This document shows positions 1-64,000 of a stretch of 64,000 nucleotides of DNA, piece by piece (the stretch's first letter is position 1; each line of letters begins with the position of its first letter). The notes under the pieces were generated by a model. The model was not told the DNA's origin. It ran no database searches and saw only the letters and a list, made by a program, of their open reading frames with translations. The DNA comes from Erodium maritimum (Eukaryota; Streptophyta; Magnoliopsida; Geraniales; Geraniaceae): assembly GCA_963921825.1 (NCBI GenBank), contig OY997594.1, positions 1,493,001 to 1,557,000 on the forward strand. The letters are read 5' to 3'. The translations under genes were made by a program, and so were the position numbers.

Positions 1-430
1 ACAATACATTATTCAACGTTTTAAAATGATAAATGCATTATCCTAAGTATTAGTCACACGATTCTGTTAGTAAAATGGACGGAATATTTACTTATGTTAG
101 ACATATGACCTCATGTGTCATTTAATGGATGGTTAAATGACGATTTTCCCTTAATTATTTGACTCTATACATTTTATAAGGAACATTACCATTATACCCT
201 CGTTATTCTTCCTTATAAAATGTATAGAGGTCAAATAAGTAAGGGCAAAAATCGTCGTTTTACCATTCATTTAAATGAGACATAAGGTCGTATGACTAAC
301 AAAATAGAATAGCTCGTCTATTTTTATTAACAAAATCGCGTGACCAATACTTAAGGTAGTCCATTTGTCATTTTAGAATGTTGGGTAGTATAATGGTTAT
401 GACCAATACATCAAAGTAAGTTTTGGTTTG
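1..430. repeat. Long palindromic (foldback) MITE, left edge cut by the window
   Basis: The two halves are near-complementary around a centre at about 190-200 (TTATAAGGAACATTACC against its reverse complement), so the element could fold into one long hairpin. A second copy with the same order of motifs lies at about 31550-32010. Both carry the outer motif GTGACCAATACTTAAGG, shared with the Mutator-like MITE at 28712-29026 that has a 9-bp target duplication. Class is inferred from that shared terminus. The left end may lie outside the window. Confidence 0.6.
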
Positions 431-1019
431 CAATCTAAACCAAAAAATCGATTTTTTCTCAAAAAATAACCGATTCGACGCCCGAATCAACACGAAAACA
501 CCCCTATTGTAGGTGGTCTTATGCCATAGAGATGTGTTATTTCATTAGATAGAAATGTGTTATCAATGTTCGATAGACATCCTTTAATGAACTATTTAAT
601 GAAAATAGACTGTTCGATATGAACCGAAAAGTCCATGACATCACAGCAACATCAACAACACTGTGAGTCCAACTTGCACTCCAAACTTCCATGCAACTTG
701 TTTAACTTTTCAACTTTCTTTTTTTTTCTTTTCTTTTCTCGTTTGGGCTTTTGTACACGTGACCTTCGTTTTCATCTTTACTTTTCAACGGTCGTTATTT
801 ACTGTCCGAAGATAGTTGGGGCCCACAAGGGATCGATATTGGGCCTTGCGGGCCAAGCAGGCTGGTGTTGGATCAATCAAACGACGCCGTTGTGCTGTTG
901 TCCGTTTGCTTTGTCCCAGGAGCAGGGCACTGTGAATTTAGGGCGATTTGCTTTGGTCGGACAAATTCATAAGAAGTTTTTTGCTAGGTTTGGGCGAATC
1001 GGTGCGACACATGACAATT
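431..1019. other. Intergenic stretch without a supported gene
   Basis: AT-rich at first, becoming more GC-rich after about 810. A 151-codon open frame starts at 635, but it runs through low-complexity T/C sequence, has no recognisable domain and enters the tandem repeat downstream. No promoter, RNA gene or conserved coding region could be supported. Confidence 0.5.
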
Positions 1020-1500
1020 CATCAATTCGTGTGGTTTCGCCTCTAAAGTCGTGGGAGGTCGGACGATTCAGACGTCGAATTGAGCACTAATTACATCCAC
1101 CCGTTACGTTGCAATGCTTTTCAACCACCGACAAAGTCAATTTGGTCACTTGCCAAGCGACACGTGACAACTTGTCCGATTTCGCCTCCAGAGTCATGGG
1201 AGGCTGGATGAATCGTGACAATTTGTCCGATTTCGCCTTCAGAGTCATGGGAGGCCGGATGAATCGGACGGCGAATTGAGCGTTAATCGCATCAACCCGT
1301 TGATTTCGCCTCCAGAGTCATGGGAGGCTGGATGAATCGTGACAATTTGTCCGATTTCGCCTCCAGAGTCATGGGAGGCTGGATGATTGTCCGATTTCAC
1401 CTCCAGAGTCATGGGAGGCCGGATGAATCGGACGACGAATTGAGCGTTAATCGCATCAACCCGTTGCAATGCTTGCAAAACGAATTCAACGGGAAATCGA
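1020..1500. repeat. Composite tandem repeat (about 50- and 85-bp units)
   Basis: The core TTTCGCCTCCAGAGTCATGG recurs at roughly 1180, 1230, 1305, 1360 and 1400, with a diverged copy near 1033. A longer unit adds a segment with GGCGAATTGAGCGTTAATCG followed by CATCAACCCGTT and recurs near 1260 and 1430. Short open frames on both strands here are products of the repeat. The motifs resemble the interior of the Harbinger-type MITEs in this window, so this may be an expanded piece of one. Confidence 0.75.
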
Positions 1501-1559
1501 CAAAAAGGTGGATTTTGCTGAATCGTCTGCCTATGTAAGAATGGTTAGCACCCAGTTCA

Positions 1560-1645
1560 CCCAACTAATCGCCTTCAGCATTGTAGGAGGAGATTCGCCT
1601 AAGCTAAGCACATTTGGCTGACTAATCTCGCTAGAGATGCTCTCA
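1560..1645 (-). repeat. Degenerate end of a Harbinger-type MITE
   Basis: Read on the minus strand from about 1643, the sequence begins GAGCATCTCTAGCGAGATT and, with gaps, continues to a stretch close to CTGAAGGCGATT. The same order is found in the intact MITE at 2131-2352. The other terminus was not found, so the copy is probably truncated or has been distorted by the tandem array at 1020-1500. Confidence 0.4.
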
Positions 1646-2005
1646 ATGCCAAACGAATAATACCGCAGCGAAATGAGAAGGAAAATACGTCGTTGGCACA
1701 AAAGAAAGTCCTCCGAAGAAGCTGAGCAGGGCGCCAACGAAAGGCACCATCCCTCGATTTCATAAGAAAAATAGTCGATATTAAAATTCAAACAAAATTG
1801 CATACTTCGAAAACAAATACGTTGTGTCAATGAGAAGAGTTTTGAATACTAATTCTGAACATTCTCCTGCACTGCAACTAGATAAAGTGTTGCTTCCATT
1901 TCCATGACCACTAAAGAATCTATAACATGGAAACAGTAAAGCTGCAACCAAATTCCTAACTCATCTCAGAAGTTAAGTGTTGTCTGTAACATCTCAAAGT
2001 TCCAG

Positions 2006-5000
2006 CTACTTGCTGTATAGGTGAACCAGTGTGAAGATGAAGAAACCCGCCATCTGCATAAAAAGATGAAAACCATTATGCGATCTTCGAAAGATATGAA
2101 ATGAAACTTAATATAGGTAAAAGCACATAAGAGCATCTCCAACGAGATTCGCCCAGCCTCCCACAACGCTGAAGGCGATTAGCCAGGCAAATCCAGAAGA
2201 ATAGCCACGTGTCGCATGACAAGTGGCCAGAAGGTGGGTGAATTGAGCGGGGCGATGAACCCTTTCCCCAAGACGAACGATTCGCCAAAAACTGCCAAAA
2301 ACCACATTTTCACCGATTCGCCTGGGTAATCAGCCCTGCATTGTAGATGCTCTAACAGTAATGAATATGCCAAATGAGTTCATGATGATTTTCATTTTCA
2401 GCCTTAGCAGACCACCTCCATGTACAGTAAATGTGATCGGTATCAAATGTCCAATGTATTGCTCTTCTAAACCAAATAAATATATCTAATTTTCCAACCC
2501 AGAGTTTCTTTTATAGACTATACCCAGATACTTTATCGTTCACTTATCTAGGGTAGTATCGGATAAGTACCCAATGAGTATCCCAGTACCAGTGCATCCC
2601 CATCTGTGAAGCACCCATGCTTCACATATTTAATACATAGATGATATCAAACAAATGCACGTGTGTGAGAGTGAGAGCTGTACCATAGAAAATGCAGATC
2701 CATAGTAGGGATAAGCTGCAGGAATAAATCTTTCGTACTCATTGTGCCTGAAAGGCCGAACTGGAATCTGCAATTTAATTTTCAAAAGATGAGTCATCGA
2801 GTACAACTTTACACAAAAGGTAATAGACGCAGCCGCATGAGTAGCAACATGATCAAATAGATTTGGCAAGATATGATGATGCAGGACAAACATGTATTCT
2901 TCAAGTGAAAGTACACAACATACTGCTCATTCTACCTAATCATTACAAAACTTCAGCCAATGCTCTTGTAAGACAAACTAGGTTAAAGTGTGATGAATAT
3001 TACAAAACATATATAGGTCGAACAATTTGATACTAATCATATTATTGTACAAAAAAAAACATGTTGTGGCCAATTGTATTTACACAGCTTCTCTGAAAAT
3101 TCTGAAATATTTACCCATAAGTTGTTTCAAAGTCACCAAAAAGACTAATATATGGTGCATGATTTTTTTTACCTGTTTTGATAGCGATAAGCTTGTATAT
3201 CCTAAACTTTGGTACTCAACCTTGAACTGGAAAACTCCATAAACATCTGGGACCTTAAATGCAGTGTAATAGAGACCCTGCAAGAACACACAATTACAAT
3301 AATGGAGTTAAAAGAAAAATAAGAAATGAAATTTAGTTATATCTTTTTATTATATTTTCTTCTATTAAGGAGACTGAGCTTGATAAGCAAAAAGGTACCT
3401 TCTTATCAGTTGACAAGGTTTTCAAAACATAAGGGCTCATCATGTAAAACTGGATTTGAACATCATCTGCTACATACGGCTCCCAGCTCTTTCCAGACCA
3501 CTCATAAATCTCAACCGAGTATTCCTTCAATCAAGTTCAGAATATGGATGTCAAAAGTATTTCTTTTTAATCAATGTTCCACTCAAATATACATGAGCAA
3601 CTTTAAGAACTGAATAATTAAGGAAGGTAAGTATAGAGAGAGGAGAGTTACCAAGTCTTCACTGACTGTGTAAATTTCAGGTTCATCTGTTTCCCCTGCT
3701 CTGTGATGATTCACATTCACGGCCTATGCATAAAGCATGTCTTAGTAAGTAGATGAAATGCTCAAAAACTTCAAAGGATAAGTCAAAATTACGAGTGTAA
3801 CTTGATTATGATTAATGAATGATTCAACCTATATGTATATAAAATAGTAGAAGACATGTACTCAACATTAACTCACCTTAAGGTGACCTCTTTCATGGAA
3901 GACCCATTTGCTTAGCTCGGTAAAAAACTGCTCATTTCCTGCCTTCTCGTGTCTATTTATATCAAAAAATAAACTCTCGATAACTTTTTTGAGCAACAGA
4001 GATAATTCACGCCAAATGCTCTTTGTATCTAGGTGGTTCCAATACAAAAGTGTATCAAGGTTGTGAGAGACATTTTCGTTTATTATATTGTTACCAATAC
4101 TAGACTAAGGAGATTATGTATAACTCTTCAGTGTATTAACAAGCAAGTTCACAACTAGGATATTGGAGGTTCAAAACTTCTAACAGCAAAACAACAATCC
4201 ATAAACAAAAAGGAGTCATCAATCATCTTATTAATAAATAGCTGATGTGGTGGCTATGAAATGTTATACGAAATTAAAAGTTTTCAATACATATGGCAAG
4301 GAGATTATTTTGTATGCTCAACCCAATACCAAACCAAGAGTTTGGCCATCCAAAGTCAGAGTGAACTGCTATAGAACCTTGCAAAGATGTTTGATATTTC
4401 AGGATTCTCACAGTCTACAAGTGCTAAAAACTATTTTCAGGAAGGCCACAGTCCATGACTAATTGACTATACACACATTAGTTTGATTAAGTAAAAGTTT
4501 CACTTACTTGGTTGAGGCCCCGGCCTTCTGCACCCCAGATTTAAAGAATCTGGAAGTAGATACAATGCTTATCAATATAAATAAGTATCAGTTAAAAAAA
4601 TTGAGTTACCTAACAACTACCACATACCTATTGCTGAACATCCTTAAGGAACCACTGAACAAAACACGTGCATTGTTTCTTGCCTGCAACAAAAGAAAGC
4701 TGTTACAAAATACAGGCACTGCGTATTACCATACCTATTCACTAAATAGTAAATAGTACAGACACATGTTACTTAATGCTATACCCCCATAGAAGTATTT
4801 ATTTTCAAGTAAAGGTATTCTTCAATTTTTTAAGACAATTTTTACAACATCCGCAGTTTTTCGATAAGACTGATGTATTTAAAAAATAACAGAGTCAAGC
4901 ATCATATTACCTGCACGACAGATACCAATGAGATAGAACTTCCAGTAAGAGACGGAGGGCTTGATAGCTTTGACTTTGGGTTAGCAGAGTATGCTGAACA

Positions 5001-6971
5001 AGAAGCAGATAGAACTTTGACGACCTGATATGGTAAATTATACATGATATGGCAAGAAGAATTAAAAAGCCAACGAGATGATGGAACTGAAACAGGAACG
5101 CTTTTAATGATCACAGAAAGCAAAAGAAGACACATTACCAAGCTATTGGCAGGATTTACTGAATGTCCAATTCCCTGGAAAAGCACTGGAGCCTGGGGAT
5201 AATTTATCAATAAATATTATCAGATTAAATATTATTGTTGCTATCTGCTAAATTTAGAATCCCATGGTCTATCATTGCAATTTGTTGATGTACACCTCGG
5301 CAGTAAAAAGCTTAATTGTGTACATAGATTAAGCCTCAACCTAGACCTATTTGCTTTTTGTGTATCAGTCGACTTCAGCAATGGCCTATATAATGGGCTT
5401 TGCTAATACAATCAACATCATTATTATACATCATTTCACATTTCTGTGAGATGCCACAGCTGGTATGGTCTTGGGTCTGTGTAAGAACTTCAAGCGTCAC
5501 ACTTTTTAGTCGAGTTTCAACGAAAAAATAAAAATAAAATACTAAAACATTTTGATGCTTTAAAATTTTGAAGACATTATAGAGAAATTACTATCACGTA
5601 AGGGAAAAGAGGCTGTACAGTATAGAAGATAGTGTTAAAACATATCTAACGACACCATAATTGAAATTGACACTTGTAATCAGACTACCAAGTATTAACA
5701 ATAACAATTATAGAGCTAGCCTTACCTCGATTTTCTTGCTTCCCAAAAGCACATCAGACTTAATCAGATCATCAGCAGCAACCAGTGTATGATCTCCTTC
5801 AGTATCTGAAACTGCATAGCTGGTGTGATCAATAACCAGAGCCGCAGGGTCCTGTACCAACAAAAACATGTGAGTAGTATAAAAAAAACTTAAATACAAT
5901 TCATATCGCAGAACTAATAGGACATAAACTTCAGAACCAGAATAAGTGGCTTGTTGGCCATTGCTCACTTCATCAAAATCAATCCCATTCTCAACCCCAA
6001 TCTCCCTAATCAAATCAGAAGCATTACTATCAGCAGCTACAATTAGATCATGGCCACTGTCAACAAACTCCAGTATAGCTGCTAGGTCAATGGCTCCTCC
6101 AAATCCTTCACAGTTGAATAAAGTATCAAATGTATATAATATCCGTAATACACAATTCAAATAATCATATAATAATACCCTCATCAAAGACAATTTTCGC
6201 GGACAGCAAAAATGGAAGGAAAAAAAGACCTTACAGCAAATTAACAAGCTAAATTCAAAACCTTGTTTGGTTACAGGGAAAATGTGAGGAATCACTAATC
6301 AGAATACGAATCTTAGAAATTCAGCATTATCAATTAAGCTAAGATTCACCTGTTCTTTTTCATTTTTGCACCATAAACAAAACAATAACATCAAAATCAT
6401 GTTTGGTTACAGGGAAAATGCTAGGAATCACTAATCAGAACATGAATCTTAGAAATTCAGCATTATCAATTAAGCTAAGATTAGTCTGTTCTTTTCATTT
6501 TCGCACCCTAAACAAAACAATTACATCAAAATCATGTTTGGTTACAGGGAAAGTGCTAGGAATCACTAATCAGAACATAAATCTTAGAAATTCACCATCA
6601 TCAATTAAGCTAAGACTAGTCCATTCTCATCATTTTCGCACCCTAAACACAACAATTACATAAAAATAACAACAATTTTCAGGAAATGAAACAAACTTAC
6701 GTTCAATGGTTGGGCAAAACAAGATCAACCCATCATACAAGTACCGGCCATATCTCTGCAGCCCGATCTTGGGATCATCGGCGAGCTTGAAGTCAAGCTC
6801 GAAACCGCGAGACCGGAGGGTATCGAAATAGAGAGAATGCGACGATTTGATGGCAAAGTCGTCCAGTAAGACGAGGATGCGACGATCGGTGGGGTGGTCG
6901 GGAGAGAAGGAGTGGCAGAGAAACGGTAAGATTTGGATGAGCGAGAAGAGGATCAAGAGACGACGAGACAT
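2006..6971 (-). CDS. DGL1: Oligosaccharyltransferase 48-kDa subunit (DGL1/OST48/WBP1 family)
   Basis: Subunit of the ER-membrane oligosaccharyltransferase that moves the lipid-linked glycan onto Asn of nascent secretory proteins; OST48 is needed for complex stability. Exons: 6701-6971, 5969-6105, 5726-5851, 5139-5192, 4911-5024, 4628-4683, 4508-4549, 3877-3952, 3652-3723, 3399-3524, 3173-3277, 2684-2767, 2006-2053. They sum to 1311 nt, 436 aa, almost the usual plant length. Visible features: N-terminal signal peptide ([18 protein letters not shown]), the luminal start [17 protein letters not shown], the conserved C-terminal stretch [17 protein letters not shown], and a last exon of 15 residues, [15 protein letters not shown], completing the single C-terminal membrane helix. 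The ATG at 6971 is the only one placed before the signal peptide. The last intron (2054-2683) holds a Harbinger MITE and the first holds a triplicated block. No broken exon was seen. Confidence 0.96.
2131..2352. mobile_element. PIF/Harbinger (Tourist-like) MITE in the last DGL1 intron
   Basis: The 222-bp element begins GAGCATCTCCAACGAGATT and ends, read from the other side, GAGCATCTACAATG. It is flanked by TAA on both sides (2128-2130 and 2353-2355), the 3-bp duplication typical of PIF/Harbinger. The right-end 14-mer is identical to the right end of the full-length transposon at 33772-35710. There is no coding capacity. Confidence 0.85.
6258..6665. repeat. Three tandem copies of a 135-bp unit in DGL1 intron 1
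   Basis: The motif TTTGGTTACAGGGAAA occurs near 6266, 6401 and 6536, a period of 135 bp. Each unit continues with AGGAATCACTAATCAGAA and AATTAAGCTAAGA. The copies differ by scattered substitutions, so the duplication is not recent. It lies between exons 1 and 2 and affects no exon. Confidence 0.85.
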
Positions 6972-7189
6972 GGCGGATTCGGATTTGGGGATTAGGGTTT
7001 TGGAGATGTGGACGTGAAAATGGATCGGGAAATCTACAGAGAGAGAGAGCTTCAGTGAGCCTCAGCTGGGAGAGGCGGAGTGTTGAGGTAGAGAGCCCAG
7101 AAGAAGTGTCTCTATTTGTGGTTTGGGACCTATAGAATGTGATAACTCCACTTAAACCCCCTCAAGTTTTCAGTTATATCGTCTTGGCC

Positions 7190-7580
7190 AATGTTCTAAA
7201 AATCCCGACTGGACGTCGCCTAGGCCTCATTTTGTGCTTAACCGACCCGACTAGGCGTATAGAACAATATTTGCATATTATAGTGACTAAATTAAAATAA
7301 TTAGATAGTTGTCCAGAGTTGTTCGATGTTGGTGATATTATGGATTGTACTTCTAAGTTGTTTGGTGTTATTTTTTAGGTATTTTAAATATTTGTTACCA
7401 TTTTTAATATAAGAAAGTTCATATTTTGGTTCTATATATAGTAATATATCTATTAAAAAAAATTAAAATAAAAAAAATACAAATCCGACTAGTCTCCGAT
7501 TAATCTCCGTCTAATCTCCAATTAATCCTCGAAAACCATAATTGTTCGATTAACGCTTAACAGCTTTTAGAACCTTGGTT
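7190..7580. repeat. MITE-like element with TTCTAAAAATC ends
   Basis: The left end reads GTTCTAAAAATCCCGACTGG and the right end, on the opposite strand, reads GGTTCTAAAAGCTG. The interior is rich in CGACTAG and CTAATCTCC motifs. A shorter relative with the same termini sits at about 46329-46448. Target duplications were not resolved. It lies in the spacer upstream of DGL1. Confidence 0.5.
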
Positions 7581-7650
7581 TTGGCACTATTTGTTTTGCA
7601 CCAATTGCATTTGCAGCCTAGGTATACTAAGTAGGAAGTATATAAAATCT

Positions 7651-8061
7651 GAGGAATAATTGTAAAAAACGTATATCAAGGTATTCATTTTTGTAGTTTA
7701 CAGTTTTTGTCAATTTTTTTTATAGTTATAAAAAATATCATAAACCGAACGTTTTGTTATGATTTGTATAAAAATAACGGTTTAGTCTTTGAAGATTAAC
7801 ATTTTAAAATAATATTAAGAAACAACTTTTCATCATAAAACAAGTAGGAAAGTTAAGGATGTGGAAATTTGGATTTTTTGCTGTTTGATTATATTTTTTA
7901 TTTTTATTTTCAAATGATAAAGTTGTTATTTTAAGACAATTTTTTTTATAAAGTACAACAAAAACCCAAGTCTAAGGCACTCTTTACAATTATAAAAAAA
8001 GAGGATTACAAGTTGCAAAACATGAATATTCAGGATACTTTTTCATAATTATTCCAAGATT
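7651..8061. repeat. Degenerate MITE of the GGGATAATTGCAAAAA family
   Basis: The left part reads GGAATAATTGTAAAAAACG and the right part has GAGGATTACAAGTTGCAAAA followed by TTTTTCATAATTATTCC, a decayed inverted terminus. Order and spacing match the better copies at 9833-10276 and 15036-15450. The rest of the DGL1-RRA spacer (6972-8614) is AT-rich with no gene visible. Confidence 0.55.
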
Positions 8062-8614
8062 TAAAATAGGAGAAATTACACTTCACTAACTTATATTTTG
8101 AAGTATTATCAATGCACTATCATGTACTAAGTTATTTTCTTCCCAATCAATTCTGATTTTTCAATTTGCCATAATTTGAGTTTTAATGACGAAAAAACCA
8201 TTTACATAAAAAAACACTGAAAAAACCAAAATTTTAAATTAATATGATTATTTTGCTGTTCTTTTATAAAAAAAATATTTTTTTTATAGATTTTTTTAAT
8301 TAATTCTGTCTTTTATATATGAAGGGCATTTTCATCAAAACATAATATAATAAATAGTCAATAATCTAAAATACAAAGTATTATATTAATTTTCCCAAAA
8401 TTTATTATCCCCACCAGAGAGCCTTGGTACCAAAAGAGATGGGTAGTAGCAGAACAGAGTTTTAAAGTACAGAGGATCAAAATCAATGAAGTCACAGCTC
8501 ACAATCCTCACAAGTATGTTGATGCTTCAGACCATTTTTACAGTACAACAATTCAGGATACATGAAGCCAAACAACAAGCAAGGAAACAAACACACATGA
8601 ACTGAAGCAAACTC

Positions 8615-11600
8615 TTACTCAGAACCGTCAGGAAAAGATTGCAGAGCATCCTCCTTCCCGTTAACGTAGAAATCAACGACAGCCCTCATCCTCGGGAGCT
8701 TATCGGGATGATAATTTACATGAACAATCACCGGCCTCATCTTCCTCAGCTTGCCGTCTTTCCTCACAGTCTTGAACAGAACCTTGCTGTTCATAAACAG
8801 ATAAAAGTCCATAGTCCTCATAGAAGCGTGAAGCCCGTCATACCCAGGATGTGAAGGGTAAAAGAGCTCCTCGTTGAATACAGCCTGATCCCAAGCCTTT
8901 TCCTTAGAAAGGCGATGAGCCACTCTGTCTAGAAGCTCGATGGAAGGCAGGGTCGGTCTGATGTAGAAGAAACCCGAGTTATAAACCCATATTCGCATCG
9001 TATGGGCATACCTGGCCCAACCCATTGCAGGCTCGTCGAATACATCGTCGTACCCGTAAGCAGTCATGTTGTCATGCCCATCGGTCATGGACTCCACGTC
9101 TGAGTCTCTGTATAAATGATCAAACGGGTTTTGCAAGTATATTATGTCAACGTCCGAGAGAAGAACGCTATAGCCAAGCTGCAAAAACTCTCTTAGGATA
9201 CGGAATTTCAATCCTGAAACGGCGTGGTTACCTCCTGTTTTCCCGATCGAGTCAATACCCTCGTCCGGGTCTCTCCTATAGACCGGAACGTCCTTGGACT
9301 TGCAGAAAGTAGCAATCTCATCGTCCAAAGCAACAACTAGGTAGTTCGGTATGCCCACGTTCCTGATGCTTGTGAACCAAATCTCCAACATCTCCTTTAC
9401 ATTCGAGTTGGCGAGTGCAACGATGAGCTCGTTGTGGAGAGCGACTTTGGCGAGTGTTTTGGCCAATCTCGGGTTTATTTGTTCATCGGGGAGGATTGTG
9501 GGGTTTTTCCTTAGTCCCTTCACAGTGCCAAAAGGCCCAGCTTTTTGCTGTTCACCCAATACGAATACTTGCTTTTGTGCATTGTCTTTGTTGTGTTCAG
9601 CTAATTGGAGCTTTTCGGTTAATTCACGAACCTGCTTCTTTAGTTCAGAGTTTTTCCGGGATATGGCCACAAACTCTGATTTCAACATGTTGAACCTTTC
9701 GGATGATACACAAGCTGTTGAGCCAACCTAGCAAGAAAATACATTAAGTTTGTGAGAGCCCTGTGTCTTTACATGGATATTAGCGATATTTAACAGTCCT
9801 GACAAACTTATATAAAAACATCCAAAGTATTAGGGATAATTGCAAAAAAGTACCCTATGATATTCATTTTTTGCAACCTGTAGCCATCTTCTTTGATAAT
9901 TGAAAAAAAGTATCCTAAACTTGTCTTTTTGTTGCAATTTGTAGAAAAACAACGATTTTACCCTTACAATTTAGATTTTTCTATAATAATAAGTAAAGAA
10001 CAAAAAAACTAAATTTTCATATCCCCTAATTTTCTTCCTTCTTGTACCGTATAAAGAAAGAGTAATAAAATAAAGGGATATAAAAATTTGGAATTTTTGT
10101 TCTTTAATTATTATTTTTAAAATTATAATGTTTAAGGGTAAAATCGCCATTTTTATACAAATTTATACAACGTGCAGCAGAAAACAAGTTCAAGTCCCTT
10201 TTTTGCAATTATCAAAAAAGAGGGCTACAAGTTGCAAAAAGGTAATACCTCAGGATACATTTTTGCAATTATCCCTAATTATTATCAACAATCATAATCT
10301 TGTATAAGTGGTATTAAAATAAAAAGAAAAAAATGATTTTTACAAGGCCAAAAGGACATATTAAATCCAAAACCAACAGTACATGTGACAATCGATTTAA
10401 ACGACGAGGGCGATATTTTTTGAAAAAGAATTAACTTAAAGTTATCCCGATTTAATAAAATGCCAATTTATAATCAAATATAAGAAAATTTGATATACAA
10501 ATGGCATTATATAACCTCACCAAAGAGTATGCATACAATCACTTGTTGGATAAGCTGATAAGCATATTTGAAGGTCCAGAAAAGTTGAACAGTAATCGAA
10601 TAAGTGAAGCAAGTAGTCCACCAGGCAGATCAAACACCATAAAAAATTAATTTTTAGGGATAATTGCAAAAACTTGCGGTGAACTATGCGTGTTTAGCAA
10701 ATACTATTGGTGAACATTTTTTTTTGAAAATGACATCCCCAACTATTTTCCGTCTGCAAATCCACTAATGTGGCTATTGTTTTTTCTGCAAAAAATCGAA
10801 AGTAACCATGCAAAAGTGTATATATAAGGGTTACAAATTGCAAAACACATATAATGTAAAGGGAAAAACTGTTATTTCCAAAAAAAATAAGTCACATGAC
10901 TAATTTCCGTTAAAGATAACATATTTGCAGACAGAAAATAGTTGGAGATGTCATTTCCAAAAAAAAAAAAAGGTTCACCGATAGTATTTGCAAAACGTGC
11001 ATGGTCACTGGCTCACTGCAAGTTTTTGCAATCATCCCTTTTTTTATAAGCTATGATACTACTTGCATCCAGAAAAATTATAGTGTATGTTACTAAGTCC
11101 AACTCGACAAATTTGCTTACACATTCTTTTGAGAATGTGTTTGACAAAGTTCATGTTGAGCTACCCACAACATGTTTACTCTAAAACTGAGTTCTTCCAC
11201 CCAGGTTCTCCCTTCTGAAATCAATAAATTATAATAAAACTAAGATTATCTTACAAACCCTATTCACATAACTGTTTAGCAATGAAACCAAACAGCATTA
11301 CAGGAAGCAACCCATCAACGATTTCCATAACAATGTTCTTCCCCATACTATAATCAAAGCAATGAAATTGAACTTGAACTCGAAATGGATCCGATATTAA
11401 ATAGTAACCAATCAACAATTTTCAACAACAATGTTCTTCCCACACTACAATCAAAGCAGTGAAATTCAACTTAAACTAGAAATGGGTCAAATATTAAATA
11501 GCAACCCATCAACAATTTTCAACAACATTGTTCTTACCATACTGTAATCAAAGCAATGAAATTCAACTCGAACTCAAAATGGGTCAAATATTAAATAGCA

Positions 11601-12709
11601 ACCCATCAGCAACAATGTTCTTCCCATACTATAATCAAAGCAATGTAATTGAACTAGAAATGGGTCAAATATTAAATAGCAACCCATCAACAAATTTTCA
11701 ACAACAATGTTCTTCCCACACTATAATCAAAGCAATGAAATTCAACACGAACTCGAAATGGGTCAAATATTAAATCACAACCCATCAACAATTTTCAACA
11801 ACAATGTTCTTCCCACACCACAATCAAAGCAATGAAATTCAACTCGAACTCAAAGTGGGTCAAATATTAAATAGCAACCCATCAACAATTTGCAACAACA
11901 GTGTTCTTCCCATACTCTAATCAAAGCAATGAAATTGAACTGGAAATGGATCAAATATTAAATCGCAACTCATCAACAATTTTCAACAACAATGTTCTTC
12001 CCACACTAAAATCAAAGCAATGAAATTCAACACGAACTCGAAATGGGTCAAATATTAAATCACAACCCGCCAACAATTTTCAACAACAATGTTCTTCCCA
12101 CACTATAATCAAAGCAATGAAATTCAACTCAAACTCAAAGTGGTTCAACTATTAAACAGCAACCCATAAACAATTTTCAACAACAATGTTCTTCCCATAC
12201 TCTAATCAAAGCAATGAAATTGAACACGAACTCGAAATGGGTCAAATATTAAATCACAACCCATCAACAATTTTCAACAACATTCTTCCCACACTACAAT
12301 CAAAGCAATGAAATCGAACTTAAACTCGAAATGGGTCAAATAGTATCTAGCAACCCATCAACAATTTCCAACAACAATGTTCTTCCCACACTACAATCAA
12401 AGCAATGAAATTGAACCTGAACTCAAAACGGGTCAAATACTAAACCCCAACCCATTACAGAAAAAACAACCAACAATGCTAATTTGTAATTTCTAGAGCT
12501 ACAGTTCAGTAGTGGAGCCTAACCTGAGAACTGGATTTGACGAGCCGGAGCCTCTGGGTCGAGGAGCTGGGAGCGGAGTGGAAGAGGCCGTGAGGGTAGA
12601 AGAAGGCTAAGGCGCATCCGAGAAGGACTCCGACGGCGACGGCGACGGCGATTCTCGGTAAGCGCGGTGGCTGCGAGGTGTTTCGCCTCGACGGCGCGCG
12701 ACCCATCAT
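8615..12709 (-). CDS. RRA: Extensin arabinosyltransferase, RRA type (GT77)
   Basis: Family GT77 Golgi enzyme; Arabidopsis RRA1-3 add an arabinose to the short chain on hydroxyproline of extensins. Exons 12524-12709 and 8615-9727 join as SSSQ|VGSTAC, giving 432 aa, the normal family size (about 430). Visible parts: short cytosolic tail, one signal-anchor helix (about residues 18-36, [19 protein letters not shown]), a Ser-rich stem, a short coiled coil (about 75-115), then the catalytic domain with the DxD motif in [14 protein letters not shown] and the conserved [20 protein letters not shown]-like block, here [13 protein letters not shown]. The end [11 protein letters not shown] is typical. 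Two ATGs open the frame (12709, 12706); either is possible. The single 2.8-kb intron is packed with two MITEs and a minisatellite. Which RRA paralogue this is cannot be settled by eye. Confidence 0.94.
9833..10276. mobile_element. Mutator-like MITE (GGGATAATTGCAAAAA family) in the RRA intron
   Basis: Ends are GGGATAATTGCAAAAAAGT and, inverted, GGGATAATTGCAAAAATGT. The two halves are largely complementary along their length. Flanking 9-mers (aaagtatta and taattatta) agree at seven positions, compatible with a decayed 9-bp Mutator-type duplication. Relatives lie at 10661-11037, 15036-15450, 46110-46515, 46850-47263 and 60605-60750. Confidence 0.7.
10661..11037. mobile_element. Second MITE of a related subfamily in the RRA intron
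   Basis: It begins GGGATAATTGCAAAAACTTG and ends with the inverted GGGATGATTGCAAAAACTTG. Internal sequence differs from the neighbour at 9833-10276 but is again palindromic (TTTGCAGACAGAAAATAGTTGG against CCAACTATTTTCCGTCTGCA). Target duplication is unclear. Confidence 0.65.
11290..12450. repeat. Minisatellite of about 12 units (87-98 bp) in the RRA intron
   Basis: The motif CAATGTTCTTCCCA (with small changes) recurs near 11331, 11429, 11526, 11613, 11705, 11802, 11899, 11990, 12087, 12184, 12281 and 12375. Most spacings are 97 bp, with some of 87, 91 and 92. Each unit also holds ATCAAAGCAATGAAATT and GGGTCAAATATTAAAT. An 81-codon open frame inside the array is only repeat read-through. The array lies about 70 bp downstream of the exon 1 donor. 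Confidence 0.95.
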
Positions 12710-13810
12710 CGGTTTCTCACGATATTGCGAAACGGAGAAGCTTTGCTTTGCGTGAATCGATCGATTAAGAGGAGGAGAAGGGCGGGTTCATTTCTGGAGC
12801 TCTGTAACGGTAACGCACAGATGTATAAACCCTATATGAGGAGAAAAGGAATGTTCAGATTCTCCGTTTCTTTGGCTGAAGCCAACGTTAAGACAGAGAG
12901 GATTAGAAAGAGAAGGTGGCTGCTTTTGTCTGTGGCTTCAGTCCAGACTCCAGTTACTAAATCTTTTAACTTAAGCAAATGTTCGTTCTGATGTAATATC
13001 ATTGATTACAACGTTTGTTATTTTCCGTCCTCAAGTTTTACGGTCGTTTAACAGAAAAATTGATATGTAAGAGTTATGATTTGAGAATAAACAAAAAGTC
13101 TACATATGCCATCAAGTTTTCGCATACCATTTAGAAAAGTTTTAGAGCACGTGACAAGCATGTGACTGGTATTTCAGGAAATTAGACACACTTAACAGAT
13201 TTTGATATATTTTGAGAATTAATTAGTAAAACCTGTTACTATGTAATACTTTTCATACGTATGGGTTATGATTTGGTAATTGACCTTAGTATCCTGAGGT
13301 ATTGGTAACGCTCAGGACAAAATTTTGGTCAAGTTTACGTCATTTTGATGATCTGTGACCAATACTTAAGGAGTATTAAATGTTCTGTTACTAATACATA
13401 AGGGGTATTAAATGATATACGACCAATTCATAAAAAGTACTAAATGTATGTTATCAAAACATAAGGACTATTATTAAAAGTTATAAAACTTTGGGGTACA
13501 AAAATAATTAACCTTTTATTTTTAAAGGTAAAGTGTTTGATAAAAAATAAAAAATAATGTCTCATTCAATCACAACTCTTCACTAAATATCATCATGATT
13601 ATTTTGTGTTTCTGGAGGGACTATGATTTAACATATAAACTCACTGATCTCAAAAAAGAAAAAAAAATTGGATTAATAACTTAGGGAGCTACAAAGTGCA
13701 TGATTACAGCAAAATCTCAACTTATATTCTCTCATTCTTACAATAACTATAACTGCAAAATTACAAACAATCATATATGTACATTTTGAGGTGTGGCAAA
13801 AAACTTTGCT
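12710..13810. other. Spacer upstream of RRA and downstream of PI4K
   Basis: It should contain the RRA promoter and 5' UTR (just above 12709) and the PI4K 3' UTR (just below 13811). From about 13255 to 13515 there is a repeat with the motifs TGTGACCAATACTTAAGGAG and CTAATACATAAGGGGTATT, related to the elements at 57950-58285 and 28712-29026. Nothing coding was seen. Confidence 0.55.
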
Positions 13811-16800
13811 TCACTTCTCAATGCCCTGCTGCAAGTACTGTATCAAGTCGTAGCCCGCCGTCGTCCACTTGTTGTAGGCGTCGGTGCACGTGCGGATCAT
13901 GAAGTTGGCGGCTTCGCGCTCGCTCATCTCGGGATGGAACCTCTTGCGGAGATTGCCAATGGGGTCGCCCCTGCTGAAGCAGGGCAGCCCGCTGTCGATC
14001 ATAAGCAATACCGTGTTTAAGATCCCGTCCATGTACCGCCGGGCTGAGAGGTATCCCTTCACACACAAGCTGCAGAGAAGACTGGTTACTTATGTCACAA
14101 GTGCATTTGGTATACGTTTGAAGGAAATAATCTTACAAGACTTATTAGGAGCTAGCAACGGTCGTTTTTTTTTATCATTTTAAAATCCGAAATCCTGTTT
14201 TCAGTTTGGATTTTCGGACAAATACCAAAAATGATTTCTATCCCAATATTATGACAAAAAATCACATGCAATCCAAAAAGATAAAAAATGAGTTTAACTT
14301 AAAAGAAACGGGTTTGACTCAAATTCCCAAATTTAGGCTTTAACTTAGTAGGCCGGGTTTTCTATTGAAAAAAACGAGCAAAAGACTACTTTTTTTCCCT
14401 TTCAATTTGATGGTTTTTTGCTCACCCCTAAGAGCATCATCTCCAATGGGATTAGCCAAGACTTACCTCACAAACTGGTACCACGAGTCGCTCTTCATAA
14501 CCCCAGACGGGTCTATTAATTGTGTCATTTCATGGCTCAGCTTGAAATGCGCACTCTCAAACCGCATATTATTGCCAGGTGAAGTTTCCAGTATGAAACC
14601 AAAATCAATATGGACAAGCCTTCCCTCACTGCAATCACACGAATCATCAAAGGAGTGTCAAGAGTTGAGATTAAACAAACTCGTGATCTCGAAGTAGTGT
14701 TAAAATCACTAAGAAGGCGTACTTGTCGAAAAGAAGATTGCCGTTGTGCCTATCCTTGGGCTGAAGTAAGAGACTAGCAACTGCATACCCAGCACTGCTA
14801 ACAATGAAGTTCTCACGTGCAGCTTCAAAGGTAGGAGAACCGATGGCCCCGTAGTCCTGTTGAAAAATCTCAAGCAACCCACCGTCTGTAGTCTCTCCCA
14901 TCTGACTTCTGCTGCGTGTATTGGGAACCACCTAAGACATAAGCCGAGGATGCAGATTTCAGAGAATGGTCAACGGCACAGACATTACAAGTAATCTTCT
15001 CTTGATACTACTAGCTCAGGAAATATTCCAAGAAGAGGGATGATTGCAAAAAAGTACCCTGGGTATTCACTTTTCTGCAACTTGTAGCCATTTTTTTATA
15101 ATTGCAAAAAATACCCTGAACTTGTCTTTTCATTGAACTTCGCATAAATTTGTCTCAAAATGACAATTTTACCTTTGGAAATCTAATAATAATAATTGGA
15201 GAACAAAATATCCAAATTTTCATATCCCTTAAATTTCTACACTTTGTACGGTACCAAGAGGAAGAAAATTAAGGGATATGAAAACTTGATTTTTTGTTTT
15301 TTAAATCTAAATTGTAAGGGTAAAACTGTCATTTTTACAAAAACTGCAACAAAAAAGATGGGTTCATTGTATTTTTTTGCAATTACCAAAGAAGGGCTAC
15401 AAGTTGAAAAAAATGAATACCTCAAGGGTGCTTTTTCGTAATTAGCCCCAAGAAACATGAATGATTGGAATACAAGCTCACCTCAATTATACCTCTTTCA
15501 GGACCTGTTGGTAGAACACCATAGGGAAACAAATAGAGATGGAGTCCGATAGCTCCAAATGCATCTCTAAGAAGCGATATGACTTGAAGAGCAAGAACAT
15601 CTTGTCGACAATCATCTCCAACCTGAAATAAAATAATTGATTTAGTCAAACCACTTACACTGGGGACTGGCGAGGGCCATCTTGAGGCGCATCAAAACTT
15701 GCAGGTAAGATGTGTGAGCACCTACCTTAAAATATTGTCCACACAACTATAGAATGCATTATGAATTGCCCACACAATGTTATGACCATGCGTGATAGAT
15801 CGCGTTATGGGACCAAGGTAGGAATTCATATTGATTCCAAGGCTTCGCGTGGGCGAATCCTTTATCTTCTTCTTCTTCCCAATCGTAACAATTACATGCT
15901 CGTTATAGAGGGAACCCGAGGACCTCGTCGAGAGAGACCAAAGTATTCTTATAATTCTTAGTCTACTTTATTCATGTAACTCTCGGGCCGTACGGTCCGT
16001 AACACACAACTATATAATGCATTACGTATTTCCCACAAATCTATTGAATCCGCGAAGAACTGCCCAGACCATTCATTCTGAACATTCATCACAGATTCTC
16101 CCTGTTACGTTTTTCTAACAGAAGTCGATAGACAAAACTTTAGTGTAGCCTAAAAGCATGGACAAAACTTTAGGTATTTTTTCGTTTGTGGAGAATACTT
16201 TAGGGTAGTTTTTGACAATTAACCCAAACTCATAAATTATGAAATTTATCACCATGATGTACTGAAGATTGCTAATGCAAACATGTAATTGATCCTAATC
16301 AGTTGACATGGTTTGGAAAATAGTTTCCTTAAATCTACCCAGAATCCATTATTAAGAATAGTATGTAAACAAATCAACAATTTACCTTGAAAATGCAAGC
16401 TTGGGGCTTTACATTACGGGGATCCCCATCTTTGTCAATCACATTAAATGTGATCATGATGGGAACTTTTGCTGCTGACTGTAAGGGAATTCCACTATCA
16501 ACACGAATTCCCCTGACAAGCTTCTCAGGGGCAGTTGGTAAATAAAGATCATCTCCATTCATTTCAATTTTCTCCAACTCTCTGTAGTAGAAATTAGTTC
16601 ACAAATCATCTTCAATTGCTAGATACAGAATGTAATGTTATAAACAGCCTGATATTGTTAATTGTAAACCAATTTGGGCAATTAGATCAAGTATAATAGA
16701 TGGTCCAGATATTTTAAAAAAATCATCGATGACATGAATCGTAAAAATCATTAATGTTATAACCGAATACCCATAATTTTGAACTTGGTATTCCAAAATT

Positions 16801-19800
16801 TGATTCCGTTCTGGATGTCCAGAATTTTGAACTGGGTATCCAAGAATTTAATTTCGTTCCCGAATGTCCTCAATTTTGAACTTGGTGTTACAGAAATCAT
16901 ATGGTTTGTAGTTTAAGTTTGGTTTGTACCTAGAGAGAGGGAGTTTGGAAAGTTACCTACGAATACCAGCTCTGCGTTGTTCCTTCGGAAGAGGATAGAG
17001 TACGCCAGAAATAGATGTAACTTTGTCAAAGAAATCAAATTCTCTTGTAAATACATCAAGAGCTTTGGTGGTGTAACCATCAATAATACGCTGCCTAAGA
17101 AGCGGCAAGATTGCTTGGAATGCAGCATTCTAAAACAAACGTGAAAATGCATACACGTTAATGAACATGAAATGACAGGCTATAAAAGTAAGAGCATACA
17201 ATTGCAGCAATTCAAACACCGTGTACTAACCCTTATACAAAATTATGATGATTCCAGATGCAAAAACATCTCCTCAGTAAGCGTGCATGCGTGAGGTGAT
17301 GTGTTATTGGGTAATTAAATATTTACACCCCTGCTTAAATTTGCCAACATCTAATAATTCCAATTTTGAATTTGAAAATTTGCACATTCCACAAGTTTTG
17401 CTACAAGGTTTTGTAAATTTAACTACTGTATTATCTTAATATAGATTTTGCGCCGCACACCAATGCAATCAAAAGAAATGTCATGACCAAGACAACTCAT
17501 TTTTAATGTTCCATATGAACAGTGAGTACTGTTGCCTTTTTTCTTAATCTACAATGGATATACTTTTGTTACATCCATGATTTAGATATTTATACACAGT
17601 TATTCATGTTTCAGCTTACTTAGGTGTATCAATTTTAGTATGAATCAATGACAATTAGAAAAACAAAAGACCTCCATACCCAATATGATAAACAAATTGA
17701 CAGTAGCCAAGAGATAAAAAGAAAACACCAAGTATAGTACCTTCGCAGAGTTTTCATTCTCAGTCTCTTCGGTTTCGCCCTGAAATCATACAATCGATGC
17801 TTATTATATTGAAAACAATATTTATACAAAAATATATCACCAGCAGAGAACAAAAATAGAATGAAAATGTAATGCAATCACGCCATGTGAATATAAATCA
17901 TTTTACACACCTGTAGAAACCATATCAATATATGGGAGAATAAGTTACTCCTTTGAGCAGCTCTAAGCAAATATCCTTCAACAAGTTTCTGTAGTGGGAT
18001 GAAAATAGATGAAATGCATCAGGAAATATAGTACTATTGAGGAGAGATATTCGATACACAAAATCACGTCATCTGATGCTCTGGGCACAACACCAACCCT
18101 AAATACATTCCTGTCTCTGTATTTGTTGTTGTATTGATATCAAATTGCACTGCCTTGGGCAGGTTAAGGTATGTGCAACACATGTAATAACTAATTTAGT
18201 AAGTTTCAATCTAGAAGGATAAGCTATTAGGCAAAAGGACCTAGGTAGTATGGGAAGCAGTCTAAGACACCCAACATGATCCATGTGTGACACATGTAAC
18301 TCTAGAAGGTCACACACAAGGGCCATAAGACACAAATTGCTTTGCAAATAGTGGGTGTGCGCCTTGTGCGCTGGTTCAAAATAAAACTTCAGGGCCACAA
18401 CCTGCAATGATTTGAAGGTATGGGTACCAACCGGCAAAAATGTCAGTACATGGTACCTTTATGCCATTATCCCTTAAAATATGCCAAAAGTCGAGATTGG
18501 TTTGCAATATTTCAAGCAAGCCCAACTATGACAAAATTGTAGCACAAACCTGCTGGTGGGTGCGTCTTCAAAGTTCAGAAATGAAAAATATATGAAACGG
18601 CTGTATATATAGTCTTAACACACCTCATCATCATATCGGAGAGCCTGCACTAGCTGTGGCATGAAGAAGGTTACTCTTTCTGGCGGATATGACTCTAAAA
18701 CCCTAAGAATATATGCCATAACTCGTGGATGCCCCTTGTATGCTGGAGTGAGGAACCCAAGAGCTTGTGTAATTGAGCAAGGTGCCCAGTGAGGCAATTG
18801 CTGCAGAAGAGAAGAATTTTCTTCAACTGCCTTCGGGGTGACAAAATAAGGCAATGCTTCAGGAATGCTGCGGACGTCCAATATACGTGACTACAAAAAA
18901 GATATGTAACTGTCAAATAGAGAAGGATATATGACGGGGATAAATATAATATTCTCTACATAAAACAAATTAGGAAGCAATAAAATAGAACGCCAAAATA
19001 AGCACAAATGAAACAATGCAATATTTATAATACATGAACTATAAATTATGAGTCAGACATGAACTCAAATTTAATACATTGCAGGAAAATACAGACTTTT
19101 ACTCTTATGCACTAATAGAGAAGTCAGGTACCAGAACAACAGATATATGATGACAAAAAGATATCGAACTTCAAACTAGAAACTCAATCCTTGCTCCATC
19201 TTAAAATGTTGCCTGCACTGTGCAAGCATACAATGGCAATCGCATTTGATCGTATATGGTAAGGATCAAGCTTCTAACTAAATTGATAGATATCATCTTA
19301 TAATACAGATGTTATTACTAATTTGATTTTGACAGAAATATGCTACTATGTCATTGTTCTTGACACCACATAGTTCCACTAAGATGTTGTTCTCACACTG
19401 GGAAGGGGTTGATCAAATGATTCATATCCCATCAGAGGAGGAGACAGACGGAGGCAGAGATATCACGGAAAGGTAGCACAGCCATAATACTACTATGGAT
19501 ATTGATTACACAGGCTTTTAAGGCAAGAAGTTAGTAACTTTATTTTCAGATGTCTCTCATAGCCACTTCCCAACCTTATGTGCCTTAGTAGTGTTCACAA
19601 ATCTTTCTAGTTTCCAATATTCTTTCATTACCCATATAACTCTGGTCTGTACTTCGTTCTCCAACAGTCAAATAGGTTATTTAAAAACTGTCCTTCGACC
19701 AACTTATAACTGCAATAAGCAAATACCTGAACCAACTGTGTTATTTCGGCCTTCAAATGGGAATTTGTTGGAAATCTAGAGGACAAGGAGAAAGCAATAC

Positions 19801-22800
19801 GAGGGTCGACAGAGAAAGCAGTCCTAACATATTCAACCCACTTCTCAGAGCTATGTCTAGGCCGCGAAGAACTTTCCCTGAAAATTAATGGTGTTAGGAA
19901 ATATCAACAATGAATATTCCTATGCAAACACCCTAAAATGCAATTAACAAATAAAGATTCAGAAAGACAAAATGATTTACAGCCGATGTAGTGTCCCACA
20001 TCAGACGAAAGTGAATTTACTGATCACTTTACAAATGACTGAGTTTCAACAATAATAAGCAAAGCAATATATAAATTACTCATTCCACCCTATAAGAAGT
20101 GTCCATCTTACTAAATTTGGTCATTCCAAAGTAAGTGTCTATTTTCCTCTTTTTTTTGAAAGTGAGATCAGTATAGGCTACTGATAATATCCCTTCTCTA
20201 GGTTAGTTATAACCACTTTTCCATAAAGCACAAGGGATAGAGTAAGTTTAACATGATATCATATTCTGGTTTGGTAGTGGATCTGTGACCAGTTCTTGCT
20301 TCCTCCCCATTCATATATTCTTGGCCCACGTGTAAGAACCTTTTTGTTGTCCGGCCAACATGCAAGGGGAGTATTGAATTGATGTACTAGTTAGACTCTC
20401 CCCCTAATACTTTAAACTTTGCATTGGAGTAAGTTTAGCATTAAAAAGACTTACTTGGAGCTAGTGGGATTTGCCCAAACATCAAGCCTATCGGCCTCAT
20501 GCTGACTCAGCATCAAAAGTAGTTGCTTCCGCTTTTCTCTTCCCACAGCATAGTTCTCCATGTAGCCCCAGACAGGATGATGCTGATTGTTCTACAAATA
20601 TTCAGGTAACTTCACATAAAATACAGAAACAGTTTATATAACTCACAGGGCAATAAACGACAACTTAAGAAGTCTTTACAACTACAAAAGAAAATATCCT
20701 TGTAGGGTTGGGAACTTATGATTTCAGAACCTATGATGGCTATAGATTTCAATCAATATAACGTAACATGGTCTTACCGCATCAACCAGAGAGTTCCCGT
20801 TTTCACGTTTTTTTGAATCAGCCTTATCTTTTAAAAGATGATGCACAAATAAAGACACAGACTGTGCCTCTAACTGGGCCCAATTTGCATTGTTTAAGTC
20901 ATGCCAATCAGGCTCAAAAGCAAACCATCCCAGAGATGTGCTGTAACATGCACCAAAGACAGATTTTAAATATCAGATTGTACAAACATAATACACTTAA
21001 CTAGATGGGTATCATCAAAACAAGCAGACAAGAAAAAAATATTCAGTTCACTCAAATTGGAATTTCCACCCTTGTGCCATATACACGAACACAGTACACA
21101 GACCATAATTTTTATGGATTTACAATTTTCAAGAATTATACACTACTTTTAAACAGTCATGCTCGACCCAGAAATATATAAACTTCAATATCAAAATGAT
21201 GATTTGTAAGTAATTTCCCAGATGAAAACAGTAGTTGAGCTTGTATTGGAAATTCAAGATAAGCATTCAGATTATACATCCATCCAAAAAAGGAAAATGC
21301 ATTATTTTTTGTCTGAAAATATATTCTTCAGTTGTCTTTTTGTGTGTGCATGTGTTTGGAAGCGCAAGTCATTTTGAGAGAGCAAAAAAGTTGCGAAGTA
21401 TAGGCAATGGGCACACAAATACAAGAACTCAAGCATAGGAGAGAGAGAAAGAATGAATAGTCAGTAGTGGTCACCGATAAATTCGATCTTCTAGCATCTG
21501 AAGACCTATTTTGAAGTTCTGCAGGTTTCCCTGGTACTGGCATGAGCAAAACTTGAGTCCAAGAAGCATGACAGTGAAAAAAGTGCCAGCAGCTGAAGGA
21601 TGACGAGAAAAGCTCCAAGGCATTACTGTGGTTCCTTGTAACATACGACCAAGGAGCAGGAGTTGCTCAACACTGTTGTGTCGAGCTACCTATACAATCA
21701 AAAGAAGGAATAAGAAAGTAGCCACAGAATGTTCGTTAAAAGCATAAAACGAACTATATATAGGTGCAAGTGAGGCTATACTAGCATCAAAACAGAAACA
21801 TATGAAGAAACCCCATACAGTTTTGTAAGGTAAACCCAAAGTTCTGTATGTATATCTGACAGAACAGAGGTAGCATTTGGATTATTTTAAAGGAACAGAA
21901 ATCAATAACTGAAAGTGAGATAGTTATTCCTCTTTCTTTGTGTCTGTTCGCCAGCACTATCGTCTCACTTAAGGACATATGATCATTAAGGATTTAGGTA
22001 GGGGAATGGCATTCCTTTTTCCTTATGGGAAATGAAAATGGGCTAATGCAGGTAATGGGAATCCATGATTTCTAATATACACACAGGTTAGGTAATTCCC
22101 ATTCTCACAGGACTGGAACGCAGAAGAAAAAACACAAAAAATTTAATACGACCTTTCTTTGAAAATATAATATGGGAAAACAAAAATGTTCGGTAATAAA
22201 AAGGCCAATATGACGATTTGTATACATAACAAAGTTAAATAGGGCATAAAAGGAAAGGTCAAAGATAGATAGTCCGGAAATGCAAAAGATCCAAACCTCA
22301 AAACGGTCAATGAAAAATCCAAGCCATAGTCTATGAGCACTAATTCCCTCAATGGGATCAACTTCAGGCGGCAATTCAGGTTCCCCAGGGCTGAGATGAG
22401 GCCTCAATTTTGCAGCTGGGCCAGAATACCGAACATCAGATCCAAAAAGACCTCGTTTTGTATCAATAGTCCATAACCATGCATCAACAAGCTCAGCAAG
22501 GACAAGAGACCCCATTTGAGGTGCAGCAGAAACTAACCAAGTCCAAACAAAAACACCGGTCTCCATTGCATCTAGTGTAGATATATAGGCTGGACACCAG
22601 CAAAGAAGGCGTAAAAGTTGTGAGAAACCTTCAGCATTTGATTTTGACTTGGAACCCTAGCCAGACAAAAAATCAAATATATCAGAAGAAATATAGAGCC
22701 ATTTTAATTCTTTAACTCTAATTAGACACAGTCATGGAATGGGAAGTTATATTTTACCAGATTAGCCAATAGTAATGCAGCTCCTTGAGAGCAAGTCTCA

Positions 22801-25800
22801 CGAAACTGCGCCTTGTCCAGATTTCCACCTTTCTCTGCAATGCCAACAAATTGTTGAAGTAGACCCACAAACTTGGAAATCAGCATCTCATTAAATGAAT
22901 CATCCTCATTCTGCGGCTGTTGAAAGGCTCCAGAAATCAGCCTTGCAATGCCAAGTCCAGGTGATTTGAATCCACCAATGCTATTATACAACCTTCTCAT
23001 GCCTGCAATTTCTCCAGCATGGTTGCACTTAACTGTTGCACTAACCACTGCAGTACTTAGCACCTCCAAGTTGAAGGCTTCCATTAATTTTATGTTTCCT
23101 CCTGAAGCTGCAGCTGCAGCTGCCATGACTGCAGGAATGTTTGCTGTACGTATGTCTGTCCAACAATCATTCTTAGCAGTGCCAATCTGTATCTCTGATA
23201 AAAGAGAAACCACATCGGGCGTATGCTGTGCTCTCTGCCAGTTATTTGCTTTACAAAGTTTTTCCTAATCATTTCAAAACCAAGAAAAAGATGAATCCAC
23301 TATAAAATATTTCTATATTTCTATCGATCATTGATATAACTTAGTATCTAAAAATGATTTGAAATTGTAAAACGAATTACATTATTTAACTAGGTTTGCA
23401 TGTTATACAACTACGTTTGAATATTCAGGAAAAAAAGTCAATTAGAACAACTTAGACCAGACCAGGTTCCAATAGTTTAAGTGTTTTATAGTTGACAACC
23501 TGAAGAAGACCTTGGCAGGTGCATGGAGCATATGAAAGTGATTTGATAATCCACTCTCGAACTATCTTTTGGTACAAAGAACGAATTCCAGCAACTGTTG
23601 CAGGATCAAGGACAACAGCAGAATCTGAATCATTCTGTACTGAGAATACCAAGGAATCTAAACAAGCTGAATCCCACAAAACCTGCAAGGACATTCTAGT
23701 CACTTGATGAATGCTAAAGAAAACATGAATGAAAACAAATAAAAAAACCTTAATATAAGACCAGTGTGAATTTACCTGTGAAAACCTATCTTTAAGCTGA
23801 GTCAATAAATTCACCGCAATATCCCGAACGTAGTCCTCTCTCTGTGACATACTTTTTATGAGAAAACAGGCATGGGTGGAAAGAGTTGATTCTCTATATT
23901 CAGCTTCATCGCCAGAAGCAGCTAATCGATCCTCCTGAAGCCAGATGAAAATATCAATAGTGAATAGCACACACAAAGAGGAGTGGTAACAATATTTGTG
24001 TTTATGTATTTTGAAGTATAAAATAGCACACGTATATATAATTAATTAAAAAGAGCTCAGAATATATATAATATAAGATTAGAAATATTATATCGTGATT
24101 AAATGAAACCAAAATCAGGGAAGTGGTGATTAAACAGGCACATATATTCCAAAGAATAGAATAGGGGTAAGTTGACTTCCTCAAAATGGCACGGTTTGAA
24201 GCTCAAAATGATGTGGTTTTGATTAGGTAAGTAAACAATAAAGCAAGTTCCCTTCATCTTCTCACTCTCTTCCCACAATTATCATCTATCCCACCTCTCT
24301 CCTTCCCTTGTGAATCATCCTCAGCTTTCCCTCCATTTTTTTATCAAAACAAGCAACAATCCTCACCGGTTCGGGTGTGCATCTTTTCCTCCACTCCCTT
24401 GTCCATTCCAATGTAAATATCTATGCATATCAATTCTGGAAACTTACACACACTAAAATCATGGGAGAACCCTAAAATTCCTTGATGGATATATGTCCTA
24501 TAAACAAAGAAAGATACACATGTAAGGGCATTGCCTCCAAATAGTTAAACAAAAGAAAGACATACCACCCATGTTATAGCTGTTTCAAATGCACTGTGTA
24601 CAGTTGCTGTCAAACACTGGAAAACAGCTGGTACAAGATTTGGAATTTTGAGGTATTCAAAGACACAGCAAAAGGCACTTCTAGAAGTAGATGAATTAGA
24701 ACCATTAAGGATGCCACCATTGCTGCTGAAACGTGTAATCTCCAGAAAAGCTACTGCAAGAAGAAAGGTTGCCTTCACCCCTGTAGCATGCACCAAATGC
24801 AATGTCACAGACATCAGATGAACTAAGTGGGTAATTTTCTCTGGTATAAGCATGATTCTATCAAACAGATTTCAAGAAAACCTAATTTACCCAACATCAA
24901 GAGACAAACAGTGTCAATCAGGAAACAAGTAATGCATAGAAGTGAACAAAGTTCAATTCATCGTTTTTATTTTAACCTGAAATAGAACTCATTGATGTAC
25001 TATCAACTCGGCCTCCTAATGCAGCAGAGAGAGCAGATCTGTGGTTTGCAGCAGCTTTTTCACTGCCACTCCCTGAACGACTGGCAGGGTTGTGGAGAGC
25101 ATTGAGTTCCAACTCATCTTCAAGCCATTTCAATGAACTAACAATCTGTAGGCAGTCATACACATTGTCACGTCAAATCTTCAATTCAGTTTAAATCACT
25201 GAGATATTGAAGATGTGCAGGATAGCAAGAACAAATGGTATACATACATTAAAGGCCCGAAGTAACAGAAATGCAGAATTAAGTCCAGTTTTCATTTATT
25301 TAAAACCCTAAAGGCCAGACTTAAAACAAGGGATTTCCTTATTTGGGCCTTGGCTAATGGAGCTTAAAAGGGTATGTTATTTGAAAGCGACAGAGGCACA
25401 TTCATAAATGTGCTGTCGAGATTCTAGGCCAACGATATAACTCACTTTTGCTTTTATGTATTCTTTCATGTTTTTTTCTTCTACTTCTTGAATATAAGTA
25501 TTAGACGAATAATTTAATTTATGAATTTATAATAAATTGAATTCTCATTTCTTCAATTCGATTAGAAATAAAAGGTTCTTATTCATGTACAGATGAATAG
25601 ATCATCCCAACTTTGTTAAGTTTCTAAACTTTTTCTACATTTATGCTCAATGTGGTGATACTCACATTCGATAAATAAAAGTTCTTATTTGAAGAGACAT
25701 ATATTATGAAAAACAAAACGAGAAAACAAGGTAATTGTACATGTTATTACATCCATATAAATGGAAAAGTTAAGACAACTCTGAACACTTCTCACAGAAA

Positions 25801-28800
25801 CAAGAGCATACACACTGCAAGCAAATGCCAAGAAGTAAAATGAGAATGCATTCTAGAAGAGCTCATAATGCAGCAATGAAGATATGTAAGCACAAAATCC
25901 GTTAATACATACTTCGCAAACATGGACGAAATACGAAATAAAAGTGAATCATGCAAGAATCGTTCAAGATCAACTTGAAAACTTACAAGGGGGGGAGTCC
26001 CTTGAGCAATACACTGAACTGCAGAAGACCAATCTGCATTCCACATATATGGTCCAACCACAGCTTGCAGGGGAATTGTTTCCGTGCTTCCCACAGACTT
26101 TGATGATTTCTGAATGGGAGGTGCTAAGCCAAAAAGAGCAATATAAAACCAAAAATTGCGAAATAACTTCAGTAGTGAGGGTTCCACATCTAGAGTAGGG
26201 TCAAAATCAGAACATATTTGAGCAACAGCAGGAAGTAGAGGACCCAGAAAATCTGCTCCACTACTGCAATAGTTTGAATATAACAGACATGGAATCACTA
26301 GATCCATTCAGAAAAATAAAAACTATAAGCAGTACTGTATATTGTAAAGCCATAAGACTACATAATACCTTCCACTTGTGGACTCAGCAGCCAGGCCAAC
26401 ATCTGAGCACAAAGATAGCAACCTGTGACGAAAATCTGAACGCAACTTAGTACTAGTCAGACCACTAGCAATCAGAAGAAACCCTGCAGGAAGAGTCTGG
26501 AATGTGATAGAAGCAGTGAGCATCATTCAATAGTTTACATTGTCAAGCAACTAAACAACAAAATGATTCATGGTTAATAGATACCTCAACACGTTCTGTG
26601 TTGGCCTCAGAGGGCAATTTTTTGTTTCCAGCGGACCCCATACTTGAAACTTTACTCAAGTAACTTCTTGTCATCAGAACAACTGTCTCACGATATGACT
26701 TCTCAAAACCCAAACTAGCCATGCGAGATACAGCATCAAGAAGCTACAGTAAATGATCAAATTGGTTGAGAGACCAAACTGGTATAAACAAAGGATGCCT
26801 CTAGAACTATCTTGCTTAGTAGTGTTAAACGAAACAATCTAATACAAGGATGAAAACCCCTTAATCAGCAAATATATAATCTAAAGATAATGGTTCCATA
26901 CTCGAAGTCTCAATAAACTAGGAGTTGAAGCATCACCCTCTTCTAAGCTCTCAATATACAGAGGCAGTATCATATCTACCACTTCAGATTTATTGACAGC
27001 AACATTCAGATCAGCAAGCAAGCGTATAATGTTAAGCTGCACAACAGGGACTGCCTGTTTCTCCTTATCAACCTGAAAGTGGCGCGATTAGATAAGAACA
27101 CAACAACTTGAAAGCAAAATAAGTAAGTAAATATATAGATATTTCCAATTGGCACAAAACACAATTTGACAGGTATAAACCTAAAGCATATACAGTATTG
27201 GATTTAGCAACCCACTGTGACTAACAGTTTTCAAAAAGCTATTCCAGGACACTAATATTGAATATATGATGTGAATCCCTTAGGAAAAACATCTGCATAT
27301 GACAAATAAAATATTCATTCTTATTTACTTTTGTAAAAAAAAGGTTCCTGTAAAGCTTAAAAGCAAACAGGTCAGCAATATATGCAACCACGCTGTATGT
27401 GAATTTGTATATTGGGCTTCAAAGAGAAGCCAAAATGATAAAATGAGGGGGTGGAGATGAGAATGGTTACTGGATTTGTGATAACACATGAAATGATAGG
27501 ATTAGGAATGAAGCTATGTACTGCACAAGTTGGGGTGGCTACAACTGAAAGATAAGATGAGGGAAAACTGACTAAAATTGTTTGGGCATCTGTACTGTAA
27601 GGAGATTAGTACTAGATAGGACAGAGCACGGAAGGATAATACTTGTGGACTGTGGAGGATCGCAAATAGTTTTTCTTAAGGATTCATGTAGCCCCAACTT
27701 AGTTTGGGAAGGGCTTTATTATTGTTGTTTGTAGAAAGTTCGGACTAAGAATATGTCACGCATTTACATCAAGAAACTTTTGAGCAGCAAAACATTAATA
27801 TATATACATGTCAAACTCAACCAAGCACATAATGAACGTGCATGCATATGAAGAAAAAAAATTACATGTAAACACAACCAGACACATAATGTATATGTAA
27901 CTGACACTTGTGTTCTTGTATAATGGATATGCAGCCATCATTCAGTAACCAAAATAGTAGTATCGTTCAGATAATATGGAGGAACCACATGAAGTTCATA
28001 TTACTGGAAGACTTCTAATATGCTCTGCTGAGTTTAAGGGAGGAGAAGCCTACCTGTTCATCAAATTCGTTTCTTTCACGGATACATTGAGCTAATCCCA
28101 TGATAAATGTGTCCACAGGAGCCCGGTCCTTGCTCCAGCCAGCTTCAATTATCTCTTGACTAGTCTTCAGGACACTCACAAACATGGCTCCCTGGCTGCT
28201 GCTCCAAGTATCTTCCTGTTATGAAGACATCATACAAAATTTAATATTATGAACAGAAAAGAAAAAATCCCAATTTCATCCCCAAATAAGCACCTGTGCA
28301 CATGCAGACAGCACAAGGGGTTTCAGGCGAATGAGCAAAACTCGAAGTGGCTGACCTCCTCTAGTAACAGCAACTTGTGCAACCCCAGCTAGCAAAGAAC
28401 TAAAGAGCTCTTCACAAAGTCTCAGCTTTCTCCACGCAGAGAGGAGACATGCTTCGGCAGCATCAATTAGCAATGCTAGAGTCTCAAGCACCAGCCTTTT
28501 AGATGACTTTCCATCAGAATCAAGGGATACGAGGCTCTTACTTATCAACTTTGCAACAGCCTTATAAGTTGAAAGTTTTGTATTAATTCTGCTTTTTAAA
28601 GATGCTCCTTGTTCAGTCCAATCCCGTTTCCGTAGCTGCCCATATAACACACTACTATCATACCATCTTTTTCTAAATTCCATTTCTTCCAGAAATTCAT
28701 ATTTAAATCTTGGGTTAAATGTACAAACCTACCCTTATGTATTGGTCACAAACAGTAAGCTACCCAAAATTTAAAAGTGTTAAATGAAGGACCTTATGTT

Positions 28801-30017
28801 TTGGTCACATGTCATTTAAATGCCTTTATGAATTTGTCACATACCATTTACATGCTTTATGAATTATTCACAGACCATTTACATACCTTTATGAATTGAT
28901 CACACATCTTTTACATACCTTATGAATTAGTCACATATCATTTACATGCCTCCAATAGTGACCAATACTTTAGGGTAGTTTGTTGTTTGTGACCAATACT
29001 TTAGAGTAGGTTTTTACATTTAACCCTTAAATCTTATCCCTACACATGATAATAATTCACATGTGCATACACAACAACAAGTCAACAACACATCAGAGAT
29101 TATTATACCAAAAAACATACCTTGAGAAAAATGGACATTAATTGGAGCTGCCTTTTAGATATCTGTCTAACCTGCTCCAGTAACTTGCCATCAATTTGAA
29201 CTTTATCCAATATGTGAGAAATTAGTTTAAGCGCAATTTCTTGCCTCTCCAAGACCTCAATAGAACCTTCCTCGAAGTGAGCTATTAATTGCTTAATCAC
29301 AGAGGCACCTCCTCCCCCATCATTAAACCCTAGATTCAATCCCAATTGATCAATACCACTCTTCCAAAAAACGCTACCCATCGCCGAGGAATTGGCGGGA
29401 GACCCGATGGCTTGACGTTGCTTCCCATTCTTCGGCGAGCTATGGACCGACGACGCCGCCGAAGCATGGCCCTTCTGCGCCGGAGCCGGAAACTGTTCGA
29501 TAAGGCTCTCAACCAATTTCTCCGCATCGGAAGGCAAAATTGGCGGGAAACTGTCCGATAAGGCCGAGAGAAACGCCTTGGAAACCTCCGAATGATCCTC
29601 ATCGGCGAGCGCCGCCGTCACGACCTCCCCCATGAACCCCTCCACCTCCGTGGAGAAATCCCCCGACGATTTCGTGGCCTCGTCGACGTACCGCAGGAAA
29701 TCGCCGAAGAACGAGCGGATCAAATCGCTCCCGTACGACTGCGGCCAGTAAGTCTTCGAAAACGACGACGGAATCGACCGGAGAAACGCGAGGACGATCG
29801 ATTGCGGCCGTTGATCCGAGAAATCGGGGCATTTCGAGAGGAACCGAGCCGCCGCGAGCACCGCATTGAGCTGCGACCTCGAAACCCTAGGCGATCCGGA
29901 GAGGAGCGAGTCCGGCGACGGACACCGATTGCAAATCCAGGTGAGCTTCTCGGCGAATTGCGCCGGCTTCTGCCCTATCAAGTCACACAATTCGATCAAT
30001 GCGTCCATCGGAGCCAC
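13811..30017 (-). CDS. PI4KA1: Phosphatidylinositol 4-kinase alpha (type III PI4K)
   Basis: Makes PI4P from phosphatidylinositol at the plasma membrane, in plants within a complex with scaffold proteins. Exons: 29121-30017, 28294-28635, 28054-28215, 26902-27072, 26585-26743, 26369-26496, 25987-26263, 24977-25145, 24566-24780, 23776-23934, 23500-23682, 22758-23264, 22297-22656, 21475-21689, 20778-20940, 20455-20591, 19727-19877, 18624-18890, 17911-17988, 17741-17779, 16957-17129, 16386-16581, 15482-15622, 14723-14931, 14467-14628, 13811-14069. Total 5919 nt, 1972 aa, close to the Arabidopsis protein (about 2030). The N-terminal helical solenoid starts [20 protein letters not shown]; the helical PIK region includes [20 protein letters not shown]; the kinase domain has the ATP-site block [12 protein letters not shown], catalytic loop [11 protein letters not shown], activation loop HIDFGF, and the end [13 protein letters not shown] second ATG at 30008 is an equal start candidate. 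The donor at 24565 could also be placed 3 nt away. Confidence 0.96.
14436..14460. repeat. Harbinger-MITE terminal fragment beside a PI4K splice donor
   Basis: The sequence TAAGAGCATCATCTCCAATG resembles TAA plus the terminus of the Harbinger MITEs, with one small insertion. It stands only a few bases intronic of the exon whose donor is at 14465-14466. No opposite terminus was found nearby. It may be a truncated copy or an excision scar. Confidence 0.35.
15036..15450. mobile_element. Mutator-like MITE (GGGATAATTGCAAAAA family) in a PI4K intron
   Basis: The left end reads GGGATGATTGCAAAAAAGTA, the right end is a diverged inverted copy ending near TTTTTCGTAATTAGCCC. The two arms are complementary through the middle (ATCCCTTAAATTTCT against AAATTAAGGGAT). 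It occupies most of the intron between exons 14723-14931 and 15482-15622 and ends about 30 bp from the latter. Confidence 0.65.
15719..16224. mobile_element. MITE of the TTTTTGACAATTAACCC family, interrupted by a solo LTR
   Basis: The right end TAGTTTTTGACAATTAACCC and inner motifs (TGTGTGGGCAAT, ACAACTATAGAATGCATTAT) match the intact copy at 61089-61408, which has a perfect 9-bp duplication. The left end is shortened. About 227 bp in the middle (15778-16004) is a later insertion. It lies in the intron between exons 15482-15622 and 16386-16581. Confidence 0.7.
15778..16004. mobile_element. Solo LTR of a small LTR retrotransposon, nested in a MITE
   Basis: The 227-bp unit starts TGTTATGACC and ends GTCCGTAACA, the TG...CA ends of an LTR. 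A perfect 5-bp duplication, CACAA, flanks it (15773-15777 and 16005-16009). There is no internal domain or second LTR, so it is a recombined remnant. The length fits a TRIM-like element, but the family is unknown. The intact duplication suggests a younger age than the surrounding MITE. Confidence 0.75.
16770..16895. repeat. Short tandem repeat in a PI4K intron (about 55-bp unit, three copies)
   Basis: The motif ATTTTGAACTTGGTATTCC and relatives occurs near 16776, 16830 and 16873, with TTTGATTCCGTTC and TTTAATTTCGTTC between them. It lies between exons 16386-16581 and 16957-17129. Confidence 0.6.
27430..27735 (+). mobile_element. Decayed 3' end of a LINE in a PI4K intron
   Basis: The terminal sequence TCATGTAGCCCCAACTTAGT, followed by a TTATTATTGTTGTTT tail, is the usual 3' end of a common plant LINE group. 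Upstream, one frame gives [10 protein letters not shown] and another RLKLFGHL-like residues, matching the C-terminal end of such polymerases (VGVAPI...RWFGHV). The frame is interrupted by stops and shifts, and the reverse-transcriptase core is absent. It sits in the large intron between exons 26902-27072 and 28054-28215. Confidence 0.6.
28712..29026. mobile_element. Mutator-like MITE with perfect 9-bp target duplication in PI4K intron 1
   Basis: Terminal inverted repeats of about 54 bp start GGGTTAAATGTACAAACCTA at the left and GGGTTAAATGTAAAAACCTA at the right, read inward. Both flanks are TTAAATCTT (28703-28711 and 29027-29035), a perfect 9-bp duplication. The interior is five copies of a 32-bp unit built on CTTATGAATTRGTCACATA and CATTTACATGCC. 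It is non-coding and lies between exons 1 and 2. Confidence 0.9.
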
Positions 30018-31036
30018 AAACGATCAAAATCTCTCGCGATTCAGATCTCCAATGGCTGATTCCGGCGAAATCTGTACGTGGAGACAACAAAAAAAAAGCG
30101 CATAAAAAGCAACAAACCACGGATCAAGGAAACAATGGCATTGGCGATGGCGATGGCGATGACGAAGATGGAGGATTAGGGTTCACAGAGAACGACCCGG
30201 AGAAGAAGATGGTTTTGGATTTGAGGGAAATGTGTGTGTTCTCTGGAATTGACGTTGCCAAGTTTCACGTTCCTTGTGATCTTTTTGTTTGTTCCTTTTT
30301 TCAGATCCTATTTTTCTATTTTTTTTTTTTTTTTATTCTCTATGTCTTCACTGAATCTTATGTATCTATATATCCGTCACTGGACGAGAGAGAAAGGTGA
30401 CGTCCACGGCCCACGTGTGCCTTTCGACCGGGCTGACTCAGCTCCTTGAGTTTCGGGTTGTGCTTAATTTAGATCACTGTCGTTGATTAGAAGGAGATTA
30501 TAAATCTATCAATTTTGGGTTACATGTTTTTTTTTAAACTTGAATCATGCATGTGTTTAAATAAAACATTTAAAAACAACAATCACAAAAATACATATAA
30601 CATAATAAATAAAATGTTCTAACATCATGAGACCACCAAGAAAATGAATATGATATTCATTTGTCGAACCATTCTATAAGTATTGTGGTATCGAGCAACC
30701 GGTAAAACTGGACTGACTTCTAATATTACACGTGGCTTGTTTTAATACACTCGTTCAAACGAACGACATCTGCCTCCACTTCATCCATGTCATTCGTTGA
30801 TCAAAAGAAACCGACGTCTAGACAGATAAAGGTTCAACTTAACAATTCGTCTCATGTACATATTTATGATATCGTGACACGAACGATTTGTCCCTTCCCT
30901 CCGTATTATGAAAGAATCGCAACATTTCGTTTTCATACTCACGAACCACACTCAAGTCTCAACAAAAAAACAATATTCCATAAAACAAACCCATTTTTAT
31001 TTATTTATCTCAACCTTCAATGGAACATTCACAAAT
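30018..31036. other. Spacer between the PI4K start and the PERK stop
   Basis: Both genes run on the minus strand, so this should hold the PI4K promoter and 5' UTR (close to 30018) and the PERK 3' UTR (just below 31037). There is an imperfect GCGATGGCGATGGCGATGA run at about 30135-30165 and a long T-run near 30320. No conserved open frame was found on either strand. Confidence 0.6.
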
Positions 31037-34000
31037 TCAAGGCACTAGCTTCCGGGTTTGGTTGATGGACTCTCGGCTCTCGCCAGAGTCGTCGCTACTA
31101 CTAACCGAAGGATTGAGACCATACTCGCTAGTGGCGCCGAACTCGCTGCTACTATACTCCTCCGTCTCTAGCGCTATCTTCCGGAACTTCCTCATTTGCG
31201 CCGAGTACGTGTCCGCGCCCTCCTCCGCCACGCCGCCGAAGGCCGTGCTCTGGCCCGGCTTGAGGCCGTCGTTCAAGTCCTCGAGCGACATGTCGCCCTC
31301 TAGCGCCCGCACGATCTGGCTCATCTTGGGGCGCCTTCGCGCTGAGTGTCTTATAGACGCGGAGGCGCAAGCGACCATGCGCCTCATTTCGTGCGGCGCG
31401 TACTTCTTTTCTAGGCGCGGGTCCGCGAACGGGTCGTAGTTCCTGTCCTCCATGGCTTGTTGTAGAAGAGGCCTTGCCTGATCAAATATATATACACATA
31501 TAAGTATCGGAGATAATGGTCATGTTCAGTGAATTAAATCGGTAAAAAAAAACAAGTTCAATATTAAACTTGTTTTTTATTTATTGGTAATGAACACTAC
31601 ATTACCCAATGACAAAAACAGTACCTTAAGTATTGGTTACGAGATTCTGTTAATTAAAATGGACATAATATTCTATTTCGTTAGTCATATGACCTCATGT
31701 GTCACTTAATGGATAGTAAAATAACTTTTTTACTTTTACTTATTTGACCTATATACATTTCATAAGGAACATTACCATTATACCCTCGTTATTGTTCCTT
31801 ATAAAATGTATAGAAGTCAAATAAGTAAGGACAAAATCGTTATTTTATCATCTATTAAGTGATATGACTAACTAAATCGAATATTTCGTTCATTTTTACT
31901 AACAAAATCGCGTGACCAATACTTAAGGCAGTGCATTTGTCATTTTGAAATGTTGGAAAATATAGTGTTTGTGACCAATAGTTAAGAGTAAGTTTCATTA
32001 TTTAATCCCCAAAAATTGACGGATTAATTAATCACCCATTCGACTAAGGTTTCCTCCATTTGACCCGTCATGTCGACTGGTCGTCGACCTGTGATTAGTT
32101 CCAACAGCATGATCCCGAACGAGTACACGTCGGATTTTTCGGTTAGTTGTCCGCTCGACGCATATTCGGGTGCCAAGTATCTGCAACATGTATATAGATT
32201 GAGATGAGGTGACACAAAAAAAGATTTAGGATACTTTAAATAAAATACGAAAGATTTAGAGTATTGAGATGAAATTATCCCCCAAACTAACAAGTTCAAC
32301 CTGGTATAAATGAATCATTTTCAACTAAATATACGTAATCATAACTCGTATTATAATTATTAGAGGAGAAACTAACGAAGACCGATTCACGATCTATAAT
32401 AACTCTCAGTTTCTTACCCAAATGTCCCCATAATATGAGTAGAAACATGCGTATAATCGTCCGAAGTTAACTTGGCCAATCCAAAATCCGCAACCTAAAT
32501 AAATTAACCCAATCGAATATATAGCTCGAATAAAATAAGATAAAATAATATAAATAGTCACATGATTTAAAATCATAATTGTTTGTACCTTAGCCTCAAA
32601 AAAGTAATCAAGTAGAATGTTGGCCGTTTTAATATCTCTATGAATAATCCGAGGATGACCTGTGTAAACAATAGTGTCATGATTTCAAAACTTTAATTAT
32701 AATGCATAAATAATTAAATATAAGTTTGATTTTAATAAAATATTATTTACAATCTTCGTGTAGGTAAGCGAGCCCCTTCGCCGATCCCATTGCGATTTTC
32801 ATTCTCATGCCCCATTCTATTGGAGGACGACCTCTCCCTGATGAACAACAAAATAAGATTTTTGTTTAAGGTTAAAATTTAGGGTTATCATAAATCAATA
32901 AAAAAAATAGAGTATCAAAACATATTTTTAAAAAGAGGTAATTTTATTTTAATATTTTAAAATTTTGTTATTTCATTTAGAGTACCTTAAATCTTTTTTG
33001 TATCACTTTAGTACCCTAAATTTTTTATTAATTCATTTAGAGTACTTTATTTTTTTTTTGTTACCTTAATACCCTAAACTTTCATTAATTCTATTTTAGT
33101 ACCCACTGTTAACTTTCCATCCAAAACAAGTAAAATGACCATAATATTCTTCACTACCAACCGAATTTTGGTAAAGTTAAAAGTAGATATTAAAATAGAA
33201 TTAATGAAAATTTAGGGTATTGAGACACGAAAAAGATTTAAAGTATTTCAAATGATTAATGAAAATTTAGAATACCGAGATGATATAAAACACATTTAGA
33301 GTACTTTAAATGAAATATGAAAATTTTAAGCAACTAAAGTAGAATTATCCCTAAAAAAAACCATGGACTAATTTTTTTATTTCATTTTGTGTAAACTTAT
33401 TTTAAAGTAACATATATTTTCTTTTATAATCATTTGAACCTCATGAACATTTTTTTTTACTTTTAAAGGGTAACATCGTCATTTAAAATCAAATTGTGTA
33501 ATAAAATACAAGTTCATTACACTTCCTTACCATTATCAAAGAAGATGAATACAAGTTATGAAAAAAGAATACATCATGATTTTTTTTGGTAACTCTACTA
33601 ACACTCCCTCGTCAATCATCAATTTTTTTTAAAAACATATACACTATCATTTTCATTATTCACAGAAAACCCACAATTCTGTTATTTTATTCCCCAAAAC
33701 TCACACGTGTATATATCATGGATTTTTTGAAACATTATTAATGGAATCCGTGAGTTTTTTTATTATCATAAGAGCAGTTCCAACGGGTCGTGTCTATCCG
33801 TCGTGTCTGACGTAGGCACGGCCCTGACACGACGCGTAGACACGGCTGGTCGTGTCAGCGGGTCGTCTCTGCGGTGCCGTGCCTACTGGTCGTGGCTGGA
33901 TCTGGCAACGACGCAGCCGGTCGTGTCAGGCGCCAATGGCTAGTCCGTTGGCCAGTCACAACCCGACACGTGGCAACGCCGACTCCCAAAGTGCCCAACA

Positions 34001-37000
34001 ATTTCCTATAAATTCAAATCTACCCTAATTGAAATCTCACTTCTCCTCTCTTCTTTCAAGCTTCTATTCATTTATTCCTCTCCAAATCCTATAGTTTTTT
34101 CCTAAATCTATTTTTTTCGATGGCGAATCTTCCAACGCTAGACGAAATGAAGCAAATGACAGAAGAAGAAATAGACGCCGCGATGGATAGGTATCTGGAG
34201 GCAACACAACAAGCATTAGAGGATCAACTGATGGCAGCCTTACAGCCAATGGGTGAGGATGATGATGAGGCCGAGAGCTCAATGTCGGCGCCGAGACCCA
34301 AGCGGAGAGTGATTGAGCGCAACCGCAAAGATGCACACGAAGGGTTGATCCCTGACTACTTCGCGCCTCAACCGGTGTACAACGACCAACAATTTCGGCG
34401 ACGGTTCCGGATGTCGAGGGACGTGTTCATACGGGTCATGAATGGTTTGAGTGGCCGATTCGCCTACTTCCGGAACAACAAGGATGCTACAGGGTGAGCC
34501 TCTTTCACTCCACACCAGAAGTGCACGGTAGCACTTCGTCAGCTCTGTTATGGAAGTCCAGCTGATGCCTGCGACGAGTATTTGCGAATGGTAGAGACCA
34601 CTGCGCTGGACTGCCTGAAGAAGTTTTGCATTGGCGTCATCAAGGTTTACGGGCGGACCTATCCACGACGCCCGCCCGTGGAAGATACAAAACGGTTGTT
34701 GCGAACCAACGAAGAGCGCGACTTTCCGGGGATGATAGGGAGTCTGGACTGCATGCATTGGGATTGGAAGAACTGTCTTGTGGCATGGGCTGCCCAGTTC
34801 CCAAGTAGGGACCACGGGAACGTCCCCACAATCATGCTCGAAGCAGTAGCATCCCAAGACCTTTGGATCTGACACTCTTTCTTCGGGACACCGGGCTCCA
34901 ACAACGACATCAACGTGCTCAATAGGTCTACACTATTCTCCCAAGCAGTAAAAGGCTTCGCCCCAGATGTGAAGTTCAAGATCAGCGGTAGAGAATACGA
35001 AACCCTGCATTACTTGACAGATGGAATTTATCCTGCTTGGACAACATTTGTGAAGTTCATACCTGCTCCACAAACGCCGAAACAACGATGCTTTGCTAGA
35101 TACTAAGAGGCGTGTAGGAAGGACATCGAACGGGCGTTTGGACTTCTACAGGCCCGGTTTCACATCGTTACTCGCTCGGGCCGAATGTGGGATAAGGGCT
35201 CACTCTCAGTGATCATGACTGCTTGTGTGATCCTACACAACATGATCGTTGAGGATGAGCGGAGGCCGTGGCCCACTGATCCGTTTGCAGATATTGGTGT
35301 CCCGGACCCAAGCGTCCGTAGAGGACCACCACCAGCGGTGACCAGGGAAAGTATCCTGGGCCATAGAGAAAGGATTCGGGATCGGAATGTTCATCACCAA
35401 CTCCACGATGATCTCATCGAACACATTTGGGCTAAATTTGGAGATGGCGGCCACAATTAAATATTAATCATCAACGTTAATGTAATTTTTATTTGGTTTC
35501 AAATAAAAAAATTGTTATGCAATTCGTATTTGGTTCTAATTAAAAATGTTACAAATATTGGGGGTGTTTTTTGAATTATTGAAACTATCCTGACACTACT
35601 CTTGACACTGGTCCTGACACTACCATTGGAAGAGCAGTGTCAGGAAGCCAAAAAGCACTCCCTGACACTGCTCCTTGACACTGCACAGTGTCTAACCATT
35701 GTAGATGCTCTAAGAGTGTCTTAAAGAAAAAAGAAATAGTCGAATGAATGCGAACAACATTTTCTTTGCTATTTTTTATAGCTAGCCCTAAAATTAAGAA
35801 TTGAAGCAAAGGTACGAAATAGTTCGATTGTTGTACATTACCGTGTAAGTGGAACTCGAGGTTATTGTTGGGGACAAATTCGTACACCAACATTCTCTGC
35901 TCTTGTGCTATACAATACCCCACCAACGACACCAAGTGACGGTGGTGGACGCGACTGATGATCTCCACCTCCGCTTGAAACTCGCGCTCGCCCTGACCGC
36001 TACCGGATTTAAGGCTCTTCACTGCGACTTCCTTACCGTTGGGCAAAACTCCCTTGTGCACGTACCCGAACCCGCCCTGACCCAACAAGTTCGATTGCGC
36101 GAACCCTGAAGTAGCCGCCACTAGCTCGTCGTAGCTGAAGGAGTTTTTGTTGATCCCTAAGGACGGAGGGAGGAGGGGTAATGTGGCGTGATGATGAGAA
36201 CGTGGGCTCGATAGAGGTGAGCTCATGTCTGCACTATGAGGAACCGCAGGAGGACCGTGGGTAGGGGAAAAGGGCTCTCCCCATGGTCCGGGGGTCCCCA
36301 TTGGTGGAGGTATGTGAAGAACGTGGTGGTCGGAGTTATGCCACTTCTTGTGATGGTGGGGATGTAGGTGGTTGGTGTAGTATTGTCCGCCTGTGGATAC
36401 ACAACAAAAACCAGATTTGAAAATGTAGTACACTTGTTGAATTAGGTTATGTTTATGAGTTACAAATATTTCATAATTAAAAGATTGATATAACTATTTA
36501 ATGATAAAATTGATATTTTACATGTAATCTGATCTCCCACGTAAAATATAATCGGACTAAACTTTTACGTATGGATTTGAGACCAGACGTGAAATCTAAC
36601 ATAGATCTGACATGTAAATCGAAACTTGTTTATCTAATTTGATCATTCGTACAAGAGTTTTAGTCCCAAGAACCGACAGGGGCGGATCCATAAATATAAC
36701 GTAGGGTATGCCATCGATTATTGTTAATGTGGTAGAAAAATAAATAGAAAATACACTCACATGCAAATGACGTGCAATACATGTCTTAAAATGACTATAA
36801 TTTTTCATACAAACTCCAATTCTAATGCTACAAAATAACTTATACCGCTCTAAATCCGCCCCCGACAACCTGTATTTTCATGGGACCTAACTATTGTACT
36901 CCTATAACAAAACGTACCATTGGGACAGCCGTTTGCATAGTAGTGAATCTGATCATGACCGCCGAAGTGCTGCTGCTTTTTCTTTTTCCTCTTCTTGCCA

Positions 37001-37401
37001 CAACAAGCACAACATATCAACGCAGTTATGAAAAGAAGCAGCAATACCGCCGCGGCGACCACTCCGATCACCAGTCTCGGGTCCGTCTCATCTCCGCCGG
37101 CCTTGTGTTTGGCCGGCGGAGACCTTCTCCGGACGGGCGGAGTGAGCGCCGGGATTCCGGCTGCCCCGGGTTGCCCCGGATCGACCGGGGCAGCCGGAGT
37201 CGTCGGCGTTGCGCCACCGGCTTCCGGTTGCGGTTGGGTTGTCTCAGCCGCCGCTTCTGTCGGAGGTGGTTGATCAGCTTCGACGGGCGGCGGCTGAGAC
37301 ACCGAGGACACTTCACCGGAAGCTGGTTGTTCAGGTGTAGTGGCTGCTTGATCGGTCGGCGTAGAACCAACCTCAGGCGGTGGGGCGCCCTCGGAAGACA
37401 T
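31037..37401 (-). CDS. PERK: Proline-rich extensin-like receptor kinase (PERK family)
   Basis: Plasma-membrane Ser/Thr kinase thought to sense the cell wall. Exons: 36918-37401, 35842-36390, 32751-32837, 32589-32659, 32418-32494, 32036-32180, 31037-31477; 1854 nt, 617 aa. The first about 110 residues are rich in Pro, Thr, Glu and Ala without a signal peptide, as usual for PERKs; only PPP runs occur and no Ser-Pro4 extensin motif. A membrane helix ([20 protein letters not shown]) is followed by a KKRKKKKQQ stop-transfer patch and a His/Pro-rich linker. The kinase has the glycine loop [11 protein letters not shown], Lys in [27 protein letters not shown] and the APE-type [10 protein letters not shown], so it looks active. 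The Ser-rich tail ends [10 protein letters not shown]. Intron 2 (32838-35841) carries a MITE and a full-length Harbinger transposon. By remembered order the likely Arabidopsis partner is PERK5. Confidence 0.93.
31550..32010. mobile_element. Long palindromic MITE in the last PERK intron
   Basis: Left-arm motifs (CCTTAAGTATTGGTTACGAG, TAAGGAACATTACC) are met in inverted order on the right (CGCGTGACCAATACTTAAGG, GTTCCTTATAAAATG), so almost the whole length can form a hairpin. It is the second copy of the element at 1-430. The outer TATTGGTCACAAACACTA end is shared with the 28712-29026 element. Its right edge comes within about 30 bp of exon 6; exact ends and target duplication are not resolved. 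Confidence 0.7.
32936..33354. mobile_element. Palindromic AT-rich MITE in PERK intron 2
   Basis: The left arm (AGGTAATTTTATTTTAATA, then TTTCATTTAGAGTACCTTAA) is mirrored by the right arm (GAGTACTTTAAATGAAATAT, then AGTAGAATTATCCCT). The centre lies near 33120-33170. A fragment with the same right-end motifs (TAGAGTATTGAGATGAAATT) occurs at about 32220-32285 in another PERK intron. No coding content. Confidence 0.65.
33772..35710 (+). mobile_element. Full-length PIF/Harbinger DNA transposon in PERK intron 2
   Basis: The 1939-bp element is flanked by TAA on both sides (33769-33771 and 35711-35713). Ends are GAGCAGTTCCAACGGGTCG and, inverted, GAGCATCTACAATGGTTAG. Subterminal regions hold repeated GTCGTGTC/TGACACG (left) and CCTGACACT (right) motifs, plausible transposase-binding arrays. 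One transposase frame is present on the strand opposite to PERK. The Myb-like second protein usual for autonomous PIF/Harbinger elements was not found. The right-end 14-mer equals that of the MITE at 2131-2352. Confidence 0.92.
34120..35460 (+). pseudogene. Harbinger transposase (HARBI1-like nuclease) with three nonsense codons
   Basis: A single frame of 447 codons starts [19 protein letters not shown] and ends [12 protein letters not shown]. It has no frameshift but three in-frame stops: TGA at 34495, TGA at 34870 and TAA at 35104. The catalytic triad is visible as D210 (SLDCMHW), D263 (GSNNDINVL) and E337 ([11 protein letters not shown]). Comparison with the family suggests the lost residues were Arg or similar after DATG, Trp in DLWIWH and Gln in ARYQEA. 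Each of these is explained by one C-to-T or G-to-A transition. This is typical of decay after methylation silencing. Confidence 0.9.
36679..36866. mobile_element. Candidate short hAT-like MITE in PERK intron 1
   Basis: The left end CAGGGGCGGATCCATAAATA is matched by an inverted right end GGGGGCGGATTTAGAGCGG. GGGGCGGA termini are common in small non-autonomous plant elements usually assigned to hAT. The flanks share only CCGAC, so an 8-bp duplication is not demonstrated. The right end is about 50 bp from exon 1. Confidence 0.45.
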
Positions 37402-38916
37402 GTTTTGACGATAAGTCTCCGATCAAAAGACTATCTTCAAAAACTTCACGAGAGAATTCCCCACCGCACCGAAAAAATAATCACCCCTACAGAATAAAGA
37501 TCGATACAAAACAAATCAATCATATTAATTTTGATTTGATTATCGTCAATATAATTTTATAGAAAAACGTACAAATCCAATAAGCCTAACGAAACATTTG
37601 AATACCATTTCAAAAAGTACGAGAACGTGATGGATGATTATAAATTGTTGACAACAATGTGTCGATTGTTGTGTTAACGTGGTGAGTGGAGTAGTATTGT
37701 GTTTATATGTTCATGCATGTGGGTGGTGTTTGGGTAGAGAGAAAGTGAGAGAAAGTGTACCTGAAACAAAAGGTGCCGAGAATGCAAAAGGAAAAGCTGT
37801 GAGGGAGTTTGCGTAAAAATGCCATCACAGAAGGCGGATCCACTCTCCTACAAATTAGGAAACTTTTCTCATTCCATTGAGTGTTGTCTTCGTCTCCATC
37901 CTTTCAATCTTTCTATTTTTGTCCATCTCTAATCTTTGGTCAAACATTTTTTTTTCCTTTTCCAAATGTTATCCATGACATTGAATTAGTTATTTTCGTG
38001 TAAACGGTCTGAATTTTGATAGATTTTGACCTACAAGTTTTTTTTACTTATTTTTTAAAATTAAAATTATTATACTAGAACAAATTTACACAACATAAAG
38101 GAAAAGAACAAACAAACCTAATGAATTCTTTCTATATATATTTTTTTTACCATTAACCTAGAATGATTTCAATCCAAACACTCTCCACATGTTGAAGCGG
38201 AAATTCTCAAGTACTCGTCGTGTTACGTATTTTTTCAACGAGTCACTCGAAATTTCCCAATTTATCAAGGTTGGTATTTCTTCTAGTTTTTTTGTTAAAA
38301 ATTCTAAAATACCCTTTTACGTGACTGACGTTGTACGCAGTTTGATAAGGGCATTTTGATAATTAAAATTATATTTATGTCAAATTTGATGGAAAATAAA
38401 ATAAAAAATAACACTCATAAACTTTGAAAGTTGGAAGACGACAGTCAGTACGAGCAGTCAGCAGCCTCTAATACTAACATGTTTTTTTTTCACTTTCTTC
38501 ACAATTTTTCAACCGCCAATAGTGAGCTTACCGCTAGCATCCAAACGTCGGCTTAACGTCAGCAAAACGCCAGCTCAACCCCGGTGTTTTTTTTCCTGCC
38601 AACGACTTATTGTCGGTTTTACCACCAACATTGAAGATGCTTTGAGTTTGTTGTAGGTGGGACCCAATGTAACAAATTCGGGCCCGATGATAGGCCCACA
38701 GCCACAGAATAACTAGGCCCAATAGTATTCTGGGCTCTCCCTCTTCGGCCCATGCATCGTTCATCGCTCGTTCTTATGCCTTTTCTCACTCGAGTGAAGA
38801 CAGACCCTCTACTCCTCATTTTTTTCACTTTCCTTCCTCTTCAGATAAACTCGTGCTTCACCGAGCTAGCTCTCACCGGAGATCTCAGCGAGCCATTCGT
38901 GTGGCTTCTCCTCTCA
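37402..38916. promoter_or_regulatory. Divergent spacer between PERK (-) and COPG (+)
   Basis: The two genes are transcribed away from each other, so both promoters must lie in these 1.5 kb. The sequence TTTGTTTCAGGTACACTT on the minus strand near 37750-37770 looks like a splice acceptor and could end an intron in the PERK 5' UTR. A CT-rich stretch (38775-38850) precedes the COPG start. No TATA box is claimed. Confidence 0.5.
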
Positions 38917-41900
38917 ATGGCGCAGCCTATGGTGAAGAAGGACGATGACCGCGACGACGAAGGTACGCTCTCCGATCCCGGCGATCCGTCGGAGATCCGT
39001 TTCGATTGCTAGTTGTTTTTGATTCTGAAATTGGATCCAATCTCTCAATTTGGGGCGTAGATTATGCGGATTGTTGATTTAGCTTGTAGATCTGTTGATT
39101 CTAGGTTGCTGTTTTTTTATGAGTGTCTTGCCGATCCAATTTGGTTGTGTTCGTGGTTTTGAGTCGTTTGATCTGGTGCTGGTCTGGTCTAAGTGCGCGT
39201 AGATTTGGTTTGGTAGGTGATGTTTAGGTTTTCTCCTGGTGGAAATGGAAATGGAAATAGAAATGTAGTGTGTGAGTTGTGTGGAACGGCTGATTTTCTT
39301 ACATGTTTCCTATAATTGTATGAATTGTGTGGAACGGTTGATTTTCTTACATGTTTCCTATAATCGTAAGAATTGTATCCAATTTGGTTGTGTTATGGTT
39401 TTGAGTGAGTTGTTTGATCTGGCGTTGGTATGGTCTAAGTGCGCGTAGATTTGGTTTGGTAGGTGATGTTTAGATTTTCTCCTGGTGGAAATGAAATGAA
39501 AATAGAAATGTAGTGTGTGAATTGTGTGGAACGGCTGATTTTCTCACATGCTTCCTAAAATCGTATGAATTGTGTGGAACGGTTGATTTTCTTACATGTT
39601 TCCTATAATCGTATGAATTGTATCCAATTTGGTGGTGGTCGTGGTTTTGAGTCGTTTGATCTGGCGCTGGTCTGGTCTAAGTGCGCGTAGATGTGTGCAT
39701 TGGTAGGTGATGTTTAGGTTTTCTCCTGATGGAAAAGGAAATGGTAATGGAAATGTAGCGTGTGAATTTTGTGGAACGGCTGATTTTCTTACATGTTTCT
39801 TTTCATTCTACTTTAGAGAGTGAATGTGTAATGTGTGTATGCATGGTAGTGTCCAATTATCTTTGTTGATAGTGTGATTGTTGAATTTGTTCGACAGCTG
39901 ATTACTCTCCATTTATGGGGATTGAGAAGGGAGCTGTTCTTCAGGAAGCCAGGGTCTTCAATGATCCTCAGCTCGATCCACGAAGATGCTCTCAGGTTTT
40001 GGCCTTACTCCGTTGAGTTCTTCTCTTTATGTGGTTTGTTTGTTTTCGGGAGAGTGGTTTTTATGGTGCTCTGGTTTTGTTTGTACATTTTGCAGGTTAT
40101 TACAAAGCTGTTGTACTTACTGAACCAGGGAGAATCGTTTACCAAGGTCAAATTTATTTCCTCGTTGTAGATGCGTGTTTTTGTTAATTGATCTGTGATT
40201 GAATTGAGGTATTCAAGTTGCTATGCTAGCCATGAAATTGATTTCTCTTATGAAATTACATTAGGTTGAGGCAACAGAAGTGTTCTTTTCCGTGACAAAA
40301 CTTTTTCAGTCAAAGGATTTAGGGTTAAGGAGAATGGTATATTTGATGATAAAGGAAATCTCTCCTTCAGCAGATGAGGTTATACACAAAAACTTCTTCT
40401 TTTTTTCTTTCCATTTCCCATGGTATAGCGTTTTTTTCAATGTCAAGCACTAACTGGTGTTCATTTTTTTAATGTATAAGGTCATCATTGTTACAAGCTC
40501 TCTCATGAAGGATATGAATAGCAAGACTGATATGTATCGAGCAAATGCTATCCGCGTGCTTTGCCAGATAACTGATGGAACCCTTCTAACCCAAATTGAG
40601 CGGTATTTGAAACAAGCAGTTGTTGACAAAAATCCAGTTGTCGCAAGTGCAGCTTTAGTTAGTGGTATCCATTTACTACAGGTACTATAGCAGTTATTAG
40701 TAATTTCTTATGTGTGCCTCTATATTATATTTATGATCATGAAGTTATTACAGACGAACCCCGAGATTGTTAAAAGGTGGAGTAATGAGGTTCAGGAAGC
40801 TGTGCAGTCAAGGGCAGCCCTTGTACAGTTCCATGCACTGGCTTTGCTCCATCAGGTAAGCTGTATTATAGTTTTACATTATTAGTGTTCAGAATTTAAC
40901 TGGGAATTTATTCATCCACTAGTCTTCTTGTTTCCGAGCATTTCTCGTTATCCATTGGCTGTACTGTGTAGGTTTTCCCAAGAACTTCCCTATATGTACT
41001 ATTGACCTAAGTTTCTTTTTTAATGTATGGTGTGCACTTGATCTTTTTGACTTTGGTAATGTTAGCTAGAACTTTTTTTCCTCTACAGTATAAAATAGTC
41101 CATTCCTGTAAAGGAATTTTCAAATGCAATCCCTAATCTTGTTGTATATGTCTAAAGAACTTTGAATGACACATTATATGGTCTAAAATAGTTGTTTATT
41201 TTCTGATTACTTGGCAGCTGTTTTTTTTTTGGAATGGGTTATCAAGTTCTCATTTACATGGTGGACTCTATAACTGTTCTCATTTTCTTCTGTTCTCAAT
41301 TGCTCATGTATTTGAACTGCAGATACGACAAAACGATAGACTTGCTGTTAGCAAGTTAGTAACCAGCCTGACAAGGGGAAGTGTTCGCTCACCTTTGGCC
41401 CAATGCCTGTTGATTCGCTATACCAGTCAGGTTTGACAATGCTTTCTTGAATGTATGTAATCTTTAAGGATTGGCTGCTATTGTAAATTGTCAATCAGAG
41501 CTATGAGTTGTTTGTGTGTGCAGGTTATTCGCGAGTCAGCCAATAATGTGCAAACAGGGGATCGCCCCTTCTATGATTTTCTTGAAGGTTGCCTACGCCA
41601 CAAGGCAGAGATGGTGATTTTTGAGGCTGCTCGAGCAATTACGGAACTTAATGGTGTAACAGCCCGAGAATTGACTCCAGCAATAACTGTTCTCCAACTA
41701 TTTTTAAGTTCTTCCAAGCCAGTTTTGAGGTTTGCTGCAGTCCGCACTTTGAACAAGGTTAACTCTTTTTCTCCATCCTATTTTCCATCTAATATGTGAA
41801 AGTGAGTGAGGGGGTTGTATTTTCCATACTTTTTTCTGAATTATATGCTGGTCATTGTGTTAGCAATTTCCTTGATATGGCTCTAAACATGATAAACTGC

Positions 41901-44900
41901 ATGGAACCTTATATATCCTGCAATAATGATAATTATGGTTGTATTTTTTTGCAGGTGGCAATGACACATCCAATGGCTGTCACCAATTGCAACATTGATA
42001 TGGAGAGTTTAATTTCTGATCAGAATAGAAGCATTGCGACCCTTGCAATCACTACACTTCTTAAAACTGGGAATGAATCAAGTGTGGAGCGCCTGATGAA
42101 GCAGATTACAAGTTTCATGTCAGACATCGCTGATGAGTTTAAAATTGTCGTGGTTGAAGCCATCAGGTCACTGTGTTTGAAGTTCCCATTGAAATATAGA
42201 TCTCTGTAAGTAATGTCGCAGCCAAAATTATCTTACTCTTGTAACTTAATTTTCATAATTCACTTTTTCTTTGAAGCACTGTTTCTTCTCTTCTTTTTTG
42301 CTCTAATGATTCATTTCTTCTACTTTTATCACAGGATGAACTTTTTAAGCAGCATTCTGAGGGAAGAAGGTGGATTTGAGTACAAGAAGGCAATTGTTGA
42401 TTCAATTGTGATCCTCATAAGGGACATTCCTGAAGCAAAAGAAAGTGGGTTGCTTCATCTGTGTGAGTTCATTGAAGATTGTGAATTCACCTATCTTTCC
42501 ACACAGGTGACAGTTTCTTTTGCATTGTCAATTTATGAATTTTATTCAACGCTCTCAGTCTTGGGTTCGCCTTCAACATTGTTGACTTTTATCTTCTTCA
42601 CGTGTTCAGATTCTCCATTTTCTTGGGACTGAAGGACCTAAAACTTCAGATCCAAGCAAATATATACGGTACATATATAACCGTGTACATCTAGAGAATG
42701 CAACTGTTCGGGCTAGTGCTGTCAGTACATTGGCAAAGTTTGGTGCTATGGTTGACTCATTGAAGGTCTGTTGATTTCGTTTTATCAAGTCTAATTAATT
42801 TGGATTATATGTGGTTTTCTAGCTTCTGAGTTGAATTAATACTTTGTTGTACAATCCGATGCAGCCACGCATATTTGTTCTTTTGAGACGTTGTCTGTTT
42901 GACAGTGATGACGAGGTGAGTTTCTGTCCTAGTTTTCTCTACACTTTGCTCAGGATGCACATTTTAAATTTGATGTTTCTTTAGGTTTCTCTTTTGTTGA
43001 TTTCCTTGAAAAGCATTTACACGATACATGTGTTAGGTTGCTGTATATTTATTTTAATAAATACTTTGGTTCGATGATATATTTGTTTAGGTTCGTGACA
43101 GAGCTACACTTTATCTGAATACACTCGGAGGTGATGGTGCAGTTGTTGAAACTGACAAGGATGTGAAGGAGTTCCTCTTTGGCTCACTAGATGTGCCACT
43201 TGCCAATCTCGAGACAAGTTTGAAAAATTATGTGAGTTTTCTCCTTTCTTGTGTGCATTTGGACTTGCGGAGTCATCATCTTATGTCTTCAATGTGTTGG
43301 TCATCCAGCAACCTTCAGAAGAACCCTTCGATATCAGTTCTGTGCCCAGGGAGATTAAGCCTCAACCTCTTGCAGAAAAGAAAGCACCTGGTAAAAAACC
43401 GGCTGGTCTGGGTGCTCCTCCAAGTGGCTCTGCATCCACTGTTGATGCCTATGAGAAGCTGCTTTCTTCTATTCGAGAATTTTCAAGCTTTGGAAAGCTT
43501 TTTAAGGTTCTTCCCTTGATTATCCTTATATATATATATATCAAACTCTATTTACATATGGCTGATTTAGAATGAACTCGAACTCAGTCTACATTTTTCT
43601 TTTCTTTTCTTAACAGTCATCGGCACCTGTCGAGCTAACGGAAGCAGAGACAGAATATGCAGTTAATGTCGTGAAGCACATTTTCGATAATCACGTTGTG
43701 TTCCAGTACAACTGCACCAATACAATTCCAGAGCAATTACTGGAAAATGTAATGTCCTCTTTTAACAAAGCACATCACCGTATTTATTTATTTATTTCCT
43801 GTTTGGCAATGTTTGTATAATTATTTTCTGCTTGTTACTAGGTCATTGTCTCGGTGGATGCCTCAGAAGCGGAGGAATTCTCTGAAGTAGCGTCCAAGCC
43901 TCTAAGATCTCTTCCTTATGATTCACCTGGACAGACCTTTGTGGCCTTCGAGAAGCCAGGAGGAGTTCCTGCTGTGGGAAAATTCTCAAACACGTTGAGG
44001 TTTATTGTTAAAGAGGTATATCTTCTTTCTTTAACTCTGAGACCCTATCTGCAGATTGAGGTTTTGCAAACTAATCGGGGACATATTATCTGTTATCTAA
44101 TTATTGATTCCACGTATAATTCTCTATCTGGTTATTCCATCTTGTATCCGAGTACTTTGCCCTGCCCTTCTGATCATTCCACAACAAACATATACACAAG
44201 TAGAGAGTTTGCATGTATGTGTCAGAGTTTAAAAGACGAGGATAGTAGCAAAATAGCTTGTTTCCATATAGCCAAGACCTTGAGTTCGAACCTTCATACA
44301 TATATAATAGGGGTAACTTCATTAACACCCCCTTTTGACCGTTGCTTCTCAAATAGACAAATACACACGGTAAAGGTGAAGGGTTATTAGTAACGCACAG
44401 TCACCTTTCGTTTATCATAAAGAAACACCCGGATTTGGGTCATTCTGTTCCAAAAAAACCACTGATGCATTTTCTGTGTAAATCCGTGTGTTTTGATTGA
44501 TTACAAAAGGCGACAGTGTGTTCCTGATAGCAAAAGGTCAAAGTGGATATGGTAATAACATTTTCCCATACGTATATCAGCTTTGAATTTAAATTCAACT
44601 CTTGTTGTCTTAAGCCTTATGGAGCTGGAGTGCTGATAAAATGAGAGACGAAGATAATATTTGTTTGGCAGACGCATGTTTTTTTGACTAGTTGCACATT
44701 GATTTGTTTTACCAGGTTGACCCGACTAGCGGTGAGGCAGAGGACGATGGCGTGGAAGACGAATACCAACTTGAGGATCTTGAGGTCGTAGCTGCAGATT
44801 ACATGATGAAAGTACCAGTCTCAAACTTCCGGAATGCATGGGAAAGCATGGGCCCAGATTGTGAGCGTGTAGATGAATACGGCCTTGGCCCAAGAGAAAG

Positions 44901-45806
44901 CTTGGCTGAGGCTGTGAGTGCTGTCATCAACCTTCTCGGCATGCAACCCTGCGAGGTAAGTACATTCAAGGGCCTGCAGCTCCAACTGGTTCTTACTTAG
45001 CAATTACTGCTCGAGTTCTTATCTCTCTCTCGTTCTTTTTTTTTATAAGCAATTATTTAAATGTAGGAAAAACATTATTTACATACCTCAACGACTTTTG
45101 ATTTTTTAAAACACATCCTTACCTTTACATAATCATAAAAAACCCGTTAAAAGGTCGCTGAGTTTTTGAGAAAAAACAAAAGGTGACGGTGTGTTGTTAA
45201 CCCATCACCTATTCAGAGTATTTTGAAAATCATAGGCCACGACGGTTTGTTAGTAAAGATACCCTTAAGTGTATCATGAGTTGGGCTCAAGACCACTCCT
45301 TATATAGAAATAAGGTCTATTTTTTCCACCTGACCCAACGAGTGTTAGTGAGAGATCAAAGAGGCCCGACCTCACTTGTAGAAAGAAGCCCAGAGAGGCC
45401 CAACCAAAGTTGGAGAGAAATAAGGCTTGAGAGATACCGTTGCTAGGATTTAAATAATGGCCTCTTGGATCCAAGTTCAAGTGCTTCACCAGTTGGACGA
45501 GCAAGCGTTGGTCATTTCATGGTTCAGTGTTAATCGATCCCTCCTCGAGATCTGTCTTAATGTACCTTTTTTGTTGAGTAAAGCTGACTGTTTCTTTCAT
45601 ATGACGCTCAGGGTACAGAGGTTGTTCCAAACAATTCAAGGTCACACACGTGCCTACTATCCGGTGTATACATAGGCAACGCGAAGGTGCTCGTGAGGTT
45701 GCAGTTCGGAATCGACGGTCCCAAGGACGTCGCAATGAAACTGGCCGTGAGATCGGACGATGAAGCCGTCAGCGATGCCATTCACGAGATAGTAGCGAGC
45801 GGATAG
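38917..45806 (+). CDS. COPG: Coatomer subunit gamma (COPI coat, Sec21p)
   Basis: Part of the F-subcomplex of the COPI coat that drives Golgi-to-ER and intra-Golgi retrograde vesicles. Exons: 38917-38962, 39898-39995, 40096-40146, 40265-40378, 40481-40681, 40754-40855, 41323-41430, 41524-41757, 41955-42205, 42335-42506, 42610-42765, 42865-42915, 43091-43231, 43309-43506, 43617-43748, 43842-44015, 44716-44955, 45612-45806. They give 2664 nt, 887 aa, the normal size. The adaptin-N HEAT solenoid spans about residues 20-540 ([32 protein letters not shown]); a Pro/Ala-rich hinge (about 590-625) leads to the appendage domain, ending [20 protein letters not shown] is the family start. The frame is also open from an ATG at 38752, 55 codons upstream. 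AGB1 converges on it from the right. Confidence 0.97.
39125..39800. repeat. Three tandem copies of about 245 bp in COPG intron 1
   Basis: The marker ATCCAATTTGGTTGTG (third copy with GGTGGTGG) recurs near 39135, 39377 and 39628. Each unit continues with GTCTAAGTGCGCGTAGAT, GGTAGGTGATGTTTAG and GTGTGGAACGGCTGATTTTC. Units one and two contain an inner duplication of GAATTGTGTGGAACGGTTGA. Differences are few, so this is a fairly recent expansion. Confidence 0.9.
44312..44590. mobile_element. MITE of the GGTGACAGTGTGTT family in COPG intron 16
   Basis: The left side reads ACACGGTAAAGGTGAAGGGT and CGCACAGTCACCTTTCG; the right side holds AAGGCGACAGTGTGTTCCTG and AAGGTCAAAGTGGATATGGT, an imperfect inversion. 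Relatives lie at 45060-45270, 48470-48735, 49760-50045 and 61550-61700. Target duplication not resolved. Confidence 0.55.
45060..45270. mobile_element. Second MITE of the GGTGACAGTGTGTT family in COPG intron 17
   Basis: It opens AAAAACATTATTTACATACC and includes AAAGGTGACGGTGTGTTGTT and CCCATCACCTATTCAG, shared with the copy at 49760-50045. The remainder of the intron holds no further recognised element. Confidence 0.5.
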
Positions 45807-46109
45807 TTTGAGAGATCGATGATTCTCGTGCCTCATGTACTACCCCCTTGTGCAAATGGAGAGATCCACAGTGTAGGAGAAAGCAGGAAGAGAAGCTACA
45901 AAGTGTAGGATCGTCATATATATAGGTGCGTACTGTCTCGTACCGCTCGATTGTTATGGAGATCAGTGCGAGAGAACTAACCTTGCTAGAATTTACACCT
46001 ATTTGAATTATTTGTTTGTTGCTAGAATGGTTGTCTACTGATTGCTTTTGTCCAAAGAGTTACAATATAACTTTAATGTTTTAAAAGAGAAAAATCTGGG
46101 CTTTATATT

Positions 46110-46515
46110 ATAGGGAATTGCAAAAATAAGTAAATATCTTTTGTATCGTACTTTGTAGTAAAATGATGATTTTACCCTCTAAAATTAAGATCTTTTCAAC
46201 AAAAAAATCTAAATTTGGGTTTTCTTTTGTTGATTTTTTAAAAGTAAAATTGCATTTTGAAACAAATTTATACATGATACATCAAAAGAGCGAGTTTATG
46301 ACATTGTTTTCGGCAAGATTCTAAAAATCACTAGGCGCTAGTCGGGCGGTTAAAGCCTTTTGAGGATTAATCGGGAATTAATCGGGTCGGCCAACAAGGA
46401 AATGGGGACTAGGCGCCTAGGCAGAACCTGGTCTGGATTTTTAGAACACTGGTTTTTGAAAGAGTTACAAGTTGTACAAAATGAATACCTCGCTGTCTGA
46501 CTTCGCAATTATCAC
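46110..46515. mobile_element. MITE of the GGGATAATTGCAAAAA family between COPG and AGB1
   Basis: It begins near TAGGGAATTGCAAAAATAAG and ends TTCGCAATTATCACTATA after GAGTTACAAGTTGTACAAAA. Its right arm is split by a smaller element at about 46329-46448. The rest of the COPG-AGB1 convergent spacer (45807-46686) should hold both 3' UTRs; no gene is seen. Confidence 0.65.
46329..46448. mobile_element. Small MITE (about 120 bp) nested in another MITE
   Basis: Ends are TTCTAAAAATCACTAGGCG and, inverted, GTTCTAAAAATCCAGACCAG, with CTAGGCG motifs inside both arms. It separates two pieces of the surrounding MITE that are contiguous in sister copies. The larger element at 7190-7580 shares the TTCTAAAAATC ends. 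Confidence 0.65.
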
Positions 46516-46686
46516 TATACATTACTAGTGGCTTGAATAAATGGTGAAGCAAGTCAATACAATTGTAAAACATATAAAGGCAAAAGGGCAAAAGGCAAAT
46601 CACCATTCAATTCAAGTGAGAGTTAGTGAAGCCTCATTAAGTTACTCTAAAGCTGGAAGGGAAAGAATCCTGTTAATTTGAAGGAA

Positions 46687-49600
46687 TCAAATTACCTTTC
46701 TGTTCCCTCCAAAAGCCCAAATCTGCAGAGAGAGAGAGAGTTAAGTGTTAACGCAGCTTCCCGAATCCAAAATTACATGGGATGTTTAGAACTCTGTTGC
46801 GAATCCAAAACGATAAATCCAAATCTAAAATAAAACTCGGGAAAAATTACAAAAAATAATGTTTCGAGGTATGTACTTTTTGCAAGTTGTAGCATTTTTC
46901 TTTGATAATTGCATCATCAAAAAAGTGCTACAAACTTGCCTTTTTGTTGTGTTTTGTGCAAATTTATTCCAAAACGACAATTTTACTCTTCAATAAATAA
47001 ATAAAAATCTAGAACTTCCATCTCTGAATTTTCTTCCCCTTTGTACGTCAAAGAAAAAGAAAATTAAAAGAGGTGAAAATGCTGGATTGTTTGGTTTTTA
47101 CTTTTAGATTTAAATTTTAAGGGGTAAAATCGTCATTTTGAAACAAATTTACAGTGTAACAAAGAGACAAGTTCAAGGCATTTTTTTTACAATTATCAAA
47201 GAAGAGGGCTACTACAACATACAAAAAGTTAATACCTTAGGGTAGTTTTTTGCAATTATCCCAAAAACCTACCTTGAGGTTTGTATCCCAACTTCCTGTA
47301 CATAGAGCACTTCCATCAGCTGACAAACCCAAACAGCTGACCCTGCCCTCATGCGAGTTCTTAAGGGATCCCAGCTTCAAAACCACCTGAAATAATAATA
47401 AAACAATCCTGATCAGCGTGCACTTGTAAATATGTCAAGGGTTTATTGCTAAAAACTACATCGTGTATTGTCCATGCTTTAAACTACATTCTGTAGCGAA
47501 AAACTATATGATGTATTTTCCACGTCCCTTATTTTAACGGAATATTCTATATTTTGTAAGTAAACGACAGTGGTAAAAAAGTAGTGTAGTTTAAAAGTGT
47601 GGACAATACATAATGTAGTTTTTCGGAAACAACAGGTTCTGATAACACTCTACATTTTGCAGTACATTTGTGAATGCATTCAATAGTTTTGTGGGCAATT
47701 CATAATGCATTCGATAGTTTGTGGGCGATTACATTTTTCTAACAAACGACGGCTGGCAATACTTTGTGCACCTTAAAACGTGGACAAAAGCTAAAATATT
47801 TTTTTGGCCGTGGACAATACTACAGGGTAGGTTTTGACAATTAACCCAAAAAACAAAGGACACGAGACGAGTGTGTATTAGTGAAGTTCGCCCCCCACCC
47901 CCACCCCAAAAACACAATAATCGAGATCGAAACAGTTGTAAAGCAATTGCTTATCCCCTTTAGAATTTCCAACATAACTAGAAATTTATCAATACTTAAT
48001 TTCTCAGAAAGACAGAACGAAACACCTCTACAACATGATGCAAGAACATACATACCTGAGCTAGTAATGTATCCCATACATAGCAGTCACCATTGGAATA
48101 GCCAGCAAAGAGAAGTCTTCCTGAGATGGAAAATGCAATGGAGATCACAGGTGAAACCTCCTTATCACCATGAGGCCTAGAGTATACTTGGAGTTGGTGC
48201 CCGGTCCTGATATCAAATAACCTGCAAGTTCCATCATCCGAACCAGTTCCAAATCTATTTCCATCAGGAAAAAACTTCACGGTGTTAACATCTCCCTCAT
48301 GGCCATGAAATGTGCGCACTGCTCGACTTGCAACACGTGTGTCCCACAATCGGGCAGTTGAATCACATGAGCCGGATACAAACATCCTCGAGTTTGATCC
48401 ATTTATTGAGACGCTGTAAAACAACATAAACAAAAGGTCAGATGTAATGGTAAGACAGATAAACAAAATAAAAAGGTAACTTCAATAACACCCCCACACT
48501 CTAAAGGTCAGTCGTTATTGGTAACACACTTGTCATCTTTCGTATTAATAAAAAACACCCCGATTTATGCAGAAAATGTGATGGTTTTATCAGGAACACG
48601 ATGTCGCCTTTCTCATTTATCAGAAAAAGTGACAATCTATTCCTGATAAAATTATCACCTTTTTTTGCATAAATCGGGGCAACAGTGTGTCAGTAATAGC
48701 AGAAGGTCAAAGTGGGTATGTAAATGTAGAATTCCCCCCCAAAAAAACATCTGAAATGGTCAAACTATCGAAGTCAAACAATTATATCAGCACTTGAGTA
48801 TAGCTTCAAGCCAATATCTAGAATTCCTTACTTACCTCAGAACATCAGCAGTGTGTCCAGATTGAAATTCTCCTCCAAACACAGAAGTCCTGAGGCCTGT
48901 AGTAATATCCCACATAACACACGTCTGATCACCAGAACCGGTAATTAGTTGAGTGTCCTCATCCGGAACATACTGACAGCAAGAAACGTATCCCTTGTGT
49001 CCATTAAGTGTTCTTGACACCGGTGTACTCCCATCCTTGCCGGAGGAAGAACTCAGGTTGTAGATGGAACAAGCACTATCGAAACCACCACAGGCAACTG
49101 ATCGACCGGTTGGAGAGAAAGCACAAGTCTTCATAAAAGCGCAAGGCAGCTTGATGGCATGAGTTTTTTGGCTTGTATGAGCATTCCACACTATCAACCG
49201 CCCATCTTGTGATGCACTCACAATTCGATTCTTTTCAGCAGCCCAATCCAAAGAATAAACCTGGAAACTTAAATTTAGCATAAACTTATATTGAAACTTG
49301 AAATCTAGAAGTGGCATGGATCTTACGTTGTTAGCAACTTCCCCCACCTTAGCCAAAAAAAAAACACTTCCTATAACTTAGTTCTTTTCAGCACTCAACC
49401 TCAAAATTGATATTTACATATCAGTGTGGTAAGGAATAAGGATACAAGAATATTAACTTACCACCAAGAGCCTACTGAATATCCACTAAGTAGTACTTAC
49501 TAAGACTTTGTATATCTCTTATGGTAAAACCAAGTATGCACACTACTGATATCGCCCCTGAATACTTGCAATGATGTTACAAAAGGTCAAAGAAATAACA

Positions 49601-51014
49601 AGTGAAATATTAAGCTATATGTCTAATTATTATGATCCTACTCTACTGTCACTTTCTTGGCCCAGAAGACGACAAAGCATAGTGTTCTATCATCAACGGG
49701 AGTTTAACTCATTACTTTGTATCTTCTGGGAGATACCGTTATTAACAAGTCTTTACTGACGTTTGATCCTCAAATACACGCCGTAAAGGTGGGGGTTATC
49801 GGTAACACATTGTCACCTTTCGTTATTCATCAAAAAATCACGGATTCCGTCCATTTTATTCCAAAAAAAAACACTGATAAATGAGAGGTGATAGTGTGTT
49901 CCAACTATCACCTATTCAGGGTGAATCCAGGGTTTTTGATTGATAACGAAAGACGATAGTGTGTGTTACTGATAACCCCTCACTTTTAGGGGGGTGTTTT
50001 TGAGAAACAAAGGTCGTCGAGGGGATGTAAACAACGTTTTCCCAATCTTCTACCATCAAAATTATCGTCAAAACAATAGCCAAGTTATTTCAGTCAAACT
50101 AAATTCTTATACAGGAACTCCAATCTACTTAATGAGTAAACATGACCAACAACCAACACACATTCTACACCCACAACCACTTCCCATTCAAAACATCAGA
50201 CAAATAAGGGTCTTTCACCCCCAAGATAAATAAGGTGAACAGATTTCTCTATCTCTAATCACGGATTCAGCACTAGAACTCATGACCGAGGACTGCAACA
50301 CATCCTTCCCCGATCAACTACATAGAATTCAATAACTTTTCAAGTAACTACAGAATTTCTCCAACTCAGTCCCCTACTCAATTTTCATTTGAAGCACAAC
50401 TTGCCAGACAATTACCAAACCATGCCCGATTCCAAAACAATGAAAGATTCAGCTAAAATCCATAATCTGATGAACTAACTAACAGCATTAATCAAAACCT
50501 TTTACCTTCCCGGTCAACTACATAGAATTCAAGAACTTTTCAAGTAATCACAGAAATTCTCCAACTAAGTCCCCTACTCAATTTCCATTTGAAGCACAAC
50601 TTGCCAGACAATTATCATTTTCAAAACAGAACAAAGCAACAAAAGATTCAGCAAAACACCATAATCTCTGATGAACTAACAGCATTAATCAAAACCTTTT
50701 ACCTTCCCAGTGTGGCCTTGAAGAGTCCTGCAACACACAAGATCGTTTGGCTCGAACGTGACCGGACTTCGCCCATGCGCCCGCCCGTAGCCGGCAACTG
50801 AAAAAATCAAAAATCAAAAATCAAATCCACCACACAACCAAACAGATCGGAGAAAACACCTAACAAAAATTTCCAGTTCCAGAAACAGAAAGAAGCAAAA
50901 TCACAGACCGTCCGTGTCCAGCTGCAGCGACCGCTTCTGCTTCAGCCGCTCCCTGAGAGCCTCGACGGTCTCGGCGGCCGCTACGTGGCGCTCCTTCAGC
51001 TCGACGACGGACAT
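46687..51014 (-). CDS. AGB1: Heterotrimeric G-protein beta subunit
   Basis: Canonical plant G-beta, which works as an obligate dimer with G-gamma at the plasma membrane in hormone, immunity and growth signalling. Exons: 50909-51014, 50703-50797, 48836-49260, 48056-48413, 47273-47386, 46687-46722; 1134 nt, 377 aa, exactly the usual plant length. The N-terminal coiled coil ([20 protein letters not shown]) binds gamma. Seven WD repeats follow, with blades such as [60 protein letters not shown] and [15 protein letters not shown]. The protein ends GGNRKVI. The start [10 protein letters not shown] is the family start. All five introns are intact at their borders; four of them are loaded with MITEs or duplications, which makes the gene much longer than its coding need. 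Confidence 0.97.
46850..47263. mobile_element. MITE of the GGGATAATTGCAAAAA family in the last AGB1 intron
   Basis: It runs from CGGGAAAAATTACAAAAAAT to TTTTTTGCAATTATCCC. The arms are complementary (TTTGATAATTGCATCATC region against ACAATTATCAAAGAAGAGGG). It fills nearly the whole 47273-to-46722 intron and its right end is only about 10 bp from exon 5. Confidence 0.7.
47438..47850. mobile_element. MITE of the TTTTTGACAATTAACCC family in AGB1 intron 4
   Basis: The left end GGGTTTATTGCTAAAAACTA and right end GTAGGTTTTGACAATTAACC match the termini of the intact copy at 61089-61408. Internal motifs TTGTGGGCAATTCATAATGC and ACATTTTTCTAACAAACG are also shared. It is diverged and somewhat longer than that copy. 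Confidence 0.6.
48470..48735. mobile_element. MITE of the GGTGACAGTGTGTT family in AGB1 intron 3
   Basis: The left end GGTAACTTCAATAACACCCC mirrors the right end GTGGGTATGTAAATGTAGAA only loosely, but the inner arms are clear: ACACTTGTCATCTTTCG... and CCCGATTTATGCAGAAAATG against TTTGCATAAATCGGGGCAAC. No coding content. Confidence 0.6.
49760..50045. mobile_element. MITE of the GGTGACAGTGTGTT family in AGB1 intron 2
   Basis: The arms are GTGGGGGTTATCGGTAACAC with CATTGTCACCTTTCGTTAT on the left and AACGAAAGACGATAGTGTG with TACTGATAACCCCTCAC on the right, a clear inverted pair. The right terminus ATGTAAACAACGTTTTCCC equals, inverted, the left terminus of the fragment at 61550. Confidence 0.65.
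50310..50630. repeat. Tandem duplication (offset about 198 bp) in AGB1 intron 2
   Basis: The block GTCAACTACATAGAATTCAA, then AACTTTTCAAGTAA, GTCCCCTACTCAATTT and TTTGAAGCACAACTTGCC occurs at about 50314-50425 and again at about 50511-50620. The downstream pieces CTGATGAACTAACAGCATTA and AATCAAAACCTTTTACCTTC are also doubled, the second just before the exon 2 donor. Exon 2 itself is single. Confidence 0.85.
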
Positions 51015-52881
51015 TTCCGACGAATCGAAGGAGTCTTAGCTCAGCTTGGCCTTGAGTCTGAACCTTAGCGTGTTTGGTCGCCGCGAGCAACTTCGGATTC
51101 GGTAAGAGATGGAGAGTGCGGCTAGAGTGACGCTCTGAAGAGGTGGTTCACCGGAGCAGGCCGTGTGAGGCGGAGAGATCGGCGGTGGTGTTGAAGTAGG
51201 TCACGGTGATCGTGATCCGTGACGATCGGAGAAGGTCACTGGGCGCGGAATGAAATCACAGAGAGAGACTGAGGGTCTACTGAGGAATGAGTATATGAGG
51301 ATGACCGTATTGACTCGACTGAACCCGACGTGGGTGCAGCGGATAAGTTGCCGCCACGTATGGTCCAGACCATTGACCATTGACCATTGTCAAATATTAT
51401 TTCATAGACCATGAATAGTTGCCAATGTAGATTAGAGACTATCCACAAGGGAGGTCGTTGAGCGTGGATTCGACGTCTTTTTGAGAAAAATGCTTAAAAT
51501 TTACGGTTTCGTCGATTCGATATTCATCTGAGTTTGTAAATATGTCGATCGTCTATTCAAATCGAAACCAGATTCTCCTATGAAGAATCGCCACTTGGTC
51601 TTAATAATATAAAAATAGTTTCAGCCCACTTTTTTCTACGAATCGGACCCATTTTTTATTTATTTTGCCACCCATTCGACTGGAATTAGACCTAACTGTT
51701 TCGACTCCATTATAAATAGCCTTATAGGTGATAAAACTCCAAAATGTCAATATTTTTGTAGTCTAAGGAGGATTTTATCTAACTGTCAAATTAAAATATG
51801 TGTTTCAGCCAACACAAACCAGTGGAATTAATACAACGTTATCCTTAACGCCACAGGAAAAGATAACATGGAGGTATCTTTTTATGGAAATCGTCCATTA
51901 AAAACATCAGTAAAACGCTACCGACTACTCCTACGTTTACAAAACGTGTATAGCAAGAGTATCTACAACGCCCAAAGCGATTCGTCCAAACGGTCGATTT
52001 CTACAGCTTCTCATACTCGTGTTCAAACGGTCAATTCGATTTTGTCATAGCGGTATTTGTCCAAACGATCATTCATTCAACTTTTCTCATAATGGTATTA
52101 GTTCAATCAATCAATTCGTTTTTTTCTCTCATAATAACTATACGTATGGATAAATATATAGGAACATATGACAAGTGACTAAGTACTACATGATCCAGAA
52201 TTAAACTGAGTGAGGCTATCCTTCAAAATTTATGGATTTCTTTTCTTTTACTTGCTATTTTTAATTTTAAAGGGAAATTCGTTATTTTAAAAAGTTTACA
52301 CAAACACAACAAAAACTTTATCATCAAATATCCTTTTTACCTTTTATTACAGTTGTCCCCAATTAATTAATCTTTTTTTACTATTGTCAATCTGGGCCAT
52401 TAGATCAAGTTGATCCAACACCCAATGTTTTTAAAGGAAATTCTTAGAAATAAAAATAAATTCAAAATTATGTTATTAAGCCATTAAAGATTTTTTATTT
52501 AAAAAACCAGGACCATTAGTTTGCACCCAACAATACAAGGTTTGATTTACTATATTTCCACACACATATATGATAAATATAAACAAAATAATATTTGAAA
52601 TAGGAATATCGACGTAAACCCAAACATTAACATTGCATATTACAACCTAGCACAAAACCAAGTTCTCCAATTCAAGGCACACATAAAACACAAGAAGAAA
52701 AATGTATGGAGTGTATATCAGAAGTACAAACTCTAGTTTGCAGCTCATTCGCTGTCTCGGGAAAGCCACTCGTCTGTCTAGAAACAAACTCTGCAACAAA
52801 AAACAAGCAGAACTTCCAACAACTCGATAAGCCAAAAACCAATCAAGATGATTAAACCGGGCGACATAATTTTTTCGATGA
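51015..52881. other. Spacer between the AGB1 start and the CAP1 stop
   Basis: Both genes run on the minus strand. The AGB1 promoter and 5' UTR lie just above 51014 and the CAP1 3' UTR just below 52882. A stretch at about 52240-52350 (AAGGGAAATTCGTTATTTTA, ACAACAAAAACTTTATC) looks like a worn piece of the GGGATAATTGCAAAAA MITE family. Short open frames are not conserved-looking. No gene is supported. Confidence 0.55.
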
Positions 52882-55800
52882 TTATCCTCCAGAGTGGGAG
52901 ACTGGAGTGGTCACAAAACGACCATCCTCAAAGGCATGCACAAACTGTTGAGGCAGTGAATGCTCCGCCTGCATCGAAAAGATATTGAGTAAATCATGAG
53001 TATTGAATCGTTTCTTCAAACAATTTTAGTAGACAAGCATCTTTACGTTCAGCGCTTGATTACTGTAAATAAATGTAGACCGAGTATACTAACAATTAAT
53101 TAAAGGGTGGCGACCATGCGAGGCTCTTGTCATCAGTCTCACCATTCACTACCAACAGCTAAACTATGACCTATACTGTGGTTTGGTTATACAGTTGTGA
53201 AGAACCATGCCTATTCTCCCGTTACTCTCGACCCAGCTGTAACTAAGATGGGGAAATTTTGATAAAGCCCATTTAAACAAACAAAACATCTCTAGATAGC
53301 TATGTCCGTGTTTATGGGCATGTCACCCGCCCGTGCAGATTGGTATTTTTTTGGATTTGCGGGTGGATCAAAACTCGTTGTGGGCTAGTTGTGAAACAAA
53401 ACTTGTAGTGGACTTGTTGTGTAAGGATCACCCAGTTTAATACGCATGGATGTTGAATGGTATCGGGTTGGGCAGGTCAGCACGAGGATCAGATATTGCG
53501 GATTTTTTTAACACCCCTTCCTAAGTTACTAGAGAAAAATACACCATATTTTCAGCTGGTTATCAAAGCATGGGAATTTATTGGATTCTCTGACTCCAAG
53601 AATAGAGAAATCAACAGAAAGAATCTTCGGAAGAGTACAAACAGCACTTAACACTCACTCAAACAGACAATCTTCAGAGCACGGAGAATAATAAAGCACG
53701 GCTATAGAAACATACCCAATCACCATCTGAGCCGTCACTTGGGACCAATACATTGATTTCACTAGATTTGGCCGTTGTTATGGATGCACTCAAAGAATCT
53801 TTACTCAGATATATTTGGCAGCCTCCTGTATTGTCCACCGAAACTGTTGGAGCTGACCCCTAGAATATCCAAAGAAAACAAGAGGATGAAGATCACTCAT
53901 ATAACACTACCATCTCTTCACCTACAACTTCATAATAATTCAGACAACTCCAAAACTATGTCAAAGTGAATAGAGATTGAGAAGGTAACAACTTATATCC
54001 CGCTAACACTCCTTTCTCCTACAACTTTTTATAGTGGGGATTAAGTAAATTCGACGTCATATCAGTAAAATTGTCAAATGTTTCGATTAATAAAAGTACC
54101 TGACATTGCACCTCGACTCCATTGCAGTTTACGATCTCGCATGCCGCCACAACATCCTGAGTTTCAGGTGTATAGCGTGAATGAATTAATGTCAAACATG
54201 TATATCGTCCATCAATGAAAAAATTTCTTCATCCCCAAATCTTATACTAACCTTAAAGACAACACCCATCTTTCTGCAGTTGTCAACTGTTATGTTGTTA
54301 ACTTTCCCTGCAAATAGTCAAACTTATAAGTAACTGAAGGGATTTTAGATTGATACTAAACAATAGCACACAGCCAAGAGTGGCAGAAATAAATTTGGTA
54401 AAGATGATCGGATTTACCCTTAATCTGCAGAACAGAATCCTTGCATCCAAAAACATAAACAGTCTGCTTCGAATCACAGTTGTCAATAACTAAGTTCTTC
54501 TGCCCAACTTGATTCTCGACAACCCACCTACAAAGGATACAACAGAGTGCAATAAAAAATATCAAATACTGACATTAACCCCATAAGTAGATCAACAGCG
54601 AAAGACATTCACACTCACTTCCTGCCCATTTGAAGCTCTAGCTTTGGGGGTCCTGTTTTAGAGGAAGAAGGTGCAACAGTACGATTTCCCTTTTCAGCGG
54701 TACCAACAACACCACTTCTATCTGCACGATTCTTCGTCTTCATGTCATCTGTGACCTTTCTCAGACCTAGAAAACAATAGTACTCAGTCATCGTTGCCCA
54801 ATATACCATTCAATAAAAAAGGTGATGCAGTTAAGCAGTACCAGCAGTCACTGGTTTTGAACTAATATCTTGGAAAACAGCAGCCATTCCTTCCTTTGGC
54901 CGTGATGATGGAGCCTTGGGAGATTCGGAACTGAAGAGAGAGGCAGGTGGAGGTCGAGGTGGCGGAGGTGCTCCTGGTGCAGAAGCACTTTTTGCAGGAG
55001 CTTTTGATGGTGCAGATGTGACGGGTTTTCCCGTAGAACTCCATGTTGGCCCCAAGGGATGGTAACTCTTAACGTAATCTCTCAAACCAGGTAAATAGAG
55101 TTCCTTCATAGCTTTTGCCCACTCAACATGATTAGGGTCTTTGTTTCTGTACGCTACAAGAACCTGGACGGTAAACGAACAATGTTAGGAACAAGAACCA
55201 TGATTGTCAAATGTAAGTAAGGGCCATGGTTTATTCTAATAAGGCACTTCGATGGTATCAATCATAAGAGAATGAAGCCAGTACAAATATCATTGAATTA
55301 ATAAGTGTAAAAACCTAACAAACATATTAATAATTTTAGTAACATGTCATATTAAACAATTCCAAAATAAAACACTAAATTAGTTTAGATGTATTTTTTC
55401 AAGTTCAATTCCCCCACATTTCCTTAACCTTTGAACACTTCACTACAATATGGCAAATACAGAAGTACCTTGTTGTTGTAAAATTCAGCCATTTGCCAAC
55501 TTTCTTCCACATGGGCAATTGGCATGCTCATACCTTGAAGAAGAAAAGGGCATTGTAAGAAGATATGACACAGTCTATTTATACTATTAGCATATAAAAT
55601 TACAAATAATGAATTATATTTTCTTACCACAATCTTTGCCTGTATATGCAATCCATGCTAAAGCACTGAGACTGTCAGCAGCAGATTTCAAGTGATTAAA
55701 GAAATCAGATCGTTTTCCCTCTGACAGTGCATGTGCTTTCATGATCACTTCATTTAATGGCTTGAGAAATTCAGCCAAGCCAGTTTGGTCAGGTTTCTGC

Positions 55801-57055
55801 ACAAGAACACCGAATAGGATTCAACACCATATCGATTGAATTCACAAGAAACAAAACAGGCATAGGATACTAATGAATCACGCTTCTAACAGGTTCCACA
55901 TTGCATCTAGAACCTAATCTACATGTACTTCATCATGTCTAATGAGTTCCCTCTGAAATTCACAGTACTGGCAGCTAAAACGAACAGAAGACTGCACCAT
56001 AACTGATGCAAGATTTTCAAAATTATGATAGGTAGGCTGTCTAAAATTTGTATATATACGCAGATCACTACACGAACTGGCCACTGTCAATGGGATCAAT
56101 AAACATTTTGCTTTCCATATAGTGGTACCAACAGCACAAATAGAAGTTTCGTATTGATACATCAATCACCAATATACTTCCGAACTGAAATTCCATCAGA
56201 TCTTATCCGAACTTAGGAAATCTACACATCAATACTACAAACAGGCAGCATTGCAATAAGCTTCGTCCAATCTATACAAATCGCTCATACACAACATGCA
56301 TTGATCAATTAACATAAAAAAACACAATCAAGTCCCCAGCTCACATTTCCATAAGCAATCAACTGACAAAACAAAACCTCCCTCGCTCACTGATTACCAC
56401 TCACATCACACTTGTACTGATGAACTTTAAGTAAGTTTTGAATTGATACATCATTCACCAATATACTTCCAAAATGAAATTCCATCAGATCCTACCTAAA
56501 CTTCGAAAATCTACACATCAACACTACAACACAGACAGCATTGCAATCAGCTCCATTCAATCGACACAAATCGCTCTTACACACAACATGCATTGATCAA
56601 TTAACACCAAAAACCACACAATCAAGTCCGCAACTCACATTTCCACAAGCAAACAAATCTCATTTACTGATTACCACTCACACCACACTCATACCGACGA
56701 ACTTCACGACCTCGAGCTCAAATCCGAAACAAAACAGCATCAGAAAACAATAAACTCAACCTACCTTCGTCTGCTTGACCTGGACCAGAAGATCCCTCTG
56801 CGCCTCAAAAGCCTCTTTCAGAACCTTACTCGCATCCAGAACCTGTCCGCCGATCTTCTCCGCCGCACTCAAAACCCTACCCAAATACTCCGCCGTCAAA
56901 TCGTCGAACGCCTTAATCGCCGGATCCGCCGCCGCCGCCGCCAAGCCATCGTCTCCTCCGCTTCCCACGGCGGATCCCTCGGCCTCAAACTTCGCCGAAA
57001 CCGACTCCAGCCGCTCCACCGCCGCCTCAAGCCGTCGAATCAGCTCGCCGTTCAT
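52882..57055 (-). CDS. CAP1: Adenylyl cyclase-associated protein (actin-recycling CAP/SRV2)
   Basis: Recharges ADP-actin monomers with ATP and helps cofilin disassemble filaments; needed for root hair and pollen tube growth. Exons: 56765-57055, 55628-55796, 55469-55533, 54842-55163, 54619-54766, 54418-54527, 54252-54307, 54100-54156, 53716-53859, 52882-52968; 1449 nt, 482 aa (Arabidopsis CAP1 about 476). Order of parts: N-terminal oligomerising motif (ELIRRLEAAVERLESV), helical folded domain with SALAWIAYTGKDCG, a proline-rich hinge (APPPPRPPP) with a WH2-like region, and the C-terminal beta-helix (CARP) starting about WVVENQVGQKNLVIDNC. The end FEDGRFVTTPVSHSGG is typical. MNGELIRRLE is chosen as start because it aligns with the family; an in-frame ATG 11 codons upstream (57088) is an alternative. 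Intron 1 contains a duplicated block. Confidence 0.96.
56150..56650. repeat. Tandem duplication (offset about 286 bp) in CAP1 intron 1
   Basis: The block ATTGATACATCAATCACCAA to ATCAAGTCCCCAGCTCACAT (56153-56345) is repeated with about 10 per cent changes at 56439-56645. Shared anchors include CAACATGCATTGATCAATTA and TTGAAATTCCATCAGATC-like sequence. The right copy ends about 115 bp from exon 1. Confidence 0.88.
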
Positions 57056-57949
57056 CGCCGCACACGGTGTCGCCGGAGCGAGATCCACAAATCTGAAGAG
57101 TATCGGATTCGTCTAAAGGCTTCAATCTCTGGGTTTTGTGGTTGGTGCTTCTCTCTTTGTATATCTGAAATGAAGGTCCAATTTTTGTGGGTTACTTTTT
57201 TTAATTTTTTTTTTCTCTCTTTTGGACGCCGAAAGGCTTTAGAAGAGAAAAAAACAAAAAATAATTAATTAATCTGGATTTAGCGCGGGTTTGGGTTGAT
57301 CAAGCTCGGCGGAGTGACACGTGTCGGGCGGAGAGAGGATCTTATGCGTAGTGGTGTGGAGGTGAAGCACCTGATACTAATGAGTTGTCATGAAGAAAAG
57401 TAGAAAACTATAGAGTGTGGAAGGGTGCACCGTACCTGAGTGTGTCTTACGTTATGGATGACAAAATAATCAAAATGTGTATGGTCAAGATCATGTTGGG
57501 TTGAACAATTTGAAGGATTAGGATGAGATTCAATTGAGTGTTTTTTTTTGGTATACAAATTAATGGTAAACATGTCTTTTATTCATATTTGTTATAATTT
57601 CGTCAACTTAATTGTTTTGTCAATTTCGTAAAAACTACCCTTCTATTATCGGGTCTTTATAAAAACTAACGATAAAAGGATCTCTAGTCATTAATCTTGT
57701 TGTTGGCTGAAAAGATGAGACCGAAAGGAAATGAAAAAATAAGAGTTTTTTCTTCACTTTTTGTATCACGAGGCTGAACGGACGTTGAAGAGGCTGGTCG
57801 TCTATGAGTTGATTGTCAGTTGGCTCCTCTGGTCTTAGTTGTCATTTTTGTAATAGACCGGAGCTCAATAATCCTCGTCGTCGGTCTCCGCGTCAGTTTT
57901 GAATCAGAAGAGTATGACGAAAAACTTTTGTGCCCTTCTGAATTGGTAA
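57056..57949. promoter_or_regulatory. CAP1 upstream region
   Basis: It carries the CAP1 5' UTR and promoter, with CT-rich runs at about 57120-57230. Nothing else was identified in these 900 bases. Confidence 0.4.
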
Positions 57950-58285
57950 CTCATCTTTAGCAATCCAAAGTTTTACAACGTTCAATAAGAGTCCTTACGT
58001 TTTGTTAACACACCTTTGATACCCCTTATAAATTGGTCATATATCATTTAATACCCTTACGTTTTGTTAACACACCTTTAATACCCCTTATAAATTGGTC
58101 ATATATCATTTAATACCCCTCATGTATTGGTAACAGAACAATAAAATGCCTTATGAATTGGTCACTGATCATCAAAATGGCGTAAACTTAACCAAAATTT
58201 TGTCCATTGTGTTACCAATACATAAGGGGTACTAAATGAGTGTTACCAATACAAAAGGGCTACTAAAGGTAGTTAACCCTTCTTC
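57950..58285. repeat. MITE-like element with internal direct repeats
   Basis: Two direct copies of a unit with CCTTACGTTTTGTTAACACA and CTTATAAATTGGTCATATAT lie on the left. The right side has inverted relatives (TTACCAATACATAAGGGGTA). It is related to 13255-13515 and to the 28712-29026 Mutator-like MITE through TATTGGTCAC and CTTATGAATTGGTCAC motifs. The right end reads GGTAGTTAACCC; the left end is not sharp. Confidence 0.6.
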
Positions 58286-58542
58286 CAATTATGGAACGCT
58301 TTAACACTCATCAGACTGATAATATACTTAAAAGATTCAAAAATATATAATAGCATATTTACATTGTTAGGTAATTGTTTTTCAATGCCACAATGTATAA
58401 TTTCAAAAGGTATCTGACCAAATTGCAGTACAATTATGCACAATCAAGACCTGTAATTTCTTTCTCCGCGTGCCGATCCAAACCCTATTCTACAAGGTAA
58501 CCTGACCTCATTTCGCCGTCGCTCTTAAAGAAGCAACGATGA

Positions 58543-61500
58543 TCATCGCCATCTTGATCTCTCCACACCTGCATCGCCTGCACGTTTTTGTGGGTATGGA
58601 AGTTTATGGGGCATAGCTACATTGGAAGGCAAACCATCTGTCTCCAAGGACGATCTATTTTCCTGCAAGACGTGAACACAAGAAACCAAAGATTTGAAAG
58701 GGTCACTTTATGAAAATACACTAGCCAGATATAGGGAACAATACATCGAGATACGTCATTTTGCAGCTTATTATGTTTCAGCAATCTTTTTTCCATTAGT
58801 TATAACTGTATTTTGGAACTAAAGTTTGTTTATCCAAGATCAAACACTAGAAGTTAGGTCTTGAGATCGGGTTTAGGTCCCAACAAAAATACTTCACTCA
58901 TTATCTTTCTTCCTCTTTCTATTTTTGTTGGATTATTGGACCTATTCCAAAGTGGGAGTCAAGAGCATCTTCAATGGTTTGGAAGATTAGTTCAGGTAAA
59001 TAGTAATTTTACCGGTCAACTAGCCCCAGCTCTCACAATGGTTATTAGGCGAATAGCCATATGTCACGTGACAAGTGGCCACAACCCTTTCTCTTTTTTT
59101 CATTCACGTGCATGATCAATTCGCCTAACCAGAGTCCAAAACCCCCTACTTAGGTGAATTACCCGCTCAACTTGCCCTCCATGGGGGCTGCTCTAGGGAA
59201 GTTCTTGTTTGATACATCAATCTTAAAATGTTTTTTAACAATCAAAAAAATGTTTGGATATACCTTGCTTCTACATAAGCAAGATCTTGAGGCCAAATGA
59301 TCTGATACACCTGATTTAGTCGATAAAAAAAAAACTATATTTTGGATGGAAAGAGAGCTTACCGCACGGAAAGGGAAGTCATCGGCCTCTAGCATATGAA
59401 CAATTTGTCCCATCTTAGGTCGCTTGCTGGAATCTGGATCTATACAGCGGAGACAAACCAGCAATGCTCGCTTCAGAGCCCTTGGAGAGGGCTGAACTTC
59501 TATCAGAGGGTCCACAAGCTCTTCTCCACGGCGACTTGCTAACATTCCTTTGAACCAGTCAACCAAGTTCATCTGCAGGGAAAGTAAGTTATAACATTGG
59601 CACAGTCTATTGATTACTGAATGGGTGCAATAAGAGTATCTCCAATAAGATTAGCCCGCTGGAGGCGATCAGCCCAGGTGAATCTGACCGATTTGCCCAG
59701 CCTCACACAACATTGGAGGCGACTAATCAGGCGAATGCGGACAAATGTCACGCGCCACATGACAAGTGGCCACAGGGTGGGCGAACAGGTGATTTTTAGA
59801 ATAGCCTTATTTGATAAGGTATTTTGTTCCATAACCTTCTTCCTTAAAATCTTTGTAAATACTCTTCATTTATTGGAGAAAGTTCAATTTTTCCCTTAGT
59901 GTCCACCTTAAATGCATGTATTTTTTGGTAATATAAGCTTCTCATTAAGGGTAATATTATAATTTTGTAAGAAAAATAGAATTGGGTGGGCGAATTGAGC
60001 AGCGTGATAATCTTTCACCCCAAGGTGGGCACAATTCGTCAAAACCCACCCTTTTGGCAGATTGGCCCGTTGAATTCGTCTCCAATTCGCCCTACATTGC
60101 AGGTGCTCTAAGGTGAAAATAGTTGACTCTTACCTCAGCTGCTGGCCTGGAATAATCAATAGGACTCCTTCCGGTAATTATCTCCATAAGTAAAACTCCA
60201 AAACTATACACATCACTCCCCTCATTAAGCATACCAGTGCTTGCATACTCTGGAGACACATATCTGCATAAAATCGATGAGAAGTAAATTACTAATTAAG
60301 CACAAGATAGTGTCAGTGACGAAAATTGATTAAAGAATTCGATAATGAACAGACCCAAATGTCCCCATCACACGCGTAGTCACGTAGCTTGCCTCAGATC
60401 CCAATAGTTTAGCCAGTCCAAAATCCGATACTTTCGAGTTCCATTTTCTGTCTAGAAGAATGTTGCTTGACTTCACATCACGGTGCACAACTTTTGGTTC
60501 TAATCCTTCGTGCAAGTATGCTAGCCTGTAAGAGATATATATTAGTAAAACTTGAATAAATAGAGATAAGCTTAAACTCAAAAACTACACTAGTGAAAAG
60601 CATCTGATGGGGTAAAATCGTCATTTTGAAACAAATTTATACAAAATGTGACAAAAAGACAAGTTCATGATACTTTTTTTGCAATTATCAAAGAAGAGGG
60701 CTACAAGTTGAAAAAGCGAATACCGTAGGGTACTTTTTTTGCAATTATCACTTGAAACAACATCAATGTTAGGTACAAGTACAACCAACCACGCATATAT
60801 ATAACAGATATATATGCATATAACCCAAGAAAGGATACCAGAATAACCCACCCTTTTGCCGCCCCAATGGCAATTTTCATTCGTATGTCCCATGTCAGAG
60901 GGCTAACAGCTCCTACATCACCATGCAACCACCGCTCCAAATTACCGTTGTTGACATATTCATAAACAAGCATCCTGAGCAGCCAAAAAGAAGTTGGAAG
61001 GAAACCAAATTGAATACAGGAGAAAATGAAAATTTGTTAATGTTAACATCCAAGGATCTATCTAACAAGAGAAGTCCAATATAAGTTAGGGTTAACTGTC
61101 AAAAACTACCGTAAAATTTTGTCCACCGACTTCCGTTAGAAAAACGTAACAAGGAGAAACTGTGATGAGTGTTAAGAAAGAATGGTCTGGGCAGTTCTTT
61201 GCGGATTCAATAGATTTGTGGGCAATGCATAATGCACTCTAAAGTTGTGTGGGCACTTCATAATGCATTCTATAGTTGTGTGGGCAATACTTTAGGGTAG
61301 TTTTTGACAATTAACTTGTTACGTTTTCTAACGGAAGTTGGTGGACAAAACTATAGGTAGTTTTTCGTTTGTGGACAATACTTTAGGGTAGTATTTGACA
61401 ATAAACCCTATAAGTTATAGACAGAGTACCTTTGAGCACCTTCTGCGCAATACCCGATCAGACCGACCAAGTTCTTATGTTTTACTTTTCCAATGGCTTC

Positions 61501-63903
61501 GACTTCAACCTTGAACTCCTTCTCTGCCTGGCCCCTATAAATAGAAGGGAAAACGTTATTTACACCCCCTTTGACTATATATATATATAAAAAAAAAAAA
61601 CTAAAGGTGAGGGGTTATTAATCAAAAAACCCGGATTTACACAGAATAGGTGATGGTTTTATTGGGAACACACTGTCACCTTTCTCATTTATTAGTGTTT
61701 ACACAGAATGATAGCAAATAAAATGTCATTCCTTCATTACCATTTTCCCTAAAAATGCAAGTGACTTACGGAATATAGGTTCCCTATTATGATGGAATTA
61801 TTTCTGTTCAAACTAGCAAGCTATGCACGGAAGTTTCAAGAACAAGCAAAAGCTCATAGCATCAAAACTTTACCGGAATTATGGATACTATGACGATGAC
61901 CAAATGGACTATAATTGGAAAAAGATTTAACATGATTAAGAAAAGAACAAAAGTAAGTTTGATAAGATAAAATATCAAAGTAGAAAGCTGAGAAAGTGCC
62001 AAATAATCATATTGATGGTGATAAAGAAACAAACTAATAAAGCACAAAGTGACCCCTATAGATAGGATTATAACAAGACAATTGCATTCCTTTATATCCA
62101 TTTCCCCCCCTAAAAATGCAAGTGATTTAAAGAATATAGATTCGCTATTATGATCACCATCACAATTCCTGGAACTATTTATGTTTGAACTCACAAGCTA
62201 CAAACAAAAACTTATTTGAAATTCATAGTCTCGGGAACAAGCAAAAGTTAGTCGTAACAGAATTTTACCAGAATTACTGGTACTGTAATTGGGAACAGAT
62301 TCACATGACTAATAAAGCTGAGAAAGTGCCAAATATTAATACTGATGACGATGATAAAGAAACAAACTAATAATAGTAATAAAGCACAAAGTAAGGCCCA
62401 ATTTTACTTCCCCGAGTACTTCCTAAGGTAAATAATTGATTTGTTATGTGCTAATCGAACTGCTACCGACAAAACAATACGGCCAGGAGGATGGAAGCTG
62501 CTTGGGCCATGGCTTCTCCATATTACCCGACCAAAGTACAAGACCGAATATAACAAGTTTTTTCATTTCTTGATTTGCATCATGGGCTAAACACGAGCCA
62601 AGATCATTACATACAGTTAGAGGATACAACCAAAATATGATCATTGCATAGATCTGAGAAAGATATAGAAAAATATCTGCATCTGTTTGTTTGGACAGAA
62701 AATGATGTATCCAAGAAAAAATGTCATGAGAAAATAGTGCTGCAAGTTTAAATACTCTAAAGTCTCAGCCAATAACTTGAAAGAACAAAATTCCAGACAA
62801 ACGGGCCTAATTTAAAACTAGATGCATTTACCGAAAATCTGTTTGTTTGAACAGAAAATTGAAATGTTTTGTCCAGAAAATACTAAAAACAGCTCACATT
62901 TCCCTTATACTTGGTTGGTTTGGAGGGAAATTGGGGAAATTTTAATAGAGAAAAGCCATAAATTCAGCACTTCAAAAAATGTGAACAAAGGATGATGAAC
63001 TTAGTAGAGCAAGCAAATTTTCTCGGAAAATATTTTCCCCAAAGCCAAACAGACCTGAACTATAGGAAAATTGGGAAAGTTTAACAAAGAAAAGCAATAA
63101 ATTCAGCACTTCAAAAAATGTGAACAAAGAATGATGAACTTAGTAGAGCAAGCAAATTTTCTCGGAAAATATTTTCCCGGAAGCCAAACAGACCTGAACT
63201 ATAGGTAAATTCAGCATTTCAAAAAAATTGAACAAAAAACGATGAAGTCAGTAGAAAAAATTCAACCAACCAAATTTTCTCGGGAAACATTTTCCCGGAA
63301 GCCAAACAGAGCAAGCAATGTTAATTTTCCAGCTTACTTGTTGTTAAGAAGCTTCTTCACAGCCGCAACAGACCCGTCCGGCAAAACACCTCTGTAAACG
63401 ACGCCGTATCCTCCCTCTCCGATCACATTATCCTCCGCGAAGCCACGCGTCGCAGCCTCCAGCTCCCTCAAGCTGTACCACCTCCCCCAACCGATGTTCT
63501 GAGCAACCTCCGCCGACGCCTCGCTGCAGCTCCCTCCCGAAACGTCGTCGTCCAAGGCCTCCCGGAGCACGACCGCCAATTCGTTCCTCTTACCGCTCAT
63601 CTCTTCCTCAACATACACATTGTCGACTCTGGCACAACTCTCGGAGCAATCCAAGCCCTTGATCTCCACGATCTCCTTCGTCACGAGCCGGATCGAGCCG
63701 GAACTGTGCTTCACGCGCATCCTCCGCTTCCTGGAGCTCCGGCTCACGCGCATGCAGAGGTAGACGAAGATGGCGGCGAGGACGAAACAGACGACGAGTG
63801 CTCCGATGACGGTGTAAACCTTCAGGTTGAGGATTGAGGTCTCTGACAAGAGCTTCCGGGGGAGGGATTCGTCTCCGGTGGAGGTGTTTCCGGCGGCCGC
63901 CAT
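58543..63903 (-). CDS. Receptor-like Ser/Thr protein kinase without ectodomain (At4g34500/At1g01540-like)
   Basis: Single-pass membrane kinase of plant RLK/Pelle type; its substrate is not known. Exons: 63338-63903, 61430-61534, 60852-60974, 60355-60525, 60134-60263, 59363-59572, 58543-58662; 1425 nt, 474 aa. The extracellular part is only about 25 residues, then a helix ([21 protein letters not shown]), a basic patch, an acidic juxtamembrane segment and the kinase, introduced by [18 protein letters not shown]. Motifs: glycine loop [11 protein letters not shown], Lys in [38 protein letters not shown]. The residues for catalysis are all present. The tail ends [10 protein letters not shown]. 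Subfamily features ([29 protein letters not shown]) fit the group with At1g01540 and At4g34500. Introns hold two Harbinger MITEs, one Mutator-like MITE, two MITE fragments and two tandem duplications. Confidence 0.93.
58963..59193. mobile_element. Worn Harbinger MITE in the last intron of the kinase gene
   Basis: The left end GAGCATCTTCAATGGTTTGG and inverted right end GAGCAGCCCCCATGGAGGG enclose 231 bp. Inner motifs GGCGAATAGCCATATGTCAC and GTGACAAGTGGCCAC match the copies at 2131 and 59634. The 3-bp flanks (CAA and TAG) no longer match TAA, so this is an old insertion. Confidence 0.65.
59634..60108. mobile_element. Harbinger MITE carrying a 198-bp insertion
   Basis: TAA flanks the element at 59631-59633 and 60109-60111. 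It starts GAGTATCTCCAATAAGATT and ends, inverted, GAGCACCTGCAATGTAGGG. Compared with the 222-bp sister at 2131-2352 it holds an extra block at 59786-59983. The block is bounded by the 11-bp direct repeat GGGTGGGCGAA (59775-59785 and 59984-59994). It lies in the intron between exons 59363-59572 and 60134-60263, with its right end about 25 bp from the latter. Confidence 0.82.
60605..60752. repeat. Truncated MITE of the GGGATAATTGCAAAAA family
   Basis: Only the right arm is left: GGGGTAAAATCGTCATTTTG, GAAGAGGGCTACAAGTTG and TTTTTTTGCAATTATCA. The left arm is absent. Confidence 0.6.
61089..61408. mobile_element. Mutator-like MITE with perfect 9-bp target duplication
   Basis: The 320-bp element opens GGGTTAACTGTCAAAAACTA and closes with the inverted GGGTTTATTGTCAAATACTA. 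Both flanks are TATAAGTTA (61080-61088 and 61409-61417). The right half repeats GTTTGTGGACAATACTTTAG and the middle holds TAATGCATTCTATAGTTGTG. It ends about 20 bp from exon 2 of the kinase gene. It is the reference copy for the elements at 15719-16224 and 47438-47850. Confidence 0.9.
61545..61705. repeat. Truncated MITE of the GGTGACAGTGTGTT family
   Basis: It begins GGGAAAACGTTATTTACACC, the inverted terminus of the copy at 49760-50045, and includes GGTGAGGGGTTATTA and GGAACACACTGTCACC. The right end is missing. A short TA repeat followed by an A-run lies at about 61580-61603. Confidence 0.55.
61735..62400. repeat. Tandem duplication of about 360 bp in intron 1 of the kinase gene
   Basis: AAAAATGCAAGTGA, CGGAATATAGGTTCCCTATT and AACAAGCAAAAGCTCATAGC in the first copy (from 61751) recur as AAAAATGCAAGTGA, AGAATATAGATTCGCTATT and GAACAAGCAAAAGTTAGTCG in the second (from 62112). 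The pieces GAGAAAGTGCCAAAT and GATAAAGAAACAAACTAATA are also doubled. Divergence is moderate. Confidence 0.82.
62925..63330. repeat. Three tandem copies of about 135 bp next to exon 1 of the kinase gene
   Basis: The block AAATTCAGCACTTCAAAAAA, AATGATGAACTTAGTAGAGC and GCAAATTTTCTCGGAAAATA occurs at about 62960, 63100 and, more diverged, 63205. All end with CCAAACAGA(CCTGAACTATAGG). The array stops within about 20 bp of the exon 1 donor. Confidence 0.88.
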
Positions 63904-64000
63904 GGTTCCCGGCGATCGGAAGGAATGCGATTCGAGAGACGTTGCGTGGGAGGGAGTGTTTGGCTGGCGAGAAAATGGAAGAGAAATGACGAGAATTGAG
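63904..64000 (-). promoter_or_regulatory. 5' UTR or promoter of the kinase gene, cut by the window
   Basis: The last 97 bases lie directly upstream of the kinase start codon and contain no coding sequence. The promoter continues beyond the window. Confidence 0.4.

Follow-up and report, generated by a model that had tools for sequence, protein, structure and literature searches.

Tandem duplications in this part of the Erodium maritimum genome are concentrated in first introns. Among 28 modelled genes they occur in 9 of the 28 first introns (18.8 kb in total) but in just 1 of the 141 later introns (63.4 kb; Fisher 2.5e-7), and their clustering near the first-intron start hints at a zone, lying some hundreds of bases beyond the start codon, that is either prone to duplicate or prone to keep duplications. 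The earlier note had named, as the result that would overturn its view, the disappearance of the excess across the genome once intron length was corrected for; run here on 28 genes rather than genome-wide, the correction leaves the excess standing (length-weighted binomial, 4.2e-6).

First and later introns compared

The window is the whole 64,000-nucleotide stretch under study (C7:1493001-1557000 in a 763-Mb assembly). It was analysed with 100 kb of flank on each side and with a 56-kb segment of C3 that adjoins, and was selected for, the homeolog of DGL1. The resulting working set comprises 28 genes and 169 introns (28 first, 141 later), divided among the window (8 genes), the C7 flanks (12) and C3 (8). 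Models were obtained with a self-trained gene finder and then corrected by hand, and Pfam tests of identity were applied to the 8 window genes and to 8 flank genes; exon borders are approximate in PERK, late PI4K, PFK and NTC2 and at the LOX start codon. Throughout, a first intron is the first coding intron, 5′UTR introns lying outside the models. Excluded from the 28 genes are the fragmentary FRO-like genes of the right flank, a DUF247-like gene with no clear intron, NDUFV1 (a single coding exon), and retrotransposon and low-scoring models; the C1 and C9 homeologous introns, available as partial sequence, also stand outside the set.

Tandem duplications (TDs) were detected by self-alignment of each intron, with TRF as a second detector; introns shorter than 80 bp (9 of the 169) were scored negative unscanned. 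Self-alignment separates ten introns, at 136-1168 bits, from all others, in which no candidate of 30 bits is found. All ten show adjacent head-to-tail copies beyond chance. Slippage on low-complexity sequence is unsupported as a source, since none of 480 shuffles (three for each of 160 introns) reached 30 bits. The arrays and related features of the window are collected in Table 1.

Table 1. Repeat arrays and related introns of the eight window genes (window coordinates)
Gene and intron	Position	Strand	Unit and copies	Detection	Pfam match
DGL1/OST48, intron 1 (6106-6700)	6243..6667	(-)	135-bp unit x 3.1	TRF and self-alignment	OST48_N (exon 1)
RRA-type glycosyltransferase (RRA), sole intron (9728-12523)	11306..12455	(-)	97-bp unit x 12	TRF and self-alignment	Nucleotid_trans (exon 2)
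COPG, intron 1 (38963-39897)	39134..39799	(+)	~245-bp unit x 2.7	TRF and self-alignment	Adaptin_N (later exon)
AGB1, intron 2 (49261-50702)	50304..50711	(-)	197-202-bp unit x 2	Self-alignment; missed by TRF	WD40_Gbeta
CAP, intron 1 (55797-56764)	56144..56704	(-)	277-289-bp unit x 2	Self-alignment; missed by TRF	CAP_N-CM
Receptor-like kinase (KIN), intron 1 (61535-63337)	62926..63310	(-)	118-139-bp unit x 3	TRF and self-alignment	Pkinase (later exon); exon 1 without match
PI4K, intron 1	28791..28951	(-)	31-bp repeats inside dispersed MITE; not a TD		PI3_PI4_kinase (late exon); exon 1 without match
PERK-like kinase, intron 1	36391..36917	(-)	No TD	Self-alignment	Kinase (exon 2)
PI4K, late intron	16763..16886	(-)	48-bp array, 2.6 copies	TRF only	
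PERK-like kinase, intron 2	32958..33103	(-)	60-bp array, 2.5 copies	TRF only	

Within the window, the earlier note had assigned such a duplication to the first long intron of seven of the eight genes, the PERK-like kinase being the exception. We find one in intron 1 of five genes, and in six when AGB1 intron 2 is counted; seven is not reached. The arrays it described in DGL1, RRA, COPG, AGB1 and CAP, and the three-copy array in KIN, are all recovered by TRF, self-alignment or both, and the units it called unrelated indeed give no cross-hits when compared with one another. Two of its arrays did not withstand scrutiny: in PI4K the array consists of 31-bp repeats belonging to a dispersed MITE family and fails the TD test, and a second kinase array, given as 2 x 360 bp, dissolves into short, interrupted matches of 31-70 bp at lags of 333-395. 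The RRA array is real, but in a gene with a single intron its being first is trivial. Arrays in later introns are rare, as had been stated; TRF finds two short ones (Table 1), that in late PI4K, which had been reported, and a second in PERK intron 2. These are the later-intron TRF arrays with a period of at least 35, and both fail the self-alignment test.

The imbalance is found both inside the window, with TDs in 5 of 8 first and 1 of 66 later introns (Fisher 2e-5), and outside it, with 4 of 20 and 0 of 75, respectively (Fisher 0.0015; length-weighted 0.0018). The four further genes, all in the left C7 flank and identified by Pfam, encode a DEAD/DEAH-type helicase (HEL), a lipoxygenase (LOX), a DUF3537 protein and an FAD monooxygenase (FMO); the helicase and lipoxygenase models predate sight of their TDs. 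The C7 flanks alone give 4 of 12 first versus 0 of 58 later introns (p=5e-4), and the C3 segment has TDs in none of its 8 first or 17 later introns. When comparison is confined to introns of collapsed length of at least 250 bp, TDs lie in 8 of 21 first and 1 of 80 later introns (p=7.9e-6), or 3 of 14 and 0 of 48 outside the window (p=0.0096). Random placement stratified by gene gives P=2.9e-6 for 9 of 10 TDs in intron 1 (4.2e-4 outside the window and 0.004 in the window alone). TRF as detector yields 7 of 28 versus 2 of 141 (p=4.9e-5), or 6 of 28 versus 2 of 141 once the MITE array is removed (p=2.8e-4). An array of 25 bp x 11.5 at 85808-86093, within a fragmentary FRO-like gene of the right flank, may occupy a later intron; scoring it as a later-intron TD gives, with approximate denominators, p=7.6e-7 overall and 0.005 outside the window.

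First introns are also the longer class here, with a median of 530 versus 339 bp for later introns, and 488 bp with arrays collapsed. This accords with the general rule that first introns are longer (PMC2518113), with the difference that TDs explain just part of the gap.

Position, composition and relatives of the arrays

The arrays begin 0-171 bp 3′ of the 5′ splice site, a bias towards the 5′ side relative to random placement within introns (combined p=2e-4) that is driven by AGB1, KIN and RRA. Counted from the ATG, the ten TDs start between +217 and about +600; the LOX start codon is probably ~195 bp further in than the modelled exon border, and its TD would then move from +596 to about +400. 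The intron sequence located at +200 to +600, 5.84 kb in total, contains every one of the ten starts, and the other 73.8 kb contain none, the zone having been set post hoc. The first kilobase upstream of the start codons is free of TD midpoints, and three fall 1.0-1.5 kb upstream; open chromatin by itself is therefore insufficient as an explanation.

The single later-intron TD, that of AGB1, deserves separate mention. Intron 1 of this gene is only 111 bp long, and intron 2, its first long intron, opens at +312. The TD sits in intron 2, and this one case suggests that how far an intron lies from the gene start may matter more than its rank. The duplication begins at the 5′ splice site of intron 2 and takes in the last few bases of exon 2, such that the splice site itself has been copied: near-identical donors, with GT at 50702 and 50505, lie 197 bp apart.

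Duplicated introns are G-skewed. Over the first 300 bp of the coding strand, with arrays collapsed, their median skew is +0.31; the corresponding values are +0.12 for the remaining first introns (p=0.010) and 0.00 for later ones (p=1e-5). As a sequence proxy for R-loops, the skew agrees in part: at least 0.2 is reached by 7 of the 10 TD introns, with KIN, FMO and LOX weakly skewed (0.09-0.14), and by 6 of the 19 TD-free first introns, the DGL1 and COPG homeologs among them. Because such introns reach it too, skew is at best a contributory condition. It can, moreover, precede duplication, as four of the five unduplicated homeologous introns examined—DGL1, COPG (two) and AGB1—have skews of 0.25-0.45; the kinase homeolog, at 0.08, matches its C7 partner (0.10). 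The skew thus seems inherited and older than the duplications. It may also accompany TDs in general, as those outside gene models have an absolute GC skew of 0.17, versus 0.11 in random windows (p=0.008). CpG observed/expected, at 0.57 in arrays and 0.58 in later introns, lends no support to an unmethylated zone.

Homeologous blocks at C3:2.50-2.56 Mb (DGL1, PERK, COPG), C9:60.33-60.35 Mb (AGB1, CAP, kinase) and C1:102.79-102.80 Mb (COPG, AGB1) are relics of genome duplication, and allow the arrays to be placed in time. Homeologous introns of DGL1 and COPG are 68-69% identical. Copies within arrays have a divergence K of 0.03-0.28, differ by up to 23% and are unequal in length. By this comparison the TDs are younger than the genome duplication and of differing ages. 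The spread of K suggests a continuing process. The unit is unrepeated in the C3 homeolog of DGL1 and in the C3 and C1 homeologs of COPG, and no TD is present in the portions examined of the C9 homeologs of AGB1 and the kinase. The CAP homeolog on C9 has, in the same intron, its own threefold array of ~247 bp; no similarity between this unit and the one on C7 was detected.

A genome-wide search with eight of the ten units (all but HEL and LOX) indicates that the units are local DNA and undispersed, in keeping with an origin in place. The RRA, CAP, DUF3537 and FMO units have no other copy in the genome at E<=1e-5, and those of DGL1 and COPG recur only in homeologs. The AGB1 unit matches its homeologs and has five short matches around exon 2 and the beginning of intron 2; the KIN unit matches one homeolog and has two short matches, one of them 39 bp within the array.

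How first introns may come to hold the duplications

The reading we consider best, at somewhat less than even confidence, is that TDs are made by repair of nicks or breaks in transcribed DNA close to the promoter and persist wherever this DNA is intronic. The promoter-proximal, transcribed and often G-skewed stretch would suffer closely spaced nicks or staggered breaks, for example where nascent RNA forms R-loops. DNA synthesis over two offset ends during repair, followed by end joining, could then copy the intervening stretch—the adjacent-nick route—and later unequal exchange could add copies. The product would be purged in an exon and survive in an intron, so that duplications would accumulate in first introns and lengthen them. 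We count in its favour the first-intron enrichment, the 5′-side position, the G skew, the in-place origin of the units and recurrence at the same intron, as the CAP homeolog bears its own unrelated TD.

Precedents exist for several of these steps. In rice, TDs are the commonest insertions, are enriched at 50-200 bp and have been attributed to adjacent-nick repair, their share declining from 70% of events to 5% by 200 bp (PMC7971508). Mouse and human cells yield TDs when breaks with 3′ overhangs are filled in (PMC8355091), and G-rich motifs on the non-template strand at the 5′ end of first introns are associated with polymerase pausing (PMC10030826). The duplications described here resemble the small TDs of rice in being head-to-tail local copies, with 7 of the 10 units at 72-139 bp, within the size range enriched in rice. 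They differ in copy number, which reaches 12, and in that the COPG, AGB1 and CAP units, at 197-289 bp, exceed the main range in rice, a point against the repair route. Small TDs are also reportedly products of nick or break repair in work by Vaughn and Bennetzen in 2014 and by Schiml et al. in 2016. Against a promoter-proximal origin stand the 21 TD loci that lie outside gene models, the C3 segment, empty in all eight first introns, the weak skew of KIN, FMO and LOX, and the short extra matches of the AGB1 and KIN units. Immunoglobulin switch regions offer a further parallel: they are intronic, tandem-repeated, G-rich on the non-template strand and located just past a promoter. The likeness is one of analogy only, with no relation in sequence or known function.

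The main rival holds that TDs arise everywhere, and that those multiplying sequence for intron-mediated enhancement (IME) are retained when they lie no more than ~1 kb from the transcription start, because a higher dose raises expression. We regard this as rather unlikely. In Arabidopsis, introns placed 218 nt past the start codon, or 292 nt further along, are active in IME, and those at 1095 nt or more are inactive (PMC6760150); the TD starts fall within this working range, counted from the start codon rather than the transcription start. Dose matters in that system, where 6 or 11 copies of a motif gave 13- or 21-fold enhancement (PMC6760150). An Arabidopsis model in which high G and low A in first introns push towards the high-expression class (PMC8157754) likewise brings to mind the arrays here, which are rich in G and T. 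GATCTG is commoner in the units (3 in 1.5 kb) than in later introns (8 in 61.9 kb), and the COPG array contains the full motif, TTNGATYTG, three times. On sequence grounds, then, the arrays are IME-like in zone, in composition and, for COPG, in a repeated motif. The full motif is absent from 9 of the 10 first units, COPG being the exception, and CGATT shows no clear enrichment. The Arabidopsis model gained little predictive power from distance to the transcription start (PMC8157754), the array copies differ by up to 23%, and unduplicated homeologs persist in the same genome. Weighing these points, we consider the damage zone the likelier source and retention for IME a real rival; diverged arrays fit either.

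A regional accident, in which a cluster on one stretch of C7 is taken for a genome-wide rule, is improbable. All ten TDs do fit in ~136 kb of C7 (-73.1 to +63.3 kb, window coordinates), with nothing in the C3 first introns, and five of six homeologous introns, some examined in part, are free of TDs. Against it, the later introns of the same C7 stretch and flanks have 1 TD in 124, and the CAP homeolog carries its own TD on C9.

Still less probable is pure tolerance, under which TDs form evenly and are purged for splicing reasons from exons and later introns but not from first introns. A scan of the C3 segment together with 264 kb of C7 gave 32 TD loci, of which 9 are in first introns, 1 in a later intron, 1 in an exon and 21 outside gene models; densities per kb are 0.48 for first introns, 0.016 for later introns and 0.11 outside gene models. 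Later introns do fall below DNA outside gene models (p=0.013), as tolerance predicts, but first introns exceed it (p=3.7e-4), and little purging is expected there. Later introns also evidently tolerate insertions, because dispersed-repeat blocks are nearly as dense in them as in first introns (0.62 versus 0.75 per kb; 17% versus 23% of bases). Tolerance further leaves the 5′-side position unexplained.

The idea that arrays arrive as repeats within inserted MITEs holds for PI4K but is very improbable for the ten counted TDs, and we reject it there, as sequence with at least two dispersed copies in the DNA compared (~320 kb plus four further loci) makes up 0% of each, and in the genome the DGL1, RRA, CAP, COPG, DUF3537 and FMO units match their own site or homeologs only.

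Returning to damage and repair past the promoter, a wider proposal can be put forward, as a possibility held more loosely than the mechanism itself: that a narrow duplication-prone zone ~0.2-0.6 kb past plant start codons coincides with the G-skewed, IME-active stretch, copies itself head to tail, lengthens first introns and can raise enhancer dose. DNA damage tied to transcription would in this way become coupled to how expression levels evolve. The damage zone, if true, would give a supply-side answer to why first introns are long and rich in enhancing content. The AGB1 TD, and homeolog pairs of similar skew in which one member is duplicated and the other is not, provide natural experiments for setting origin against retention. 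A literature search, in its best-ranked matches and mostly without subscription papers, returned no report of TDs concentrated in first introns. The one genome-wide plant survey among these matches, of tandem repeats in genes, describes more repeats in 5′UTRs, near gene ends and towards intron ends (PMC3887541). Those gradients are like ours in their enrichment near gene ends and intron ends; they are unlike ours in that the units are at most 50 bp, and the term 'first intron' is absent from its main text.

Other repeats in and around the window

Several further repeats lie near genes. On C7, an array of 238 bp x 2.9 at -76923..-76219 precedes the coding exon of NDUFV1 (the 51-kDa subunit of complex I), perhaps within a 5′UTR intron, and one of ~110-120 bp x 5 at -82543..-81944 is located 1.1-1.7 kb before the start of the NT-C2 gene. 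Repeats of 40-51 bp occur downstream of DGL1 at 1023-1466 of the window.

Dispersed elements are also present. The MITE family with internal repeats of ~31 bp occurs in both orientations at window positions 13293-13503, 28791-28951 and 57956-58227, and periods of 31 bp turn up again in the flanking DNA. Two other dispersed elements, ~300-350 bp long, occupy 49739-50046 in the AGB1 intron and 10700-11055 in the RRA intron; about 40 places were scored for each, out of 989 and 1493 candidates, respectively. The PERK-like kinase gene (window 31037-37401) has a long intron 2, at about 32.7-35.9 kb, containing open frames that we take to resemble PIF/Harbinger transposase, and its C3 homeolog model is shorter than the C7 gene. 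In the right flank of C7, 91786-96303 (window coordinates) is, by appearance, a Ty3/gypsy-like retrotransposon.
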